Below are positions 1 to 64,000 of a stretch of DNA of 64,000 nt, in pieces. The DNA is taken from positions 12,290-76,289 of the forward strand of contig QMRV01000002.1 of NCBI GenBank assembly GCA_003649445.1, read 5' to 3'. Made by a program: the position numbers and the translations under genes. This DNA comes from Thermoprotei archaeon. GTDB taxonomy: Archaea > Thermoproteota > Thermoprotei > Thermofilales > B15-G2. Each line of letters starts with the position of its first letter. The stretch's first letter is position 1. The notes beneath the pieces are model-generated. The model ran no database searches. It was not told the DNA's origin and worked only from the letters and a program-made list of their open reading frames with translations.

Positions 1-695
1 TTAGACCTTCCACATACATGCAGGGCTGAGTAGAGACCTTTTTTCTTGATGTAGTGTAGCAGGGTCTCTAGCGCTTTCCGCGAGTATTTCTCAAAGACTT
101 CAGGCCTTACCAGCGATAAGCAAGGCTCGAGCACCATAACTAAGTCTACTCTACCTTCACTTGCTAGTAAGTCTACATAGCCTCTAGAGTACTCAGATAA
201 CTTTACTAAATATTCTTCCGTAAAAGTCGCCTCGCCTCTCATGACTTCTCTAAATACTCTGGTTAATCCTAATAGCTGACATAGTAAAGTAAAGGGTCCT
301 AGAACATAGGCTCCTATGATTTTTGTCGACGATAACTCTCTAGATATTTTAGCTAGTGCGTCTACGAACACCTTAATTCTACCCTTTTCGCTGAAAATAG
401 GCTCAGGTAATTCATGTAAGTGCTCAACTATTGCTGGAAGACCATTTTTAATACTTGCTTTTGCTCCTAATGCCTCAGCTTCAACTGTAGTGTCCATGTA
501 GTGAAAAACCATGTCTACATCATAGAATTTAGCTGCCTTAATTTGAAGGCGCGCCATCAATTCAGAGTTTCTGTAGGCTTCTTCTACAGAAGCACCGTAA
601 AGTACAGCTGAGTGCCCCCCTATTAATGGAGCCACGGGAACAGCTTCAAGGTTCTCGCCAACAACAGCTCTCTCTACTAGCTCTCGTCTATTCAT
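1..695 (-). CDS. Uroporphyrinogen decarboxylase/MtaA-CmuA-type methyltransferase-like protein (partial)
   Basis: The reading frame is open from an ATG at 695 on the minus strand to the window edge (231 complete codons), so the C-terminal part is missing. The family, a TIM barrel, includes URO-D and the zinc-dependent corrinoid:coenzyme M methyltransferases MtaA/MtbA/CmuA. The visible part has the N-terminal pattern of the methyltransferase branch (VPVAPLIGGHSA, then TTVEAEALGAK, then VLGPFTLLCQLLG). It ends in HVCG, which matches the His-X-Cys zinc-ligand motif of MtaA/MtbA. That makes a methyltransferase more likely than a haem-pathway decarboxylase. The second Cys ligand would lie outside the window, so the assignment is incomplete. 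No corrinoid protein or MtaB/MttB gene is visible next to it. Confidence 0.75.
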   Translation of the reverse strand, partial: MNRRELVERAVVGENLEAVPVAPLIGGHSAVLYGASVEEAYRNSELMARLQIKAAKFYDVDMVFHYMDTTVEAEALGAKASIKNGLPAIVEHLHELPEPIFSEKGRIKVFVDALAKISRELSSTKIIGAYVLGPFTLLCQLLGLTRVFREVMRGEATFTEEYLVKLSEYSRGYVDLLASEGRVDLVMVLEPCLSLVRPEVFEKYSRKALETLLHYIKKKGLYSALHVCGRS

Positions 696-764
696 TTTAC
701 CGCGTCTATAACTGCTCCCAACGAAATAAAATAATTACGCGAAATCGGCTTGAAAAAGGTAGTA

Positions 765-773
765 TTATTTATA
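765..773 (+). promoter_or_regulatory. Box A (TATA-like) promoter for the 793 gene
   Basis: The AT-rich TATTTATAT lies about 24 bp upstream of the GTG at 793. This spacing predicts a leaderless transcript, as is common in archaea. Confidence 0.45.
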
Positions 774-792
774 TTCAAGTCTTTTAGACTAT

Positions 793-1074
793 GTGAGAAA
801 GCTTCAAGGAATAGTTACGAAAATCGAGAGAACAAGCGAGTATAAAGACTATGATAGCGAAAAGTGGGAAAAATGCCACTTTACAGTGAAGCTAATTGGA
901 TTCAGCAAGCGTACACCTGACGAAAAACTGCCGGAAGACCTTAAAGGAGCTGAAGTACGCGTAGTTAGGTGGTGTTGCTACGACTGGCACTACAAAATAG
1001 GTGCTAGAGTAACACTCACGCCTGAAGAAACAGAGAGAGTTCTTCAAGGAGAAAAAGACCTCACTAAAAAGTGA
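793..1074 (+). CDS. Small hypothetical protein, possible OB-fold
   Basis: This 93-residue protein starts at GTG 793; the ATG two bases earlier runs straight into a stop. I do not recognise a family. It alternates hydrophobic and charged residues with a conserved-looking core, EVRVVRWCCYDWHYKIGARV, which looks like beta strands. The N-terminal GIVTKIERTSEY resembles the first strand of small OB-fold or nucleic-acid-binding proteins; this is inference only. It overlaps the start of the deacetylase gene by a GTGATG junction, so the two are probably cotranscribed. Confidence 0.7.
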   Translation: MRKLQGIVTKIERTSEYKDYDSEKWEKCHFTVKLIGFSKRTPDEKLPEDLKGAEVRVVRWCCYDWHYKIGARVTLTPEETERVLQGEKDLTKK

Positions 1075-1832
1075 TGGCTATGAAAATACCCGTTCTCTTT
1101 ACATTTGACTTAGACGGCGAGTCATCTTTCACTAGAAAAAGAGAAGACTATGTTCAAATAACAAGAGGACTATATGGAGTAAAAACTGGACTTAAGCGGG
1201 TCTTAAACATACTGAGCAAATACGGCATTAAGTCAACATTCTTTGTAGCAGCTTATGTTGCCGAAAAGCACTTCGATGAAGTAAAAGAAATAGCTAATAG
1301 TGGTCACGAGATCGCTTTGCATGGATATCTTCACGAAGACTTTTCTCAACTTATGCCTAGCGACGCAAATAAAGTACTCGAAAAAAGTATAGCTATTTTA
1401 AGTAAAATTCAGAACCCTATAGAAGGATTTAGAGCCCCTTACTGGAGAATACACAAATGGCTCCTTAAGCTACTTGTAGAAAAGAAAATAGTCTACGATA
1501 GCAGCCTGATGGACTCTGATGAAGCCTACATTGTCGATATCGAGGGGAAACCTCTCGTAGAAATACCTATATCCTATCAGCTAGACGACTGGGTTCTTTT
1601 CGAGGATCATCAATATCCACCTGACCTTGTATTAAGAACATGGATATACGACTTAGAGTGGAGCTTAGAAGAAAATGTATCATTTGTATTAACTATGCAT
1701 CCCCAAGTCATAGGGAGAAGAAGTCGCTCAAGAGTACTTGAACAACTATTGAAACTAGCAAAGAAAATGGAAAAAGCCGCTATTATTACTTGTAGAGAGT
1801 ACGCAGAACAGCTACTTAAGATCCGCAAGTAG
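1071..1832 (+). CDS. Polysaccharide deacetylase (NodB-homology) family protein
   Basis: This is a carbohydrate esterase 4-type TIM-barrel protein that should remove an acetyl or formyl group from an amide substrate using a divalent metal. The motifs are in order: TFDLDGES (motif 1, metal and base aspartates), HEIALHGYLHED (motif 2, His-x3-His ligands) and FRAPYWRI (motif 3, Arg-Pro pocket). At about 250 residues it is one bare catalytic domain without signal peptide, so it is cytoplasmic. This fits the PuuE/peptidoglycan-deacetylase-like branch that acts on small N-acyl substrates. The GTG at 1071 overlaps the upstream stop. ATG at 1080, giving MKIPVLF, is an equally good start. The 3' end overlaps the convergent ceramidase-like gene by 21 bp. 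Confidence 0.88.
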   Translation: MMAMKIPVLFTFDLDGESSFTRKREDYVQITRGLYGVKTGLKRVLNILSKYGIKSTFFVAAYVAEKHFDEVKEIANSGHEIALHGYLHEDFSQLMPSDANKVLEKSIAILSKIQNPIEGFRAPYWRIHKWLLKLLVEKKIVYDSSLMDSDEAYIVDIEGKPLVEIPISYQLDDWVLFEDHQYPPDLVLRTWIYDLEWSLEENVSFVLTMHPQVIGRRSRSRVLEQLLKLAKKMEKAAIITCREYAEQLLKIRK

Positions 1833-3119
1833 ACGCTTAACTGCATTCAATATTATTTTCTCCCATCCTTTCTTGGGAGGATACGGGTATTCTTTATAGT
1901 ACTTAAAAGCATTTTCTATCTCATAGCCTCCTTCATCTATAGCCTTGTCTGTTGGAATATATCCTATGTCGCCGTTAGCATATCCCACTACAAGTGCTCT
2001 TTTTCTGCAGAGCTCCTTTACAGCAAGCCCTAGCTCAGAGAAAATTTCTCCAGACAGCCCTACAATAAATACGTCGCCTATTTCAAGAACCTGTATTTCT
2101 AGCTCATATTCTGACTTAACTTCTCCGCGCTTAACTAGCTCGATTGCCTCCATGGTCCATGATAAAAAGGCTTCTCTGGAATGTATTTCGACTGCTTCAC
2201 GAACATCGGCTATTACCGGAATTTCTTTTCTCAATTTTCTTAATTCTTCTTCAAGTCTAGCTTTTTCACTAAGTAATTCATTTAAGCTAGGTAGTTCCTC
2301 AGTCTCGAGCTTAACTACAGTCTTAACGCATTTAATTTCTTCAAGTAGAGCTTCTCTTGAAGTTTCAAGAGCTCTTATGACTTCTCCTGCTAAGGCTCTC
2401 CCCATTCTCTCAGCGTACTTGTAGCCTCGTCCTCTCCATACAGGATCTATGTTTCCGCAAGCACCTGTCAAGAAGACTGTAGTAAGCTGTTTTCCGTAAA
2501 CTCTGCTTAAAGTATCGTAGAGATAGCAAGGATAATCCGCGCTGACGAGCAAGTTTTCTTCTCCAAGACAAACAGGATGGCAAGCATAGTTTACTATAAG
2601 TCCTTGAAGAGCATTCTTCTTAAAGAGAGCTATAAGAGGTACCTCCGAGTCTACTGGGCTTCCCTTTCTTCTTCTATCGAAAGCCAGCTTTTCAGCAAAA
2701 CCTTTAGCGAAAAACACTTCACCTTCAGAGAGATTACTTAACGCTTCTTCAATAACAGTAATAATTTTTCTTTCAACTAAATACACATATTTTTCATCGA
2801 CTTTCTCGCCAGCCCTTCTCAGAGGAACGACGGCAGGCCCAGAGTGTGTATGTGTCGCAGCTATGATAATGTTTTCTGCAGGAACTCCGTATTTCTCAAA
2901 AATTCTTCTTTTTACATTCTCTACTACTTTTCTAGGAATGGCCCCTAAATCTGCTGAAATAACAATGGCAGTAGTTTCTCCATTTGAAAAGACTGCTGCC
3001 TTCACCTTTAAGGGATCATGTATACCTTCTGCTTCAAAAGTAATTCTGCCTGTATAGCCCCACAATTCAACGCCTTTAGGCGGAGTAATATCGGCTTCAC
3101 TAACTCCTATTTTCCACAC
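1812..3119 (-). CDS. Neutral/alkaline ceramidase-like hydrolase
   Basis: The protein matches the catalytic N-terminal domain of the neutral non-lysosomal ceramidase family, zinc amidases that split N-acyl sphingosines in eukaryotes and some bacteria. Family features seen are the opening GVSEADITPPKGVELWGY, the zinc motif AATHTHSGP near residue 88, and NYACHPVCLG in the middle. At 435 residues it lacks the C-terminal immunoglobulin-like domain and any signal peptide, so a cytoplasmic amidase with another substrate is likely. Archaea do not make ceramide, so the real substrate is unknown. An internal charged helical stretch (around residues 270-310) separates two parts of the domain. Confidence 0.8.
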   Translation of the reverse strand: MWKIGVSEADITPPKGVELWGYTGRITFEAEGIHDPLKVKAAVFSNGETTAIVISADLGAIPRKVVENVKRRIFEKYGVPAENIIIAATHTHSGPAVVPLRRAGEKVDEKYVYLVERKIITVIEEALSNLSEGEVFFAKGFAEKLAFDRRRKGSPVDSEVPLIALFKKNALQGLIVNYACHPVCLGEENLLVSADYPCYLYDTLSRVYGKQLTTVFLTGACGNIDPVWRGRGYKYAERMGRALAGEVIRALETSREALLEEIKCVKTVVKLETEELPSLNELLSEKARLEEELRKLRKEIPVIADVREAVEIHSREAFLSWTMEAIELVKRGEVKSEYELEIQVLEIGDVFIVGLSGEIFSELGLAVKELCRKRALVVGYANGDIGYIPTDKAIDEGGYEIENAFKYYKEYPYPPKKGWEKIILNAVKRLLADLK

Positions 3120-3150
3120 AAAATCGTAAACTACGAACCAAATATAATAG

Positions 3151-3483
3151 TTAAAGCTCTATTCCCAAGATCTCTTTAGCAGCCTTTTTTATTTCAGGAG
3201 AAATCGTAAAGGGCAAGGGATAATACAGATACTTGTAGTTTCTCTTACCTAGAATTTTCTTTCTCTCGACTAGTTTATGTGATATTAACTTGTATAGCGA
3301 TTTCTGTATAGAAGACCTGCTGTAGTTTAGTTTCTCTGCTAGCTCCTTTACTGTAGCTCCCCTAAGCTCTGTTAAAGCTTTATATACTTTTATATCTAAG
3401 TCATTTAAATTATAAATACACTTGATTAATTGCAGTTTATCTATATCCCTTTTGTTTTTGTTTTCATCAGTAGGTATTGTCAT
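3151..3483 (-). CDS. Winged-helix transcriptional regulator (TrmB/ArsR-like)
   Basis: This small DNA-binding protein has a helix-turn-helix of the TrmB/MarR type: NLDIKVYKALTELRGATVKE followed by LAEKLNYSRSSIQKSLYKLI, then a wing rich in Lys and Arg. The frame extends to 3498, but ATG at 3483 is preferred because it forms an ATGA overlap with the stop of the upstream PurM-like gene. That gives 110 residues. There is no effector domain beyond the HTH. Cotranscription with the PurM/HypE-like gene suggests autoregulation or coupling to that gene, but nothing shows the target. Confidence 0.8.
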   Translation of the reverse strand: MTIPTDENKNKRDIDKLQLIKCIYNLNDLDIKVYKALTELRGATVKELAEKLNYSRSSIQKSLYKLISHKLVERKKILGKRNYKYLYYPLPFTISPEIKKAAKEILGIEL

Positions 3484-4493
3484 ACTTTTTTCTCCCATAG
3501 TTTTGTCAACTCATCTACAATCATTTCTTCATATACTTCTACTTTTCCATCTTTACGATGTACTTTAACGCCAGATCCTTCACTTACCTTGCCTATCATA
3601 CGCACTTCAACACCTTCCCTCCTAATAGCGCTTATGACCGACTCAAACATTTCTTCTTTAACTGTTAATATTAGGCTTCCTGAGCTTATTAACTTAAGTG
3701 GGTCTATATTGAGTGCGTCGCATATAACTCTAGTTTCGCTTCTTACAGGTATTTTATCTTCATATGCTTCAATCATTACATTAGATGCTTTCGCTAGCTC
3801 TACTAGTCCTCCGAGAAAGCCTCCTTCAGTAGGGTCATGAGCCGCAGTGACTCCACCTGTCGAAATAGCGGCTAAAGCTTCCTTTACTACGCTCACTTCA
3901 TCTATGAATGTTTTTGCTCGCTCAATAATTCTTATAGGCACAGCTTTTCCCCGCAAATCTTCCTCAAAGTCTTCTGCTATAATAGCAGTTCCTTCTAGCG
4001 CAACACTTTTAGTTGCTAATACAAGGTCTCCAGGCTTTGCTCCAGCTGCTGTCACAAAACGTTTCTTAGAAACTACTCCAGCAGCCGTCGTGATGACAAT
4101 AGGCCTATCCAGTCTTGGAGTAACTTCAGTGTGTCCTCCAACAATACTTGCCTCTATTTCTTTGGCTGCTTGATCTATATCGCTTGTAATCTCATCTAGT
4201 ACTTCTTCACCAGCACCTTCAGGTAACAGGATAACGGGTAGTAGCCATCTTGGCTTAGCTCCACACACAGCAACATCGTTGGCAGATATGTGTACAGAAA
4301 GCCATCCTATTCTCTTTCTAGCTTCAGTTATAGGATCACTGTGTACCACTAAAACTCTGGGACCTATATCTATTACAGCTGAGTCTAGTCCTATTCCAGG
4401 TCCGTAGAGAACTGCCTCGTCCTTAGCACCTAGCTTAGTAAAGACCTTTTCTTCGAGTATGTTGTATGGGACCTTGCCCAGCGCTAATGTCAT
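3480..4493 (-). CDS. AIR synthase (PurM)/HypE-related protein
   Basis: The fold is that of the PurM/SelD/ThiL/HypE ATP-dependent family. The sequence shows the N-terminal half with GIGLDSAVI (the nucleotide-binding loop), VHSDPITEA, and ISANDVAVCGAKPRWL, then SIVGGHTEVTP, which is typical of archaeal HypE-like AIR synthase-related proteins. True HypE ends in a Cys that carries thiocarboxamide for the NiFe cofactor. This protein ends in LTKLWEKKV with no terminal Cys, so it is not a canonical HypE even though an NiFe hydrogenase is encoded at 58526-60713. The substrate is unknown. It is the first gene of a pair with the HTH regulator; a box A lies near 4522-4532. Confidence 0.82.
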   Translation of the reverse strand: MTLALGKVPYNILEEKVFTKLGAKDEAVLYGPGIGLDSAVIDIGPRVLVVHSDPITEARKRIGWLSVHISANDVAVCGAKPRWLLPVILLPEGAGEEVLDEITSDIDQAAKEIEASIVGGHTEVTPRLDRPIVITTAAGVVSKKRFVTAAGAKPGDLVLATKSVALEGTAIIAEDFEEDLRGKAVPIRIIERAKTFIDEVSVVKEALAAISTGGVTAAHDPTEGGFLGGLVELAKASNVMIEAYEDKIPVRSETRVICDALNIDPLKLISSGSLILTVKEEMFESVISAIRREGVEVRMIGKVSEGSGVKVHRKDGKVEVYEEMIVDELTKLWEKKV

Positions 4494-4576
4494 TAAGACA
4501 CCTATAGAACTGAGAGCCCTTTACTTAAAAATTTTATCGAGAACACTTTAAAGAAAGGTTTCAAAAAAGAGTTTGC

Positions 4577-5005
4577 CTAAGTTATATAGGGCGGCTTACC
4601 TGACTTAGACTGAGGCTGCTGTGGAGCAATAGCTGGTATTGGCACAGGAGGAGGTAATCCCAGCTCTCTCGATAGTAACATTACTTCAAAGAAAGCAAAC
4701 TGCATAAGAGAGTTAATAATAAACGGCGGCACTCTCCTGTTTTTGATATCCTTTTCTATCTTTTTAAGCTCCGAAGAATCTCCTGATATAACTACTACAC
4801 CCTTCACCGTGATATTGGCTACAGGAGGATTCGTCGCAAGAGACACTACGTAAGGAACCTCAAGCCCTTGCTTCTTTAAAATGACTTCCCCGCTAGGTAA
4901 AGTTACCTGAAGATGAACTTGAAGCTCTTTAGGTGTTTCTTCAACTAACTTTTCTCCATGAATATATGTAAGCCTTATTGAAACAGATACTTTCTGCGAA
5001 CTCAC
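4577..5005 (-). CDS. Hypothetical protein with SecB-like features
   Basis: This 142-residue protein starts at GTG 5005. It has an N-terminal beta-rich region (VSVSIRLTYIHGEK, LQVHLQVTLPSGE, NITVKGVVVISGD). A hydrophobic helix follows, with a proline-rich turn (PPFIINSLMQFAFFEV, then LGLPPPVPIP), and a disordered Pro/Gln tail. The order of strands, a long helix and a PP-containing hook is reminiscent of the export chaperone SecB. Sequence identity is too low to assert homology. The gene is monocistronic, with a palindromic box A at 5029-5037 placing the transcription start at the GTG. Confidence 0.6.
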   Translation of the reverse strand: MSSQKVSVSIRLTYIHGEKLVEETPKELQVHLQVTLPSGEVILKKQGLEVPYVVSLATNPPVANITVKGVVVISGDSSELKKIEKDIKNRRVPPFIINSLMQFAFFEVMLLSRELGLPPPVPIPAIAPQQPQSKSGKPPYIT

Positions 5006-5028
5006 CTAGTAAAGTGAAACAAAGCATT

Positions 5029-5037
5029 ATTTAAATA
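5029..5037. promoter_or_regulatory. Bidirectional box A promoter
   Basis: ATTTAAATA reads as a TATA box in both directions. It lies about 27 bp from the GTG of the minus-strand SecB-like gene and about 27 bp from the expected 5' end (near 5060) of the plus-strand C/D sRNA. One element may serve both transcripts. Confidence 0.5.
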
Positions 5038-5061
5038 TAGTCTTCCCCATAATACACTAAA

Positions 5062-5121
5062 TAGCGGAATGATGAGCGGCGAAAAAGCCGAGAGATGATG
5101 GTAAGTCGGTGCTCTGACCTC
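5062..5121 (+). ncRNA. C/D-box guide sRNA candidate 1
   Basis: The boxes are in the order C, D', C', D. C is ATGATGA at 5069-5075, D' is CCGA at 5088-5091 (one mismatch to CUGA), C' is GATGATG at 5094-5100, and D is CTGA at 5113-5116. Guides of 12 nt lie between C and D' and between C' and D. These spacings are those of archaeal dual-guide 2'-O-methylation RNAs. A box A at the right distance upstream supports independent transcription. I could not name the rRNA targets. Confidence 0.6.
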
Positions 5122-5248
5122 GACCAATAATACTAGTTACATTAGTAAATTTACTTAATGAAGTCTGTCAAACGAGGCTATTTCTTGAAGTCATATTTCT
5201 AGTAATAAGTTAAATTAGCTCTGCTGTAGCTATGTAAATGGTGTCGAT

Positions 5249-7102
5249 TTGATACTTGGTGCTCCCGGAGAAAAACTTCTTCTACTAGGCAATGAAGCTA
5301 TCGCAAGGGGCGCTATTGAAGCAGGTGTACACGTAGCAGCAGGGTACCCTGGCACACCTTCCACCGAAATTATCGATACTCTAGCTGGAGTAGCAGATAA
5401 AGTCGGCATGACCGTAGACTGGAGTACTAACGAAAAAGTAGCGCTAGAGACAGCTTACGCTGCATCAATGTGCAGACTGAGAGCTCTTGCTACAATGAAG
5501 CACGTAGGACTTAACGTAGCAGCCGATGTCTTTATGTCGATAGGCTACAGCGGAGTAAGAGGCGGTCTCGTAATAGTATCTGCAGACGACCCTGGCTGCC
5601 ATAGTAGCCAAAATGAGCAAGACAACAGATACTACAGCTTAGCTTCATATATACCGTGCTTTGAGCCCTACTGCCCGCAGGAAGCTAAAGACCTTATAGT
5701 AGCTGCCTACGATTTCTCCGAAGAAAACGGTACAGCTATCCTCTTTAGAGTAACAACTAGAATCTGCCATACTAGAGGAGAAGTTGTTTTAGGTGAAATA
5801 AAGAAAATTGAAAGAAAAGCAGTGTTCGAGTACAATCCGTCGAAATGGGTCTTACTGCCAGCTAATTCTAGAAAACTTAGAGTAAAGATAATAGAAAGAT
5901 TGAACAGGATAGAAGAAAAGTTAACTGAATTTAAGTTCAACAAGATAGAGGGAGAAGGTAAAGTAGGTATTATAACATCCGGCATAGGATACGCTTATGC
6001 AATTGACGCGTTAAGAGAACTCGATCTTTGCGGAAAAGTGAAAGTACTTAAACTCTCTACTCCTCATCCGCTTCCAACCAAGCTTCTAGAGAAATTTACT
6101 GATGGGTTAGAGAAAATTCTAGTGGTAGAGGAAGGCGACTTGTTCCTTCTGCGAAGAGTTAAAGAGAAACTCTACGACTTCGACCTCAGAATACCTATTT
6201 ACGGAAAAGGTGACTTACTGCCTCTTGCAGGAGAATTAGATTTACTGACAGTAATGAGAGCTGTAGCTAAAATATGTGAGAAAACAGTACCTGAGCCAAT
6301 CGAATCTATTAAACTTAAAGAAGAATTAGAGAAAGCTATTCCAGTACGCCCACCTACGCTTTGTCCAGGATGCCCTCACAGAGCTACTTACTATTCTCTT
6401 AAACAGGCTTTAAGAGAACTTGGCTTAAAGATTCCCTGCACAGGCGACATTGGATGCTACACTCTGGGATATAATCCGCCTTTCCAGCTACAAGACACTT
6501 CCACATGCATGGGCGCTAGCTTAGGTGAGGGAGCAGCTATAGCTAGATTTACAGACAAACCAGTTGTAGCTGTTATTGGAGACTCTACTTTCTATCACGC
6601 AGGAATACCTGGACTAATTAACGCAGTTTACACTAGCGCACCGCTCCTCGTAGTAGTTATGGACAATAGTGTAACCGCTATGACAGGACACCAGCCCCAT
6701 CCAGGCACAGGTATTACTGCTACAGGCAAGCCCGCTAAAATAATTAAAATCGAAGACATCGCGAAAGCCTGTGGAGTAGAGTTCGTTAAAGTAGTCGATC
6801 CCTACAATGTAGGAGAAACAAAGCAAGCGATCAAAGATGCTCTCGAGTACGTTCGGCGCGAGAAAAAGCCTGCAGTTGTTGTTGCGAGAAGGCTTTGTGC
6901 TCTTGTAGCAGCTAGAAAAGGTCTTAGAGGAACTCCACCTACTGTAGAAGACTGCCGCGGATGTATGGTCTGCATAAATACTTTCGCTTGTCCAGCGCTC
7001 ATAGTCGAGGAAGGAAAAGTTAAGATAGATGAAGGTTTGTGTTTCGGCTGTATGGTATGTACACAAATATGTCCTTTTGGAACAATTAAGGTGAGAAAAT
7101 GA
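5249..7102 (+). CDS. iorA: Indolepyruvate ferredoxin oxidoreductase, alpha subunit
   Basis: IorA oxidises aryl 2-oxoacids such as indolepyruvate to acyl-CoA, reducing ferredoxin, with thiamine diphosphate. The 617-residue protein has the pyrimidine-binding domain at the N-terminus (EAGVHVAAGYPGTPSTEI), the middle transketolase-like domain, and the TPP pyrophosphate-binding domain with CPGCPHRATYYSLKQ, TGDIGCYTLG, and GDSTFYHAGIPGLINAVYT. Two CxxCxxC-type 4Fe-4S motifs sit at the C-terminus (CRGCMVCINTFACP and CFGCMVCTQICP). Length is normal for the family. The start is TTG at 5249, giving MILGAPGEKLLLLGNEAIA; no better in-frame start lies upstream. It overlaps iorB by ATGA, so the two subunits are translated together. 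Confidence 0.96.
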   Translation: MILGAPGEKLLLLGNEAIARGAIEAGVHVAAGYPGTPSTEIIDTLAGVADKVGMTVDWSTNEKVALETAYAASMCRLRALATMKHVGLNVAADVFMSIGYSGVRGGLVIVSADDPGCHSSQNEQDNRYYSLASYIPCFEPYCPQEAKDLIVAAYDFSEENGTAILFRVTTRICHTRGEVVLGEIKKIERKAVFEYNPSKWVLLPANSRKLRVKIIERLNRIEEKLTEFKFNKIEGEGKVGIITSGIGYAYAIDALRELDLCGKVKVLKLSTPHPLPTKLLEKFTDGLEKILVVEEGDLFLLRRVKEKLYDFDLRIPIYGKGDLLPLAGELDLLTVMRAVAKICEKTVPEPIESIKLKEELEKAIPVRPPTLCPGCPHRATYYSLKQALRELGLKIPCTGDIGCYTLGYNPPFQLQDTSTCMGASLGEGAAIARFTDKPVVAVIGDSTFYHAGIPGLINAVYTSAPLLVVVMDNSVTAMTGHQPHPGTGITATGKPAKIIKIEDIAKACGVEFVKVVDPYNVGETKQAIKDALEYVRREKKPAVVVARRLCALVAARKGLRGTPPTVEDCRGCMVCINTFACPALIVEEGKVKIDEGLCFGCMVCTQICPFGTIKVRK

Positions 7103-7674
7103 GCACTATTATTATTGCAGGTGTAGGTGGTCAAGGTATTCTCACTTTAGCCAAAATCATAGGGGACGCTTTAGTAAAGAAAGGCCTTCGAGTAAGAGTT
7201 GCCGAAGTACATGGTATGGCTCAGAGAGGAGGCAGTGTCGTTACTTACGTGAGATACGGTAATATCGACTGCCCTAGGCCCTCCTACGGCATGGCCGACG
7301 CAGTAATTTCGCTAGAAATGCTTGAGTGCTTAAGATCCCTCTACTTCCTTAAGAAGAACGGAACTATAGTAGTTAACGACTGGATATATCCACCCAATAT
7401 TCCAGGAGTAAAAGTTCCTTCGAAAGACTACATTCTAAAGTATTTAGACAAAGTCTCTAAGAACATTTATGTAGTACCAGCTAACCAGATAGCTGATTCT
7501 CTAGGATCAAGACTCATAGCAAATACAGTTATACTAGGCGCCGTCGCTAGGCTAAAGGTATTTCCTTTAAGCAAAGAAGATCTCATAGAGTCTTTACGCC
7601 GAAATATTAAGAAAAAATACATAGACTTAAATTTACTAGCATTTGAAAAAGGATTTGAGTCAATATCTGTGTGA
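7099..7674 (+). CDS. iorB: Indolepyruvate ferredoxin oxidoreductase, beta subunit
   Basis: IorB is the gamma-type subunit of the 2-oxoacid:ferredoxin oxidoreductase and pairs with IorA in an alpha2beta2 enzyme for aromatic amino acid fermentation. It shows the family start IIIAGVGGQGILTLAKIIGD and the motif EVHGMAQRGGSVVTYVRYG. At 191 residues it has the usual length. The ATG overlaps the iorA stop as ATGA, a sign of translational coupling. Downstream about 60 bp of AT-rich sequence separate it from the next gene. Confidence 0.96.
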   Translation: MSTIIIAGVGGQGILTLAKIIGDALVKKGLRVRVAEVHGMAQRGGSVVTYVRYGNIDCPRPSYGMADAVISLEMLECLRSLYFLKKNGTIVVNDWIYPPNIPGVKVPSKDYILKYLDKVSKNIYVVPANQIADSLGSRLIANTVILGAVARLKVFPLSKEDLIESLRRNIKKKYIDLNLLAFEKGFESISV

Positions 7675-7734
7675 AATAAATAGTTTCATTAATCTTTATA
7701 AAAACACTAATATCATCTCAGTAGAAAATATTCT

Positions 7735-8391
7735 GTGGCAAGTAGTGAGCTCTTAGAGAAAATTGTTTACACTTCTTTTCGGAGAGCATGGGAAGAAGAT
7801 AGAGGAGGCTTTCCTCCGCCAAGCAATATAGTCTACGTAACTGAAATCACTCAATGTCTGCGCAAAAGCTGGTATCAGCGTACTTTAGCTGAGCCGCCGA
7901 GTGATGAAAAAGTAGTACTAATGGTTATGGGTGACGGCGCACACTTCCTGCTTAAAGAAAGTTTTCCACTAGGTGCTGGAGAAGAACTTAAAGAAAAAGA
8001 ATACGAAGGAGTAAAAATACGAGGAAGAGTTGATAGACTACTTGAAGACGCTATAATAGAGTTTAAGACAGTAGCCAAAATACCTCATAAACCTTATGAC
8101 TCTCATGTAGCGCAGTCACAGCTATATATGTGGCTTTTCGATAAACCTAAAGCCTACATAGTCTACGTGAGTAGAAGTAATGGTAAAGTAAAAGTCTTCG
8201 AAGTAAATAGAAATGAAGAAGAAATAGAGAAACTCTTGAAGAGAGTAAAAATGTTTTCAGAAGCCTTATGTAAAGGATGTATTCCAGAGCCCGAAGAATC
8301 TAAGCTATGTAGTTACTGCGAATACTTAAATATATGTACCGCTAACAGAGAAGGTAATGTTAAAAATAATTCAAGTACCGAAAGTAGTTGA
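7735..8391 (+). CDS. Cas4-like RecB-family nuclease (PD-(D/E)XK, Fe-S)
   Basis: The protein matches Cas4/Dna2-type 5'-3' exonucleases. It has Cys41 in VTEITQCLRKSWYQRTL and the nuclease core GRVDRLLEDAIIEFKTVAK (the D and E-x-K catalytic motifs). A Q-x3-Y motif (AQSQLYMWLF) follows, and C-terminal cysteines (CSYCEYLNIC) with Cys41 would hold a 4Fe-4S cluster. No cas genes or repeat arrays are in the window, so this is a stand-alone Cas4-like enzyme, probably for DNA repair or end processing. The GTG at 7735 lies about 38 bp downstream of the TATA-like TTTATAAA at 7693-7700. The SfsA gene overlaps its 3' end by 35 bp. Confidence 0.88.
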   Translation: MASSELLEKIVYTSFRRAWEEDRGGFPPPSNIVYVTEITQCLRKSWYQRTLAEPPSDEKVVLMVMGDGAHFLLKESFPLGAGEELKEKEYEGVKIRGRVDRLLEDAIIEFKTVAKIPHKPYDSHVAQSQLYMWLFDKPKAYIVYVSRSNGKVKVFEVNRNEEEIEKLLKRVKMFSEALCKGCIPEPEESKLCSYCEYLNICTANREGNVKNNSSTESS

Positions 8392-9064
8392 ATGTAAAAT
8401 CATTAGGCGTGAAACTCTCTTCACAGTACTGATTGAAGTAGAAAATAGGATATACAGGGCTCTTTTAAGAAATACCGGTAGATTAATCAACCTAATTAAA
8501 AGAAATTCTAAAGCAATTTGTATACCGAAATCTCATGGTAAGACAGAATATGTATTGCTCGGCGTCGAAATTAAAGGAAACTTATGCTCTATTCTCGACA
8601 CAAATTACCACATGAAGGTATTTGAAACCTTAGCTAAGTCAGACATATTCCCTTGGATTAAAGACTGGTCTATAGAAAAAAGAAATCCTAGGGCATATGA
8701 CTCTGTTCTAGATTACTTAATTAAATCAAGTGACAAAATAGGTTTTCTAGAAATTAAAAGCGCCGTACACTCCAGCGGCATTTATGCGATGTACCCTGAT
8801 GCTCCTTCTCCTCGTGGAATAAGACATTTAAAAACTCTAATTAAGTTGAAAGAACTAGGTTACAGAAGTATCATTGTTTTTGTAGCATCATATCCAGGAG
8901 TAAAAGCATTTTCTCCGCATGCAGACATTTCTCCAGAGTACGCAAAGCTACTTAGAGAAGCCTTAAGTAGAGGTGTTGAAGCATACGCCTTTAATATAGT
9001 TATGAATAGTAAAGGAGAAGTATTTTTAGAAAAGCCTCACCTGCCTTTAAATCTGCCTCTATAG
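8357..9064 (+). CDS. sfsA: SfsA family protein
   Basis: SfsA (sugar fermentation stimulation protein) is an OB-fold plus PD-(D/E)XK-like protein with reported nucleic-acid binding. The diagnostic C-terminal stretch is present: YPDAPSPRGIRHLKTLIKL, then GYRSIIVFVASYPGVKAFSP, then ISPEYAKLLREALSRGVEAYA. FLEIKSA corresponds to the D/E-x-K core. The 235-residue length is usual. The start ATG at 8357 lies inside the end of the Cas4-like gene, so the two nuclease-fold proteins form an operon. The 3' end overlaps the convergent 9037-9603 gene by 28 bp. Confidence 0.92.
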   Translation: MLKIIQVPKVVECKIIRRETLFTVLIEVENRIYRALLRNTGRLINLIKRNSKAICIPKSHGKTEYVLLGVEIKGNLCSILDTNYHMKVFETLAKSDIFPWIKDWSIEKRNPRAYDSVLDYLIKSSDKIGFLEIKSAVHSSGIYAMYPDAPSPRGIRHLKTLIKLKELGYRSIIVFVASYPGVKAFSPHADISPEYAKLLREALSRGVEAYAFNIVMNSKGEVFLEKPHLPLNLPL

Positions 9065-9603
9065 CGCCTCCTTCTAGCTAAAATCACTTTAATGTTCCTT
9101 CTGTTGCTGAAAACATATTTCATGATTCTGACATATTTTCTTGAAGGACAGTATACTCTTACCCGGTGACCGGGATGTGATTCAGCCCACTTCGCTATTA
9201 ATTTAATTATACTCGGCTTAATTTTACTTAAGTAGAACACATCATACGATATTCCTTTAATAACTCTAGTTAAAAGAGGCCCTGGTCTTCTATGAAGTCT
9301 CAACGGCAGTTTACACATCGACAATATTGTATTTACTTCGTATACTGAAAGGTCTCCTGGAATAACTACTAGCTCTCCTTCAATTGTTTTGAGTTTTACT
9401 TTAACTTTGTCTTTCCTAATACTTAAAGTAATACATGCCACTTTACTGTCGTTTAGTATTGCTTCCCTAAGCGCGTCAGCTGAGCTAGAATTCTCTATAA
9501 AGTATTTATTTCCGCTTATTCTAGGAGATTTGCTCCTTTTTGTTGTAATTCGGAATTTTCTCTCAAGAAGTGATAAAGAATAAGGGTCAATAATCATATT
9601 CAT
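9037..9603 (-). CDS. Hypothetical basic protein downstream of a beta-CASP nuclease
   Basis: I do not recognise this 188-residue protein. It has many Arg and Lys residues and ends in the strongly basic RRRRYRGRFKGR, which suggests RNA or DNA binding. The middle (ITLSIRKDKVKVKLKTIEGE) looks like paired beta strands, and a second half with alternating hydrophobic segments (VFYLSKIKPSIIKLIAKWAE) looks alpha/beta. The ATG at 9603 overlaps the stop of the beta-CASP nuclease as ATGA. The tight coupling suggests an accessory RNA-binding partner for that nuclease; this is inference. Confidence 0.7.
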   Translation of the reverse strand: MNMIIDPYSLSLLERKFRITTKRSKSPRISGNKYFIENSSSADALREAILNDSKVACITLSIRKDKVKVKLKTIEGELVVIPGDLSVYEVNTILSMCKLPLRLHRRPGPLLTRVIKGISYDVFYLSKIKPSIIKLIAKWAESHPGHRVRVYCPSRKYVRIMKYVFSNRRNIKVILARRRRYRGRFKGR

Positions 9604-10922
9604 AGTTTCAGCCTCATATTTTCAGACGAAATTATTGGATTGTATGCGTGTAGGTGCTTAGCCAAAGCTTCTTTTGATTCTCTGCTTCCGTGAATAAGGA
9701 GTATTCTTTTAGGCTTTACTAGTCTAGCAAATTGAAGTAGTCCTCTTTTGTCACTATGAAGTGATAGCGGCAATATACTTACTTCTGCTTTAACTTCTAC
9801 TTTACTGCCACCCATCTCCAGTAATCGCTCTCCTCGCACTACATTGTATGCCAGTGTTCCTTCGGGAATATTTGTTGTAGCAAAAATTACGGCATTTTTC
9901 TCTGAAGGTGCTATTTTCTTAAAGTAAAAGAGACTCGTAATACCGCTTAAGTACTCTCCACTAGAAATTATTACGCATGGCTCATTTTCTTCAACTAATT
10001 TTTCTCTTGTAATAGAATCGACTTTCTTTACTGCCTTAGAAAGCACCCTAGCGTTTTTCACTCTAGTAAATTTTCTAAAAGTTATCAGTGTATCATAGAG
10101 TTTTGCTGCAAGACCGTCTATGTATACTTCTAAATTCCAGGGAATTAACCCCTCTTTTTTGCATTTATCTATCATAAGTGCTATTTCCCCCGGCTTGTTT
10201 ATTGCACCTGTAACTATTAGTACTTTACCTTTTCTTTTTACAGTTTTATTTATTTTATTTGATAAAATCTTTAAAAGATCTTTAAAATTTACTACTTCCC
10301 TATTGCCGTAGCTAGACTCCATTATCATTAAATCGCATCTCTCGAATTCTTCGTAAAGCAAAGACCCAGCTATTTTGCTTTGAACACCGTAGTGGAGCAT
10401 ACTTTTTTCCCACTTAAAGTCGCTAGTTATCAGAATCGTTTTCTCTCCTCGTATAAGTACCATTGCTGAGCCGATTATATGTTCTGAGCTATAGAAGCTT
10501 ACTGTAAAATCTCCTACATTAATTTCTTCAAAAAACTTCAGTGCTTTCATTCCTTTCCTAGTTTCTAGAACATCTTTTACGCTATAAGCTGAGTTTTCTC
10601 CAAGCACTTTAACACTATTAAGTAAGACTCTTTTTACTAAAGGTCTTGTAGGCTCTGTAGAATATATTGGTCCCGAGTATCCCCATTTAAGCAAGTAGGG
10701 GAGAGCCCCCACATGGTCTAAATGTGCATGAGTAATGAATACTGCTTCAATTCTATTGACTAGATTTTTTAACTCTACGGGAAACTTCTTTGGAACAATT
10801 TCGTCGTCTTCAAATACCTTCAAGCCAAAATCTACTAAAATAGCTCTTCCTCTATTATCTTCTACTAAAATAGATGTTGCTCCGGCCTCGCTCCCGCCTA
10901 GTACACTAACTCTCATTCCCAC
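9600..10922 (-). CDS. Metallo-beta-lactamase/beta-CASP RNase (aCPSF2-like)
   Basis: This is a zinc-dependent ribonuclease of the CPSF73/RNase J superfamily. The motifs are HAHLDHVGALP (motif 2), SSEHIIGSAM (motif 3 His), ITSDFKWEKS (motif 4 Asp), and MESSYGNRE (beta-CASP motif A). LSLHSDKRGLL and ILLIHGSRESKEAL supply the late His motifs. At 440 residues and without N-terminal KH domains, it resembles archaeal aCPSF2 more than aCPSF1. It probably acts in RNA 3'-end processing or decay. It heads an operon with the basic hypothetical protein downstream. Confidence 0.88.
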   Translation of the reverse strand: MGMRVSVLGGSEAGATSILVEDNRGRAILVDFGLKVFEDDEIVPKKFPVELKNLVNRIEAVFITHAHLDHVGALPYLLKWGYSGPIYSTEPTRPLVKRVLLNSVKVLGENSAYSVKDVLETRKGMKALKFFEEINVGDFTVSFYSSEHIIGSAMVLIRGEKTILITSDFKWEKSMLHYGVQSKIAGSLLYEEFERCDLMIMESSYGNREVVNFKDLLKILSNKINKTVKRKGKVLIVTGAINKPGEIALMIDKCKKEGLIPWNLEVYIDGLAAKLYDTLITFRKFTRVKNARVLSKAVKKVDSITREKLVEENEPCVIISSGEYLSGITSLFYFKKIAPSEKNAVIFATTNIPEGTLAYNVVRGERLLEMGGSKVEVKAEVSILPLSLHSDKRGLLQFARLVKPKRILLIHGSRESKEALAKHLHAYNPIISSENMRLKL

Positions 10923-11043
10923 TATTCGATTTCACAATGAAAAATATGGTTTTCCACACGATTTTTCACGAGAATCCGATGAATAAAAGATTGTTAAGTT
11001 TCTGTGCTTTATTATCGAATATATGCTATTAATTAGCAGATTC

Positions 11044-11061
11044 TGAGAGAACTAGCTCTCA
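11044..11061. repeat. Small inverted repeat in the purB upstream region
   Basis: TGAGAG and CTCTCA form a perfect 6-bp stem with a 6-nt loop. The surrounding 268-bp gap (10923-11190) holds no gene that I can support, only AT-rich sequence, this hairpin and the purB box A. Function unknown. Confidence 0.35.
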
Positions 11062-11162
11062 TCCTATCATGTTCTTTCTCAATAAATGCAGAACTGAGAA
11101 TTTAATGCCACAAGAAAAGATAGCTATATTGCTTTTATTACCTCATGTCAGAGGGAAAATAC

Positions 11163-11170
11163 CTTATATT
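11163..11170 (+). promoter_or_regulatory. Box A promoter of purB
   Basis: CTTATATT lies about 25 bp upstream of the purB GTG at 11191, consistent with leaderless transcription. Confidence 0.45.
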
Positions 11171-11190
11171 GCTTAAACTCTATGTAGTTC

Positions 11191-12546
11191 GTGCCTATAT
11201 GTCCTATAGACACATCCAGATACGGTAGTCCTGAGATAAAAGAAATTTTTGAGGAAAAAACCAGGCTAAAATATTTACTGCGCGTGGAGCTAGCTTTAGT
11301 TAAAGCTTTAACTGATACAGGTTTTATTCCAGAAAATGTTCCCGGCAAGATCGAAGAGAACTTGAACAAAGTAAAGCTTAGCCGAGTGAAAGAAATAGAG
11401 AAAAAAATTGGGCACGAGCTAATGGCAGTTGTTGAAGCTTTATGTGAAGCATGCGGAGACTACGCAAAGTATATACACGTAGGTGCTACTAGCAACGATA
11501 TACTCGACACCGCTACAAGTCTCCAGCTGAAAGATGCCTTGAATATTATCGAAAAGAAACTTGTAAAACTAATCACTCTTTTGCGCGACAAAGCAAAGAA
11601 GTACAGAGACCTAGTAATGGTCGGTAGAACTCACGGCCAGCATGCATCACCAGTAACTCTCGGTTTTAAGTTCGCTGTCTATGCATGTGAGATGGCTAGA
11701 AATCTCGAGAGACTCCAAGAGTCAAAGAAAAGAGTCCTTGTATGCAAATTAGGAGGCCCTGTAGGAACTATGGCTGCATACGGAGATAAAGGATTTTTAG
11801 TTGAGAAAAAGTTCTCAGAATACGTAGGTCTGCCTCCAGCTGAAATATACACACAAGTTCTTGACAGAGATAGGTACGCTGAGCTTATTTTGTGGTGTTC
11901 TCTACTAGCGTCCAGCCTAGATAAAATAGCCACTGAAATAAGAAATCTTCAGCGAACAGAAATAATGGAATTAGCAGAAGGATTTAAGTATGGAGTTCAA
12001 GTAGGTAGCAGCTCTATGCCACATAAAGCCAATCCAATTAAATCAGAAAAAGTATCAGGATTAGCTAAAGTGATGAGAGGACTTGTTGTACCAGCGTTAG
12101 AAAATATTCCTCTGTGGCATGAAAGAGACTTAACAAACTCATCTAGCGAGAGATTCACTATACCTCTTGCACTCATTATTTTGGATGAAATGCTTAGAAC
12201 TATGATTGAAGTTATTGAAACTCTTGTAGTATTTCCAGAAAACATTAAAAGAAACCTGGAGCTAACTCAAGGCAGAGCTATGTCAGAGGCTATAGTCATG
12301 AAGTTATTTTCGAAAGGTGTCAGTAGAAGAGAAGCTTACTATCGAGTGAAAAAACTTGTAGAAAAATCATTACTAGAAAAGAAAAGTTTCAAAGAAGTGT
12401 TGATGACAGACAACTTTATAAGAAAATATCTATCGCCAAACGAAATTGAGGAGGCTTTAAAACCAGAGAACTTTCTCGGAGAATATTCAAGATTAATTGA
12501 TAGAGCGTTGAATTATGCTAATAGAGTAATCGAGAAAAGTTCTTAA
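11191..12546 (+). CDS. purB: Adenylosuccinate lyase
   Basis: PurB catalyses two fumarate-releasing steps of purine synthesis: SAICAR to AICAR, and adenylosuccinate to AMP. The superfamily signature SSSMPHKANPIKSEK is found near residue 273. The TSNDILDTATSLQLKDAL and GRTHGQHASPVTLGFKFAVY regions supply the other active-site motifs, including the catalytic His. The 451-residue length is normal. The GTG start gives MPICPIDTSRYGSPEI, which aligns with the usual N-terminus. guaB and guaA lie 15 kb away, so purine genes are scattered. Confidence 0.97.
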   Translation: MPICPIDTSRYGSPEIKEIFEEKTRLKYLLRVELALVKALTDTGFIPENVPGKIEENLNKVKLSRVKEIEKKIGHELMAVVEALCEACGDYAKYIHVGATSNDILDTATSLQLKDALNIIEKKLVKLITLLRDKAKKYRDLVMVGRTHGQHASPVTLGFKFAVYACEMARNLERLQESKKRVLVCKLGGPVGTMAAYGDKGFLVEKKFSEYVGLPPAEIYTQVLDRDRYAELILWCSLLASSLDKIATEIRNLQRTEIMELAEGFKYGVQVGSSSMPHKANPIKSEKVSGLAKVMRGLVVPALENIPLWHERDLTNSSSERFTIPLALIILDEMLRTMIEVIETLVVFPENIKRNLELTQGRAMSEAIVMKLFSKGVSRREAYYRVKKLVEKSLLEKKSFKEVLMTDNFIRKYLSPNEIEEALKPENFLGEYSRLIDRALNYANRVIEKSS

Positions 12547-13149
12547 CTATTTTTCCCTCAGATATTCGTATTCGTCTATTTTTGCTAAAATATCGCAGAA
12601 TCTACTCATTATATTCCATCCTTTAATTAAGACACTGTTCAAAATCTCAGCCACTATCTTTAGGTCATTTACTATGACTATATCTCCGCGCTTCAGGGGT
12701 ATGTCGACTCTATCTACTGCCCTCAGCTCAACAACTACTTCTTCTTCTAAAGAAATAACTCCTCCATGCTTAAATCCTACTCTCCTAGCCATTTTATTTA
12801 ACCAGTTAGCTGATGAAATATCTCTACAAGCTACATGCACTATAGGCCCTTGGGCAGAAGCCCAAAGAATTCTTTTTGCCTCTTTTTGTAAAATTTGTCT
12901 AAGATATTCTTCTGCTACAAGGTCGTGAGTCTTAGCTAAAACATCTCCGTGGTCAAAGCCCCAAGGCGCATCTGAGTCGTAGAAAATTATTCTCCCACTA
13001 CAGCTACTCGTCGTACTATAGTCTGGCAGCCTGTTTATATGGTTTACAAGTTCATCTATTTTTTCGTCAAAATATCCTATTCTTTTATCTCTCTCTATTC
13101 TCTTTAAGCGATTTCTTTTGCGTTTGAACCATTCTCTAGAACTTATCAC
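12547..13149 (-). CDS. taw3: tRNA wybutosine-synthesising protein TYW3/Taw3
   Basis: TYW3 methylates N4 of the tricyclic base in the wyosine pathway at position 37 of tRNA-Phe. The family hallmark TTSSCSGRI is near residue 46, after the basic start FKRKRNRLKRIERDKRIGYFD and DELVNHINRL. WASAQGPIVHVACRD and VGFKHGGVI are later conserved blocks. The length of 200 is typical of archaeal forms. The stop lies directly against the purB stop (convergent). The presence of TYW3 supports an archaeal host. Confidence 0.92.
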   Translation of the reverse strand: MISSREWFKRKRNRLKRIERDKRIGYFDEKIDELVNHINRLPDYSTTSSCSGRIIFYDSDAPWGFDHGDVLAKTHDLVAEEYLRQILQKEAKRILWASAQGPIVHVACRDISSANWLNKMARRVGFKHGGVISLEEEVVVELRAVDRVDIPLKRGDIVIVNDLKIVAEILNSVLIKGWNIMSRFCDILAKIDEYEYLREK

Positions 13150-13172
13150 TAGTATACTTAGAACTCAATAAG

Positions 13173-13180
13173 TTTAAATT
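13173..13180 (+). promoter_or_regulatory. Box A promoter of the PRC-barrel gene
   Basis: TTTAAATT lies about 30 bp upstream of the ATG at 13207, between two divergent genes. Confidence 0.45.
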
Positions 13181-13206
13181 CTACGCTTCTAAAAATATAC
13201 GAGAGT

Positions 13207-13629
13207 ATGAGTGAAAAGAAAAGCATTCCAAGATCTAAGATTATAGGCATGCAAGTGTATGACCCTGAAGCTTACTACGTAGGCACTGTAAAAGATGTAG
13301 GACTTGTGCCGGGAGAAACAGCTGAATTTACACTTATTATTCAGGCTAAAACAGGCGCCACAATAGAAGTTCCCTGGAAAACCGTTGAGAAAGTAGGAGA
13401 CATAATTATTCTTAAAGAAAAAGTAGAAATACCGTCACCACCTACTCCGCCAGCTGCTCCTGTTGCACCAGCTCCCACACCCACGGTTGAGGGAAAAGGC
13501 AAAATATCGCTACCCTTCTTTAAGAAGAAAGAAGAGCGCATATGTCCTAAGTGCGGTAAACCAGCTACTTGGATAGAGCAGTACAAGCGCTGGTACTGCT
13601 ATAACTGCAGAGAATATCTTCCACCGTAA
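13207..13629 (+). CDS. PRC-barrel protein with C-terminal zinc ribbon
   Basis: Residues 1-65 form a PRC-barrel (IIGMQVYDPEAYYVGTVKD, then IEVPWKTVEKVGDIIILKE), the fold found in RimM and the photosynthetic reaction centre H subunit. A Pro/Ala-rich linker follows (about residues 75-100). The C-terminus is a zinc ribbon with two CxxC knuckles (CPKCGKPATW and CYNCREYLPP). The architecture suggests an RNA- or ribosome-related adaptor; the exact role is unknown. It is monocistronic. The T-rich stretch downstream may end its transcript. Confidence 0.8.
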   Translation: MSEKKSIPRSKIIGMQVYDPEAYYVGTVKDVGLVPGETAEFTLIIQAKTGATIEVPWKTVEKVGDIIILKEKVEIPSPPTPPAAPVAPAPTPTVEGKGKISLPFFKKKEERICPKCGKPATWIEQYKRWYCYNCREYLPP

Positions 13630-13643
13630 AAAACAATTAATTC

Positions 13644-13663
13644 AAATTAAAAATTATTTATTT
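13644..13663 (+). terminator. Possible T-rich transcription end between convergent genes
   Basis: The gap between two convergent genes contains runs of T (TTATTTATTTTTAATAATC). Archaeal RNA polymerase stops at such tracts. There is no stem-loop, so this rests on composition alone. Confidence 0.3.
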
Positions 13664-14713
13664 TTAATAATCTTTGTAGGGGAACTTAACTACTTCATTT
13701 TTCTTGCCTGAAGCATATATTGCTAGTATTACTTCAATAGAACGCTTGCCCTCGTATCCGTCTACATAGGGTTTTCTATCTTCTCTTACTGCCTGAGCAA
13801 AGTCTTTAATAAGTCTAGCATGATTCTCGGGTGGAACTAGCTCTGGCCGGGCCCAGGAGGCTAACTTACCTGTCTTTTCTTCCTCTATTTTGAGTTTCTT
13901 GCCTTCTGCTTCAGCAAACTTCACTGTTTCTCCTTCAATCAGTATAGCTCCTTCAGTGCCGTGAATTTCAAGTCTCGTCGGGAAGCCTGGATATGTTGCA
14001 GTGCTTCCTTCAATTACTCCTATAGCTCCGTTCTTGAATCTTATTACTGCTGCAGCAAGATCTTCTACTTCAATGTTATGTGCCACTGTGTCTATTTGAG
14101 CCCAGAGATAATCTGGCTCGCCTAGCATCCATACTAGAAGATCTATAGTGTGTATTGCTTGGTTTATTAAAGCTCCTCCTCCTTCAGTAGCCCATCTTCC
14201 TCTCCAGCGACTTTTATCATAGTATTCTTGAGTTCTATGCCACTTAACTACAGCTTCCCCTAATATTATCTTGCCGAGCTCTCCTGCATCTATCAATTTC
14301 TTCATTTTTCTGAACTTAGGGTCAAATCTACTCTGAAGAATTACTCCTAGCTTAACTCCCTTCTTTTCGGCTCTTCTTATCATTTCATCGGCTTCTCTAA
14401 TGCTTATAGCCATAGGTTTATCTACAAGAACATGTAGCCCCTCGTCAATAGCATCTATGGCAATAGGGAAGTGCAGGTAGTGTGGAGTACATATTGCTAC
14501 AGCCTCTATACCTGCCTTCCTAAACATTTCCTTGTAGTCTGAGTACCACTGTGAAATACCATGTTTTTCGGCAAAAGCTTTAGCTCTTTCAGGACGAGCG
14601 CTCGCTACGGCTATTAGCTCTACTACATTTTCTTCTTTTATTACGGAAACTGCCCTAGCAACAAAGTCTGCTCCTACACCGGCTCCAACGAGACCTAGTT
14701 TAAGAGGCTTCAC
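13664..14713 (-). CDS. Gfo/Idh/MocA family NAD(P)-dependent oxidoreductase
   Basis: The enzyme acts on a sugar or cyclitol hydroxyl with NAD(P). The N-terminal Rossmann fold has GLVGAGVGADFVARAV at residues 7-22. The EKP-type motif appears as VDKPMAIS, with Lys as the expected catalytic residue, and GGGALINQAIHTIDLL carries the C-terminal domain's conserved His and Asp. At 349 residues it is full length. Substrate cannot be read from sequence, and no sugar pathway genes flank it directly. Confidence 0.92.
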   Translation of the reverse strand: MKPLKLGLVGAGVGADFVARAVSVIKEENVVELIAVASARPERAKAFAEKHGISQWYSDYKEMFRKAGIEAVAICTPHYLHFPIAIDAIDEGLHVLVDKPMAISIREADEMIRRAEKKGVKLGVILQSRFDPKFRKMKKLIDAGELGKIILGEAVVKWHRTQEYYDKSRWRGRWATEGGGALINQAIHTIDLLVWMLGEPDYLWAQIDTVAHNIEVEDLAAAVIRFKNGAIGVIEGSTATYPGFPTRLEIHGTEGAILIEGETVKFAEAEGKKLKIEEEKTGKLASWARPELVPPENHARLIKDFAQAVREDRKPYVDGYEGKRSIEVILAIYASGKKNEVVKFPYKDY

Positions 14714-14791
14714 AAAAATAATTCTTTTAGAAGAAATTTAAGCCTTTAGAGCTTAAATGCTAGCTCGGCGCGAAAATAATATAAGTTCAGA

Positions 14792-14799
14792 CTTAAATC
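14792..14799 (+). promoter_or_regulatory. Box A for the 14822 small ORF
   Basis: CTTAAATC is centred 26 bp upstream of the ATG at 14822, the ideal spacing for a leaderless transcript. It is the main evidence that the small ORF is expressed. Confidence 0.4.
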
Positions 14800-14821
14800 C
14801 CCGTCATTTTTGAAGAACCTC

Positions 14822-14953
14822 ATGAACAGTATAATACACTTAAGGATTGCGAGTGCTAGAATTCTTAGAGAATACCGTGCAAGAGCATTTACGAGATTGA
14901 AAGAGCAAAATAGTGAGAGTTTCGGCAAAGATCTAGACAAAACTAGAAGCTAG
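14822..14953 (+). CDS. Small basic helical protein, 43 residues (candidate)
   Basis: The ORF runs from ATG 14822 to TAG 14953. The product starts MNSIIHLRIASARILREYRA and ends in KDLDKTRS; it is Arg/Lys-rich and likely one amphipathic helix with a polar tail. I know no family for it. Evidence is indirect: a box A at exactly -26, a T5 run just after the stop (near 14970), and no other gene in this 430-bp gap. An opposite-strand ORF of 64 codons over the same DNA has no such signals and is probably noise. Confidence 0.4.
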   Translation: MNSIIHLRIASARILREYRARAFTRLKEQNSESFGKDLDKTRS

Positions 14954-15077
14954 TAGGAATAGAAAAGAATCTTTTTAAAAAAGTAATAAATAGTGAACTA
15001 TACAGTAACACATATTTAACTTTAAGAAATAATTACATAATTTTAAAAGCATAGTATACTAATCAATAACAATAAAG

Positions 15078-15136
15078 TTTATCAGACCCTAGTAACCTCT
15101 TCATCAAGATCAGAGGGCTGCATATTCATCATTATT
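15078..15136 (-). ncRNA. C/D-box guide sRNA candidate 2 (16S rRNA guide predicted)
   Basis: On the minus strand all four boxes match consensus: C ATGATGA (15126-15132), D' CTGA (15110-15113), C' TGATGA (15101-15106), D CTGA (15082-15085). The D' guide is 12 nt (15114-15125) and the D guide 15 nt (15086-15100). The D guide is complementary to CCCUAGUAACC, which from memory matches archaeal 16S rRNA near E. coli position 1345. The fifth-nucleotide rule would then methylate the U of CCCUAG. It lies just downstream of the 15144-15464 gene on the same strand and may be cotranscribed. Confidence 0.8.
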
Positions 15137-15143
15137 TTAACAT

Positions 15144-15464
15144 TCATTCAATTAATTCTCTAGTTATATTTTCTTCATCCACTTCAATTACTGGTATATT
15201 CACGAAACGGGTATCTCTGTTTACTTCATTACCATACGATATTCTTCCTTCTAAAACATTGTAATGAATATATTTCTTGTTTATAGGCTTATCTAAGATA
15301 ACATAGTATACTATAAGTTTTTGGCCAGCAGTACCATAGATATAGTAAACGTGTTTATTTTCTCCGTAAGTGCTGTGAAAAAGTAGTGGTCTTTGGCTTG
15401 TCACTATCAGTCTTACTAAGTCTTCGAGCGACTTGAACTTCATGTAGGTTATGTTTTTACTCAT
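15144..15464 (-). CDS. Hypothetical protein, 106 residues
   Basis: I do not recognise this protein. It is soluble, has no signal peptide, and is predicted alpha/beta: an N-terminal helix (FKSLEDLVRLIVTSQRP), then several strands (KHVYYIYGTAGQKLIVYYVI and later). The pattern is like a small domain that binds a ligand or protein. It lies downstream of the giant permease gene on the same strand (37-bp gap), so it may be cotranscribed with it and with the C/D sRNA. Confidence 0.6.
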   Translation of the reverse strand: MSKNITYMKFKSLEDLVRLIVTSQRPLLFHSTYGENKHVYYIYGTAGQKLIVYYVILDKPINKKYIHYNVLEGRISYGNEVNRDTRFVNIPVIEVDEENITRELIE

Positions 15465-15500
15465 ACTGTCATATATTTCAATTTACACTATTTATTTAAA

Positions 15501-18500
15501 TTATTCTAATGACTCTCTGTAGCCAAATATTCTCTTTAACTCACTGGGAGAAACTTCTGTTACCTCTAGCTTAGCAAAAGACCTCTCTTCTTTCTTAGTT
15601 TTGCTCCTCTTGTCTTCTATGAGCAGTATTTTCTTCCCTGCTTTAGATGAAAGAATAGTCAAAATTACTCCAGCTAGACCCGAGTCGTAGCCTACTGCGA
15701 TGTACTGCACTTCACTTAGTAAAATTCTTAAGTCTTCCTTTAGTTTAAATAACTCGCTTAGGGAAGATAATGAATAGACTCTAATAGCAGGTACTCGAAT
15801 TTTTTCTTTTACAAGAATTTTCTTAGCATTTGATACTGTTTCTATGCGCTCAGGAGTAGTTAGAACTATTACTTCATACGGGTCATATTTTTTCACTATA
15901 GTGTATAGTACTGCAGGGTTTTCTCCTAGAGCCACGAGTATTCGTGTGGCTCTCGAACTCCACTCCAAGGCTATTTTACGTAGAAAAGATAGTGTTTCAT
16001 GAACATAGTAGAGTCCCAGCTTACTGTGCTGGGTAACAGGCTTTGATGTAGCCTTAGCTCCGTAGACATTATCACTGATCTTATATAATATTAAAGTATT
16101 CTCAGTAAAACACGACTTATAGCTAATATCGCTTCCCTTGTAGTACTTGAATAATATTCTGTATTCTTCACCTATTTTTTCCACAGAAATTAAGTCTACT
16201 TTCTGCAAAAGACCTGTACTCAGTTCTCTGAACTTGCTTACTACATAGTTCACAAAGTCTTCTACTCTATTTGCTGGTATTCTTATTGGAAGTGTTTGTG
16301 TCAATCCTCTTTCAATGAAATCTTTCTGTTCTTCTAGTTTCCAACGTCTTTCAAGACTAGGAGTAACCATGACCGACGCTTTTAGCGCCGGAGGAAGAGA
16401 CGCAGTAATCGATACTAGCGTTGCTGCAACTACTGTAAACAATAGTTCTACTGGAGATAACTTAAAGTCTACTGGAACAAGTACTTCCGCTAAACTAAAT
16501 GCTTTAAATGCAATAAATCCTGCAAACATTCCGAGAGCAGATCCCACAAAACCCAAGACTGCTCCTTCGAGCGAAAAGAGATAAGCTATATTCGATGGAT
16601 TTAGACCTAAGGATGCTAGTATACTTATTTCTCTTTTTCTTTCATATACATTCTCCATTATTGAAACAAATACTGTTAGAAGAGCAATCACTATCGGAAT
16701 AATAAGAGACTCTCCCTTAACTACAATAACTGTAGATACAGTATAGTACTTTACTTTTCCTCCCATGTTTATGAAAACCAACGAACCGGTTAAAATAGCG
16801 GCTTTTCTTGCGTAGTCTTCTGGATTTCCCAAAACTTTTACGTAGATTTTGTAGCGCGGCAGTTTAAGGCGTTCTCCTAGTAACTCGGAACAGATAATAG
16901 TGTATTTGGCAGGAATTACTTCAAGTCTCCATGACCCTTCTTCCCGAGTTATCATTACTGGCAATATCTTTCCTCCATCAAGGTCTCTTATTTCACTAAG
17001 TTTATCTTCATCAAATATTCCTACAACAGTGGCCTCAATACCATTAATAGATACTTTATCTCCGCACTTTGCTCCAAGGGCACTCGCCATTGTTTGACTT
17101 AAGAGAACTTCACTTTCCTGACTTGGAATTTTACCCTCTATTACGGCTTCTTTTAGAGGGAGAAAATACTTTACTTCGGATGTAAAGCTTATAGCTCCTA
17201 GTGCATATACTTCTTTTTCGCCATAACTTATTTTAAACTCTTTAGAATAAGGCGAAGATTCACGTTTAATACAAATTATTTGAGGAGAATCTATATTCGA
17301 AATAGTTCTTACAAATACTATTGAAAGAGAATAATATGGAAATACACTTTCTTTAAGTTTTGTCACTAAGATACTTCCATTGTATGCTGAAGATACATAA
17401 GCTACTTCCTTTTCATAGAACCACTGAATAATAGTTAAAGTGTTTAAAGTATGTACAGCAAACGCTACAAGAGCTATAGTTAACAAAGTTAAGGTTAACC
17501 TCAATTTACGTCTCCTATTCTCCCTTAAAACTATTGATAGAGAAGCTGAAGTAGCAGCGGCGAAAGAAAATCCTTCTCTGATATAATGGTCAGGTATCTT
17601 TTCAGATAATATAAAGATTATCAGAGAGAATAGGTATATGAATAAAGGAGATATCGTAAGATAGGGATTTCCTTCAAGTAAAATAGGATATACTGCAAAT
17701 ATAATTAACAGTAATATAAAGTATATGCAAGAATATAATAATATTTTCTTGAACTTCTTGTCAGTTATAAATGAAGCCAAGAAGTATGAAAGAAAAACTA
17801 GAACTAATGATATAGTAGGAACAGTTAAAGTTGATCTAGTACTAAGAACATTAATTCTGTTTACTATATCGCCATATATTAGAAAAGCTTTCTTATAGGC
17901 GACAAGGGCTTCTTCCCAGTTTCCGCGTTTATAGAATTCTTCAGCTTTATTTTTAAGTTCAATCAGCTGTTCAAATAGTGTTTTACAGAACCCCACGTAA
18001 ATACCTTTTCTTTCTAGTATACTCATTTGTTCTTTTAGCTTGGCTATAGAGTTATCTAAGAATATCTTGTTATATTTGCAGCTGACTTTCCCTAAATCTA
18101 ATTCAATATAATCACCCCATTTTGCTTGAGTGGCATTTATACTTAATATAAAGTTATTCGTTTTTATTAATATGATTTCCCCGCTTACTGGAACTAGTAC
18201 TGTTGAAGAGTTAAGTCCAAGATATCTTGCGTCGCTCTTATAGCCAAATCTCATATTATTTACTTCAAAGGAGATAGCTCCAATAGGAGAAATTTTTTCT
18301 ATTTTTTCATATGGATTATATAGAGCTAAGTATTTTTTCATTACAATGAAGTATGCTTTCTTTAGTTTTATAGTAGTGTTCTTTAAGGCTATTATCTTTA
18401 TTGGAAAATATGGTTTAGGAGATATTCTTGGGCCATAAATTAAACTGTTCTTGTTAACAATTATTTCACCTCTATTATTTGTCTTAACATATAACCATTT

Positions 18501-18662
18501 ATTTCCGCTCTTCATCAAGAAAACTCCAACAACAGGGTTTTCTGAGTCCTCATCTATGAAAGTAATTTTAATAGTAGATGAGGAGGGATGAGCTATAAAT
18601 TTTGAGAAGACTGGTAGTAGAACTAGCCAGACAATAATAACAATAGCGGCTTTATTTCTCAT
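15501..18662 (-). CDS. Giant FtsX/MacB-like membrane protein with C-terminal Rossmann-like domain
   Basis: The 1053-residue protein starts with a signal-anchor (IVIIVWLVLLPVFSKFIA) and a beta-rich extracytoplasmic domain that may be a carboxypeptidase-regulatory-like fold. A helical stretch follows (AEEFYKRGNWEEALVAYKKA), then membrane helices. Next is a MacB-type core (MASALGAKCGDKVSINGIEA, then GIFDEDKLSEIRDLDGG) and an FtsX helix bundle (ENVYERKREISILASLGLNP). After the shared junction TPSLERRWK (residue 767) comes a cytoplasmic region. Its last part, residues 904-1020, looks like a Rossmann or CARF-type domain (RILVALGENPAVLYTIV, VIVLTTPERIETV, AVGYDSGLAGVILTIL). There is no M28 domain and no ABC ATPase beside it. 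It is divergent from the AbrB gene; a box A lies near 18690-18698. Confidence 0.8.
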   Translation of the reverse strand: MRNKAAIVIIVWLVLLPVFSKFIAHPSSSTIKITFIDEDSENPVVGVFLMKSGNKWLYVKTNNRGEIIVNKNSLIYGPRISPKPYFPIKIIALKNTTIKLKKAYFIVMKKYLALYNPYEKIEKISPIGAISFEVNNMRFGYKSDARYLGLNSSTVLVPVSGEIILIKTNNFILSINATQAKWGDYIELDLGKVSCKYNKIFLDNSIAKLKEQMSILERKGIYVGFCKTLFEQLIELKNKAEEFYKRGNWEEALVAYKKAFLIYGDIVNRINVLSTRSTLTVPTISLVLVFLSYFLASFITDKKFKKILLYSCIYFILLLIIFAVYPILLEGNPYLTISPLFIYLFSLIIFILSEKIPDHYIREGFSFAAATSASLSIVLRENRRRKLRLTLTLLTIALVAFAVHTLNTLTIIQWFYEKEVAYVSSAYNGSILVTKLKESVFPYYSLSIVFVRTISNIDSPQIICIKRESSPYSKEFKISYGEKEVYALGAISFTSEVKYFLPLKEAVIEGKIPSQESEVLLSQTMASALGAKCGDKVSINGIEATVVGIFDEDKLSEIRDLDGGKILPVMITREEGSWRLEVIPAKYTIICSELLGERLKLPRYKIYVKVLGNPEDYARKAAILTGSLVFINMGGKVKYYTVSTVIVVKGESLIIPIVIALLTVFVSIMENVYERKREISILASLGLNPSNIAYLFSLEGAVLGFVGSALGMFAGFIAFKAFSLAEVLVPVDFKLSPVELLFTVVAATLVSITASLPPALKASVMVTPSLERRWKLEEQKDFIERGLTQTLPIRIPANRVEDFVNYVVSKFRELSTGLLQKVDLISVEKIGEEYRILFKYYKGSDISYKSCFTENTLILYKISDNVYGAKATSKPVTQHSKLGLYYVHETLSFLRKIALEWSSRATRILVALGENPAVLYTIVKKYDPYEVIVLTTPERIETVSNAKKILVKEKIRVPAIRVYSLSSLSELFKLKEDLRILLSEVQYIAVGYDSGLAGVILTILSSKAGKKILLIEDKRSKTKKEERSFAKLEVTEVSPSELKRIFGYRESLE

Positions 18663-18785
18663 AATCTCTGCTAGAGTTTTTCTCAGCGGAGTAATAAATG
18701 TGTTCCATGTAGAGATCTTTAGAAGCCCTCTTGAAAAGAGTAGGAAAAAATATTTAGATGGCTAGTTAATGTGCGTGGGATTTAA

Positions 18786-18935
18786 ATGGACGAAGATGTC
18801 TACGTCGTCAAAATGGATTCAAAAGGACGTATAGTAATTCCTAAAGATATCAGAGTAAAACTCGGCTTAAAAGCAGGATCTAAGATACAAGTATTTCTCA
18901 AAGAAGGCGAAATAGTGTTAAAGTATTTAAAGTGA
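18786..18935 (+). CDS. AbrB/SpoVT (MazE-type) DNA-binding protein, 49 residues
   Basis: A swapped-hairpin beta-barrel regulator of the AbrB/MazE type. The core SKGRIVIPKDIRVKLGLKAG is a textbook AbrB motif, and the C-terminal KIQVFLKEGEIVLKYLK completes the fold. At 49 residues it is only the DNA-binding domain. ATG 18786 is fixed because an in-frame stop lies at 18783-18785. No toxin partner follows directly; the next gene is convergent. Its position divergent from the giant permease gene suggests it could control the shared 123-bp intergenic region, by inference. Confidence 0.88.
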   Translation: MDEDVYVVKMDSKGRIVIPKDIRVKLGLKAGSKIQVFLKEGEIVLKYLK

Positions 18936-18949
18936 CTGCAAGCACATCT

Positions 18950-19267
18950 CTATTTTTTAAATCTTTTAAATACTTCTTTTCTTAACTCTCCACTAAGCCT
19001 TATTGCATATAAGTGAGGAGAATCAACGAGTATTTTTCTTGTGTACTTCATCCTCATTAACTTAGCTATTTTATCTAAGAGCTCATAAGGTATTTTGCCT
19101 TTCGGCTTTATTTTAACATAAAGCATCATTCTGCCATCTCTCTCAACTATACCTACTTTTGTGTAGAGAATATTAGTTACTCCTTCTTTTTTACATAAAT
19201 CTACTATTTCTTTCCTAATATGTTGCTGCATTCTTGAGAGTACCTGCTGAGGTATTTCCACAGGCAT
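18950..19267 (-). CDS. Hypothetical protein, 105 residues
   Basis: I do not recognise a named family. The protein is small and basic with a clear alpha/beta pattern: helix (QQVLSRMQQHIRKEIVDLCKK), strands (GVTNILYTKVGIVERDG and MMLYVKIKPKG), helix (LLDKIAKLMRM) and a last strand-helix. Such a layout fits an RNA-binding or ferredoxin-like fold. It lies convergent to the AbrB gene and downstream of the transporter operon. It has its own AT-rich upstream region (19268-19372), so it may be separately transcribed. Confidence 0.6.
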   Translation of the reverse strand: MPVEIPQQVLSRMQQHIRKEIVDLCKKEGVTNILYTKVGIVERDGRMMLYVKIKPKGKIPYELLDKIAKLMRMKYTRKILVDSPHLYAIRLSGELRKEVFKRFKK

Positions 19268-19372
19268 TTTTATTTTAACAAATATTTATTTGTTTACTAT
19301 ACACAACACTAATTTTCTTTATGACTAGTAGCACTATACTGAGAAGAAGACTTCAGCATTAGTATCCAAGCA

Positions 19373-21337
19373 CTAGTGAATAAAGTATAAAGCGAAACTG
19401 AGTGCAGACGACGCTATGTAGCTTAATGAGTAACCTAAAATTACTCCTACTGCAATAGCCCTACCTTCTCTCATATAAAGCCTTGGTCCTCCTAAAGCCA
19501 GAGTAGTTCTCTTGAGTATGTAAGCAAGCAGAGCTGAAAACCACATTCCGTAAAGCGATAACTCTGAAGTAGATAAAACTAGTCCTACAGGGCATATGGG
19601 GAAAGCGAGTATTTTAAGCCTTATCAGCGAGACTATAGATAAGAACAGCATACCGAGTACTAGACTTGTCCACCAATTTTCGCTGACCATTATTTTAGCG
19701 GCGTCCATTAAGAAGTCTGCTTCAGCTTTACCGTACTCGAAGACTATTGTCTTAAGGCCGGGTAAGCTCCCTATACTGTATTCATGTGCTGTTGAAATCA
19801 TAGTATAGTACGCTGAGAAAAGCGAAACTGCCACCGACAATATAGTTAGCTTAGCTAGACTATTTCTAAGTACTCTGACTTCTCTAGGCCTATACCTTGG
19901 CGACGCTATTAGTCGATAGCTTTCAAGTAGAGCTACTCCCGGAGCCAGAATAGAGTAGGAGGCTTCGCCGAGAAGCAGTACTCCGAGAACATGTACTGGC
20001 ACGAAAGCCTGCGACGTAGATAAACCTATGTATTCGCTCAAGTACTGTCCTAGTGCCGCGTTAAATGGTCTTGCAAGCATTACAGGTAATATAAAGCTCT
20101 CTCCTACAAGTGAAAGAATGCCTAAGTAAATGGCCATAGCAAGTATTGTAGAAAGTAGCGAGAACACAATAAGCCCTAGAGAAAATCTGTTTACAGCGGA
20201 TAGTACTGAGAGTCCCGCTATAGCTAAAGCAATTAAAAGGAGAAATTTCCGTGTAGTTCTTTTAGCTAATAAGAATAGTTTTGCTATAGAGACTACTCCT
20301 AAGGAAATAAGTCCTCCGACTGTAATAGCTATATACGGCATGAACAATCCATATCGAAAGTTTTGCAAGACCCATATTCGTCGAGCTCCAAAGGGTAGTG
20401 TTAGTGGAGGGAGCAGATTCGAGTAAACAGCTAGTAGCGGGTACACAACATTAAAAATTATGTAAAAAATCCACCACGTTAGCAGAGTATCCAGTGGAAG
20501 CAAATAGCATGCAGCAATCCACAGCGGATTAATTGATAAAACTAAAACCGCGTTTTGCGCAATAAATACTCTGAGCTCTCTTACGGCCGCTAAATCTATG
20601 GTCATAGTATATCCATAGGCCTGAGGGAACGGAAACAGGGGGAACCATGGTACTGCTAGTCGAATTAAAGCCGGCAAGTTTATCAAAAATGACACTAGCG
20701 CAGAGTATAGGAAAATTCTTCTTATGAGTCCATCCCTCTTGAAAGAATCTCTAATTCCTCTGTATAATGTAATTGTAGGGAACGGCATTTCCTCTAAATC
20801 TACCAATACTGGTGCTAGAATACGGCCTGCCGAAATAGCTAGTAAGCATGCTAAGAAAGCTAACGAAAACCAGTAAAGAAGAGGTACAGTCCATACGCTC
20901 CAGTCAATAGACATAGGAGATGCCATGAGTTTAGCTAAGTACTTTCCGGGCGGTGCCCAGAAGTACGGCCTATATTCAGCTGTAAGCGATCTAAAGGGTT
21001 CTTGATAAGAAAGAAACATTGCTCTGCCGATAGATCCCGCTAGAAGCCATATTCCTCCAATAGAAGTAGACACATATATTGATATATAGACTAAAGCTAC
21101 ATCGAATTTGCTGGGCTTAAAGCCTAGCTCTAGCAAAAGATCAGAGAGAATAGCCAGAAGGAAGAACAGCAATATAGCTGATGAATTTAAGTATACAGGC
21201 AGCATTAATCCTAGTCCCGCACCTCTAATACATATCATTCTAACTGAAATAGAGGATAAAGTCGCTGAAATAAACACTACCAGTGCGTAATTCCTCAATA
21301 TTCTTATCCTGTCTTGCTTTAATATGGCAGTACCCAT
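19373..21337 (-). CDS. OPT-like membrane protein, type A (DUF6785/DUF6784-like), copy 1
   Basis: This integral membrane protein of 654 residues has about 14 hydrophobic segments. It carries the MPFPTITL motif typical of OPT-like carriers and a C-terminal block (CPVGLVLSTSELSLYGMWF, then LGGPRLYMREGRAIAVG) that matches my recollection of DUF6784. The same C-terminal pattern occurs in the 44958-46946 protein (NPVGLFF, FGARAYERVG). It is the last gene of a three-gene operon and overlaps the type B gene by 19 bp. ATG 21337 is preceded by GAGGGGAG, a good ribosome-binding site. Substrate unknown; peptide or small-metabolite transport is an inference from the superfamily. Confidence 0.78.
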   Translation of the reverse strand: MGTAILKQDRIRILRNYALVVFISATLSSISVRMICIRGAGLGLMLPVYLNSSAILLFFLLAILSDLLLELGFKPSKFDVALVYISIYVSTSIGGIWLLAGSIGRAMFLSYQEPFRSLTAEYRPYFWAPPGKYLAKLMASPMSIDWSVWTVPLLYWFSLAFLACLLAISAGRILAPVLVDLEEMPFPTITLYRGIRDSFKRDGLIRRIFLYSALVSFLINLPALIRLAVPWFPLFPFPQAYGYTMTIDLAAVRELRVFIAQNAVLVLSINPLWIAACYLLPLDTLLTWWIFYIIFNVVYPLLAVYSNLLPPLTLPFGARRIWVLQNFRYGLFMPYIAITVGGLISLGVVSIAKLFLLAKRTTRKFLLLIALAIAGLSVLSAVNRFSLGLIVFSLLSTILAMAIYLGILSLVGESFILPVMLARPFNAALGQYLSEYIGLSTSQAFVPVHVLGVLLLGEASYSILAPGVALLESYRLIASPRYRPREVRVLRNSLAKLTILSVAVSLFSAYYTMISTAHEYSIGSLPGLKTIVFEYGKAEADFLMDAAKIMVSENWWTSLVLGMLFLSIVSLIRLKILAFPICPVGLVLSTSELSLYGMWFSALLAYILKRTTLALGGPRLYMREGRAIAVGVILGYSLSYIASSALSFALYFIH

Positions 21338-23160
21338 ACTCCCCTCTGGATAAAAGCTATTATTGAAGCAAATGAACTAACAGCTCCCCAGCCCGCAGTT
21401 AAACCTGAAGTCACGCTTCCTACATATTCTTGCCACTTATCTTTATATATTCTCGACATTAGCTGGCTACTGACTAGAGATCCTATGAATGTTGTTAGAG
21501 CAGCTGAAGGAGCTAGCGATAGACCTGCTACTAGTGAGAAGAAAAGGGCTTCCTTTTTGAAGATATATGCTGTAATATAGCCTATGCCTCCTATAATTAC
21601 TCCCAGTAGTATTATATGCGGCTTAATGATCTCGCCGTGACTCATCCACGAGATGTTTAAGAGGAAATTATAGGCCGATATCTGCCAGTTATATGCTGTA
21701 GCAGGGTAGCTCCATGATGGAATAGGATGTATATACCACAGGATTGTAGTAAAAATAAAGCTGAGAGCTATGCCCATAATTACTGCTAACACTGTGTACT
21801 TGATGTAGTCTCCTGGCTTTACTCCACAGAGTACAGAAGTCTTCATGTTAGCAGTATATCCTGCTCCTCCTGGATCAAGGTATAGCGGATAAATCCACAC
21901 GTCAAGACCCTTATACTTCGACGCTATTATGAGTCCTTCTTTGACATAAGGTATGTTAAAGCTGTAGACTGAGGCACCTATAGAGCTAGCTGATACTAGT
22001 GTAGAGACTAGTGGCCATAGTAGCATGAAACATGCCACTAAATACACGGGAAACTCCGGTAAAGCTAACACTAGTAGCATGATATTTAAGAAAGAAAGAG
22101 CTATAAACAGTAAAAGAGCTCTTGAAGCATACCCTCCCTTACCTTTAGTTACTTGAGCTATAGTAGAGAACACTTCTTTGACAACTTCTCTCTTCAAAAT
22201 AAGCGGTATTAGTGCAGCAGAGAGAGCCACACCTATGTTGAAGCTTGTCCAGAAATTGAACGACGACCATCTAATACAGTAGGAAATATTTGACCCAGGC
22301 ATCCATCTGCCTATAGGGCTACTAGTCCAGTAGCCTGTCACTACGAGCAAATGATTCCCGATTACATATACTAAGAGAGAGCCTATGAGCAGGCATAAAG
22401 CTCTTTTAATAGGAATAACTAGACCTGAAGAGAATGTAAGCAGATTAAAGTCTATGCCTAAAGTAGCTCCGGGAAGAAAATGTTCTACCACTAGAGTCAA
22501 GTCGTAGGTAAATATTGGTAGCAGAGCAGGCACTTGGCGCATAGCAAGAATAGGTATTAGTGTAGTTAATGTTGCATAAAGTATACCTATAATGGCTGAT
22601 ATAGAGAAAAACTTGACTTTAACGGGGTCTTCTCCTACTACTGCTGAAAGACCATCAGCTACAGCTACTTGCATAGGAAAGTCAAGCTTCTCTTTGACTA
22701 CCAGTAATTCATATCCTATATAACCTAAAGCAAGTCCCGATACAGTACTAATAAGAGATGTTGTAACAAAAATCGCTACTATAGGAGCAAAAGTAGGCTG
22801 AATGAAACTTCTTATATTCAAAGCTACTAATGGCTCTTGGGGAAACCACCATATAATTTTGGTGAAACTGAACTCTTTCGAGAAAGGGCTCCACACTATA
22901 TAGCTGTAGTAGAGAATATTGTAGAATAGAAGAGCTTGACCAGTAATAACAGGCAATAGTACCTGTATTAAGAATGCTTCACTTCGAGTAAGCCTTTTCC
23001 CTAGCCAAAGAGCTATTTCTGAAACAGCTATTACTATAAGCCAAGCGTTTATTTGTGAAAATCCCGCTCCTATTAGATTCGAGTAAAGTATTAGAGGAAT
23101 AATTATCGCTGAGAGAATAAAGAGAATAAGAAAAACTGCACTACTCCTCAAGCTTCTCAC
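21319..23160 (-). CDS. OPT-like membrane protein, type B, copy 1
   Basis: This polytopic protein of 613 residues has about 14 hydrophobic segments. Shared blocks with the 38416-40323 protein show clear paralogy: IPYVKEGLII versus IPYIREALLL; HPIPSWSYPATAYNWQ versus APIPSAMYPWTAISWP; and C-terminal RGVWVLPY versus RSIWGAPY. LDFPMQVAVADGLSAVVGEDP is the OPT-like substrate-path segment. The start is GTG 23160, inside the end of the M28-FtsX gene (20-bp overlap); TTG 23151 is an alternative. It is translationally coupled on both sides, so it probably works in a complex with its neighbours. Confidence 0.78.
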   Translation of the reverse strand: MRSLRSSAVFLILFILSAIIIPLILYSNLIGAGFSQINAWLIVIAVSEIALWLGKRLTRSEAFLIQVLLPVITGQALLFYNILYYSYIVWSPFSKEFSFTKIIWWFPQEPLVALNIRSFIQPTFAPIVAIFVTTSLISTVSGLALGYIGYELLVVKEKLDFPMQVAVADGLSAVVGEDPVKVKFFSISAIIGILYATLTTLIPILAMRQVPALLPIFTYDLTLVVEHFLPGATLGIDFNLLTFSSGLVIPIKRALCLLIGSLLVYVIGNHLLVVTGYWTSSPIGRWMPGSNISYCIRWSSFNFWTSFNIGVALSAALIPLILKREVVKEVFSTIAQVTKGKGGYASRALLLFIALSFLNIMLLVLALPEFPVYLVACFMLLWPLVSTLVSASSIGASVYSFNIPYVKEGLIIASKYKGLDVWIYPLYLDPGGAGYTANMKTSVLCGVKPGDYIKYTVLAVIMGIALSFIFTTILWYIHPIPSWSYPATAYNWQISAYNFLLNISWMSHGEIIKPHIILLGVIIGGIGYITAYIFKKEALFFSLVAGLSLAPSAALTTFIGSLVSSQLMSRIYKDKWQEYVGSVTSGLTAGWGAVSSFASIIAFIQRGVWVLPY

Positions 23161-26100
23161 CCTCTTTTTCCCTCAACTTGTTTTCAATAAGCTCAACTAT
23201 ATCGGGTACAATACGTCTTTTAATTTTCTTAGCACCTAGGCCTTTGCCTGCTATCTCTAAGACTATATATGTTTCTCCATCTACTGTAATTGGCTTAAAT
23301 ACTATTTTATAGAAGAGGAAAAGTTCTCTAGGCAGTATTTGAACTAATAGAGCAAGATACTCGCCTGTTCTTTTTCTACGTTTAATCAAATACCCGTGTT
23401 CTTCTGTCAAAGCCTCTTTGACGACCTCTTCGATGAAATCAAGAGCTCTAGGTAAAGGCTCTTCTATTTTAATCCTATATTCGACTGGAACTGCCTCTAT
23501 AGCAGCTTCTCTTAATTCTCTTACTTTCCTCGAGAAAGCCGTCGACAGTGAAACTGGAACAAAGCCTATAAGACAGCTAACTATAGGCGCCAAAGTTATG
23601 ACACTAGGCTCACATAAACCAAGTTCAGCTAAAGCTAAGTGTACTACATAGCCTAGGATTCCTCCTATGAAGCTTGCTTGAAGAGCATCAGATGTAGTAA
23701 ACTCCTTTTCTACCGATGCGACTATAAGAATAATTGACGAAAAGAAAAGTACAAGTATTAAGAAGAACCGATTTATTATCTTGAATCCGAGTGCATGATG
23801 AGCTGCGACAATATATCTTTCACCGTCTACTGACAAATAAACGTAGACTCCATCAAAGATATAAGCTAGACGACGTGCGTACTCTACTAAAAGCTTACTG
23901 TTGTTAAACGATATAGCTACACTATAAATATTGCCGTCCATTTCGCGGGCTAGTTCATCCGGCACTATAACTATGTACTTGGGAGCTGTATGTACCGGAA
24001 TTTCCTCACTCCTAGGAATCATTATGTCTCTCGGAGTTATTAGCTCTCCGTCTAGGTCTTTAAATACACTCAACATGCTTTCATTAAATATCCCTACCAC
24101 TTTCAGCCTAAGTCCATATAGTACAACTTCGTCTCCAACACTAATATTTAGTGTTTTAGCTAAGAAAGAGCTAACTATACACTCCTTCGCGAATTCACTA
24201 CTAAACCAGCCTCCCTTGACTATAGCTTTTTTTATGTTCGATATCTTCACTTCCTCTAATCCCAGCCCTAAGAACGCTTTGAGAATAGTCATATTGCTTA
24301 CTCGAACTTCACCATAGTGAGGATAAGCCCATACTCTCATAGAAGAGTACCCGCCGAGAGCTTTGACTTCGCTCCTGATTATATCGTATTCAGCCTCACA
24401 TAGAACACTCCACGGAAAAGTCCTTATCATTATGCCGCTATAAGACCCTTTGGCCCCTAGCCTAGCTTCACTTATATGAGTTACATATGTAAGATTACCA
24501 GACATAAAGAAACTTACTGAAGTGGCAAGAGATAAGAGAAGTATTTCTGCAAAAACTCTGCGAGAAAATACTCTAGGAGGCTTTCTTTTAATCTTCATTA
24601 TTTGAGAAAGAAAAGTCTTAAGTAGCGATATGACAACAACTATTATTACTAACAGAGCTCCAGCTGAAGGAACTATAAAGAGGCCTAAAGAGCATGCTCT
24701 TACAGACGGGTGACATAGCGAAATTACGAATAGCGATAAAGCAAAACAAGTAAATGCAACAGTATTAGACGACTTTCTAAACAAAAGCTTCAATCTCATA
24801 GAAGCTATGAAAAGCAGTACAACAATAACTATTAGTGCAAAACCTATGTCTCCTAACAGAAACTGGAAAGAATTATACGCATGGGCCTCCATAGCCCACG
24901 CTCTTAACATCGACGCATAGGCTACTCCATACTTTTTCTCTCTTAGAAGTCTTCTGCTTTCATTTATTAAGACTCCTGCTTCTTTGTGATAGTCTAGAAC
25001 TCTATAGCTGTATACTCTGAGCGTCTTTATCCTATAGTCTAGTATTGTATAAAGAGTACTTGCTGCCACAAGAGGAAAGTTCTCTAACAAAATTTGCTTA
25101 CCTTTCTCAATAGAGTAGCCCTTTCCTAAAGGATTCTCGGGAGAAGCATTATTTATTACTGCGACTACATCGAGTCCTCTTTTCATAACTACTTCTATTC
25201 TTGTGCCAGCTGGAAGAATAAGTACTTGAGAATACCAGTACCAGTATTGAGGCCCCCGGCTTATCAGCGCCGTATGATAAGTAGCATTAAGAACCGAGAA
25301 AGACAAATATCCTGGAATAAAGAACCTAGGATCATATGCATTAGTAATAACAAGTGAGCCACAGTCAGTTATTCTAATGTTTACTTCAGAAATAGTCTTA
25401 TAGACACTAACACCGAAAAGCATGGGCAGTACAGGCCCTAATCCACCATACTCATTAGCTGCTTCAACAGTTCCTTCTTCATTTAGCCTAAATCCTAAAA
25501 GCCAGTAGTATCCACTGTATCTCACTCCCTTAATTATGAAAGTCCCATTAGAGTCTGTTAGCACTCCTATGTGATAAGGCCACATAGGTAAAGCCACTAT
25601 AGCTGAAACTGGTTCAAACCACCCCTTTGTTCTATTGTACCTATACACTCTTCCCTTTATGTACGAAAATCCGTATCCTACACCTCTTGTAGTAGGGGTT
25701 GAGGAAGGCATTTTCTCTGAATCCTTTGTAAAACAATAGATGATAGAGAGAGCTATTTTAGCTTGTTTTTCCGCAAAATCTATGTCTGCATGCTCTAAAG
25801 TATCATATGGCGTGTATAGCCATGGTCTAAAGCTGTAAAATGTTCTTAAAGTGAAAGCAGGTATGCCTGTTAAAGCGAATACTTCGCTGTCTAAGAAACA
25901 GGGAATTGGCTCGTAAAAGAAGTACGTAAGCGACAATGTATCGTATACAAATACTTTTTCTCCAAGAGCCTCATCTATCGAATCCATGTATCTGATCATA
26001 CGGTCTCTTACCCACCTATATCTAGCCTCATAGCCTGGAACAAAGGCCAACAAGTTATAAAACAAACCATAGTACTGTGCAGCTAGCTCTGAGCCTGTCC

Positions 26101-27097
26101 AATCTAAATCAAGCTCTACTACAAGCCTTATTCTAACTCCAAGTTCGTTAAAATGCACTGAAACATATTCTCTAGCCCCAGCCAAAGCCAAGCCATGAGC
26201 CCCAGTAATCAAAATTGCTATACTTCTCTTAGGCTTTAACTTAAGGAAGAGTCTAGCTAGTTCAAGTACAAGAGCTACGTTAAATGCTTCTGAAGCCCCC
26301 GGAGCTTTTGCTGGAACTGGAGAAAGAGAGTCTACATGAGCTACTATACACACAGCCTCCTTAGACAAAATTACATCTGTTCCCGGAATCATGGCCACAA
26401 TATTTGTAGCAGTTACTTCACGCCACTCGACCTTAGAATATATTTTTACATGATACCCCTTTTCAGCGTACTCAATTAATTTTTCTCCCACTTCTTTATC
26501 AACATATAGTCTAGGAAAATATGCTGGCATATGAAAGACTTTGAGCCAGGCATCGAACCTCAAAGTAGACTTATTCTCTATGAAAACTACAGCTTTAGCA
26601 CCCAAGGAAAAAGCATTCGTCCAGAACCATCTACAGTTGAAATCCAGTAAAACAATAGATCCCTCTAAATCTCTTCCGTTGAAATCAAGAAGCTTTCCTT
26701 TACCTCCGTAAACGATTCTCCCCTTGTAATCAATATTAGACGTCACAATCATGTTGGGCCAAAGCGCATGAGCCTCTAAAACTTCGCCTGTCTCAATAAC
26801 CTTTATATATACTTTTTCTTCTATAGGAGAAGTTACAGAAAAATTCTCTAGAATATACCCTACGCCGATTTTCCTAAAGTATTCAGCTATAAATCTAATT
26901 GCCTTATAGTAGCCTGGATAACCTGGTACACGAGATCTATAGCTAGAGAGTACTTTAGTATAATTCCACACTCTATTGAAGTCTATTGAAGAAATAAAGC
27001 TTCTAAGATCAAAAGGATTTTCTTTGCCCAGTACTTCGGGCTGAAGAAATACTAGAAGTATCATCAGTAGCACTAGAGCTCTGTATAATTCCTTCAT
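23141..27097 (-). CDS. M28-peptidase-like/FtsX permease fusion, copy 1 (P protein)
   Basis: The 1318-residue protein has a signal peptide (LVLLMILLVFLQPEVLG). An extracytoplasmic M28-like domain runs from about residue 40 to 450, with an inserted PA-type domain (GRIVYGGKGKLLDFNGRDLE). A carboxypeptidase-regulatory-like fold follows near 475-560. The C-terminal half has membrane helices, a MacB-type core (NISVGDEVVLYGLRLKVVG) and FtsX-type helices, then a charged cytoplasmic tail. The first M28 ligand His254 (AHVDSL) is present. GASEAFN (269-270) replaces the ligand Asp, His301-Gly302 stand where the Glu-Glu pair belongs, and Tyr/Leu replace the last His near 426 (WLYTPYDT). Peptidase activity is therefore doubtful. 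First gene of the operon; box A near 27127-27137. Confidence 0.82.
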   Translation of the reverse strand: MKELYRALVLLMILLVFLQPEVLGKENPFDLRSFISSIDFNRVWNYTKVLSSYRSRVPGYPGYYKAIRFIAEYFRKIGVGYILENFSVTSPIEEKVYIKVIETGEVLEAHALWPNMIVTSNIDYKGRIVYGGKGKLLDFNGRDLEGSIVLLDFNCRWFWTNAFSLGAKAVVFIENKSTLRFDAWLKVFHMPAYFPRLYVDKEVGEKLIEYAEKGYHVKIYSKVEWREVTATNIVAMIPGTDVILSKEAVCIVAHVDSLSPVPAKAPGASEAFNVALVLELARLFLKLKPKRSIAILITGAHGLALAGAREYVSVHFNELGVRIRLVVELDLDWTGSELAAQYYGLFYNLLAFVPGYEARYRWVRDRMIRYMDSIDEALGEKVFVYDTLSLTYFFYEPIPCFLDSEVFALTGIPAFTLRTFYSFRPWLYTPYDTLEHADIDFAEKQAKIALSIIYCFTKDSEKMPSSTPTTRGVGYGFSYIKGRVYRYNRTKGWFEPVSAIVALPMWPYHIGVLTDSNGTFIIKGVRYSGYYWLLGFRLNEEGTVEAANEYGGLGPVLPMLFGVSVYKTISEVNIRITDCGSLVITNAYDPRFFIPGYLSFSVLNATYHTALISRGPQYWYWYSQVLILPAGTRIEVVMKRGLDVVAVINNASPENPLGKGYSIEKGKQILLENFPLVAASTLYTILDYRIKTLRVYSYRVLDYHKEAGVLINESRRLLREKKYGVAYASMLRAWAMEAHAYNSFQFLLGDIGFALIVIVVLLFIASMRLKLLFRKSSNTVAFTCFALSLFVISLCHPSVRACSLGLFIVPSAGALLVIIVVVISLLKTFLSQIMKIKRKPPRVFSRRVFAEILLLSLATSVSFFMSGNLTYVTHISEARLGAKGSYSGIMIRTFPWSVLCEAEYDIIRSEVKALGGYSSMRVWAYPHYGEVRVSNMTILKAFLGLGLEEVKISNIKKAIVKGGWFSSEFAKECIVSSFLAKTLNISVGDEVVLYGLRLKVVGIFNESMLSVFKDLDGELITPRDIMIPRSEEIPVHTAPKYIVIVPDELAREMDGNIYSVAISFNNSKLLVEYARRLAYIFDGVYVYLSVDGERYIVAAHHALGFKIINRFFLILVLFFSSIILIVASVEKEFTTSDALQASFIGGILGYVVHLALAELGLCEPSVITLAPIVSCLIGFVPVSLSTAFSRKVRELREAAIEAVPVEYRIKIEEPLPRALDFIEEVVKEALTEEHGYLIKRRKRTGEYLALLVQILPRELFLFYKIVFKPITVDGETYIVLEIAGKGLGAKKIKRRIVPDIVELIENKLREKEGEKLEE

Positions 27098-27203
27098 CTT
27101 AGACGTAGGGCTTTCTCTAAGCCACTAAATATAAAACTTATCTCTTCAGAATAGATGTAATTTTACGGCTCTACTTCAGTTCTGTAAATAATTAAGCTCT
27201 TAA

Positions 27204-27257
27204 TCAGCCCGGAAACCTCAAGTCACCGCTCCTATCTGCAATGGCTCATCATCTAAG
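27204..27257 (-). ncRNA. C/D-box sRNA candidate 3 (weak)
   Basis: On the minus strand a good C box (ATGATGA, 27246-27252) and D box (CTGA, 27204-27207) are 38 nt apart. The internal D' and C' boxes are degenerate; TGACTTGA near 27216-27226 could serve as C'. A TATA-like ACTATAT lies about 25 bp upstream. The rest of this 284-bp gap (27098-27381) holds only the two flanking promoters. Confidence 0.35.
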
Positions 27258-27345
27258 AGGATATTGCGCTCTACTCTGATATAGTTTTCGCATAGACTGG
27301 TCTTCAATTAAATGATGAAAATCTATTCCTCTATTATGAGAAAAA

Positions 27346-27353
27346 TTTAAATA
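27346..27353 (+). promoter_or_regulatory. Box A promoter of guaB
   Basis: TTTAAATA lies 29-36 bp upstream of the GTG at 27382 in a strongly AT-rich run, matching the archaeal consensus perfectly. Confidence 0.6.
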
Positions 27354-27381
27354 TTTTACTTAAATAATAGCTCCCAAAAGG

Positions 27382-28803
27382 GTGTCGGCTGTGGGAAAAT
27401 TTATAGATAAACTTGTTAACGCGCCCATAGCTCTCACCTTCGAAGACATAGTATTACTTCCTTCGAGAAGTAGTGTAGAGCCTCGAGAAGTAGACTTATC
27501 CACTAATATAACTGTAAATATTAAGGCACATATACCGATAGTTTCCTCTCCCATGGATACCGTTACCGAAGCAGAAATGGCAATAGCTTTAGCGAGGCTA
27601 GGCGGACTAGGCATAATTCATAGAAACTGTTCTAGAGAAAATCAAGTTGAATTAGTTAAAAAAGTTAAAGAAGCTCCTGTATTCCCTATAAAGTACGTTT
27701 ACCTAGAAGCCACCTCTACTGTTGAGGAAGCATACAGAAAGCTTGTAGAGCTGAATACCGAAGTTCTACCTGTAGTCGACTCCAACGGTTTATTCCTAGG
27801 GTATTTTAAGTACAGCTGTATAAGAAAAGCTGAAAGCAAAGATCCTGTAGCTAAGTACGTTGTCAAAGATGACGTTCTCAGAAAGGAAGAAATACTCAGA
27901 GCAGACAAAATTCACTTGAAGAGCTTTCTAGCTATAGTAGACAGTAACGGAAGATACTGGGGAACACTAGATAACGGCCTTAACGGCGAAATAACGCCTT
28001 TAGTAGACGAAAAGGGAAGACTAATGGCCGGTGCAGCCATCTCTCCCTATGACTTGAAAAGAGCAAAAATGCTTGAAAAATGGGTAGATGTACTGGTAGT
28101 AGATGTAGCGCACTTCCATAACCTCAACTGCATTAAGGCTACTAAGAAACTTCTTCGTGAAATAAGCGTAGACATTGTCGTAGGCAATATTGGAACATAT
28201 GAAGCATGCGAAGATATACTAACCATGCTTGAGAACGTAGCGGGGCTGAGAGTAGGAATAGCCAGCGGAAGCATATGCTCAACTGGAATAGCTACTGGTG
28301 TAGCTGCTCCAACACTCTTTGCAGTAGCTAACGTCAGAGATGCTCTTGAAGACTATGGGGTAGCGCATATACCGATAATAGCTGACGGTGGAATAAAGAC
28401 ACCGGGTGACGCAGCTAAAGCGCTTGCTGCAGGTGCCTCTGCTGTAATGCTGGGTCGAGCCCTCGCAGGTACAGATGAAGCCTGTAGTCCGCTAATACCG
28501 GTCGGCTCGCGTCTATACAAGCTTTACAGAGGAATGGGTAGTAAAAGTGCCTTAGCAAAAAGGTACTCTATGGATAGATATTCTTTGCCTTCAAAGAAAA
28601 TAGCGGAAGGAGTAGAGGGATTAGTACCTTACAGAGGTTCTGTAGCGAGCGTCGTAGAAGAATTTAAAGGAGGTCTACAAGCCGCACTAGGGTATGTTGG
28701 AGCACGCAACATTAAGGAACTCTGGTTAAAAGCCAAGTTCGCTAAATTAACTCCAATAGGGCGTAGAGAAGTACTTCCACATGACATTTTAACTAGCCTA
28801 TAA
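27382..28803 (+). CDS. guaB: Inosine-5'-monophosphate dehydrogenase-like protein
   Basis: IMPDH converts IMP to XMP with NAD, the first step to GMP. The TIM barrel with inserted CBS domains is present: ALTFEDIVLLPSRSSVEPRE at the start, CBS region at about 95-215, then IADGGIKTPGDAAKALAAGA and GMGSKSALAKRYSMDRYS, and the end VEGLVPYRGSV and PHDI. The catalytic Cys loop reads GSICSTGIATGV instead of GSICTTR, and the NAD site reads AHFHN instead of AHGHS. The protein is therefore a divergent IMPDH, or an IMPDH-like reductase. guaA follows 2 bp downstream, which supports the IMPDH role. Start GTG 27382, alternative GTG 27391. Confidence 0.85.
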   Translation: MSAVGKFIDKLVNAPIALTFEDIVLLPSRSSVEPREVDLSTNITVNIKAHIPIVSSPMDTVTEAEMAIALARLGGLGIIHRNCSRENQVELVKKVKEAPVFPIKYVYLEATSTVEEAYRKLVELNTEVLPVVDSNGLFLGYFKYSCIRKAESKDPVAKYVVKDDVLRKEEILRADKIHLKSFLAIVDSNGRYWGTLDNGLNGEITPLVDEKGRLMAGAAISPYDLKRAKMLEKWVDVLVVDVAHFHNLNCIKATKKLLREISVDIVVGNIGTYEACEDILTMLENVAGLRVGIASGSICSTGIATGVAAPTLFAVANVRDALEDYGVAHIPIIADGGIKTPGDAAKALAAGASAVMLGRALAGTDEACSPLIPVGSRLYKLYRGMGSKSALAKRYSMDRYSLPSKKIAEGVEGLVPYRGSVASVVEEFKGGLQAALGYVGARNIKELWLKAKFAKLTPIGRREVLPHDILTSL

Positions 28804-28805
28804 CT

Positions 28806-30362
28806 ATGCAGAATAACTGGAGACCTTACTTTACACACGACACAACTCTTGTAATTAACTTTGGAGGACAATACGCTCACCTGATAGCCCGTAGAGTAAG
28901 AGAACTCAAAGTATACTCTGAGATAATCCATTACGCTGACTTCTCTGAGGAAACTTTACGTGAAATAAAGCCTAAAGCAATAATACTTTCAGGAAGCCCA
29001 CTGAGCCCTCCAGACATTGATCCCAGTAAACTGAAAGTAGTTCTCCGCGGAGAAATACCAGTTCTCGGGATATGCTATGGGCATCAGCTGTTAGCCTACA
29101 TGCTTGGAGGAACTATAGCTAAAGGTCCTGGAGAATATGGAAAAACTTTAGTAAAAATTGTTAAAAGAAATGCTCTTTTCGAGAACTGGAATCAAGAAGA
29201 AGTAGTCTGGATGAGCCACCGAGACCAAGTCAAATCGCTACCCGAAGCACTTGAAATTTTAGCAGTTTCAGTAAATAATGTTATTGCAGCATTCAAAGTG
29301 AAAAACAAACCCATATATGGAGTTCAGTTTCATCCCGAAGTTTCTCATACACCTAAAGGTCTTCTCCTACTCAAAAATTTTCTCTACACTATAGCGAAGT
29401 GCAAAGCCTCCTGGAATCCTCAGCAAGTGATAGAAAAACTTGTGAGTGAAATTAAAGCAAAAGTAGGCAGTAAAGAAAAGGTTCTCTGTGCAGTTAGCGG
29501 AGGAGTAGATTCTACAGTAACAGCAGCATTAGTTCAAAGAGCTATAGGAGACAGACTAGTAGCAGTTTTTGTAGACCACGGACTGCTGAGAGAAGGAGAA
29601 GTAGAGATCACTCTTAATTTGCTAAAGAGGCTTAAAGTAAACTATATCTTCGTAAATGCAAAGGAAAGATTTCTCTTTAGACTGAAAGGCGTAAAAGATC
29701 CCGAAGAAAAGAGGAAAATTATAGGAGAAGAATTTGCTAAGATATTTAAGGAAATTGTCGAAAGAGATTCTTCCATTAAGTGGCTAGCTCAAGGCACAAT
29801 TTACCCCGATGTAATTGAGAGCGGCAAAGTAAAGCACTCAGCCAGAATTAAAAGCCACCACAATGTAGCAGGTTTACCGAAATGGTTTAATTTAAAGCTT
29901 ATAGAGCCTTTAAAATACTTCTATAAAGATGAAGTACGGCAAATAGCTAAAGCATTGGATCTGCCGGATTCTCTCATAAAGAAGCATCCTTTCCCCGGAC
30001 CAGGACTCGCTGTCCGCATAATAGGTGAAGTAAATGAGAAAAAACTAGAAATTGTTAGAAAAGCCTCTAAAATAGTTGAAGAAGAGCTGAAGAAAAACGG
30101 AATCTATGATAAAGTGTGGCAAGCTTTCGCTGTAGTAGGAGAAGATAAATGGGTAGGAGTTAAAGGCGATAAGCGTGCTGAAGGATACATTGTCACAATA
30201 AGAATTGTAGAAAGCATAGACGGTATGACCGCAGATTATGCAAAACTACCTTATAGTATTCTCGAGAAAATAGCCAGCAGAATTTACAACGAAATAGATG
30301 ATGTCACCATGGTAACTTACGCAATAACTCCTAAGCCTCCTTCAACTATTGAGCCCTGTTAA
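28806..30362 (+). CDS. guaA: GMP synthase (glutamine-hydrolysing)
   Basis: GuaA aminates XMP to GMP using glutamine and ATP. The class I glutaminase domain is N-terminal, with nucleophile Cys90 in LGICYGHQLL and the His-Glu pair in GVQFHPEVSHT. The ATP-pyrophosphatase domain follows with the loop SGGVDST. The dimerisation domain ends in the normal TYAITPKPPSTIE. Both domains are fused in one 518-residue chain, as in bacteria; many archaea split them. It lies directly after guaB in the same operon. Confidence 0.97.
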   Translation: MQNNWRPYFTHDTTLVINFGGQYAHLIARRVRELKVYSEIIHYADFSEETLREIKPKAIILSGSPLSPPDIDPSKLKVVLRGEIPVLGICYGHQLLAYMLGGTIAKGPGEYGKTLVKIVKRNALFENWNQEEVVWMSHRDQVKSLPEALEILAVSVNNVIAAFKVKNKPIYGVQFHPEVSHTPKGLLLLKNFLYTIAKCKASWNPQQVIEKLVSEIKAKVGSKEKVLCAVSGGVDSTVTAALVQRAIGDRLVAVFVDHGLLREGEVEITLNLLKRLKVNYIFVNAKERFLFRLKGVKDPEEKRKIIGEEFAKIFKEIVERDSSIKWLAQGTIYPDVIESGKVKHSARIKSHHNVAGLPKWFNLKLIEPLKYFYKDEVRQIAKALDLPDSLIKKHPFPGPGLAVRIIGEVNEKKLEIVRKASKIVEEELKKNGIYDKVWQAFAVVGEDKWVGVKGDKRAEGYIVTIRIVESIDGMTADYAKLPYSILEKIASRIYNEIDDVTMVTYAITPKPPSTIEPC

Positions 30363-30411
30363 CCATGACAATTATATATTTATAGCTAAATTCGAGTAAT
30401 ATCTGTAGCAC

Positions 30412-31506
30412 ATGGAGCTATCAGCTCCAATACTAAAAAAATATCGACTACCCAATATAGGGATACACTTTATCGATAGAGAAAAAGAAATCTCCAGTAT
30501 ACTGGCTCTAGAGGATTTCCAGACTCATGCTATAATAGGTCCCAGAGGCTGTGGAAAAACTAACTTGATGCACGTTATATCATATTTACTTAAAGAAAAA
30601 GGAGATACTCAAGTAACATACATAGGCTATATGAGAAGAGGACTCAACTTGTATACTCAAATATATTCAACAAACTCTGGAATATCTAAGGATATAGCTA
30701 AATGGTCCAAAAAATACTTCAGAGTAGTCGATAGATTTTCATATCCAGCTAAAGGCTTAGAACTACTGGGATTTATAGACCCCTATGCGCCTTTAAGAAT
30801 ATCAACTAAAATAAAGTTCATATTTAAGAAAAGACTTAAATTAAAGCACATAATTATTGTCGACGGCCTGGACGAAGTACTAAGTGACCAGAATACAATT
30901 AAGGTCGTCAATAAGCTTGGTCAGGAACTACGCGGCAAACTCTCTGAATCCATTAAGAAAGCGGGTGGCACTATAAAAATACTAGCCGTATTTTCAAGAA
31001 ATATTTTAGGTTTACCAAAAATAGAACTAAATATTTTATGGAACTTCGATAAGAGCACTTATGAAAAGTTTCTGAGCGAAGTATCTTGCCCCCTTGACTT
31101 CAGCGAATTATGGACTTTATGTGGAGGAAACTTGGGGTTAACAGTAGAGCTCCTTAACTTAAAGTGGAATCTCGAAGCCTTTATCGAGCAGAATCTCGAG
31201 TATGTGAAGAGAGCTATAGAGAAGTATTCATTGAATAGAAGACGATCTTTAGCAGATATTTTGAGTGAAATGAAGGAAGCAGAAGAAGTAGATATTTTAG
31301 CTGAAAAAGATTTATGGAAAATACTTGAACAGCACTACTTTACTATAAGTATTCCTGAAGGAAGGAGACTTTCAGAAATAACTAAAGAGAAGTGGATTGG
31401 CGAAAAAGCTGCTTGGCAAGCTCCTATTTACATGTACTGCTTTAAGGCAATCCTTTCTAAAGGCGTCAAAGCCTCGACTGAGGATGTTGTGAAACTGTTT
31501 AAGTAG
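30412..31506 (+). CDS. Archaeal P-loop ATPase (ATPase_2/STAND-like)
   Basis: This is a P-loop ATPase with Walker A GPRGCGKT (near residue 45) and Walker B IIIVDGLDEV. The opening FIDREKEI is the motif that starts archaeal ATPase_2 and Orc1/Cdc6-like proteins. A sensor-like SRN follows (AVFSRNILGLPKI). The C-terminal third is helical, possibly a winged-helix region. Many such ATPases have unknown cellular roles. There is a TATA-like element near 30376-30384, so it is transcribed separately from guaBA. Confidence 0.8.
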   Translation: MELSAPILKKYRLPNIGIHFIDREKEISSILALEDFQTHAIIGPRGCGKTNLMHVISYLLKEKGDTQVTYIGYMRRGLNLYTQIYSTNSGISKDIAKWSKKYFRVVDRFSYPAKGLELLGFIDPYAPLRISTKIKFIFKKRLKLKHIIIVDGLDEVLSDQNTIKVVNKLGQELRGKLSESIKKAGGTIKILAVFSRNILGLPKIELNILWNFDKSTYEKFLSEVSCPLDFSELWTLCGGNLGLTVELLNLKWNLEAFIEQNLEYVKRAIEKYSLNRRRSLADILSEMKEAEEVDILAEKDLWKILEQHYFTISIPEGRRLSEITKEKWIGEKAAWQAPIYMYCFKAILSKGVKASTEDVVKLFK

Positions 31507-31525
31507 GAGGAAAGTATTTTAAACT

Positions 31526-32323
31526 GTGTTTAAAGTAGCGCTCGCTCAAATAGCTTCTGTAGAGAACAAAGAAGATAATTTAAATAAAATCTGCAAAATA
31601 ATAGAAAATTATAGTAAACTATCTGATTTAATATTATTTCCAGAGTATTCTATGGCTTACTCAAAGCCTTTTAATAGAAAATTTGTAGAAAAAATAGCAG
31701 AGCCGCTCGATGGCCCGTTCTTGAGCAAAGTTAAAGAAACAGCCAAAGGAAAAGAGGTCTATGTAGCTGTAAATGTTCATGAAAAAAGAAATGATAAAAT
31801 ATTTAATTCTACAGTACTTATTAGCGATAAAGGTGAAATAAAGGCTATATATAGGAAAATACATCTTTTTGACGCATTTAAATACAGAGAATCTAAGGTC
31901 TTCTCTCCAGGAGAAGAAATAGTTATAGCTGATGTACGTGGAGCTCCTGTAGGTTTTGAAATATGCTACGATATTCGTTTCCCAGAATTAGCTAGAATTT
32001 TAGCACTTAAAGGAGCTAAAGTAATAGCAGTAAGTGCCGGATGGTACAGAGGTCTTCTCAAAGAAGAACAGTGGTTTACTTTACTCAAAGCGAGAGCTCA
32101 TGAAAATGGAGTTTTTGTTGCTGCTTGCTGTCATGCAGGAGAAGATTTTATAGGAAGAAGTATTGCCGTAGACCCTCTAGGCTATGTTATAATAGATTTA
32201 GGTATAGGTGAAAAAGTAGCTGTAATAGACTTAGATTTAAATAGAGTAGAAGAAGTTAGGAAAATAGTTCCAGCAATTTATCAAAGAAAACTGGACGTTT
32301 ACAGAAAATACGGTCTTACTTAA
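31526..32323 (+). CDS. Carbon-nitrogen hydrolase (nitrilase superfamily amidase)
   Basis: It hydrolyses a C-N bond in an amide or nitrile-like substrate. The catalytic triad is visible: Glu40 (FPEYSMAY), Lys111 (YRKIHLF) and Cys147 (GFEICYDIRFPE). The 265-residue length and VGFEICYDIRFPELARIL resemble the Nit/omega-amidase branch that clears damaged 2-oxoacid amides. Substrate is not decided by sequence. GTG 31526 starts MFKVALAQIAS, the family's typical opening. Purine-rich GGAGGA lies 16 nt upstream. Confidence 0.9.
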   Translation: MFKVALAQIASVENKEDNLNKICKIIENYSKLSDLILFPEYSMAYSKPFNRKFVEKIAEPLDGPFLSKVKETAKGKEVYVAVNVHEKRNDKIFNSTVLISDKGEIKAIYRKIHLFDAFKYRESKVFSPGEEIVIADVRGAPVGFEICYDIRFPELARILALKGAKVIAVSAGWYRGLLKEEQWFTLLKARAHENGVFVAACCHAGEDFIGRSIAVDPLGYVIIDLGIGEKVAVIDLDLNRVEEVRKIVPAIYQRKLDVYRKYGLT

Positions 32324-32354
32324 TATAATATATTCCTAGCCCCGAATATTAAGT

Positions 32355-33353
32355 GTGAGTATGAAAAATAAGCTTGAAGGCTGGAGAATACATGGAGCAA
32401 TTCCTCCGCAGTACCTTTTGTCTCAAAGAAAGTTCCTTAAAGTAGTTTTAGACCCTCCTTCCTTTGAGCCAGGGTCTTGGCGAGGCGCAGGAAACGTGGT
32501 AGTAGACTATGATTCACACGAATTTTGGATGACCACTAGACCTAGAAAAGTAGGCGTGAGAGGCTATGCTGTTGAAATATACAGGTCTACTAACGGCGAA
32601 GACTATAGTCTAGTAGCCTACATTAGTAAAGAAGAAGTATCCGAACTCTGCGGAATTAAAATAAATAGTATTGAGGGACAGCAGCTCCTCCGAGACCCTC
32701 TAACAGGAAAATATTACCTTTACTTAGCAATAGACGATGCTGAAAGAAAAGGCTGGTGCACTTTACTCTTAGCTGCAGACGACCCTAGAGGCCCTTGGAC
32801 TTCTCTCGGAGTAGTTTTAGAGAGGGGAACCGAGTACGACTCCCTTGAAGCCAGAGACGCTACAATAAGTTTTGTTGACGGAAAGTACTTTGCCCTATAT
32901 AAAGCTAATAACGGTAAGAAAGTAAATGTAGCTCTTGCTGTTAGTAGCGACGGAATACATTGGAGTAAGCTTGGTGTATTAAAAATAGACGGCGATTCTC
33001 AACCAGATTATCTTCTTCTTTACGGAAATATTTTCTCGACAGGACTAGGACCAATGTTTGTTGGTGTAGCAAGCCGTACTGTTATAAACGGTGCTGCTGT
33101 AGCAAAACACTTCGAATCCTATATTATAGACTACAGGTCATTGAACTTAGAGACAGTTTTCATAGGAGAATGGAAGCCTATGTCTCCTTTTGAGCGCAGA
33201 GACTATCCAATACACAGCTATGTAGACATAGTTTACGACCCATTTGAAGAAAGATACCTGATATACGTTGAATCAATAGATCCTACTTACAGCAAAGACC
33301 TTGGAGTGAACCTAGAAGTAGATAGAGTAATATTATATGAAGTATCTCTCTAG
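32355..33353 (+). CDS. Five-bladed beta-propeller glycosidase-like protein
   Basis: The sequence alternates beta strands and turn motifs of a GH43/GH130-type five-bladed propeller. Candidate acidic residues sit in GNVVVDYDSHEFWM, LRDPLTGKYYLYLAIDD, LEARDATISFVDGKYF and SDGIHWSKLG. There is no signal peptide, so a cytoplasmic enzyme acting on a small glycan or sugar phosphate is likely. The exact family cannot be called by eye. GTG 32355 and ATG 32361 are both possible. It overlaps the convergent epimerase-like gene at the 3' end by 21 bp, and both may serve sugar metabolism. Confidence 0.72.
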   Translation: MSMKNKLEGWRIHGAIPPQYLLSQRKFLKVVLDPPSFEPGSWRGAGNVVVDYDSHEFWMTTRPRKVGVRGYAVEIYRSTNGEDYSLVAYISKEEVSELCGIKINSIEGQQLLRDPLTGKYYLYLAIDDAERKGWCTLLLAADDPRGPWTSLGVVLERGTEYDSLEARDATISFVDGKYFALYKANNGKKVNVALAVSSDGIHWSKLGVLKIDGDSQPDYLLLYGNIFSTGLGPMFVGVASRTVINGAAVAKHFESYIIDYRSLNLETVFIGEWKPMSPFERRDYPIHSYVDIVYDPFEERYLIYVESIDPTYSKDLGVNLEVDRVILYEVSL

Positions 33354-34085
33354 CTCTTTTTTCATATCGGAAATAAAGTCTTCGGGTTTTTTGCCGCACT
33401 TTACTTCAAGAACAATACATCTATTGTACATTCTCTCCTTTAAGACTTTAACAAATCTACGTAGGTCTAGTAGTCCTACATATGGCGGCAAGTGTTCATC
33501 CTTATTACCGTAGTTGCTATGAAGATGAATTTGAAAAACTATATCGTAGTTCTTTTGGTACTCGTCTACAGGATCCATGCCTACTATAAAGTAGTGACCT
33601 ATATCGAGTGTAGCCTTTAAGTAATCTGAGCCTACTTTAGATATCACTTCTCTTATCTGACTCAGTGTGTGAATTAACCCTCTGCCCCAGCCGTTTTCTA
33701 AACATAAGTACACTCCAAGAGCTTCCGCGTAAGAAGAACATTCTCGAAGAGCATAAACAAGTCTATCGGTGCTCTGCTCATCGTATTTTCTTCCCGAATG
33801 AACTACAACTATATCTGAGTCTAGAGAATATGCTAAATCTATACTCGATTTAACTATTTCTATACTCTTTTTTAATTCTTGCAAATTAGGTAGAGTTAAG
33901 CTAGCTTGTTCAGGCGCATGTACTGTAAAAACTACATTAAGTTTTTTGAGCCCCTGTACGTTTACTGTCTTCAGCTCTTCGTAGCTTCTAATAAATATTT
34001 CTACTACATTGAAGTACTTTGCCGCAATTCTTGCAGCATCAATCAGTTTTCCTTCAATACCCCACGTAGATATTCCTAAATTCAC
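33333..34085 (-). CDS. Sugar phosphate isomerase/epimerase (xylose isomerase-like TIM barrel)
   Basis: A TIM barrel of the AP endonuclease 2/xylose isomerase-like family. Metal ligands are suggested by VVVHSGRKYDE, LCLENGWGRG, LDIGHYFIVG and QIHLHSNYG (Glu, Asp and His residues at strand ends), and the chain ends in VLEVKCGK. The 250-residue length suits the single-domain epimerases. The reaction cannot be decided between an epimerase, isomerase or lyase. Confidence 0.83.
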   Translation of the reverse strand: MNLGISTWGIEGKLIDAARIAAKYFNVVEIFIRSYEELKTVNVQGLKKLNVVFTVHAPEQASLTLPNLQELKKSIEIVKSSIDLAYSLDSDIVVVHSGRKYDEQSTDRLVYALRECSSYAEALGVYLCLENGWGRGLIHTLSQIREVISKVGSDYLKATLDIGHYFIVGMDPVDEYQKNYDIVFQIHLHSNYGNKDEHLPPYVGLLDLRRFVKVLKERMYNRCIVLEVKCGKKPEDFISDMKKELERYFI

Positions 34086-34164
34086 TTGAACTACTTTCTC
34101 TCAGAGTCCTTAAATGTAGCGCTTACTTCCTAAGTTTTATTTACTTCTCAGAAGAATACTACAT

Positions 34165-34548
34165 GTGAAAGAAGTAGTTTTTACAGAGAAGGCTCCTAAG
34201 CCAATAGGCCCTTACTCTCAGGCAATAAAAGCAGGACCATTTCTTTTCGGTGCAGGACAAATAGCAATTGACCCTGAAACAGGGAAACTTGTTGGAGAAA
34301 ACATTAGAGAGCAGACAAGAAGAGTTCTAGAGAACATAAAGAGTATTCTTGAAGCAGCTGGCTATACTTTCGAAGATGTTGTAGCTACCTTTGTTTACTT
34401 GAAAGACTTAAAAGATTTTCCCGAGTTTAATGAAGAATATTCTAAGTTCTTTAAAGAAAAACCTCCAGCGAGAACCACTGTTGAAGTATCTAACTTACCT
34501 AAAGGCGCGTTAATTGAAATAAGCTTCATTGCCTACAAAGAAAGCTAA
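34165..34548 (+). CDS. ridA: RidA/YjgF family enamine/imine deaminase
   Basis: RidA removes reactive enamine and imine intermediates released by PLP enzymes. The family motif is complete: [16 protein letters not shown], then [13 protein letters not shown], and the catalytic Arg in [19 protein letters not shown]. At 127 residues it is full length. GTG 34165 is the only start giving the normal N-terminus. It lies in a gap of short genes with an unrelated convergent phosphodiesterase. Confidence 0.95.
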
Positions 34549-35066
34549 ATATCGATAATCTTCACATCGAGCGTCTTTAAGTCAACAATAGCTACCGACG
34601 ATATTCCCGTAAGTCCTCCGAAGACTTCCCCGGGGTTGAGTATAATTACTTTTTTTCCATTTTTCTCTAGTACCCTATAGTCTTTTTCATGAGTGTGTCC
34701 GTAGACAACTAAATCGTATTCACCTGTGTCAGCAATAGCGTCAACGAATATTCTCGTGAACTTTTTATTTCCACAGCCATGAAGGAGAACGATTTTTCTT
34801 CCACTGAGCTCCAGCTCTAGTGGCTGTCCATGTAACTCAAATCCGTAAGACATAGCTATTTTATACAAGACTGGTTTTTCGCAGTCGTTGTTCCCGAAAA
34901 CTCCTATTAGCTTTACTCCAGCTTCTGAGAACTTCTTCAAAGTAAAGGGAGCTATATAGTCTCCAGCATGCAGTATTAGTTCAACTCCATGCTCTTTAAA
35001 AACTTCAACTGCTCTAGATACTTTACTTAAGTTATCGTGAGAATCAGATGCTACTCCTGTAATCAT
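34545..35066 (-). CDS. YfcE/MJ0936-type metallophosphoesterase
   Basis: A small metal-dependent phosphodiesterase. The motifs run in order: DSHD, HAGDYI, GNND, HGCG, and GHTH (VYGHTHEKD), then NPGEVFGG. Enzymes of this fold, such as MJ0936, are active on phosphodiesters; the cellular substrate is unknown. The 173-residue length is typical. It overlaps the ridA stop by 4 bp (convergent). Confidence 0.92.
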
Positions 35067-35118
35067 AGGTAAGTATTGTCTCAGAGTTTATTAAATCTTA
35101 ATCGCTAACACTAATGTA

Positions 35119-35667
35119 ATGCTGTTCGAGTACAGTAGAGTATATGTTTTCGACATAGACGGCGTGCTAGTAGATGTAAGAGATAAAATAAGAGCAGTTA
35201 TGGAAGAGTTAGGTGTTTACGCAAAAGATCCTCGAGACCTTGATATCAAAACACGGTCTAAGTTTTGGAAGCTGTTTTTGTCAGAAGAGTACATTATATA
35301 CGATAAGCCTAGACAGGTTGGAATAGACCTCCTTTTAGATAGAATAGAGAAGGGGCATGTAGCTATAGTTACCGGTAGACCAGCTAGTCTTAAGAGGGCT
35401 ACTTTAAGAGAGCTGAAAGATTACGGCGTGCCTGTATCTAAAATATCCTTCTTTTTTAGAAGAAGAGAAGATTTTAGAAAAGATTATGAAGTAAAGTTTG
35501 AGATAATAAAGTCTCTCAAAAATGTTTTAGAAGTTCACGATGATTCTATTGAAGTATTAGAATATTTAGCTAGATTTCTTAAAAACACAAAACTCTATTT
35601 ACATTTTGACGACAGCTTTACTCTTTTTACGAATAAATCTGCTAGTCTTAAAGAGCCCAGGGTATAG
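35119..35667 (+). CDS. HAD superfamily hydrolase
   Basis: A haloacid dehalogenase-type phosphatase. Motif I is VFDIDGVLVD with the nucleophile and acid aspartates; motif II is VTGRPA (Thr). The later HDDSIEVLEYL carries the acidic metal ligands. At 182 residues with a small helical cap, it fits a small-molecule or nucleotide phosphatase. The last 69 bp overlap the convergent P-ATPase gene, so either stop region could be read differently; both frames are otherwise intact. Confidence 0.8.
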   Translation: MLFEYSRVYVFDIDGVLVDVRDKIRAVMEELGVYAKDPRDLDIKTRSKFWKLFLSEEYIIYDKPRQVGIDLLLDRIEKGHVAIVTGRPASLKRATLRELKDYGVPVSKISFFFRRREDFRKDYEVKFEIIKSLKNVLEVHDDSIEVLEYLARFLKNTKLYLHFDDSFTLFTNKSASLKEPRV

Positions 35668-38307
35668 CAGTAGACTTGTGAGAGCAAAGCACGTTACCAT
35701 AACCCAGTCACTTAGAGTTAAAGGCCATGTCTTGAAAATATAGCGTAGAAACGGCACATATATTACTGCTAGCTGGAGTATTAGCGATAAAATAACTGCT
35801 AGAACAAGGTACTTGTTTGCAAACAAAAGCTTGATATTCTTAAAGACATATTGAGTATCAGATCTACAGTTGAAGGAAAGTATTAACTCGAATAGAACAG
35901 CCTGAGTGAAAGCTATGCTCCTAGCTTCATCTAGATTTCTTCCAGTTATCAATGCTAGCCAGAACGGTGTAATCCACGCGAAGAGAGCTACTAAAACCGA
36001 TACAGCTATGAATAGCTCCATGTCTTTGTACACAGGTTCATTAGGGTCGCGAGGAGGTCTTTTCATAATTCCTGGTTCAGGCGGATCTAAGCCAAGCGCA
36101 AGGGCTGGCAGACCATCCGTTAAGAGATTAATCCACAGTATTTGTATAGGTGTAAAAGGTATAGGCAGATCCATCGTAGAGCACGTGAAAACTACTAGTA
36201 TTTCGTCCCAGTTAGCGGAGAGCAGTAGGCGGAGGAACTTCCTTATATTTTCGTAGATTCCTCTTCCTTCCTCTATTGCCGCGACTATTGTGACGAAATT
36301 GTCGTCTGCTAGCACTATGTCTGCTACTTCTCTAGTTACATCGGATCCTCTCTGCCCCATAGCTATTCCTATGTCTGCTAGCTTGACTGAAGGCGCGTCA
36401 TTTACTCCGTCGCCAGTCATAGCTACTATGTGTCCCTTCTTTTTGAGAAGCTTCACTATTCTTAGCTTGTGTTCAGGCGATACTCTAGCGTATACACTGA
36501 CTTTATCTACTATTTCGTAGAGCTCATCGTCGCTCATTTTATCTAAGTCTTCTCCTGTGAGAGCTAGAAAATCGTCTCCTTCTATTATTCCGACTTCTTT
36601 AGCTATAGCTACTGCCGTCGACTTGTGGTCTCCTGTAACCATTATTACCTTGATTCCAGCTTGCTTTGCTAGCACAACGGCTCTCTTTACTTCAGGTCTC
36701 GGCGGATCTATCATGCCGACTAAGCCTAAGAAAATCATGTGGGACTCTACTTCGTTTTTAGGCGTATTTTCGCTGAGCTCTCTATAGGCTATGGCGAGAA
36801 CTCTGAGTGCGTTATTCGCTAGCTCTGATGCTTTCTTCAGTATTTTCTCTACATCGTCTTGAGTCATTTTCCTTATCTCGCCATTAACCATTATTCTGTC
36901 GCACAAAGAAAGCACTACTTCGGGTGCTCCTTTCATAAACGCCTCTTTCTTCCCGTCGACTAAGTGTATTGTAGTCATTCTTTTTCTTTCGGAATCAAAA
37001 GGTACTTCATCTACTCTAGGCCACTTTTTCTCAAGATTGCTCTTATCGAGGCCTGTTTTCGCGGCGAGAACTATTAGGGATCCTTCAGTAGGATCTCCTA
37101 TTATTTTCCACTCGCCGTTTTCTTTAATGAGTTTTGAGTCGTTGCATAGAAGACATACTTCGAGAAGCTTTCGAAGAGTTCTACTCGACAGAGGATCTAT
37201 CTGAGATCCCTTGTAGACAAACTTTCCTTCAGGAACATATCCTGCTCCCGTTACTTCGATTTCCTTGAAGTCAGCGTAGACTCTAACTACTGTCATCTCG
37301 TTTTTTGTTATTGTACCGGTTTTGTCTGTACAGATTACAGTAACACTGCCAAGTCCTTCTACTGCCGATAATCTCCTGACTATAGCGTTTCGCTTAGCCA
37401 TTCTTTGGACACCCAAGGCTAAAGTTACCGTAACTACTGCGGGAAGACCTTCAGGAACAGCTGAAACAGCTAGGCTAACAGATGTCATAAATGCTTCAAA
37501 GGGGTCTGTTCCAAAGAAATACTCGTCGAGAAATACTATTACTGTCAAAATAGTGACAACAGCTACTAGGACTCTACCTAAGTGCTCCATTTTACGTTGC
37601 AGAGGAGTTACTTCTTTTTCCTCTTTTTGAACAGCTTCAGCTATTTTTCCAAAAACTGTCTTAGACCCTGTAGCTGTAACTACAGCTTTTCCCCTACCGT
37701 AGGTGACCAGTGTCCCCATGAAAACCATGTTTTTCATATCCGCTATCTGCAGGCTTTCTGCTTCAATTGGCTCAGAGGTCTTGTCTATTGGAACAGACTC
37801 ACCTGTCAATATAGACTCGTCTACGCGCAGGTTCATCGCCTCGATTACTCTAGCGTCTGCGGGCACTCTATCTCCGGCTTTGAGAACTATTATGTCTCCG
37901 GGAACTATTTCGCGTGCAGGTATAATTTTCTCTATACCATTTCTAATAACAGTGGCTTTCGGCGCCGCTAGTTTTTTGAGCATTTCAACAGATTTCTCTG
38001 CACGATACTCTTGAATAAAGCCGAGAATAGTATTGATTATCACTATCGCCAGAATAGCGAATGCATCCTTTACTTCGCCTAAAAGAAACGATACTATAGT
38101 AGTTACTACTAAAAGCAAAACAAGTATGCTCTTAAACTGGTCAATGAATATGTCGAGAGGGCCCCTTTTCCTGCGCTCAGGAATTTCATTGAACCCGTAT
38201 AGCTCTAGTCTTCTCTTAGCCTCCTCTTCGCTAAGGCCCTTCAAACAAGTGTTCAATTTTTCTAGTACATCTTCCACTGTAAGTTTAAACCATTTAATCG
38301 AAGACAT
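35599..38307 (-). CDS. P-type Ca2+-transporting ATPase (SERCA/PMR1-like)
   Basis: A P-type IIA ATPase of 902 residues that exports Ca2+ or a similar divalent cation. It has an N-terminal actuator region with LTGESVPIDK, the ligand segment AVPEGLPAVVTVTLA, and the phosphorylation motif DKTGTITKNEMT near residues 329-340. MTGDGVNDAPSVKLADIGIAM is the hinge, and a C-terminal membrane bundle includes LLSANWDEILVVF and IQILWINLLTDGLPALALGL. All expected domains are present. Divalent-cation export fits a thermophile's homeostasis; the neighbouring genes do not refine it. Confidence 0.94.
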   Translation of the reverse strand: MSSIKWFKLTVEDVLEKLNTCLKGLSEEEAKRRLELYGFNEIPERRKRGPLDIFIDQFKSILVLLLVVTTIVSFLLGEVKDAFAILAIVIINTILGFIQEYRAEKSVEMLKKLAAPKATVIRNGIEKIIPAREIVPGDIIVLKAGDRVPADARVIEAMNLRVDESILTGESVPIDKTSEPIEAESLQIADMKNMVFMGTLVTYGRGKAVVTATGSKTVFGKIAEAVQKEEKEVTPLQRKMEHLGRVLVAVVTILTVIVFLDEYFFGTDPFEAFMTSVSLAVSAVPEGLPAVVTVTLALGVQRMAKRNAIVRRLSAVEGLGSVTVICTDKTGTITKNEMTVVRVYADFKEIEVTGAGYVPEGKFVYKGSQIDPLSSRTLRKLLEVCLLCNDSKLIKENGEWKIIGDPTEGSLIVLAAKTGLDKSNLEKKWPRVDEVPFDSERKRMTTIHLVDGKKEAFMKGAPEVVLSLCDRIMVNGEIRKMTQDDVEKILKKASELANNALRVLAIAYRELSENTPKNEVESHMIFLGLVGMIDPPRPEVKRAVVLAKQAGIKVIMVTGDHKSTAVAIAKEVGIIEGDDFLALTGEDLDKMSDDELYEIVDKVSVYARVSPEHKLRIVKLLKKKGHIVAMTGDGVNDAPSVKLADIGIAMGQRGSDVTREVADIVLADDNFVTIVAAIEEGRGIYENIRKFLRLLLSANWDEILVVFTCSTMDLPIPFTPIQILWINLLTDGLPALALGLDPPEPGIMKRPPRDPNEPVYKDMELFIAVSVLVALFAWITPFWLALITGRNLDEARSIAFTQAVLFELILSFNCRSDTQYVFKNIKLLFANKYLVLAVILSLILQLAVIYVPFLRYIFKTWPLTLSDWVMVTCFALTSLLLYPGLFKTSRFIRKKSKAVVKM

Positions 38308-38415
38308 TCCCCCTCTACCTATCTGAGAGAACTAATATGCGTTACGCTAATCATATCAAGTAAATATTAAATCAAAATAAAGAAAAGTGAAATGCTAAAA
38401 TATTCTCTAAATATT

Positions 38416-40323
38416 TTAGTAGGGCGCTCCCCAAATGCTTCTGCCTATGAGCAGTATTGCTACTGAGAGACCTACTGCTAGTCCTGTACCACAGAACAGT
38501 CCAGCTATTATTACTGATCTCAGTACTTCCCAGCGCTCTTTACCTACTTTCTTCTCAATGTATCTCCCTACAAGTGCTCCAAGGAAGTAGTTTAGAGCGA
38601 ATGGCGGGACCATGCCTGCGCCAGCTACGAAGCCTAAGTAGTTGAACGGCAGCTTGAATTTCTCTGCAATAGCGCTTACAACGAATATCAGTACTGTTGC
38701 TCCAAGTATCTGGTCAGGCTTGAATATCTGAAATGATCTCGAGACCCAGAGAGCGAAGTTTAGAGACTGCACTGGCCATGAAATAGCTGTCCACGGATAC
38801 ATTGCTGAAGGTATAGGAGCCATTGACCAGAATAAGCTCCAGAACACGAAGCTCGCGAAGATTATTATCGGTATGGCTATTACTGATGCCTTGTAGTAGT
38901 CAATAGGCTTTGTCTTAGTTAGCAGAGCTACTTTAATCCTGTGTGCTATTATACCAGCCGCTGTAGTTGTCTTACATGGAGCCATCCAGGGGTCTACGAA
39001 ACCTGGAGGTGTTGTAGCCAGCAGAAGTGCTTCACGTATATAAGGGATACCTGTACCTATTCCTATTTCAGCAACCATTCTTCCTACTAGTATTGCCTGG
39101 AGGAATGGTACTACTGCCCATATGAAGACCCATACGTACCATATCTGCGGCACTAGCAGACAGTCTATCGCTATTCCTAAAACTATACCTGTGATCCACA
39201 TCGCTAAAACGTACTTCAGTGAAAGGTATCCTTTGGCTCTAGAAACCTCTGTTAGTCTCCTTAAGCTTTCGAGAGCTTTACCCATGTACTTGAGCGATCT
39301 TGCGAAGATATACAGCGATGCGCCTAGCGAGAGTCCTATGAGCGGGCTAGCCCATATATTGTACATGCTTCTCTGCCATAGCCAGCTTATGCTTAGCCCT
39401 GGTGTCCACTCTCTCTGCCACTCAGCGAAAGCTGGTAGCGGTAGCTTTAGTGCCAGGAAGTTTCCTATAACGAAGGTTGTTAAGCTTCCGATGAAAATCC
39501 ACATAGCGGCGTCGAATGGCACTACCCAGCCTACTACGAACATTGAAATGTCTGTAGCTAAGCCGAACATTGCTCCTGGCAGTACTTTCTCTATGAGGTA
39601 CGTTAGGTCTATCCAGGGGTAGGGTATGAAGTATATCTTCGTCTTGAGAAATGTTTCAGTTATGCTGGGTATTCCGTACAGTATGAATTCGTAGATAAAT
39701 CCAATAACTGCTGCTACCGAGAACCAAGTTATTTTCTCAGGTGTTCTCTCTGTTAGTGTCGTTATTGCCTGAGCGTCGATTGGAGCTACTGGGTATGGCA
39801 AGTTCTCTATTTCGATGAACAGCTGAATAAGTATGAATGATAACGCGAAGTCTATAAGCGTTCCTGCGGCAAAGCCTATTAGTGATACTGCTATAGGCAT
39901 GGCCCACTCAAGAGCAATAAATGTTCTGAATACTGCTCCGTAGCTTGTCAGCGGTGGAGCAGCCCATGTAGGTATCTTGTCGGCCAGCCCGAATAGCTTA
40001 GTGTAGGGTGCTTCTCTCAAATACAGATTGTATATTAATCCGCCAAAGTAGGGCGCGTCGAATGCTACCATTTCGGCCATGAAGTATATAATGAAGGCTT
40101 CCTGGCTTGTGACATATCGGTAGGCGAATCGTCCTACCTCAGTAAATAGAAGTAGAGTTATGAAAACAGGTATGAATCTCACTACGTCGCTGACACCGGC
40201 TACTATCTGCAAGAAGATGACTACTGGAGTCATTACAACTGTTGCGTAGAGTATGGCGAAGAGCGATACTGGCGTTAGGCCGGGCTTAAATTCTTCTATT
40301 TCTTTTCCGCCGGCCTCGGCCAT
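38416..40323 (-). CDS. OPT-like membrane protein, type B, copy 2
   Basis: About 635 residues with around 14-15 hydrophobic segments, an OPT-like carrier paralogous to the 21319-23160 protein. Shared landmarks are listed there; it also has the ENLPYPVAPIDAQAITTLTE segment. The frame runs up to GTG 40332, but ATG 40323 is preferred because GAGGTGA at 40329-40335 is an ideal ribosome-binding site. It overlaps the M28-FtsX gene's stop codon, so it is translated with it. The pairing with a P gene on the same strand repeats the arrangement of cluster 1. Confidence 0.8.
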   Translation of the reverse strand: MAEAGGKEIEEFKPGLTPVSLFAILYATVVMTPVVIFLQIVAGVSDVVRFIPVFITLLLFTEVGRFAYRYVTSQEAFIIYFMAEMVAFDAPYFGGLIYNLYLREAPYTKLFGLADKIPTWAAPPLTSYGAVFRTFIALEWAMPIAVSLIGFAAGTLIDFALSFILIQLFIEIENLPYPVAPIDAQAITTLTERTPEKITWFSVAAVIGFIYEFILYGIPSITETFLKTKIYFIPYPWIDLTYLIEKVLPGAMFGLATDISMFVVGWVVPFDAAMWIFIGSLTTFVIGNFLALKLPLPAFAEWQREWTPGLSISWLWQRSMYNIWASPLIGLSLGASLYIFARSLKYMGKALESLRRLTEVSRAKGYLSLKYVLAMWITGIVLGIAIDCLLVPQIWYVWVFIWAVVPFLQAILVGRMVAEIGIGTGIPYIREALLLATTPPGFVDPWMAPCKTTTAAGIIAHRIKVALLTKTKPIDYYKASVIAIPIIIFASFVFWSLFWSMAPIPSAMYPWTAISWPVQSLNFALWVSRSFQIFKPDQILGATVLIFVVSAIAEKFKLPFNYLGFVAGAGMVPPFALNYFLGALVGRYIEKKVGKERWEVLRSVIIAGLFCGTGLAVGLSVAILLIGRSIWGAPY

Positions 40324-40328
40324 TCTCC

Positions 40329-40335
40329 TCACCTC
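40329..40335 (-). promoter_or_regulatory. Ribosome-binding site GAGGTGA for type B copy 2
   Basis: On the minus strand GAGGTGA lies 5 nt before the ATG at 40323, complementary to the 3' end of 16S rRNA. It decides the ATG 40323 start over GTG 40332. The TGA stop of the upstream gene is inside it. Confidence 0.6.
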
Positions 40336-43300
40336 AGAGTAGATAAAGCCTTCTCTATATACTTGCGCCTCTCCTCAGGCCTTAGGAGACGCCATGTCAA
40401 GAACTGCTTGCGTAGCTCGTCTATATAGCCTAGGTTGGAGTTGACCCAGTTTACGTAAGGTCCGCTCAGTCTCTTTAAGACTAATGTGGTCACGTACTTT
40501 CCTTCAGTCTTGCTTCTATATAGTACTAGTAGCGATTTCTGCCTAATGTTCAGCTCGTAGGGCGGCAGCCATATTATCGACTCTATTCCGGCTTTCTCCT
40601 GCTCCTTAAACATTCTGTGCTTCACTACAGTATATGCTCCTGCTCTCTCAATGGTGTGCTCTCTGTATATTTCTGAGAGGTAGTAGACTAGACCCAGTAC
40701 TTCATTGAAGTCTAAGTAAGTGAATGGTAGTGGTATTTCCCACTCATCTCCTTTAGGCTTTGTCGGAGGCTTCCAGCGTCTCTCTAGGCTTGGTGTAACT
40801 AGCTTGGACACCTTATAGAATGGATAGAGTGAAGCCGATAGAACCATGATTATAACCATGCCTATCGAGAAGATCACGCTTGTTGAAGTGTAGTTTACTC
40901 CGACGTACTCTGGCAGAATGTGGTATGCCGCGAAGAATCTAGCGCCTATTAGTCCTAGAGCGTATCCTATCGATGCTCCTACGAGAGCATATACGACGTT
41001 TTCTGCGAAGAACATTCCTGAAACATGTATTGGCGATAGACCTAGAGCGCTGAGTATTCCTGCTTCTTTCATTCTCTCGTAAGTGTTTCCAAGGATTGTT
41101 GTCAGAATTACTAGGCCTCCAATGACTATTAGTGGAATAACCATCGAGAAGCCGCTTACTACTTGCACGTAGGCTTTAGCGTATACTTGTACCCTATCCG
41201 AGAGTCCTGCGTGGACTATTAGTCCGTCCATGCAGGAATACATCATTTCAGCCTTCTTTACTATCTCAGAGTCAGGTGCAGAGGTAACTACTGCTACTGA
41301 GGCTAGGTAGGATCCTGGCATGGCTTTAGCTATGCCTACAGGTATCAAGACAAGAGAGCTCCACTTTACTCTCACTTCAGGGTCGAATACCTGTAGTACT
41401 GTCAGCTCTTCTCTGAAAATTGGCTGGAGTGAGCAGTAGCCGTCTAAGTCTATTAAGCCTTCGCTTAAAGCTATATCGTCGAATATTCCTTTCACAATGA
41501 ATCTTATACCGTTTAGCCAGACTGTGTCTCCAATGTGCAGTCCTAGTGCGCTGGCTACACTCTTGGGTACGATACACGCGTACTCGTAGTCGCTGTCAAA
41601 CCAGCTTCCTCCGAGCCAAGCTTTCGTTAGTAGGAAGTCTCCTAGAGCATACTTTTCGTTGACTGATACTCCAACTATTGCTCTCAGATACATTGTCTGG
41701 TTTTTAGCGAAGAGCGAGAATGTACTTTGAGAAACTTCTCTCTGTCCTAGCTCGGGGTATACCCATACTCTCTCGCATACAATTGCGTTGGGGAATAGCT
41801 CTTTAGCTATGTAGATAACATTTTCTTCTATTGGAGTGAATCCTACTGACTCTATTAGAATACCTTTGTATAGTGGCTTTCCTGGACGGACGTTTCCTTT
41901 GAGTACGACCACAGGAGTAACTGAAGTTAGCGATACTAGCGAGAATGTAACAGCTATGACTGTGAATAGTGTTAGCAAAGTTCTCAGCTTTCTTCTCTTC
42001 ATATGCTCAATGCCTATTAATAAGGCTGAGACAATCATCTCTAGTCTCGAGCGCTCTAGGAAGTGGAGTCCTATCTGACTCTTTCTAATTTCGCTTACTC
42101 CGAAGGACGCTTGGGAAATAACTAGTACTAGTACTGGTGCGACGAGTACTAGTACTACTGTTCCCGTGATCAGAGCAGGAACACTTCCTATAATGCTGAA
42201 ACCGGGGTGTAGAGCCCATAGAATAGTGAAGAATATGATACCTATCGCCACAAGTATTGTTATTCTGCTGAAGCCCTTCATTTTGCCTATGAGCTTCTCC
42301 ATGAGCACTATTGAGGGTAGAATTATTAGGAGAGCGAATGTTATGCTGAAAGCAGCGTCAAGGTATACGTCTCTTGATCGCTCATAGGCTTTTAGCGCGT
42401 AGCCCCATGCTAGTAGCGACTGATAGTATGCCTTAGCATACTCTTTGCTCTTAATGCTCGCCTCACTTTCGGCTAGGAATGAATTAGCTAAAGTAAAGTA
42501 GTTAGTTAGCGCTGGATCAAGTATCTTGTAGACAGAAGCTATATGATATCTTGGCTGGGTAATTGAGAGTAACTCTTTGGTGTAGAGGTGAGGAGCTATA
42601 GTAATGTACTTTACTTCTCCTATTTTATTGAAGCTGTAGCCTTTACCTAAAGGTTCTTCTGGAGTAGAGTTACAGACTATTGCTCCTATGAAGGCTTGGC
42701 CCGTGAACTTAATGATAGTTACGAAGCGTATGTTGGGTGGAGCAAATACTAATAAAGTAGAAGTTAATGGGTCATACGTCCAGCCATAAGACATTAGCGG
42801 ATTGAAGGCTTCTGCTTGAAGAACTTCTGCTGAGACCTGGGTGTCGTACGATGCATAAGGTATCGGATTAGTGGGCGACTTAAATGGTGACAAATAAATG
42901 TTTTTCTGCAAAGTATACGGATATATTACATCAGATACTACTAGAGTAGAGCACTCAAAAACCACTGTTCTACTCCTCTGCAGATCTTCTTTTACTTCTA
43001 TTACATGCGGGTATACACTCGTCCCGTAACTTCCTTCGTCAGGAGCATATGTTAGTCTTCCTGTCTCGTCGCTTACTACATAGGCCTCCACATATACGTT
43101 GCCGCATGCTGCGTGGGTTGAAGGAGCACCTACTATGAGAGCCGTTCCATTTTCGTCAGCTCTCGCTAAAATCCAAGCAAACATATTGTATCTATTGTAT
43201 GCTGCAGCGATAGAGTACCAGCCTGTTCTCTTTGATACTACAACAATAGCATTTGGCACTGGTCTATAGAGCTTTGGTGTTGTCGGGTCGTATCTAACTA

Positions 43301-44807
43301 CTTCTACTATCAGTCTATCATAGCCGAAGTTTGCTCCCGTCGCTATTAGTTTTAATCTAGAAGGCTTTATATCACTCCAAGAGCCTCTATATATATTGTC
43401 TGGAGTGGCCTCTGTTACTAGCTTCTTTAAATAGTAGCTTATAAAAATCACTTGATCTCTTAAATTATTTAAGTTTACTTTGTCGAAGGTATCAAACGGC
43501 GTCAACCAGAAGCCTCTCATGTCATAAAGAGTCAAAAAAGTAAAAGCAGGGAGTCCTGCAACATTAAATGGTTCTGTGTCAAGAATATAAGGCATTACAT
43601 ATCCAGAGCCCCAATTACTTGCAGTAAGTCCTAGTAAGTTTTTGAGCTCATTGCTTTCTATTCTTGAGTATACATCACTGTATTCTTGCTGGAATTCGTT
43701 TAAGACTTCTCTGGAGAACATAAATATTGATGTGAGGAGTCTATCGTAAAGATTTGAATGAGCCATAGCGTACATGTAGCCTGTGACCGCGAAACATACT
43801 TTATTAGTGCTAGTTGATAGGTCTAAGCCTATAGCTAAGTAAGGCTGTATTTTAGTGCCTACTTCTTCGCTGAACAAGTATTCTTCTACAAAGTATCTTG
43901 CTCCAGCTAGCCCTTGCCAGTGGCTTCCTATAGCGACTATACATACTGTGAATTTAGGTTTAAGCTCTTTTATTATTCGAGCTAGCTCAAGGAGAGTAGC
44001 TATTCCGCATGCTTCGTCTGCTCCAGGGCTTAGTGCTGGAACATACGAAAATGAGTCATAGTGTGCTAGCAGGTAAATTACTTTATTGGTGTATTCGCTT
44101 CCCTCAACTGTGGCAATAATGTTTATTCCCTTTACTTCTTTCCATATATGACCTCCATAAATTGTTGCTGTAACTCCTTTCTTAGCTAGCTCTATTAACT
44201 TAAGCGCTACATCACCTTTAGCGTAGAATCTTGGAAAAGGTATTGGAGCACCTATAGTCAGACTTCTTTCTAGTCGTAGTCTATCTACTTCTTTTGTCTC
44301 GAGAATAATTATAGCTTTAGCACCTAGCTTCATTGCATTAATCCACTTGTCACATCCATCAATATCTATGAGAACTATTGATCCAAAGATATCTTTTCCG
44401 CTCATTTCTTCGAGTGAGCCCCTGCCTACATAAACTAACTTGCCTGTGATTCCTTCAGGCGGTGCTTTTGATGGCGCCACTAAGTTCGGGTAAACTGAAT
44501 ATAGTTCATATGCCTCGCCGCCTACAGTTAATCGAGTGTTGCTCTCCACCGGGACAAGGACTTTAAATTCCTGTATTTTCGGCTTTAAGCCAAGACCACT
44601 TAAATACTTTTCAATATATTCTGCAGCCTTGTAGTATCCTTCAGTTCCAACAAATCGCGACTCCAGGCTCACGAAGAATTCTATGTGTTTAGCTATATTC
44701 TCAATGCTTATTTCTGTTGTTATTTGAGGAGCCATTGTTGCAGTAAAACAGATTATATATGGGAATGTTAGCAGCAAAGCTAGTATTAATACTAATTTAT
44801 TCGACAT
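40329..44807 (-). CDS. M28-peptidase-like/FtsX permease fusion, copy 2 (P protein)
   Basis: The 1492-residue protein repeats the plan of the 23141-27097 protein: signal peptide (LVLILALLLTFPYIICF), PA-containing M28-like domain to about 460, beta-rich regions, membrane helices, a MacB-type core (LHIGDTVWLNGIRFIVKG) and an FtsX bundle. The junction TPSLERRWK leads to a cytoplasmic tail. His249 (AHYDS) and Asp264 (GADEACG) of the metal site are kept. The Glu-Glu pair is replaced by His296-Trp297 (GSHWQGLAG), and Leu replaces the last His near 433 (FWLTPFDT). A helical AEASIKSKEYAKAYYQSLLA block near residue 795 has a counterpart in the two other large permeases. It is likely an extracytoplasmic binding protein or altered peptidase; see findings. 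Confidence 0.82.
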   Translation of the reverse strand: MSNKLVLILALLLTFPYIICFTATMAPQITTEISIENIAKHIEFFVSLESRFVGTEGYYKAAEYIEKYLSGLGLKPKIQEFKVLVPVESNTRLTVGGEAYELYSVYPNLVAPSKAPPEGITGKLVYVGRGSLEEMSGKDIFGSIVLIDIDGCDKWINAMKLGAKAIIILETKEVDRLRLERSLTIGAPIPFPRFYAKGDVALKLIELAKKGVTATIYGGHIWKEVKGINIIATVEGSEYTNKVIYLLAHYDSFSYVPALSPGADEACGIATLLELARIIKELKPKFTVCIVAIGSHWQGLAGARYFVEEYLFSEEVGTKIQPYLAIGLDLSTSTNKVCFAVTGYMYAMAHSNLYDRLLTSIFMFSREVLNEFQQEYSDVYSRIESNELKNLLGLTASNWGSGYVMPYILDTEPFNVAGLPAFTFLTLYDMRGFWLTPFDTFDKVNLNNLRDQVIFISYYLKKLVTEATPDNIYRGSWSDIKPSRLKLIATGANFGYDRLIVEVVRYDPTTPKLYRPVPNAIVVVSKRTGWYSIAAAYNRYNMFAWILARADENGTALIVGAPSTHAACGNVYVEAYVVSDETGRLTYAPDEGSYGTSVYPHVIEVKEDLQRSRTVVFECSTLVVSDVIYPYTLQKNIYLSPFKSPTNPIPYASYDTQVSAEVLQAEAFNPLMSYGWTYDPLTSTLLVFAPPNIRFVTIIKFTGQAFIGAIVCNSTPEEPLGKGYSFNKIGEVKYITIAPHLYTKELLSITQPRYHIASVYKILDPALTNYFTLANSFLAESEASIKSKEYAKAYYQSLLAWGYALKAYERSRDVYLDAAFSITFALLIILPSIVLMEKLIGKMKGFSRITILVAIGIIFFTILWALHPGFSIIGSVPALITGTVVLVLVAPVLVLVISQASFGVSEIRKSQIGLHFLERSRLEMIVSALLIGIEHMKRRKLRTLLTLFTVIAVTFSLVSLTSVTPVVVLKGNVRPGKPLYKGILIESVGFTPIEENVIYIAKELFPNAIVCERVWVYPELGQREVSQSTFSLFAKNQTMYLRAIVGVSVNEKYALGDFLLTKAWLGGSWFDSDYEYACIVPKSVASALGLHIGDTVWLNGIRFIVKGIFDDIALSEGLIDLDGYCSLQPIFREELTVLQVFDPEVRVKWSSLVLIPVGIAKAMPGSYLASVAVVTSAPDSEIVKKAEMMYSCMDGLIVHAGLSDRVQVYAKAYVQVVSGFSMVIPLIVIGGLVILTTILGNTYERMKEAGILSALGLSPIHVSGMFFAENVVYALVGASIGYALGLIGARFFAAYHILPEYVGVNYTSTSVIFSIGMVIIMVLSASLYPFYKVSKLVTPSLERRWKPPTKPKGDEWEIPLPFTYLDFNEVLGLVYYLSEIYREHTIERAGAYTVVKHRMFKEQEKAGIESIIWLPPYELNIRQKSLLVLYRSKTEGKYVTTLVLKRLSGPYVNWVNSNLGYIDELRKQFLTWRLLRPEERRKYIEKALSTLR

Positions 44808-44957
44808 AGAGAGACACCGAAATACTTATCCGAGGTTTTAATATAAATATTATCTTTGGAAGAAGAAAATTTCCTGAATAGAGAAAAATTCAGAAAACTA
44901 CTCTCGAGAGATGAAGTAAAATAGTATTTTGAATAAATGTAAAAAATCTTAAGAAAT
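44808..44957. other. AT-rich gap between type A and P genes, copy 2
   Basis: 150 bp without an ORF. It contains a TATA-like TTTATATT (minus strand, about 44841-44848) for the P gene. A small weak hairpin is formed by CTGAA and TTCAG near 44874-44893. Confidence 0.4.
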
Positions 44958-46946
44958 TTATGGAGCTTTCATTAGTGTATATCCTGTCATTCCTAGGAAC
45001 GCTCCTAGGCCTAGGCCTGTTACGAATCCTACTGCTAGAGGCACTCCTACTCTCTCATAAGCTCTAGCTCCGAAGACTTTAATTGTGATTACTTTAAGTA
45101 TAAATGCTATACCTACGTTAATCAGCCACATTCCGTCATAGAAGAAGAGACCTACTGGGTTCAGTATGAACCATGGGAACTTAGTTCTTAGGAACCACAG
45201 TACGCCTACTATTATGAACGTTAATACAAGGAATCCTGCATGTTCTTCCGTGACTGTATAGCCTGCTCTAAGGACATAGGACATCTGCTTGCTTGTAACG
45301 AATCTGCCGTCGCCCATACCCCAAGCTAGGCCCAATTTATTAATTCCTACACTGCTTGCGTAACCTAGTACCTCCCATGGACCTATAAAGGTCATTACTA
45401 GAAGTGCGATGAGCATCGCTAAGAATATGTCTTTGCCTCTTACTTTGAGGTGTTCTGCTATGGCATAGCTTGAGAGGAAGCCCCATACTGTTCCTGATGA
45501 CTGGTACGCGAGGCCTGGCAGTGTGTAAGACACCATGGCGCCTAGAGCCCAGCTACTTGTTGACTTGTATGGGTTGCTTGGGTAAATTCCTAGAGCCATT
45601 CCTGTCTGGTAAGCGATAGACTGCATGTATATCCAGCTGCCACCTAGTGACGGCCATGTACCTGACTCTCCTACAATCTTAGCTGAACCAATGCTGTCTA
45701 TTATCCAGACTAGTAGCGCCACGAAAGCTACTATTGCTGGAACACCAACGTAGCTCCAGAAAGCAAGGTAGATAATAAATACTGCTATAAAGCCGCCCCA
45801 CATTAGCAGCGGCGGTATTTCACCTGGCTCGGGTTTTTCTCCTCTGATAGCTTTCACTAAGCTTTCTTTATAGGTCTTTAATCCGAAGATTATTGCGAAG
45901 ACACCTATTGCTATTGGCACATTATATCTGGCGATTCTACTCCACTGGAATGGTCCGCTCGAACCAATATTTGTACCTGCTGGAACAATTCCTGCCGATA
46001 CGAAGGCTATCGGTAAGATTATTGCACATAAGAATGTCCAGAGAGTTCCAGTGAATAAGATATCGAGAGGAGCCAAATAGAACACTGCCACGTCAGCGGG
46101 AATAAACATCCACCATCCCTGGATAGAGGGGCATACACTTTGCAGAAAGCTTCCGAGGGTGGGACCTAGATAATACTGGCCCCAGGCGAAGAAGATTGGG
46201 AAAATTGGTGCGATGTAGTTCATTACGGAGATTCCAGCTACAATTAAGCCTATAATGAAGCCTACGTAGAATGGTATCATTTTACTTACTTGGAACAGTG
46301 ATTTTTCGACTACTCCGTACTTGACCACTTCTACTAGTGGTAGTACGTTGGGGAAGGGTATTTTTTCTACTTTAATGTGATATTCTCTAATAATAGTTGC
46401 TATGAAGAACACCAGTAGTAGGTAGAGCAGTAATGTAAATATCGCCAAGCTTACGTAAGGCATTAATGGGCCGAAATTTACTCCTCCGCCTGTATAAAGC
46501 GGCTCTACTAAGCTTGGGTCTTTAGGTGTCCAGTAGTCTGGCATTAATTCCCATAGCTCTTCGACTTGAGGGTTCTTCAGGGCTTGATAGGTTGCTGCGA
46601 TTGGTATTTCAAGGAATGTCATTATGACAAATGGAGCGTCCATTGTTATGAAGACCATTGCTGATATTATGGCGATTTCTTGTGCTGATAGTTTACCTCG
46701 CATGAAGTATGCTAGTATGGCCAAGAGGAACGCTAGGGCAAATGGCGGGTAGAGCGCTGAGCCGATTCGTCCAGCGAACCATGGCTCTAATGTTACTCGA
46801 GCGCCCAGCCAGCACATCGTGTTTATATATGTACCTATTATTACCAGAATTATACCTAGACCTAGGGCTAAAGGAGTTAGTCCCTTTTGATACTCTACTT
46901 TTTTCTCCTCAGTTTTAGCTTCCGAGCTCACATTTTTTACTCGCAT
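44958..46946 (-). CDS. OPT-like membrane protein, type A (DUF6785/DUF6784-like), copy 2
   Basis: The frame extends to 47081, but the first 45 codons are very basic, contain no likely start signal and would overlap the divergent reverse gyrase start. The ATG at 46946 (MRVKNVSSEAKTEEKKVEYQ) gives 662 residues, almost the same length as copy 1 (654). It has box A-like AACCTTAAAT about 26-34 bp upstream. The protein has about 14 hydrophobic segments, KIPFPNVLPLVEVVKYG, and the DUF6784-like C-terminal block (NPVGLFFYDGMWLINVG, FGARAYERVG). It completes a second A+P+B set, although it precedes the P gene instead of following it. Confidence 0.8.
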   Translation of the reverse strand: MRVKNVSSEAKTEEKKVEYQKGLTPLALGLGIILVIIGTYINTMCWLGARVTLEPWFAGRIGSALYPPFALAFLLAILAYFMRGKLSAQEIAIISAMVFITMDAPFVIMTFLEIPIAATYQALKNPQVEELWELMPDYWTPKDPSLVEPLYTGGGVNFGPLMPYVSLAIFTLLLYLLLVFFIATIIREYHIKVEKIPFPNVLPLVEVVKYGVVEKSLFQVSKMIPFYVGFIIGLIVAGISVMNYIAPIFPIFFAWGQYYLGPTLGSFLQSVCPSIQGWWMFIPADVAVFYLAPLDILFTGTLWTFLCAIILPIAFVSAGIVPAGTNIGSSGPFQWSRIARYNVPIAIGVFAIIFGLKTYKESLVKAIRGEKPEPGEIPPLLMWGGFIAVFIIYLAFWSYVGVPAIVAFVALLVWIIDSIGSAKIVGESGTWPSLGGSWIYMQSIAYQTGMALGIYPSNPYKSTSSWALGAMVSYTLPGLAYQSSGTVWGFLSSYAIAEHLKVRGKDIFLAMLIALLVMTFIGPWEVLGYASSVGINKLGLAWGMGDGRFVTSKQMSYVLRAGYTVTEEHAGFLVLTFIIVGVLWFLRTKFPWFILNPVGLFFYDGMWLINVGIAFILKVITIKVFGARAYERVGVPLAVGFVTGLGLGAFLGMTGYTLMKAP

Positions 46947-47025
46947 GAAAATTTTATAAGGTTTAACGAAAACCTTAAATACCCGTCGAATATTTCTCTC
47001 ATACCTCGCGTGTTTTTTGCAAAAG

Positions 47026-47034
47026 ATTTTTAAA
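47026..47034 (+). promoter_or_regulatory. Box A promoter of reverse gyrase
   Basis: TTTTTAAAT lies about 25 bp upstream of the GTG at 47055, giving leaderless initiation. Confidence 0.55.
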
Positions 47035-47054
47035 TCACTTTTACCGTAGACCCA

Positions 47055-50000
47055 GTGAGCTATATGAGGAAGCTTTTTCACACAGTTTACGCAGATCTAT
47101 GCCCTAATTGCGGGGGAGAAATTAAGGATGAAAGACTGCTTTACTCCTTACCCTGTGAAGCTTGTCTTCCAATAGAAGTGAGTGATTTTGAAAAAAGCTC
47201 TCCTTCTGAGATAAAGGAGAAAGTATATAGGATGTTAAAAGAGATAGGCAATTTAAAGAAATATAAGGAAGTAGTTGAAGTAGACAAAAAGCTGGAGGAA
47301 GTAGACAAGATATTTCATGAAGTTACAGGTAGCCATCTTTGGAGTATTCAGAGAACCTGGGTCAAGAGAGTTCTTTTGGGTAAGAGCTTCACTGCACTAG
47401 CGCCTACGGGTGTCGGTAAAACTGTTTTCGGAGTAACGATGTCCGCTTATTTAGCGTCAAAGAACAAGAAGTGTCTGATAATAGAGCCCACAGTTCCTTT
47501 AGTAAAACAGGTCTATGAGAGACTCAAGCCTTTCGCGGAAAAACTGAAGCTTAGAGTAATAGCGTTTTACGGAACTCTATCGACAGCTAAGAAGAAAGAA
47601 CTAGTGTCTAGAATAGAGGAAGGAGACTTCGATATCCTTATAGTAACGTCTAAGTTTATCTCATCTAGATTTGATATAATTAAGCACCATAAATTTGCTT
47701 TTATTTTTGCAGACGACGTTGACTCGATTATAAAGAGCTCGAAGAACGTCGACAGAGTGCTAATGCTACTAGGTTTCAGCGAAGAAGCTGTTCAGGCAGC
47801 AATGAATGCTGTCAAGCTGAAAATAAGGCTAGCGAGACTCTACGTGTACAGGAATAGAGAGGAAATAGAAAAGGTGCTTAAAGAGCTCGAAGAAGTAGAG
47901 AAAATAATTGAGAAAGAAAAGAAGAAAGTTAGAGGAGTTTTAGTAGTTTCGACGGCTACTGGTAGGCCTAGAGGACTTAGAGTAAAGCTCTTCAGAGAAC
48001 TCCTATCATTTGATATAGGTAGTAGATCAGAGACTCTAAGGAATATTCAAGATATTTATGTTTTCCCAGAAAACTCTGTTGAGAAAAAAGTCCTAGAAAT
48101 AGTAAAGAAGTTCGGTAAAGGAGGTCTAGTTTACGTACCAGTAGATAAGGGTATAGAGTATGCTGAGAAGCTGGCAGTGTATCTTTCGGAAAACGGCATT
48201 AAGGCTGCAGCAGCTCACGCTAAGGCGCGAGGCGCTCTAGAGAAATTCATGAAAGGAGAACTAGACGTGCTAGTAGGTGTAGCCACATACTACGGTATAC
48301 TCGTAAGAGGACTCGATTTACCTGAAATAATTAGATATGCTGTTTTCGCCGGAGTACCTAGATTTAAGTTCAGCTCAATGCTTGAAGAAGTCTCAGCTAT
48401 AGGCATACTCAGGCTTCTAGCTTACTTGAGAGACGCCGTAGAGGAAAAAGAGCGGCAAGAAGTAGAAGCTCTCTTAGCTAGACTTAGGCGTAGACTACAG
48501 ACAAGCAGCATAGCTGCTCTCACTCAGCTTCAGAAAGCACTTTCAGGAGAAAAACCAGTGGAAACTTTCCTAGAGAAAGAATTCATGAAAGCCCTAGAGT
48601 ACACTAAATCTCTGCTCTCTAGACCTGATGTTGTCGAAAGGCTGAAAGAAAGCGGAGAAGTAGTTTTCATAGAGGAGAACGGAAGAAAGTACGTACTTAT
48701 ACCGGACATAATGACTTATCTTCAAGCAAGTGGTAGAACTTCTAGGCTCTTCGTAGGCGGACTAACTAAGGGTGCATCAATAGTAGTTGTCGACTATAAG
48801 CCTCTATTGAATGGACTAATTAAGAGAAGCCGCTGGATAGCTGAAACTACATGGGCTTCTTTAGACGAAATAGATGTAGATGAATTGATAGAGGAAATAG
48901 ACAAGGATAGGCTTCAAGTAAAGCTCATTAGAGAAGGCAAAATAAGAGGAGAGCTCAAAGACTTGTCTAAAACAGCATTGCTTGTAGTAGAGTCGCCTAC
49001 AAAAGCCAAAACTATAGCAAACTTCTTCGGAAGGCCTTCCGCGAGAGTCTACAAGGGACTCAAGGTATATGAAGTATCTACAGGACCGTGGACTCTCATG
49101 ATAGCTTCCTCTATGGGTCACGTATTCGACTTACTGTCAATTCCTGAGGCAGTTCTAGGAGACAGGTATCACTTCCACGGAATACTAATCGAGGAAGTAA
49201 ATGGAGAGAAATTCTTCTACCCCTACTACGCTACATTAAAGAAGTGCACTAAGTGCGGTTTCCAGTTCGTAGACCCGAGGAAAGATGCGCGCTGCCCCCA
49301 CTGTGGCGGAGAGGCACTAGACAAAATAACTATAGTCAATATATTGAGAGATATTGCTAGAGAAGTCGACTTAGTTCTAGTGGGAACAGACCCCGATACA
49401 GAAGGAGAAAAAATAGCATGGGATCTATCAGCAGTGCTCGCTCCCTACGCTAAAGTAGTCAAGAGAATAGAATTCCATGAAGTAACTCGAAGAGCTATCG
49501 AGGAAGCTATAAAGAATCCGAGAGACCTCAACATCCACTTAGTTAGAGCACAGTTAGTACGTAGAATAGAAGACAGATGGATAGGATACGAGTTAAGCCC
49601 TAAGCTCTGGGAACACTTCAAGCTGAAGTGGCTTTCTGCAGGAAGAGTACAGACTCCTGTACTAGGCTGGATTAAAGAGCGTACTGAAGAACACAACAAG
49701 AGCTACACAAGAGTATATGCAATAACCCTTGAGAACGGACTAAGACTAGAGTTTGCTAAAAACGAAATACTTGTACGCGTAGAACAGTTAAAGAAAGAAA
49801 AGGCTTCAATAGAAGAAATAGAAGTAAGTGAAGTAGAGCTACAGCCCCCTCCCCCATTCACCACAGATTCTCTTATAACTGAAGCTTCAAGGCAACTAGG
49901 CTTTACTGCACCTCAAACAATGCAGTTAGCTCAAGAACTTTTCGAAAGCGGTCTAATAACTTACCACAGAACAGACAGTACAAGAGTATCTGCTGTAGGC

Positions 50001-50759
50001 CAAGCTATAGCAAAAGAGTATCTTGTAGAAGAATTTGGAGAAAGAGGAGGAAAACTCTATAAACCGAGAACTTGGGGTAAAGCAGGAGCACACGAGTGTA
50101 TTAGACCTACTAGACCTATAGATGCTGAGAGACTAAGAGAACTATTAGCAGAGGAGGCTATCTTTACACCTATTAGGATAACTCGTAGACACTTAGCCTT
50201 ATACAACTTAATCTTCAGAAGATTTATCGCGAGCCAAATGATTCCAGCTCGTGTAGTGAAACAGAAAATTAGAGTAAAGTTTGCTGGAGCTCAAAGAGAG
50301 CTAGAGAGAATAATTGAAGTAAAGGAGAAAGGATTCACTGAAATACTTCCTATTTACCCAGAGAGCAGAATTGAGCCAGGAGAATACTCGATAGTAGACA
50401 TTAAAACTTACTCCAAGTACCTAGTACCACTGTATACTCAAGGAGATATAGTAAGATTGATGAAAGAAAGAGGTATTGGACGACCCTCAACATATGCTAA
50501 AATAGTGCAGACACTTGTCGAGAGGAAGTACGTTAAATCAATGAAAAGAGGATACCTCATTATCACAAAGCTTGGAAGAGACGTATATGACTACTTAATG
50601 AAAAACTACGGCCCACTAGTTTGTGAAGAAAGGACACGTAAATTAGAAGAATTAATGGATCTCATTGAAAAAGGAGAAAAAGACTACCAGAGTGTATTAA
50701 GAGAATTATTCAACGAGATCTTAATGATAAGCGGCAGAGATATTTCTAAGTCCCCATAA
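47055..50759 (+). CDS. rgy: Reverse gyrase
   Basis: Reverse gyrase introduces positive supercoils and is the hallmark of hyperthermophiles. The 1234-residue chain has an N-terminal zinc finger (Cys16, Cys19, Cys34, Cys37), an SF2 helicase half with Walker A APTGVGKT at 116-123 and DDVD in place of DEAD, and the latch region. The type IA topoisomerase half follows: TOPRIM start LLVVESPTKAKTIANFFG (about 640), second zinc finger CTKCGFQ and CPHCGG (about 731), GTDPDTEGEKIAWDL, and the catalytic Tyr in GLITYHRTDSTR (about 968). It is a complete single-polypeptide enzyme. GTG 47055 or ATG 47064 could be the start; box A spacing favours GTG. It overlaps the convergent MgtC-like gene by 14 bp. Confidence 0.98.
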   Translation: MSYMRKLFHTVYADLCPNCGGEIKDERLLYSLPCEACLPIEVSDFEKSSPSEIKEKVYRMLKEIGNLKKYKEVVEVDKKLEEVDKIFHEVTGSHLWSIQRTWVKRVLLGKSFTALAPTGVGKTVFGVTMSAYLASKNKKCLIIEPTVPLVKQVYERLKPFAEKLKLRVIAFYGTLSTAKKKELVSRIEEGDFDILIVTSKFISSRFDIIKHHKFAFIFADDVDSIIKSSKNVDRVLMLLGFSEEAVQAAMNAVKLKIRLARLYVYRNREEIEKVLKELEEVEKIIEKEKKKVRGVLVVSTATGRPRGLRVKLFRELLSFDIGSRSETLRNIQDIYVFPENSVEKKVLEIVKKFGKGGLVYVPVDKGIEYAEKLAVYLSENGIKAAAAHAKARGALEKFMKGELDVLVGVATYYGILVRGLDLPEIIRYAVFAGVPRFKFSSMLEEVSAIGILRLLAYLRDAVEEKERQEVEALLARLRRRLQTSSIAALTQLQKALSGEKPVETFLEKEFMKALEYTKSLLSRPDVVERLKESGEVVFIEENGRKYVLIPDIMTYLQASGRTSRLFVGGLTKGASIVVVDYKPLLNGLIKRSRWIAETTWASLDEIDVDELIEEIDKDRLQVKLIREGKIRGELKDLSKTALLVVESPTKAKTIANFFGRPSARVYKGLKVYEVSTGPWTLMIASSMGHVFDLLSIPEAVLGDRYHFHGILIEEVNGEKFFYPYYATLKKCTKCGFQFVDPRKDARCPHCGGEALDKITIVNILRDIAREVDLVLVGTDPDTEGEKIAWDLSAVLAPYAKVVKRIEFHEVTRRAIEEAIKNPRDLNIHLVRAQLVRRIEDRWIGYELSPKLWEHFKLKWLSAGRVQTPVLGWIKERTEEHNKSYTRVYAITLENGLRLEFAKNEILVRVEQLKKEKASIEEIEVSEVELQPPPPFTTDSLITEASRQLGFTAPQTMQLAQELFESGLITYHRTDSTRVSAVGQAIAKEYLVEEFGERGGKLYKPRTWGKAGAHECIRPTRPIDAERLRELLAEEAIFTPIRITRRHLALYNLIFRRFIASQMIPARVVKQKIRVKFAGAQRELERIIEVKEKGFTEILPIYPESRIEPGEYSIVDIKTYSKYLVPLYTQGDIVRLMKERGIGRPSTYAKIVQTLVERKYVKSMKRGYLIITKLGRDVYDYLMKNYGPLVCEERTRKLEELMDLIEKGEKDYQSVLRELFNEILMISGRDISKSP

Positions 50760-52083
50760 CTAGCAGTATACTTGTCAAGAATAGCGGTATAGACATAAAT
50801 AGGAGCCTCCAGCCTAGATCCTTTATAAGTACTTTAGGCGCTCTTAGAGCTTTCAAGTAGATAAACTTGTTTAATATAGCAGTAGCTGTAGACAGCAGTA
50901 TTGCTGCAAGCCCTGCAGACAAGTCTATGCTCTTGCTCTCTATTAGCGAAAGTATAGTAAATATCACGGCTGTAGTGCTAGCTATTCCTCCAAGACCTCC
51001 CATTGCAAGCACTCCTATTTCACCTAAGTGTTTTACAGCCAAAGTTGTAGCAGTCAGTACTACTAAGAAAATAACACATGCTTTAAATGCAATTCTATAG
51101 CTTAGTGGAGATTCAAGAGCTTCTTCAAGCTCTATCTCACTTTCCTTTCTAGACACTAGAGCTATCGTAGCATATCCTGTCAGAAGTGATGCCAAAAACC
51201 CGAGGAAAGTGAAGTACCATATATCGCTGACACCTACCTTTAGAATAGAGTAGAATATTATTAGGAGAAAGAGGTTTCTCGCAACCATAGCCAAGTTAGC
51301 TAAAACAACACCTTTAGCTACTATAGGCAGAGTATTTTCTACAGATAGCTTAAAGCAAAGTCTAGTGAAAGAAACTATTGTAGCTTCGCTGTTGACTAGC
51401 CCTCCAAAGAAAGAAACTATTTCGAGCCCTCCTTTTCTCTTGAGCTTGAGTACCATGTAACTTAAATATGATATACAGAGAATAACTACGAAGAATATGT
51501 AGAGCGTTCTAAAGCTAATTACGTGAAAAACAGGGTCTGTTAGCTCTTGTGTAAAAACAAAGGGGCCGAGTAGGAACACCATTATACCTATTTGTAGTGC
51601 TGATAAAAGCTCTTTGTAAGTTATTCCGCGTAGCGCTCTCTCTACACTAAGCTTTATTGCTAAAACAAAGGTAACAAATATGGATATAGCTATTGCTTCG
51701 AGCAAAAGACCTATTCCGACAAGAACTCCCAGTAAATAAGCTAAGGCGAGAGCTATAGGCGTGGTTATACCATGTTCTTTAGCATGATATATCCTGTAGA
51801 GAGTAAAGCTAGCTAAAATCAATATAGAGACAATAAACATAGAACCTACTACAACTAGAGATAATCCTTCATTAGGAAAGAACTTTACGAGACATATTGA
51901 TAGTGCACCAAGAATACTCATTAGACCAAAGCTTCGGACTCCAGGAAAAACAGCTGTATCTTCTTCCTTTTTCTCAAGCCTAGCTTTTTCTCTCTCTGTT
52001 CCTATAAGTGCTCCAGTAGCAAAAGCTATTATGAGTTTTAGTAGCAGACTCCACTCAATACTGCCCAGCAGAGTCTCTTCCAT
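50746..52083 (-). CDS. MgtC/SapB-DUF4010 family membrane protein
   Basis: A polytopic membrane protein. The N-terminus matches MgtC (LIIAFATGALIGTEREKARL, then FPGVRSFGLMSILGAL), and the C-terminal half is DUF4010-like (FFGGLVNSEATIVSFTRL). It may sense or transport ions, but no substrate is established. The frame extends to GTG 52092; ATG 52083 is preferred because GGTGAGGAG sits just before it. It overlaps the DUF134 gene upstream by about 29 bp, so both are translated from one message. Confidence 0.85.
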   Translation of the reverse strand: MEETLLGSIEWSLLLKLIIAFATGALIGTEREKARLEKKEEDTAVFPGVRSFGLMSILGALSICLVKFFPNEGLSLVVVGSMFIVSILILASFTLYRIYHAKEHGITTPIALALAYLLGVLVGIGLLLEAIAISIFVTFVLAIKLSVERALRGITYKELLSALQIGIMVFLLGPFVFTQELTDPVFHVISFRTLYIFFVVILCISYLSYMVLKLKRKGGLEIVSFFGGLVNSEATIVSFTRLCFKLSVENTLPIVAKGVVLANLAMVARNLFLLIIFYSILKVGVSDIWYFTFLGFLASLLTGYATIALVSRKESEIELEEALESPLSYRIAFKACVIFLVVLTATTLAVKHLGEIGVLAMGGLGGIASTTAVIFTILSLIESKSIDLSAGLAAILLSTATAILNKFIYLKALRAPKVLIKDLGWRLLFMSIPLFLTSILLVMGT

Positions 52084-52405
52084 ACTCCTCACCGCTCCAA
52101 GTAATTACTAGGGGCCGCATTTCGACAAGCATTCTAGCGAGTTTTCTTCTAGCGTTACTTAAGCATCTCCAGAGAGTCCCTCTAGAGACACCCATTCTTT
52201 TGGCTGCTTCCTCCTGCGATAAGCCGTCTAAGTAGACTAGTTTAAAGGCTTCTAGTTCGTCAGGAAGCATTACTATCGGAGGAGCTTCAACAATACATCC
52301 GTCTTCTCTAATTGGAACAAATTTCACGCCGCCTAGGTAAGTTGAAATGAACCGAGGCTTCATTGGTCTTCCAGGTCCTCTTCTTCCGTGACGCCAGCAC
52401 CACAT
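52055..52405 (-). CDS. DUF134 family HTH protein
   Basis: A small DNA-binding protein. The motif LPDELEAFKLVYLDGLSQEE with AAKRMGVSRGTLWRCLSNAR is the sigma-70 region 4-like helix-turn-helix of the DUF134 family. The N-terminus (WCWRHGRRGPGRPMKPRF) is basic and is the family's usual lead-in. DUF134 genes are often near Mrp ATPases and NifX-like proteins in anaerobes; here the Mrp gene follows the same strand upstream. Target unknown. Confidence 0.87.
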   Translation of the reverse strand: MWCWRHGRRGPGRPMKPRFISTYLGGVKFVPIREDGCIVEAPPIVMLPDELEAFKLVYLDGLSQEEAAKRMGVSRGTLWRCLSNARRKLARMLVEMRPLVITWSGEEYGRDSAGQY

Positions 52406-52518
52406 AATTATCCCTCAGTAATCGCTGATAGCGAATAACTACAAGTAACTAAAATCTCGTATCTCGTATAAAAATCTAAGTATAATAAATTTCAAGAAAA
52501 AGACTTTAACTGAAACAA

Positions 52519-53337
52519 TTAGACAGACTTTTTCAAAGACTCAATAATTTTTCTCGTAATATCCATTAGCGCTTTAGCTGCAGGTGCATCAGAATACTTT
52601 ATGACAAAGGGTTCTCCCCTGTCGCATGCCTCAGAGATCCTCGGGTCGATGGGTACTGAACCTAGATAAGGTACATTCATTTCCTTAGCTATTTTCTCTC
52701 CGGCACCTTTTCCGAAAACATAGTATGTTTTTCCGCATGAAGGACAAGTAAAACCGCTCATATTTTCTACAATGCCCAATACTCTTACACCTACTTTCTG
52801 AGCAAAGGACACGGCCTTCTTTACTACTAGTAGGCTCAAGTCTGATGGCATTGTTACAACGACAGCGCCATTTAAGCTTCCAATTAGCTGAGCTACTGAA
52901 AGCGGCTCGTCACCTGTTCCTGGAGGAAGGTCTATATAAAGGAAATCGGCGTATCCCCACTCTACTTTAGAAAGAAAATCTCTAATGGCGGCGAATTTGA
53001 GCGGGCCTCTCCAAATGACAGGAGTTTCTTCTGAAGGAAGGAGAAAGTCCATTGAGACAACTTTAATGCCCATAGGCCCTGGCACAGGCACTATTCCCGA
53101 AGATATTACAGAGAACCGCTTACCGTGGACTCCTAGTATTTTAGGTATCGACGGTCCATGTATATCAGCGTCAAGAACAGCAACTTTGTAGCCCATGAGC
53201 GCAGTGCAGAGCGCGAGGTTTGCTGTAATGAAACTTTTACCCACCCCTCCCTTTCCGCTTATAACCATTACTTTATAGGTTATATTGCTCAATTTCTTTT
53301 CTATTTCATCTAAAACTCTTCTCCCTTCTTCGCCCAA
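52519..53337 (-). CDS. Mrp/NBP35-type Fe-S cluster carrier ATPase
   Basis: Mrp/ApbC ATPases carry and deliver Fe-S clusters. Walker A is SGKGGVGKS at residues 27-35 and a second ATPase motif is YIDLPPGTGDEPLS; the C-terminal CPSC binds a bridging cluster. At 272 residues it lacks the N-terminal domain of eukaryotic NBP35. The start is TTG 53337, overlapping the zinc-ribbon gene. A cluster carrier is expected here because the window has many Fe-S proteins (Hdr, Mvh, Ior). Confidence 0.94.
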   Translation of the reverse strand: MGEEGRRVLDEIEKKLSNITYKVMVISGKGGVGKSFITANLALCTALMGYKVAVLDADIHGPSIPKILGVHGKRFSVISSGIVPVPGPMGIKVVSMDFLLPSEETPVIWRGPLKFAAIRDFLSKVEWGYADFLYIDLPPGTGDEPLSVAQLIGSLNGAVVVTMPSDLSLLVVKKAVSFAQKVGVRVLGIVENMSGFTCPSCGKTYYVFGKGAGEKIAKEMNVPYLGSVPIDPRISEACDRGEPFVIKYSDAPAAKALMDITRKIIESLKKSV

Positions 53338-53507
53338 GGAGGCCCCCCTCTGCCTCTACCTCTTCTGTGCGGTCCCTTATCAAGTCTGTGTATCATTGCT
53401 TCCGGGGCTCCACAATAAGGACAGTAAGCAGGCTTAGGGACACCATAAGGTACTGTTATTTCACGTCCACAAGCAAAACACTTAAATCTCTTGACTTCAG
53501 AAGACAA
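53310..53507 (-). CDS. Zinc-ribbon small protein
   Basis: A 65-residue protein with two CxxC knuckles (CFACGREITVPYG and CPYCGAPEAM) that bind one zinc, followed by a Gly/Arg-rich tail (HRRGRGRGGPPW). TTG 53507 is chosen because GAGGTGAT at 53511-53518 is an excellent ribosome-binding site. It overlaps the Mrp start and probably works with it; an RNA-binding or Fe-S role is inference. Confidence 0.82.
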   Translation of the reverse strand: MSSEVKRFKCFACGREITVPYGVPKPAYCPYCGAPEAMIHRLDKGPHRRGRGRGGPPWAKKGEEF

Positions 53508-53510
53508 AAA

Positions 53511-53518
53511 ATCACCTC
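53511..53518 (-). promoter_or_regulatory. Strong ribosome-binding site for the zinc-ribbon gene
   Basis: GAGGTGAT lies 3 nt before the TTG at 53507 on the minus strand. It makes a rare TTG start credible. Confidence 0.6.
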
Positions 53519-53526
53519 TAATAATA

Positions 53527-53865
53527 TTATTTACCTAACTTCTCCCTCAATTCTCTTATTCTAGCGTTAACGCTTTCTAGCTCTTCTTGAAGATCTCTTA
53601 GATCTTCCTCTAGTGCTTTCCTGTATTCTTCTAGGAACTCTAGCTCTTCCTCAGGAGTCATTGGATATGGTGAAGGCGGAGGCGGAAACATAAAGTAGGG
53701 CGGAGGATAGTATGGCGGGGTCTGCGGAGCTGAAGTTTGTTGAGCCTGCTGAGGCTGTGTTTGAGCCTGCTGTTGAGGCGGTGGGGGCGGCGGATAGTAG
53801 TAGTACATTGGCATAGGGGGCGGGAAATATCTCCAGTATCTCCATATTCTACGTCTCCACTGCAT
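53527..53865 (-). CDS. Tyr/Pro-rich protein with C-terminal coiled coil (DUF5320-like)
   Basis: The N-terminal half is almost only Tyr, Pro, Gln and Trp (RYWRYFPPPMPMYYYYPPPP), and the C-terminal half is a coiled coil (LEFLEEYRKALEEDLRDLQE). This matches the layout of DUF5320 proteins, which occur beside Mrp and DUF134 genes in anaerobes. The frame starts at GTG 53874; ATG 53865 is preferred. No signal peptide. Function is unknown. A metal- or cofactor-related scaffold is a guess from the neighbours. Confidence 0.75.
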   Translation of the reverse strand: MQWRRRIWRYWRYFPPPMPMYYYYPPPPPPQQQAQTQPQQAQQTSAPQTPPYYPPPYFMFPPPPSPYPMTPEEELEFLEEYRKALEEDLRDLQEELESVNARIRELREKLGK

Positions 53866-53955
53866 ACTAACCACTATATATAAGGTGTTAAGAGGAAAAT
53901 AAATTTTGTGTATATGCTAAAAAATATTTTCTTTTAAAAACATTTAAATGAAATG

Positions 53956-54180
53956 CTAGCTGGTTCCACTTGTAGTTGGAGACATGTATTTAAACGCTGA
54001 TTCAGCCCACTTTCTCCACATGTCTATTGTTATTTTATATAGCTCTATGTAGTACATCATTGACATGTACCATAGCCATAGATATGGCCACATGTAAAGT
54101 AAGGCCATAGGATCTGGTGGAATCGCTGGCATCACTGGAAATGGGTAATAGTATCTACTGTACCAGTAGTAGGGGAACAT
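53956..54180 (-). CDS. Aromatic-rich small protein with a hydrophobic centre
   Basis: 74 residues, extremely rich in Tyr, Trp, Met and Pro. A central hydrophobic aromatic stretch (MALLYMWPYLWLWYMSMMYY) could lie in or on a membrane, and a hydrophilic tail follows (KWAESAFKYM). ATG 54180 has GGTGAT about 7 nt upstream. It follows the next gene by 6 bp. I know no family; the composition links it to its two neighbours. Confidence 0.65.
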   Translation of the reverse strand: MFPYYWYSRYYYPFPVMPAIPPDPMALLYMWPYLWLWYMSMMYYIELYKITIDMWRKWAESAFKYMSPTTSGTS

Positions 54181-54186
54181 ACTGCA

Positions 54187-54456
54187 TCACCACCAAGGGT
54201 AGTAATATGCCCATGGAACATAGTAGTACATGTAATAGTACTGTGGTATGTAGTATGGATAGTAGTATGGTGCTGGGAAGTAGTAGGGGTACCAGCCGTA
54301 GCCGAATAGCCATGGAAATAGCCATCTGCAGGCGCCTCTACCAAATAGCCAGCCTGGCCTTAGCCAGGGCGGTAAGTGACTGAAGGGGCCTCTACCTGGC
54401 CATGGGCCCCACCAACCCCCTCTACCCCATCCTCTACCCCATCCTGGGCTCCACAT
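54187..54456 (-). CDS. Gly/Trp/Tyr-rich small protein (DUF5320-like N-terminal type)
   Basis: 89 residues with an N-terminal Trp/Gly/Arg/Pro part (SPGWGRGWGRGGWWGPWPGR) and a C-terminal part of nearly all Tyr, Pro and Trp. It contains one Cys (GACRWLF). It resembles the glycine/aromatic-rich half of DUF5320 proteins without the coiled coil. ATG 54456 is used; TATA-like sequence lies upstream (about 54490-54500 on the minus strand). It is the first of a set of three aromatic proteins ahead of the zinc-ribbon and Mrp genes. Confidence 0.68.
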   Translation of the reverse strand: MWSPGWGRGWGRGGWWGPWPGRGPFSHLPPWLRPGWLFGRGACRWLFPWLFGYGWYPYYFPAPYYYPYYIPQYYYMYYYVPWAYYYPWW

Positions 54457-54600
54457 ACTCTCATTCCAAGATACCTATCTAGGGAAAAACTATATATATT
54501 TTTCTGCGATTGCACAAATTTATTTACATCGTTTTTAACAAAAAGAAATTTTTCTTCAATGAAAATTTTTATAAATAGTTTTTTCAGCTATAACACGAAT

Positions 54601-56028
54601 CTATTTGGATAGTCTCCAGATAGTTCCCTTAGGTGTGTCTTCTAGAATAACCCCTAGTTTTCTGAGTTCATCTCTAATATAGTCGGCTGTTTCCCAATCT
54701 TTCCTTTTCCTAGCCTTATCTCTAATTTTTACTAAAAGTTCTATAAACGGTTTTACTTCAGCTGAAACTCCAGTTATCTCAAATTTCTGAAGAAGACCAA
54801 AGACGTTTAGAAGCTCCATTAGTACGTCGTGAACATACCTTGCCAGAGGCCCCGGCACTTTATTTTCATTTATTTTCCTATTAATATATGATATAAACTC
54901 AAAGATTTCTGCTAGCGCTTTAGGTGTATTAAAGTCTTCGTCCATAGCTTCTTCAAACTTTCTTCGAAGTTCACATACCCTTTCATATACTTCTTTCTCG
55001 TCGAGAGAAAGATTTTCTATGTGCAGCTTTTCATACGTCATTATTCTTCTTAAACGCTCAATAGTTCTTTTTATTCTTTCTAAAGAACTTTTAGCTTGCT
55101 CGGCCTTTTCCCAAGTAAAGTTTATAGGGCTTCTATAGTGGGCTGAGAGAACAAGGAGTCTCAGGACATCGGGCTCATATTTCGATAAGAAATCTTTGAC
55201 AGGTATGATATTGCCCAGCGATTTAGACATTTTTTCTCCTTTAATCATTAAGTATCCTGTGTGAAGCCAGTACTTTACGAAAGGTTTTTTGCCGGAGTAA
55301 GCTTCAGATTGAGCTATTTCATTTTCATGGTGCGGGAAAATAAGATCTGTTCCTCCTCCATGAATATCTATTTGCTCGCCTAAATACTTCATAGACATAA
55401 CAGTACACTCTATATGCCAGCCAGGTCTACCTGGTCCCCACGGGCTATTCCAGTAAGGCTCTCCTTCTTTAGCCTTTTTCCAGAGCGCAAAGTCTGCTGG
55501 ATGCTTTTTATTCAGGTCAGGCTCTATTCTTGCACCAGCTTTTATTTGATCGAGTGTCTGTCCTGATAATTTTCCGTAGTCAGGGAACTTTGTGACATCG
55601 TAGTAGACATTGCCGTTTACTACATACGCGTATCCTTTTTCAATCAATTTTTCAACTACCTTAATTATGTCCTCTATGTGGTCTGTTACCCTGGGATAGT
55701 AGTCTGCTTTAAGTAGACCTAAGGCTTCCATATCTTCAAAAAACTCTTTCTCGAATTTTCTGGCTAATTCTTGTGGAGAAATTCCTAGCTCTCTTGCTCT
55801 CCTTATAATCTTGTCGTCAATGTCTGTTATGTTGACTACGTACTTGACGTTGTATCCCTTGTACTTAAGGTATCGAACTATTACATCAAATGAAATGTAA
55901 GTTCGAGCATGACCTATGTGTGTGTAGTCATACACTGTTGGACCACAGACATATATTTTGACTAAATTATCTTCTAGGGGCTTGAATTCCTCAAGTTTTT
56001 TGCTTAGCGTATTGTATACTTTTAACAC
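54601..56028 (-). CDS. cysS: Cysteinyl-tRNA synthetase
   Basis: A class I aminoacyl-tRNA synthetase that charges tRNA-Cys. HIGH is at residues 37-40 (YDYTHIGHARTY) and KMSKS in GEKMSKSLGNI. Zinc-binding residues are Cys28, the Cys in HIECTVMS, and the HHENEIAQ motif. The 475-residue length is normal. GTG 56028 is the start; ATTTAAGT about 28 bp upstream (plus strand 56053-56060) is a good box A. Its presence means the organism need not rely only on the SepRS/SepCysS route. Confidence 0.97.
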   Translation of the reverse strand: MLKVYNTLSKKLEEFKPLEDNLVKIYVCGPTVYDYTHIGHARTYISFDVIVRYLKYKGYNVKYVVNITDIDDKIIRRARELGISPQELARKFEKEFFEDMEALGLLKADYYPRVTDHIEDIIKVVEKLIEKGYAYVVNGNVYYDVTKFPDYGKLSGQTLDQIKAGARIEPDLNKKHPADFALWKKAKEGEPYWNSPWGPGRPGWHIECTVMSMKYLGEQIDIHGGGTDLIFPHHENEIAQSEAYSGKKPFVKYWLHTGYLMIKGEKMSKSLGNIIPVKDFLSKYEPDVLRLLVLSAHYRSPINFTWEKAEQAKSSLERIKRTIERLRRIMTYEKLHIENLSLDEKEVYERVCELRRKFEEAMDEDFNTPKALAEIFEFISYINRKINENKVPGPLARYVHDVLMELLNVFGLLQKFEITGVSAEVKPFIELLVKIRDKARKRKDWETADYIRDELRKLGVILEDTPKGTIWRLSK

Positions 56029-56100
56029 ATATTTTGTAGTATTGAGACCTACTTAAATTCTGTCACAGTATACTACCTTTAGCCTCTTGAGATCTGTAAC

Positions 56101-56115
56101 AAGTATTTAATACTT
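56101..56115 (+). promoter_or_regulatory. Palindromic box A region of the hdrA operon
   Basis: AAGTATTTAATACTT is a perfect inverted repeat around a central base and contains TATTTAAT about 25-31 bp upstream of the hdrA GTG at 56135. A palindrome over the TATA box could also be an operator. It lies between the divergent cysS and hdrA genes. Confidence 0.45.
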
Positions 56116-56134
56116 AAGTTCATTAAGTTTAGCA

Positions 56135-58090
56135 GTGCTAAGAATAGGAGTATATGTTTGTCATTGTGGCAAAAATATAGCTGGAGTAATCGACGTGAAG
56201 AAAGTAGTGAGTGAAATATCGAAGCTAGAGGACGTAGTCGTCTGCAGAGACTATCCTTTTATGTGTTCCAGCGAAGGCCAGCAGTTAATAATAGAAGACA
56301 TCAAGAAATATAATCTTGACAGAGTTGTAGTAGCAGCATGTTCTCCTAGAACTCACGAACCTATTTTCCAGGAAGCATTGAAGAGAGCTGGTCTGAATCC
56401 CTTTCAGCTCGAAATGGCCAATATTAGGGACCAGTGTTCGTGGGTGCATGAGCACGAAAAAGAGGAAGCTACACTTAAGGCAATAAGACTAATTAAAGCT
56501 GCTGTAGCTAAAGTAAGGCTCTATGAGGAAGTTGAAGTCGAGAGAATACCTGTTAAAAAAGCTGTTCTTGTAATAGGTGGAGGTATCGCTGGTATAACTG
56601 CTGCGCTTGACATAGCTAAAGCAGAATTCAAAGTATATCTCGTTGAGAAAGAGCCCTCGCTCGGAGGGCATATGGCGCAGCTAGATAAAACGTTCCCGAC
56701 ACTTGATTGCTCTATATGTATTTTAGGCCCGCTCATGGTCGAAGTAGCTAATCATCCTAACATCACTTTACTTACTTACTCTGAAGTAATCGACATAGAG
56801 GGATATGTCGGAAACTTTAAAGTAAAAGTACGCAAAAAAGCTAGAAAAGTAGATGAAAGTAAGTGCACAGGATGTCTTCTCTGTATGGAGAAGTGCCCTA
56901 CTAGAGTTCCGAGTGAATTCGAAAGAGGTCTAGGTGTACGAAAAGCAATATATGTCCCGTTTCCTCAAGCAGTTCCCCGAGTCCCCGTTATTGACACTAA
57001 ACACTGCTTATACTTCACTAAAGGAATTTGTAGAATCTGTGAAAAAGTATGTCCTGTTGGAGCGATAAACTACGAGCAGGAAGACGAAATAGTAGGGCTT
57101 GAAGTAGGCGCAATAATAGTTGCAACAGGGTACGAAGAATACGATCCTAGGAATCTCCCCGAATACGGGTACGGAATCTTCCCTGAAGTAATTACAGGAC
57201 TCCAGCTAGAGAGATTAGCTAGTTCTTTTGGTCCTACGCGAGGAAAAATACTTGTTCCAGGGAAAAATAAGGAGCCCGAGAGCGTAGCTATTATTGCCTG
57301 CTCGGGTTCAAGAGACGAAAAACATCTACCCTACTGTTGTCGCATAGGATGCATGAACGCGCTTAAACATGCGTGGTACATAAGGCACAGCGTAGGCGAT
57401 GTGAAAATTTATGTAATTGCTCCTGAAATAAGGTCTTTCGGAAAAGGCTATGAAGAGTTCTATAGGAGAATAAGGTCTGAAGGAGTAATAGTCATTAGGG
57501 GCAGAGCATCAGAAGTCCATAAATCCTCTGACGGAAAACTCGAAGTATATGTCTACGACCCCTCTTTAGACGAAGTTGTAGTGCTTAAAGTCGATTTAGT
57601 GGTACTGGAGATGGGTATTATACCCAATCCCGGCTCTAAGGCGATAAGAGACATATTAAAGTTATCTCAGAGCCCCGATGGCTTCTTCCTAGAAGTACAC
57701 CCCAAGCTCAGACCTGCAGAAACCTCCGTAGAAGGAGTCTTTATATGCGGCTGCGCTCAAGGCCCTAAAGACATACCAGATACTGTAGCCCAAGCTTCAT
57801 CTGCTGCAATGAAAGCTGTAGAGCTTCTAAGTAAAGGATACGTAGAGACCGTGCCCTATGTGGCAAAAGTAGATAAAGAACTATGCAGTGGATGCGGAAT
57901 ATGCACTACAGTCTGCGAATTTGGAGCGATCGAGATTGTAGAGGAAAACGGCGAGAGAAGAGCTAAAGTAAATACTGCTCTCTGCAAAGGATGTGGATCT
58001 TGTGCAGCAGCCTGTCCCTCTGGAGCTATTGAGCAAATACATTTTACTAGAGAACAAATATTAGCTATGATCAAAGCTCTAGCGGAGTGA
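56135..58090 (+). CDS. hdrA: Heterodisulfide reductase subunit A (HdrA)
   Basis: HdrA is the flavin-based electron-bifurcating subunit that links H2 or formate oxidation to heterodisulfide (or another disulfide) and ferredoxin reduction. The N-terminal domain has Cys-rich motifs, FAD-binding GGGIAGITAALDIA at 148-161, and the DCSIC motif at 191-195. Two central ferredoxin motifs (CTGCLLCMEKCP and CLYF/CRICEKVCP) and two C-terminal 4Fe-4S motifs (CSGCGICTTVCEFG and CKGCGSCAAACPSG) follow. All Cys are encoded by TGC/TGT; no TGA selenocysteine. At 651 residues it is a canonical HdrA. No hdrB or hdrC genes are in the window. Confidence 0.96.
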   Translation: MLRIGVYVCHCGKNIAGVIDVKKVVSEISKLEDVVVCRDYPFMCSSEGQQLIIEDIKKYNLDRVVVAACSPRTHEPIFQEALKRAGLNPFQLEMANIRDQCSWVHEHEKEEATLKAIRLIKAAVAKVRLYEEVEVERIPVKKAVLVIGGGIAGITAALDIAKAEFKVYLVEKEPSLGGHMAQLDKTFPTLDCSICILGPLMVEVANHPNITLLTYSEVIDIEGYVGNFKVKVRKKARKVDESKCTGCLLCMEKCPTRVPSEFERGLGVRKAIYVPFPQAVPRVPVIDTKHCLYFTKGICRICEKVCPVGAINYEQEDEIVGLEVGAIIVATGYEEYDPRNLPEYGYGIFPEVITGLQLERLASSFGPTRGKILVPGKNKEPESVAIIACSGSRDEKHLPYCCRIGCMNALKHAWYIRHSVGDVKIYVIAPEIRSFGKGYEEFYRRIRSEGVIVIRGRASEVHKSSDGKLEVYVYDPSLDEVVVLKVDLVVLEMGIIPNPGSKAIRDILKLSQSPDGFFLEVHPKLRPAETSVEGVFICGCAQGPKDIPDTVAQASSAAMKAVELLSKGYVETVPYVAKVDKELCSGCGICTTVCEFGAIEIVEENGERRAKVNTALCKGCGSCAAACPSGAIEQIHFTREQILAMIKALAE

Positions 58091-58533
58091 TCTACATGAA
58101 ACCGAAAATACTTGTCCTTACCTGCACTTACTGTAGCTACGCTGGGGCTGACATGGCTGGAGTATCTAAAATACAGTATCCTCCTTCAGCTTACATAGTG
58201 AGGCTTATATGTTCAGGCAGAGAAGAAGCCCTATTTGCACTCACTGCCCTTAAAAGCGGATTTGACGGAGTACTTTTCTCAGGATGCCATTTGCCCGCAG
58301 ACTGCCACTTCATCAGCGGAAACTATAAAGCTAGAGCCCGTGTAGCTCTCCTCAAAAAACTGCTATCTCAACTCGGAGTAGAAAAAAACAGAGTAAAATT
58401 AGAGTGGATTTCCGCTTCAGAAGGAGAGAAATTTGCTCGAGTAATATCCGAGTTCACAGAGGAGCTTGAAGAAATGAAACCTTTGCCCAAAATAGTTAGA
58501 ATTAGAGACCTTGGGGTTGAAGAATATGATTAA
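58087..58533 (+). CDS. mvhD: F420-non-reducing hydrogenase delta subunit (MvhD-like)
   Basis: MvhD carries a 2Fe-2S cluster and passes electrons from the hydrogenase to HdrA. Family landmarks are the Cys motif ILVLTCTYCSYAGADMAG, GFDGVLFSGCHLPADCHFISG, and LEWISASEGEKFA. At 148 residues it is standard. The GTG at 58087 overlaps the hdrA stop; ATG 58096 is an alternative. It is translated with hdrA and the hydrogenase subunits. Confidence 0.94.
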   Translation: MIYMKPKILVLTCTYCSYAGADMAGVSKIQYPPSAYIVRLICSGREEALFALTALKSGFDGVLFSGCHLPADCHFISGNYKARARVALLKKLLSQLGVEKNRVKLEWISASEGEKFARVISEFTEELEEMKPLPKIVRIRDLGVEEYD

Positions 58534-59407
58534 AGTAGCCCTTGTGGGTCTTTCAGGCTACTGTTCTGGATGCGAAGTAGCACTAATAGATCTCGGCCAA
58601 GAAATTTTAACTAAAGTAAACATAGTGTACTCAACGCTAGTAGCCGATTATGAAGAAATTCCCTCGAATATCGACTTGAGTCTCGTGAGCGGGGCCGTTC
58701 GCACCGAACACGATATAGAGATTTTGAAAGAGATTAGAGAAAAAAGCAGCAAGGTAATTGCGTTAGGTACATGCGCTTCATTTGGAGGAATTCCCGGTCT
58801 AGCTAACTTATACGTGGTAAGAGATATGCTGAAGGAGGTATATGGAGAGAAAGTACTTCCAGTAGAGGTACTTAAGCTAACTCGAGCAGCAGCTCCTGTA
58901 AGCGAATATATTGAAGTAGATTATATGATTCCAGGGTGTCCGCCGCCTTATAAGCTTCTTCGAGACACGCTTCTCTCAATCGTAGAGAAGAACACTTTCC
59001 CTAAACCTCCTTTTAAAACAGTCTGCGATGAATGCCCATTAGAGAAAAAGGACGAGTTTTCTTCTAAAGTCTATAGGCTTGGAGAAATAGAAATAGATCC
59101 TTCTAGATGCCTTCTTGAACAAGGAATACTCTGTATGGGCATAGCTACAGTAGCAGGCTGCAAAGCTCACTGTCCTTCTCGAGGAGCGCCGTGCAGAGGA
59201 TGTAGAGGCCCTCCACCCTCTATTTCAGATCAAGGAGAACGCTTACTTTCAGCAATAGCCAGCGTATTTTCTAGAATAGATCCCCAGCAGCTCCTTGAGA
59301 AAATACCTGACCCTGCAGGATATTTTTATAGATTTACTTTACCTTCGGGAACAATACCGTATAATGTAGAAGTACTTAGGAGGGTCAAGCATGAAGATCG
59401 AGATTAG
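58526..59407 (+). CDS. mvhG: F420-non-reducing hydrogenase small subunit (MvhG-like)
   Basis: MvhG is the small subunit of the NiFe hydrogenase and holds three Fe-S clusters that lead electrons away from the Ni-Fe site. Cys13 and Cys16 (LSGYCSGCEVALIDLG) bind the proximal cluster, GTCASFGGIPGLANL and PGCPPP are family motifs, and the C-terminal CLLEQG and CRGCRGPPPS are Cys clusters. The start is placed at ATG 58526 over TTG 58511, since MIKVALVGLSGYCSGCEV is the normal opening. It overlaps mvhD. Confidence 0.94.
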   Translation: MIKVALVGLSGYCSGCEVALIDLGQEILTKVNIVYSTLVADYEEIPSNIDLSLVSGAVRTEHDIEILKEIREKSSKVIALGTCASFGGIPGLANLYVVRDMLKEVYGEKVLPVEVLKLTRAAAPVSEYIEVDYMIPGCPPPYKLLRDTLLSIVEKNTFPKPPFKTVCDECPLEKKDEFSSKVYRLGEIEIDPSRCLLEQGILCMGIATVAGCKAHCPSRGAPCRGCRGPPPSISDQGERLLSAIASVFSRIDPQQLLEKIPDPAGYFYRFTLPSGTIPYNVEVLRRVKHEDRD

Positions 59408-60713
59408 TCCTCTTACTAGACTCGAAGGACATGCTAAAGTAATAATAAAGCTCGATGAAAGAGGACAAATAGAGTCAGCTAAATTCATGGTTCTAGGGTT
59501 CCGAGGCTTCGAGAAAATACTAGTAGGTAGGCCTATTGAGGAAGCTCCGCGAATAGCTAGCAGAATATGTGGAATATGCCAAGTAGCCCACTCCATGGCT
59601 TCGGCAAAAGCAGCTGAAAATGCTTTACAGATAACGTCACCTGAAGACGCTATCAGACTTAGGAGAATTATGCACTATGCCGGAATAATTCAAAGTCACT
59701 TACTGCACTTAATTTTCCTAGCCTTACCGGACTACCTTGAATTTAAAGCATATAATCCGCTCGAAATGCTGCTAAAAGAGAAACCGGAGATAGTCAAGTC
59801 AACTATTACCGCGAGAACGCTTTCACAGGAAATAGTTGAGCTAACTGGAGGAAAATCGATACACCCCGTACTGAACGCTGTAGGTGGAGTACTTAATTCC
59901 CCAGATAACGAAAAATATAGAAAGCTAGTAATTAAAGCAAAGAACTTGGTAAAAATACTTAATGAAATAGTTGAAAAAACTGAAGAAATCTTCTATAAAA
60001 AGGCTGAAGAATTAAGAGAAATATTTGAAATGAACACGCTATATATAGCTTTAGTCAACAAGAATAATGTGGACTTTTATGAGGGAGAACTATGCATCAA
60101 AAATAGTAATATTTTAGAAAAAATTCCTCCAGATAAATACTCTTCAATACTAACTGAAAAAACAATTAAGCATACTTACATTAAATACCCTTATGTTAAA
60201 ACAGCTGCTAAAGAAGAATTGACTAGGGTAGGGCCTTTAGCGAGATATAATGTCTCGAATATAAAGACTGAAAATAATATGCTCTATTACAATATTTCGA
60301 GACTTAAAGAATGCTTGCAACTAGCCGAAGAAATAGAAAAGCTGGTGGATAGACCTTTTAAGGAAAAACCTTATACGGCAATAACTTTCCATGAAGGAGA
60401 AGGAGTAGGAGTCGTAGAAGCTCCTCGAGGCCTACTTATTCACCACTACCGCTGCGACGAAAAGGGCTTAATAACAAAAGCCAATATTATTGTCCCGACT
60501 ACAATAAACGCTCCTTCTATTGAAGAATCCATAAAAATCGTCTCAGCTAGATGCATTAAGAACGGGAACATAGATAAAGAAAAACTGAAGTATTTCATAG
60601 GTCTCGCCGTGAGATCTTATGATCCATGCTTATCGTGCGCTACACATACAGAAACTTCTGCTCCACTAATAAAAGTAGTAGACTATAAAGGAAGAGTTTT
60701 AGCTTTACTTTAA
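59391..60713 (+). CDS. mvhA: F420-non-reducing hydrogenase large subunit (MvhA-like)
   Basis: MvhA carries the Ni-Fe active site and splits H2. The N-terminal ligand motif is RICGIC (58-63), followed by AHSM. The C-terminal motif DPCLSCATH ends at residue 419 and is followed by 21 residues that a maturation protease would remove. Four Ni ligand cysteines are at 60, 63, 413 and 416. No maturation protease or canonical hyp genes are seen. At 440 residues it is slightly short. It overlaps mvhG and is the last gene of the operon. Confidence 0.95.
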   Translation: MKIEISPLTRLEGHAKVIIKLDERGQIESAKFMVLGFRGFEKILVGRPIEEAPRIASRICGICQVAHSMASAKAAENALQITSPEDAIRLRRIMHYAGIIQSHLLHLIFLALPDYLEFKAYNPLEMLLKEKPEIVKSTITARTLSQEIVELTGGKSIHPVLNAVGGVLNSPDNEKYRKLVIKAKNLVKILNEIVEKTEEIFYKKAEELREIFEMNTLYIALVNKNNVDFYEGELCIKNSNILEKIPPDKYSSILTEKTIKHTYIKYPYVKTAAKEELTRVGPLARYNVSNIKTENNMLYYNISRLKECLQLAEEIEKLVDRPFKEKPYTAITFHEGEGVGVVEAPRGLLIHHYRCDEKGLITKANIIVPTTINAPSIEESIKIVSARCIKNGNIDKEKLKYFIGLAVRSYDPCLSCATHTETSAPLIKVVDYKGRVLALL

Positions 60714-61138
60714 AACACTTTATTTAACCAAGCCCTCAAGGTCTCTATCCAAAAGAAAATAGACGCTAGAGAAGTAACCAAAACAACGTAAATATTGGGC
60801 TTTTCTAAAACAAGATAGACTATCAAGAAAACAGTAAAGAAAACAGCATAAAATAGAAAGCGAGGAACAAGGAGAGAACCTATTCTAGTGAAAAAAATCA
60901 GAGCTCCTACTTTGGCTTCTCTGGCCACAAAATACTCTCCCTCAATATTTTTTTCTAATAAACCTAACCTCCTCAACTTTTCTAAGTGATAAAGTGCCGT
61001 ATTAGGACTTCTAAAACCCATTATTCGCTGAAGCTCCCTAACACCTACAGGCCTATTTAACTTAAGCAACATTACATAGACCTTAAGCGTTGTTCCCTTG
61101 AGCTCAGCTTCAAGCTTTTCTCGCGAGGCTACTTCCAT
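60710..61138 (-). CDS. Membrane-anchored winged-helix protein
   Basis: The N-terminal winged-helix (LNRPVGVRELQRIMGFRSPN, then TALYHLEKLRRLGLL) is followed by two hydrophobic helices (FLFYAVFFTVFLIVYLVL and VLVTSLASIFFWIETLRAWL). This makes it a transcription regulator tied to the membrane, a known archaeal type that may respond to membrane or redox changes. It converges on mvhA with a 4-bp overlap. Its target is unknown. Confidence 0.82.
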   Translation of the reverse strand: MEVASREKLEAELKGTTLKVYVMLLKLNRPVGVRELQRIMGFRSPNTALYHLEKLRRLGLLEKNIEGEYFVAREAKVGALIFFTRIGSLLVPRFLFYAVFFTVFLIVYLVLEKPNIYVVLVTSLASIFFWIETLRAWLNKVF

Positions 61139-61215
61139 AACTGATTTAAAAGAAGTTATATTTTAAATAAACTTTTTTTGTTCAAAAGCATTGTACAGCG
61201 TAGGTCAGCAGTAGC

Positions 61216-61223
61216 ATTTAAAT
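61216..61223 (+). promoter_or_regulatory. Box A promoter for the 61253 secreted-protein gene
   Basis: ATTTAAAT is centred about 33 bp upstream of the ATG at 61253 and would start RNA about 6 nt before it. This supports ATG 61253 over the longer frame from 61178. Confidence 0.45.
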
Positions 61224-61252
61224 TCACATTACGCGAGAGAATAGTCGGAGAT

Positions 61253-62029
61253 ATGCTACTCAAGTCCGTCTATCTGGCAGCAATCTTAGCCTTGCTATCA
61301 TGTACTCTAGTTGCCGCTAAGCCAGTACTAGTCAACATTAGTATTAAACCTAAGCCGGATCCGGGAGCTAGAGTCTTCTTTTACTTCTTTTCAGAAAAAG
61401 GTAGTAGAGTACTCATCGAAACAACAACAGGAGATGTTTCGGCTGCACTGCCCTTAACTGGCAGGTACTTTATTATAGCAGGCTTTATTAGAGGCAATGA
61501 TATTTTCTTGGGTTATACTGATTTAAAGATATTATCTAATACTTCAGTAACAATTAATGTTACTAACATAAATTCCTATCCCAAAAAACTCGTCAAAATA
61601 GAAGTGCTAGATACTCAAGGCAGGAAAATAAACTCATGCCTAATAGCTGTAAAGATTTTAAATAAAACAATAGCCTTCGGTATTACCTTAAAGGGGGAAC
61701 TTCTTCTAGAGGTACCTAATTTACCTTACTTGAATATTGAAGTATATTCACTGAATTCAACACCTATGCCTCAGCAGTCACACCGCTTAGAAGCAGCTAC
61801 CACAGGTGCTCTAGCACATAAATCAATTACTATTACAAGAAGTGTTCCTAATAAATTGACTATAGTTCTTGAAAGAATAAGCCCAATATCTCTTCAGAAA
61901 ACTACTGCTGTAGAAGGAGGTAAAAGAGCTTTTGGTGCGCCAGAAAAGTACACTAAGATAACGATCATACTGCTCTTATCTTTTCTCTCAGCCGCTCTAT
62001 TGTATTTAATTGCTAGAAGAAAAATTTAG
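61253..62029 (+). CDS. Secreted or surface-anchored hypothetical protein
   Basis: The frame is open from 61178, but ATG 61253 gives a typical signal peptide (LLKSVYLAAILALLSCTLVAA), so 258 residues are likely. The middle is beta-rich, with two repeated fibronectin- or Ig-like-looking segments (SIKPKPDPGARVFFYFFSEK and KLVKIEVLDTQGRKINSCLI), and the C-terminus is a membrane helix (IILLLSFLSAALLYLIARRK). It is therefore an exported, C-terminally anchored surface protein with no family that I recognise. It overlaps the convergent luxC-like gene by 24 bp. Confidence 0.72.
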   Translation: MLLKSVYLAAILALLSCTLVAAKPVLVNISIKPKPDPGARVFFYFFSEKGSRVLIETTTGDVSAALPLTGRYFIIAGFIRGNDIFLGYTDLKILSNTSVTINVTNINSYPKKLVKIEVLDTQGRKINSCLIAVKILNKTIAFGITLKGELLLEVPNLPYLNIEVYSLNSTPMPQQSHRLEAATTGALAHKSITITRSVPNKLTIVLERISPISLQKTTAVEGGKRAFGAPEKYTKITIILLLSFLSAALLYLIARRKI

Positions 62030-63547
62030 TTTCTTTAGCTCGGCTAAGAACTCGATATTCTGCTTTATGCTCTCATCTAAATTCTTTGATGCTATAGTTA
62101 CCCACTGAATATTGGAATCGAACAGAAACTCTAAGCCCGGAAGCTTTCCATCCCAACTCTCTCCAGGCTCAGGCATTGGAACAGACCCCGCTACTCTGAT
62201 GTTTACTATACCTGATTGAGCTAGAGCCTCAGCCAATTCTATGATTCGTGCTTCTGGTACAGCAACACCTGCTGTCTGCATGAACTCCTTATAGGGCTTA
62301 ATGATTTTGCTTACATCGAGTATATTTTTCACAGGCTTGACTTTGATGACTCGATAAGAGTAGATAGGCTCAAAGATCCTTACCTTTTCTTCATCATATG
62401 CAACTGCTCCTTGGCCTTTATTGACAACAAATACTTCAATTTTGTCTGACGCCTCTCCTTCAGCTATTAATTTAAGTATCATTGGCTTAGCTTTAGCTCG
62501 ATATTTCTCTGATTGAGGAAAAATTCTTGACAGCCAGTTCATAGCTTCAGCTATTTTCTCTGCAAATTCTCTTGGAGACAACTTGCCTCCTTCCTCCACT
62601 CTAACTTCTCTGGGAGAAGAACACATTTCCTGTTCATAGCCGATTATATCGAAAGCAACTAGTTCCGCTACTTCAGGTAAAGCATATTCTTTAGCAACTA
62701 TTTCGATTCCAAATTTTGCTCCATGGTAGCATCCCCTAATATCCCTGCCTTTCTGTCTAAACTCCTCTACTTTCTCTTTTACACTTCTTACAGCTTCTTC
62801 TCCTCCAACTACATTGACTACATCAATATGCGAGTAAAACTCGTTTTCAATAACGTCTCCCCTACTCCAGTTCACTACTGCAACTAAGTTAGCTAGATCT
62901 CCATCTACTTCACTTAAAGACTCCGCAAAAAGAGCAGCAAATACAGGCTGCCTAGTTGGAGGCTTTATTATTGCTGCAGCATTTAAAAGCAACGAAAGTA
63001 GCATTACATAGGATTCAACTAAGCCAGGAATATTTCCTGGACAAATATGTAAAATAAGCTCTACTTCAGGCAAGCTAGACAAACTCTTTGCAAACTTTAT
63101 TTTCTCGAAGAAAGACCCATATCCCTTTATTCTTACATTAAGTCCAAGAATTTCAGTAAACTTTTTGAATACTTCTTTTCCAACTGAAGGACTTTTAAGC
63201 ACTTTAAGATAGTTTCCCCTAACTTTTATCAAAGTACTGAAGGACAGTACTTCAATCATTTTAGAGGGATAACCCGTAAGCTCGGGAAGTACTTCTAAAG
63301 CAATTTTCCTTTTAGTATAGTTGCTATTGCTCCATAACTCGGCGAGCTTATCTGCCGCTCTCATAGTTTTTTCAGAAATACCTACTTCACTGAGCGCTTT
63401 TCTTCGCTCCTCTTTAAGAAACTTTGAGATTTTCTCCGCATCGCCCTCCTTGAGCTTTAGATACTCTATTTCAAAGCCGCTTACCTCTCTTATGATAGTA
63501 TCAAAACTATCTTGAAGCTCTTTTGGAAGAAAATATCCCTTTAACAT
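62006..63547 (-). CDS. luxC: LuxC-type acyl-CoA/acyl-protein reductase
   Basis: A LuxC-like aldehyde dehydrogenase-fold enzyme that reduces an activated acyl group to an aldehyde with NAD(P)H. Family landmarks are ELILHICPGNIPGLVESYV, the nucleotide-binding region VDVVNVVGGEEAVRSV, and the catalytic Cys in YEQEMCSSPREV. Length (513) is usual. ATG 63547 shares one base with the stop of the luxE-like gene (TAATG), so they are translated together. In bioluminescent bacteria LuxC and LuxE make fatty aldehyde for light; here another use is likely. Archaeal membranes use isoprenoids, so the acyl substrate is unclear. Confidence 0.88.
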   Translation of the reverse strand: MLKGYFLPKELQDSFDTIIREVSGFEIEYLKLKEGDAEKISKFLKEERRKALSEVGISEKTMRAADKLAELWSNSNYTKRKIALEVLPELTGYPSKMIEVLSFSTLIKVRGNYLKVLKSPSVGKEVFKKFTEILGLNVRIKGYGSFFEKIKFAKSLSSLPEVELILHICPGNIPGLVESYVMLLSLLLNAAAIIKPPTRQPVFAALFAESLSEVDGDLANLVAVVNWSRGDVIENEFYSHIDVVNVVGGEEAVRSVKEKVEEFRQKGRDIRGCYHGAKFGIEIVAKEYALPEVAELVAFDIIGYEQEMCSSPREVRVEEGGKLSPREFAEKIAEAMNWLSRIFPQSEKYRAKAKPMILKLIAEGEASDKIEVFVVNKGQGAVAYDEEKVRIFEPIYSYRVIKVKPVKNILDVSKIIKPYKEFMQTAGVAVPEARIIELAEALAQSGIVNIRVAGSVPMPEPGESWDGKLPGLEFLFDSNIQWVTIASKNLDESIKQNIEFLAELKKLNFSSSN

Positions 63548-64000
63548 TATTCTCCCAGAACTTTACCGAGAACTAGCGCACATCCTCTTCCTTCTTCAGA
63601 CTCTACTCTCTCAATGCTCTCTATTACAGGCCCTTCTCTACTACACTTGGAGCACCCATTCCAATTTATTGTCACTTTATCTCCTGTGATTATGAAGCCT
63701 GGATATGATTGAGCTAGCGGGTCGAAGAACGCGAAGCGCCCTGTTTGTCTACCGTGCTCTGGTAGAGGATTAAACTCTTCGTCGAGAAGCACAGGTTTAA
63801 TCCATGGAGGTATATGCTTTTCTCCGCCTTCTACACAGGAATAAAACAGTACATTGCATTCACACATGCCATAGCCATCTACATGTCTTTCAGGAGCAGG
63901 TATTCCAAGCGCTTCATTAAGCATTCTGCGGAAGTCTTCAAGCGATACTCCCTTTTCTAGCTTGAATCCTCCGCCTGTCACTACAATGCTTCTTCCAGGA
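63547..64000 (-). CDS. luxE: LuxE-type acyl-protein synthetase, C-terminal part (partial)
   Basis: The frame is open to the window edge, so only about 150 C-terminal residues are seen. LuxE activates a fatty acid as AMP ester and hands the acyl group to LuxC. PGRSIVVTGGGFKLEKG is the family adenylation region, and VDGYGMCECN is close to the acyl-adenylate site. The end has FIITGDKVTINWNGCSKCSR. The TAATG overlap with luxC supports the pair. Confidence 0.83.
   Translation of the reverse strand, partial: PGRSIVVTGGGFKLEKGVSLEDFRRMLNEALGIPAPERHVDGYGMCECNVLFYSCVEGGEKHIPPWIKPVLLDEEFNPLPEHGRQTGRFAFFDPLAQSYPGFIITGDKVTINWNGCSKCSREGPVIESIERVESEEGRGCALVLGKVLGE

Follow-up and report, generated by a model that had tools for sequence, protein, structure and literature searches.

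Recurrent gene cassettes of uncultured archaea linking an M28-like/FtsX-type protein with two OPT-like membrane proteins

The locus raises the question of why two separate gene clusters of one archaeon should each encode a very large protein with an M28 peptidase-like part and an FtsX-type membrane part (P), an OPT-like membrane protein (B) and a membrane protein of the DUF6785/DUF6784 type (A). A preliminary description of the window, meaning the whole 64,000-nt stretch of DNA that was analysed, had regarded the clusters as copies of a duplicated three-part machine, perhaps for the import of peptides. The genes have been followed here across related genomes and their products compared with known protein families and structures.

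Layout and age of the two clusters

All six ORFs were confirmed on the minus strand, one P, one B and one A in each cluster (Table 1). The described arrangement was also recovered, with overlaps of 20 bp (P1/B1) and 19 bp (B1/A1) in cluster 1 and of 4 bp (P2/B2) in cluster 2, where A2 lies upstream, and the motif blocks quoted for A and B are present in the translations. The mechanical ORF of A2 covers 44958-47081; the start at 46946 was preferred, and four relatives measure 645-657 aa. The small ORF between A1 and F, the FtsX-type protein encoded beside cluster 1, has a counterpart at the equivalent place in the sister genome (locus L067), the match being one of length and position alone. Rfam and tRNA scans of the window gave no matches.

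Table 1. Features of the two clusters and their surroundings (positions in the window)
Feature	Coordinates	Strand	Description
F	15501-18662	minus	FtsX-type protein without M28 match, 1053 aa
Small ORF between A1 and F	18950-19267	minus	105 aa, no Pfam match
A1	19373-21337	minus	DUF6785/DUF6784 membrane protein, 654 aa
B1	21319-23160	minus	OPT-like membrane protein, 613 aa
P1	23141-27097	minus	1318 aa; M28-like part (pseudo-peptidase, judged by residues) and degenerate FtsX-type membrane part; N-terminal hydrophobic segment
P1 M28-like domain	25745-26404	minus	residues 232-451
B2	38416-40332	minus	OPT-like membrane protein, 638 aa; C-terminus Pro-Tyr
P2	40329-44807	minus	1492 aa; M28-like part (pseudo-peptidase, judged by residues) and FtsX permease; N-terminal hydrophobic segment (hydropathy)
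P2 FtsX C-terminal domain	40800-41141	minus	residues 1223-1336
P2 coupling-helix segment	40998-41087	minus	residues 1241-1270
P2 M28-like domain	43461-44123	minus	residues 229-449
A2	44958-46946	minus	DUF6785 membrane protein, 662 aa

The nearest relative carries both clusters too (loci L001/L066 and L067), and the set of A, B and P is found in many uncultured archaea, often in several copies. With this conservation in the relative, and with further sets elsewhere in the phylum, the clusters are more than a chance arrangement. The notion of a duplicated set fared less well. B1 and B2 are only 28% identical (E 3e-59), and the gene order differs between the clusters; P1 and P2 share 26% identity (E 6e-84), and A1 and A2 match in their C-terminal part only (E 1e-6). 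All three proteins of each cluster are closest to their counterparts in the matching cluster of the sister genome, which together with the divergence of B1 and B2 rules out a recent duplication. Clusters 1 and 2 are thus two of several old, deeply diverged cassettes.

Linkage of the three families across genomes

Co-occurrence of the three families in other archaeal genomes had been predicted and was found. A strong B match was obtained in 17 of 101 searched genomes, with up to eight per genome, and all 17 also possess A and P (Fisher p between 4e-16 and 2e-18, depending on the pair). Leaving out seven genomes first reached through B, the agreement is 10/10 among 94 genomes, with p 8e-11 or less. 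The B cut-off was set at 224 bits, and 29 lower rows (fragments, frames interrupted by stops and genes of the A family) were dropped; G016, G056 and G065 were consequently not counted as B genomes. Of these, G056 has P without a strong B, and its B-like rows include one with several internal stops. For P, the best five candidates per genome were scored and rows below 430 bits dropped; some P-profile match occurs in at least 91 of the 101 genomes, mostly as short stretches of FtsX or M28. From the A search, one row that fell below the cut-off was removed, and two genomes have A without B. Among the relatives of B or P are, by name, Gemmatimonadetes, Planctomycetota and Desulfobacterales; tblastn of plasmids with bacterial relatives returned no matches.

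At the level of single loci, P is present within 6 kb of at least 46 of the 67 strong B matches, and A within the same distance of 45. Among the P matches listed, 12 of the 67 B matches have neither partner at this distance, and a partly matching B in locus L011 stands without A or P with its flanks present. Similarly, of the 56 P matches, 7 lack both A and B within 6 kb, among the matches listed. Of the 102 A matches, only 48 are accompanied by B within 8 kb; since A is so often alone, it presumably can work without P and B. These are the unselected counts. Complete sets, numbering 36, were selected by requiring both A and B no farther than 3.5 kb from a P longer than 1250 aa; in 33 of them, P and B share a strand and are separated by no more than 12 bp, and in 23 they overlap, in line with the expected tendency of B to sit beside P. 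Order and orientation vary among the sets (A-P-B, P-B-A, A-B-P and divergent).

The families also diverge together. The Spearman correlation of divergences is 0.627 for A-P, 0.621 for B-P and 0.507 for A-B, and within-genome shuffles were as high in 0 of 2000 cases for each of the three pairs, so the pairing of A, B and P is non-random, as had been anticipated. These observations bear on the reading that A, B and P are co-inherited neighbours acting independently on related substrates and never forming one complex. Such independence would suit the many places where A stands alone and the variable gene order and orientation, but the close P-B adjacency, the co-divergence of all three pairs and the 17/17 co-occurrence speak against it, and it is considered distinctly unlikely. 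Of the earlier idea of one three-part machine, the belonging together of the families holds, whereas equal standing of the parts does not, as P and B are mostly adjacent and A is often found alone.

Folds and conserved residues of the three proteins

Pfam identifies DUF6785 (31.8 bits) and DUF6784 (40.6 bits) in A1 and DUF6785 (57.1 bits) in A2. The OPT family has no match in A1 or A2 and falls just under its cut-off of 25.8 in B1 (25.6 bits); B2 is without any Pfam match. PF03169 is assigned to 18 of 50 B2 homologues, and weak matches to the B profile occur among genes of the A family. As the B profile found no match among PDB sequences, structure comparison was used. The predicted models of A2 and B2 align to barley YS1 (PDB 7wst/7wsr) over 532 and 550 residues, respectively, with 12-17% identity in the structural alignments. 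A2 and B2 are thus predicted to have the OPT/Yellow-stripe fold, and by this prediction the cassette would hold two different OPT-fold proteins. No paper on DUF6785 or DUF6784 was found among open-licence PubMed Central papers, and a DUF6785 protein, A2, now gains a predicted fold.

P was earlier called M28-like, and this homology is clear: Pfam M28 scores 51.3 bits in P1 and 57.9 bits in P2 (cut-off 21.3), and aminopeptidases such as 2ek8 are homologous. The peptidase function that the name implies is not borne out by the residues. P2 retains His249, Asp251, Asp264 and Asp329, but Glu-Glu is replaced by His296-Trp297 and the last His by Leu435. In P1, the bridging Asp is changed to Ser, Glu-Glu to His-Gly and the last His to Tyr. 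Among 103 aligned P proteins (homologues of up to 1250 residues and identical copies left out), none has Glu at either catalytic position. At the position of the last metal-ligand His, the six residues found most often in 86 archaeal-type P proteins do not include His, and none of the 17 others has it; Asp251 occurs in 86/86 and His at the general-base position in 76/86 of the archaeal type. Some P proteins have a Glu immediately following the lost pair, and a more distant subgroup has a His immediately following the position of the lost one, which leaves room for a rearranged active site. Judged by these positions, the M28-like part of P is a pseudo-peptidase that has lost the peptidase glutamates.

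The same residues weigh on the reading of P as a working cell-surface aminopeptidase in a peptide-scavenging operon, with A and B importing the trimmed peptides. OPT transporters are best known for peptides, P is homologous to aminopeptidases, and 2 of its 72 homologues are named 'M28 family peptidase' in their sources. Brockarchaeota have, in addition, been reported with a wide range of extracellular peptidases (excerpt of PMC8065059). Against this stand the missing catalytic Glu in every aligned P, the substituted last His of both proteins and, in P1, the lost bridging Asp as well; active peptidase is disfavoured on the catalytic positions, and the scavenging operon appears very improbable.

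The described fusion of M28-like and FtsX parts applies in full to P2 (FtsX, 52.8 bits). P1 has the M28 match and a degenerate membrane part in which Pfam FtsX finds no match. PA and MacB_PCD stay below the Pfam cut-off in both. With transmembrane segments taken from hydropathy, P2 has an FtsX-type domain with a coupling helix between TM2 and TM3, and P1 does not; the corresponding columns are deleted in P1 and its L067 orthologue. The helix is retained in 34 of the 36 P proteins of complete sets. F scores 51.7 bits for FtsX, is 31% identical to the FtsX part of P2 over 434 aa and keeps the coupling-helix sequence. It adjoins the set in the sister genome also, as two ORFs. Of 14 F-like rows, six (F itself included) share their locus with an A, B or P gene 0.6-5.3 kb away, one of them (L064) being an ORF cut by the locus end and part of a 1207 aa frame; the other eight have none. 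F is a possible fourth component of cluster 1.

These features could also mean that P belongs to a true type VII ABC machine for envelope molecules, with an ATPase supplied in trans. ATP would then drive the main step, requiring no ion gradient, and A and B would be auxiliaries regulated or loaded by a LolCDE/MacB/FtsEX-like machine. The FtsX matches in P2 and F and the sub-threshold MacB_PCD similarity agree with this. So does the conserved coupling helix, the segment that signals to the ATPase in MacB (according to a passage of PMC5985334) and that in FtsX touches FtsE (passage of PMC7468199), and in YbbAP-TesA a type VII ABC system operates with a hydrolase (excerpt of PMC12646458). However, only one of the 36 sets has an ABC-ATPase-like ORF within 5 kb, as far as a motif search of the available flanks extends, and the P1 cassette is kept in two genomes with its coupling helix lost. 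LolD-like ATPases are encoded elsewhere in 10/10 genomes, but none exceeds the LolD cut-off and all 14 control genomes have them too, so their presence is unspecific. A type VII machine of this kind is rated somewhat unlikely.

Proposed uptake system and known counterparts

The cassette genes are linked, co-occurring and co-diverging, and there is about an even chance that the cassette forms one three-protein membrane uptake system of receptor-like P and OPT-fold A and B. The M28-like part of P would lie outside the cell, as its N-terminal hydrophobic segment suggests. The pseudo-peptidase domain may capture a small molecule and pass it to A and B, which, by analogy with barley YS1, would pair as two unequal protomers of an elevator transporter. 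The FtsX part may couple receptor to transporter, either passively or via a LolD/MacB-type ATPase encoded elsewhere and recruited, if at all, through the conserved coupling helix. In cluster 1, where P1 has lost its helix, F may supply one as a LolC/LolE-like partner. Different cassettes may serve different substrates, which would account for several diverged cassettes per genome. A hybrid, with a type VII ABC permease that is driven by ATP, bears a dead-peptidase receptor and mechanically gates an OPT-fold elevator heterodimer, seems quite unlikely; if true, secondary-transporter folds would be driven by ABC mechanotransmission, and a peptidase fold would have become a broad family of solute receptors.

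Regarding the cargo, no positive evidence for peptides turned up. The suggested peptide import received no direct support, and neighbour tests gave a modest enrichment of GH42 and GH4 glycosidases. Pfam tallies of neighbours suggested sugar metabolism; they list 78 of 137 neighbours, 106 of 106 at A-only loci and 73 of 77 at cassette loci (four L111 neighbours being left out as repeats of L109), show the 25 commonest families and include many related genomes. Using rounded genome sizes, 7 of 41 GH42 genes have an A, B or P gene no more than 3 kb away, versus 1.8 expected (p 0.002); four of the seven look like one orthologous position. Measured from B and P alone, the 3 kb count is 2 versus 1.1 (p 0.29), and a distance of 5 kb gives 7 versus 1.4 (p 0.0005). 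GH4 lies near A in 6 of 66 cases, all six beside A genes without P or B nearby; the expectation is 1.4 for a distance of 2 kb (p 0.003), 1.85 for 3 kb (p 0.01) and 2.8 for 5 kb (p 0.06). Gfo/Idh is not enriched: of its 150 listed matches, 6.1 would be expected to have a gene of the three families within 3 kb, and 5 do. The neighbour genes give a weak hint of a carbohydrate substrate, and for the cassettes, sugars or glycosides have a slight edge over peptides.

The proposal would amount to an OPT-fold transport system of several subunits, served by a dedicated receptor, in uncultured archaea, and the cargo and power source of the cassettes form an experimentally testable question. In agreement with the earlier statement that no system with these three parts was known, no description was found in open-licence PubMed Central papers. 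Moreover, proteins placed in M28 by databases but without catalytic glutamates bear on inferences of protein degradation in these archaea. Other M28-like proteins are non-peptidases, such as nicastrin, the transferrin receptor and nicalin, the last of which matches P2 weakly in sequence (E 0.004). A non-peptidase nature has also been proposed for the metallopeptidase-like protein CA_C2195 (excerpt of PMC4000134). The homologous M28 aminopeptidases (2ek8, YwaD) differ from P, which has lost the catalytic glutamates, is fused to an FtsX-type part and is linked to OPT-fold genes.

Among transporters, binding-protein-dependent ABC importers, with an extracellular binding protein and two permeases, are alike in working only, as an extracellular binder with two unequal membrane subunits; the folds are unrelated, the binder in P is fused to a permease-like part, and the operon is without an ATPase. 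Type VII ABC permeases (MacB, LolCE, FtsX and YbbP) share the FtsX domain and coupling-helix sequence with P2 and F. They differ in that 35 of 36 sets have no ATPase-like ORF within 5 kb in the motif search of available flanks, that P carries the M28-like domain and several hundred further residues before the permease part, and that the linked genes encode OPT-fold transporters; in YbbAP-TesA, the hydrolase is separate and active (same excerpt of PMC12646458). The closest counterpart of A and B is the OPT/YSL family, whose fold is common to the A2 and B2 models, with B1 just under the Pfam threshold. YS1 is a single protein forming a homodimer, for which an elevator-like, proton-coupled mechanism has been proposed (passage of PMC9691689), whereas the archaeal cassettes would combine two different OPT-fold proteins linked to a giant receptor-like P.

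Organization and linkage of the three genes

The preliminary description had proposed two clusters in the window, each combining an M28-like and FtsX-type giant protein (P), an OPT-like membrane protein (B) and a DUF6785/DUF6784 membrane protein (A). This is borne out by the ORF listing, with two such sets on the minus strand. Cluster 1 is transcribed in the order P1-B1-A1 with overlaps of 20 bp (P1/B1) and 19 bp (B1/A1), and cluster 2 in the order A2-P2-B2 with a gap of 150 bp (A2/P2) and an overlap of 4 bp (P2/B2).

Features of the window
Feature	Position	Strand	Remark
P1	23141-27097	minus	cluster 1
B1	21319-23160	minus	cluster 1
A1	19373-21337	minus	cluster 1
F	15501-18662	minus	FtsX-type protein downstream of A1, after a 105 aa ORF
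A2	44958-46946	minus	cluster 2
P2	40329-44807	minus	cluster 2
B2	38416-40332	minus	cluster 2
ORF directly downstream of B2	35599-38307		presumably a P-type cation ATPase (DKTGT motif)
LuxC- and LuxE-like genes	62006-63981		adjacent, at window end; acyl-CoA reductase, acyl-protein synthetase
435 aa protein	1812-3119		matches neutral ceramidase N-terminal domain

Both sets also lie on a single contig (QMSB01000001.1) of the sister genome G001, 'Thermoprotei archaeon isolate B15_G2'. Its A1 counterpart is followed by the same series as in the window: a 105 aa ORF, then F, here present as two ORFs (770 and 271 aa), then an ORF of 349 aa. A Gfo/Idh match coincides with the position of this last ORF, and the corresponding 349 aa gene of the window is Gfo/Idh by Pfam. 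At this sister locus (L067), the junction of the two F ORFs falls at the border of the FtsX part and the C-terminal domain. At another sister locus (L001), the 914 aa ORF after B is a P-type cation ATPase (Pfam). By distances among 36 sets, the nearest relative of each window set is the corresponding G001 set for A, B and P alike, and the duplication history assumed earlier needs correcting accordingly.

Eleven loci were reached via B, with P immediately upstream of B in ten and A present in nine; among the exceptions, L002 begins within P, and L011 has only a partly matching B-type ORF of 524 aa (L011:9629-11203, G011:C16), a possible remnant, with flanks present and neither P nor A. Co-occurrence had been proposed earlier as a check: among 101 genomes of the phylum, strong B (at least 224 bits) occurs in 17, A in 19, strong P (at least 430 bits) in 18 and all three in 17, so that every strong-B genome also has A and P. 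Two genomes (G024, G031) have A without B and one (G056) has P without B. When the seven genomes that were initially found via B are set aside, all three occur in 10/10 B genomes among 94. Partners within 6 kb of the 67 strong B matches, fragments included, are A and P for 36, P only for 10, A only for 9 and neither for 12. Among the matches listed, 43/56 P have B within 300 bp, and 7/56 have no A or B within 6 kb; 48/102 A matches have B within 8 kb.

The fetched DNA holds 36 complete sets (A and B within 3.5 kb of a P longer than 1250 aa). P and B share a strand with a gap of at most 12 bp in 33 of them and overlap in 23, although these overlaps may shift slightly as start codons were assigned mechanically; A is on the strand of P in 33. 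The pairing, for which trees had been suggested, was addressed by distances. The correlations (A-P 0.627, B-P 0.621, A-B 0.507) exceed the maxima of 2000 trials shuffling partners within genomes only (0.545, 0.534 and 0.486), so the pairing reflects more than species history. The original observation is correct and stronger than first claimed, the three genes forming a multi-copy, co-diverging module that many of the phylum's genomes carry.

The peptidase-like domain of P

The peptidase reading of P needs correcting, as Glu is absent from both positions of the catalytic Glu-Glu pair in all 103 distinct P-family proteins aligned. Alignment with aminopeptidase structures shows P2 with His-Trp in place of this pair and Leu in place of the last ligand His; P1 has His-Gly and Tyr at these positions. 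Judging by these residues, P appears not to be a peptidase. All 86 archaeal-type P proteins keep Asp251, which belongs to the HxD motif; 76 have His in place of the catalytic Glu, and the bridging position is Asp in 34 and Glu in 23. The universal Asp251 and common His, with no catalytic Glu, suggest that the cleft is under selection though the known catalysis is gone, which would suit a binding role. A rearranged active site is possible, since Glu is shifted one position on in certain members (GHWEGLAG), as is His in a more distant subgroup (GHPADT). According to PMC8065059, Brockarchaeota encode a broad range of extracellular peptidases, many of which have no identifiable substrate.

Coupling helix, ATPase and F

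P2 and F retain the segment ER..E....S..GL.P, whose position matches the MacB major coupling helix, placed between TM2 and TM3 (PMC5985334); the FtsX coupling helix touches FtsE (PMC7468199). The pattern is matched by 30 of the 36 P, with a variant form in four more, and is missing only in P1 and its L067 orthologue. Of the 36 sets, only the one at L069 has an ATPase-like ORF less than 5 kb away (motif search of available flanks). LolD-like ATPases occur in 10/10 genomes searched, none above the LolD cut-off, and also in 14/14 control genomes. Coupling of P to ATP through an ATPase in trans is possible.

F has no M28 match and shares 31% identity with P2 across the FtsX part. It lies 711 bp from A1 and retains the coupling helix, in the cluster whose P1 has none. 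P1 and F may hypothetically act as a LolC/LolE-like pair, which would make cluster 1 a version of the system with four components. Six of 14 F-like rows (window, L064, L070, L072, L073, L107) have an A, B or P gene in the locus, 0.6 to 5.3 kb away, the L064 row being an ORF cut at the locus end within a 1207 aa frame; the other eight loci have none, so the six set no rate of association. At L067, L070, L072, L073 and L107, as in the window, FtsX proteins that lack M28 and measure about 1000-1060 aa lie within a few kb of A, P or B.

Substrate and family relationships

Proteins encoded nearby include glycoside hydrolases, Gfo/Idh oxidoreductases, URO-D, radical SAM proteins and a carbohydrate kinase. 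In placement tests, GH42 was modestly enriched, partly through one orthologous position, with no enrichment at 3 kb counted from B and P alone; GH4 was modestly enriched beside A genes without P and B, and Gfo/Idh showed no enrichment near A, B or P among the matches listed. Because of these tests, the earlier suggestion of peptides or other small molecules needs adjusting, carbohydrates being only slightly favoured over peptides. A matches reach 13 per genome. At L080-L099, DUF6785 (A) genes have no P or B near and some adjoin GH4 glycosidases; these are possibly stand-alone OPT-fold transporters.

P1 and P2 carry M28 above the Pfam cut-off, P2 also FtsX, and the PA and MacB_PCD matches of P fall under theirs. 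A carries DUF6785, and A1 additionally DUF6784. B1 falls slightly short of the OPT cut-off; Pfam gives no match for B2, with PF03169 present in 18/50 B2 homologues. Among seven window proteins and eight relatives, nothing exceeded a curated NCBIfam cut-off. No description of this combination was found in open-licence PubMed Central papers; the module itself joins parts from known superfamilies.
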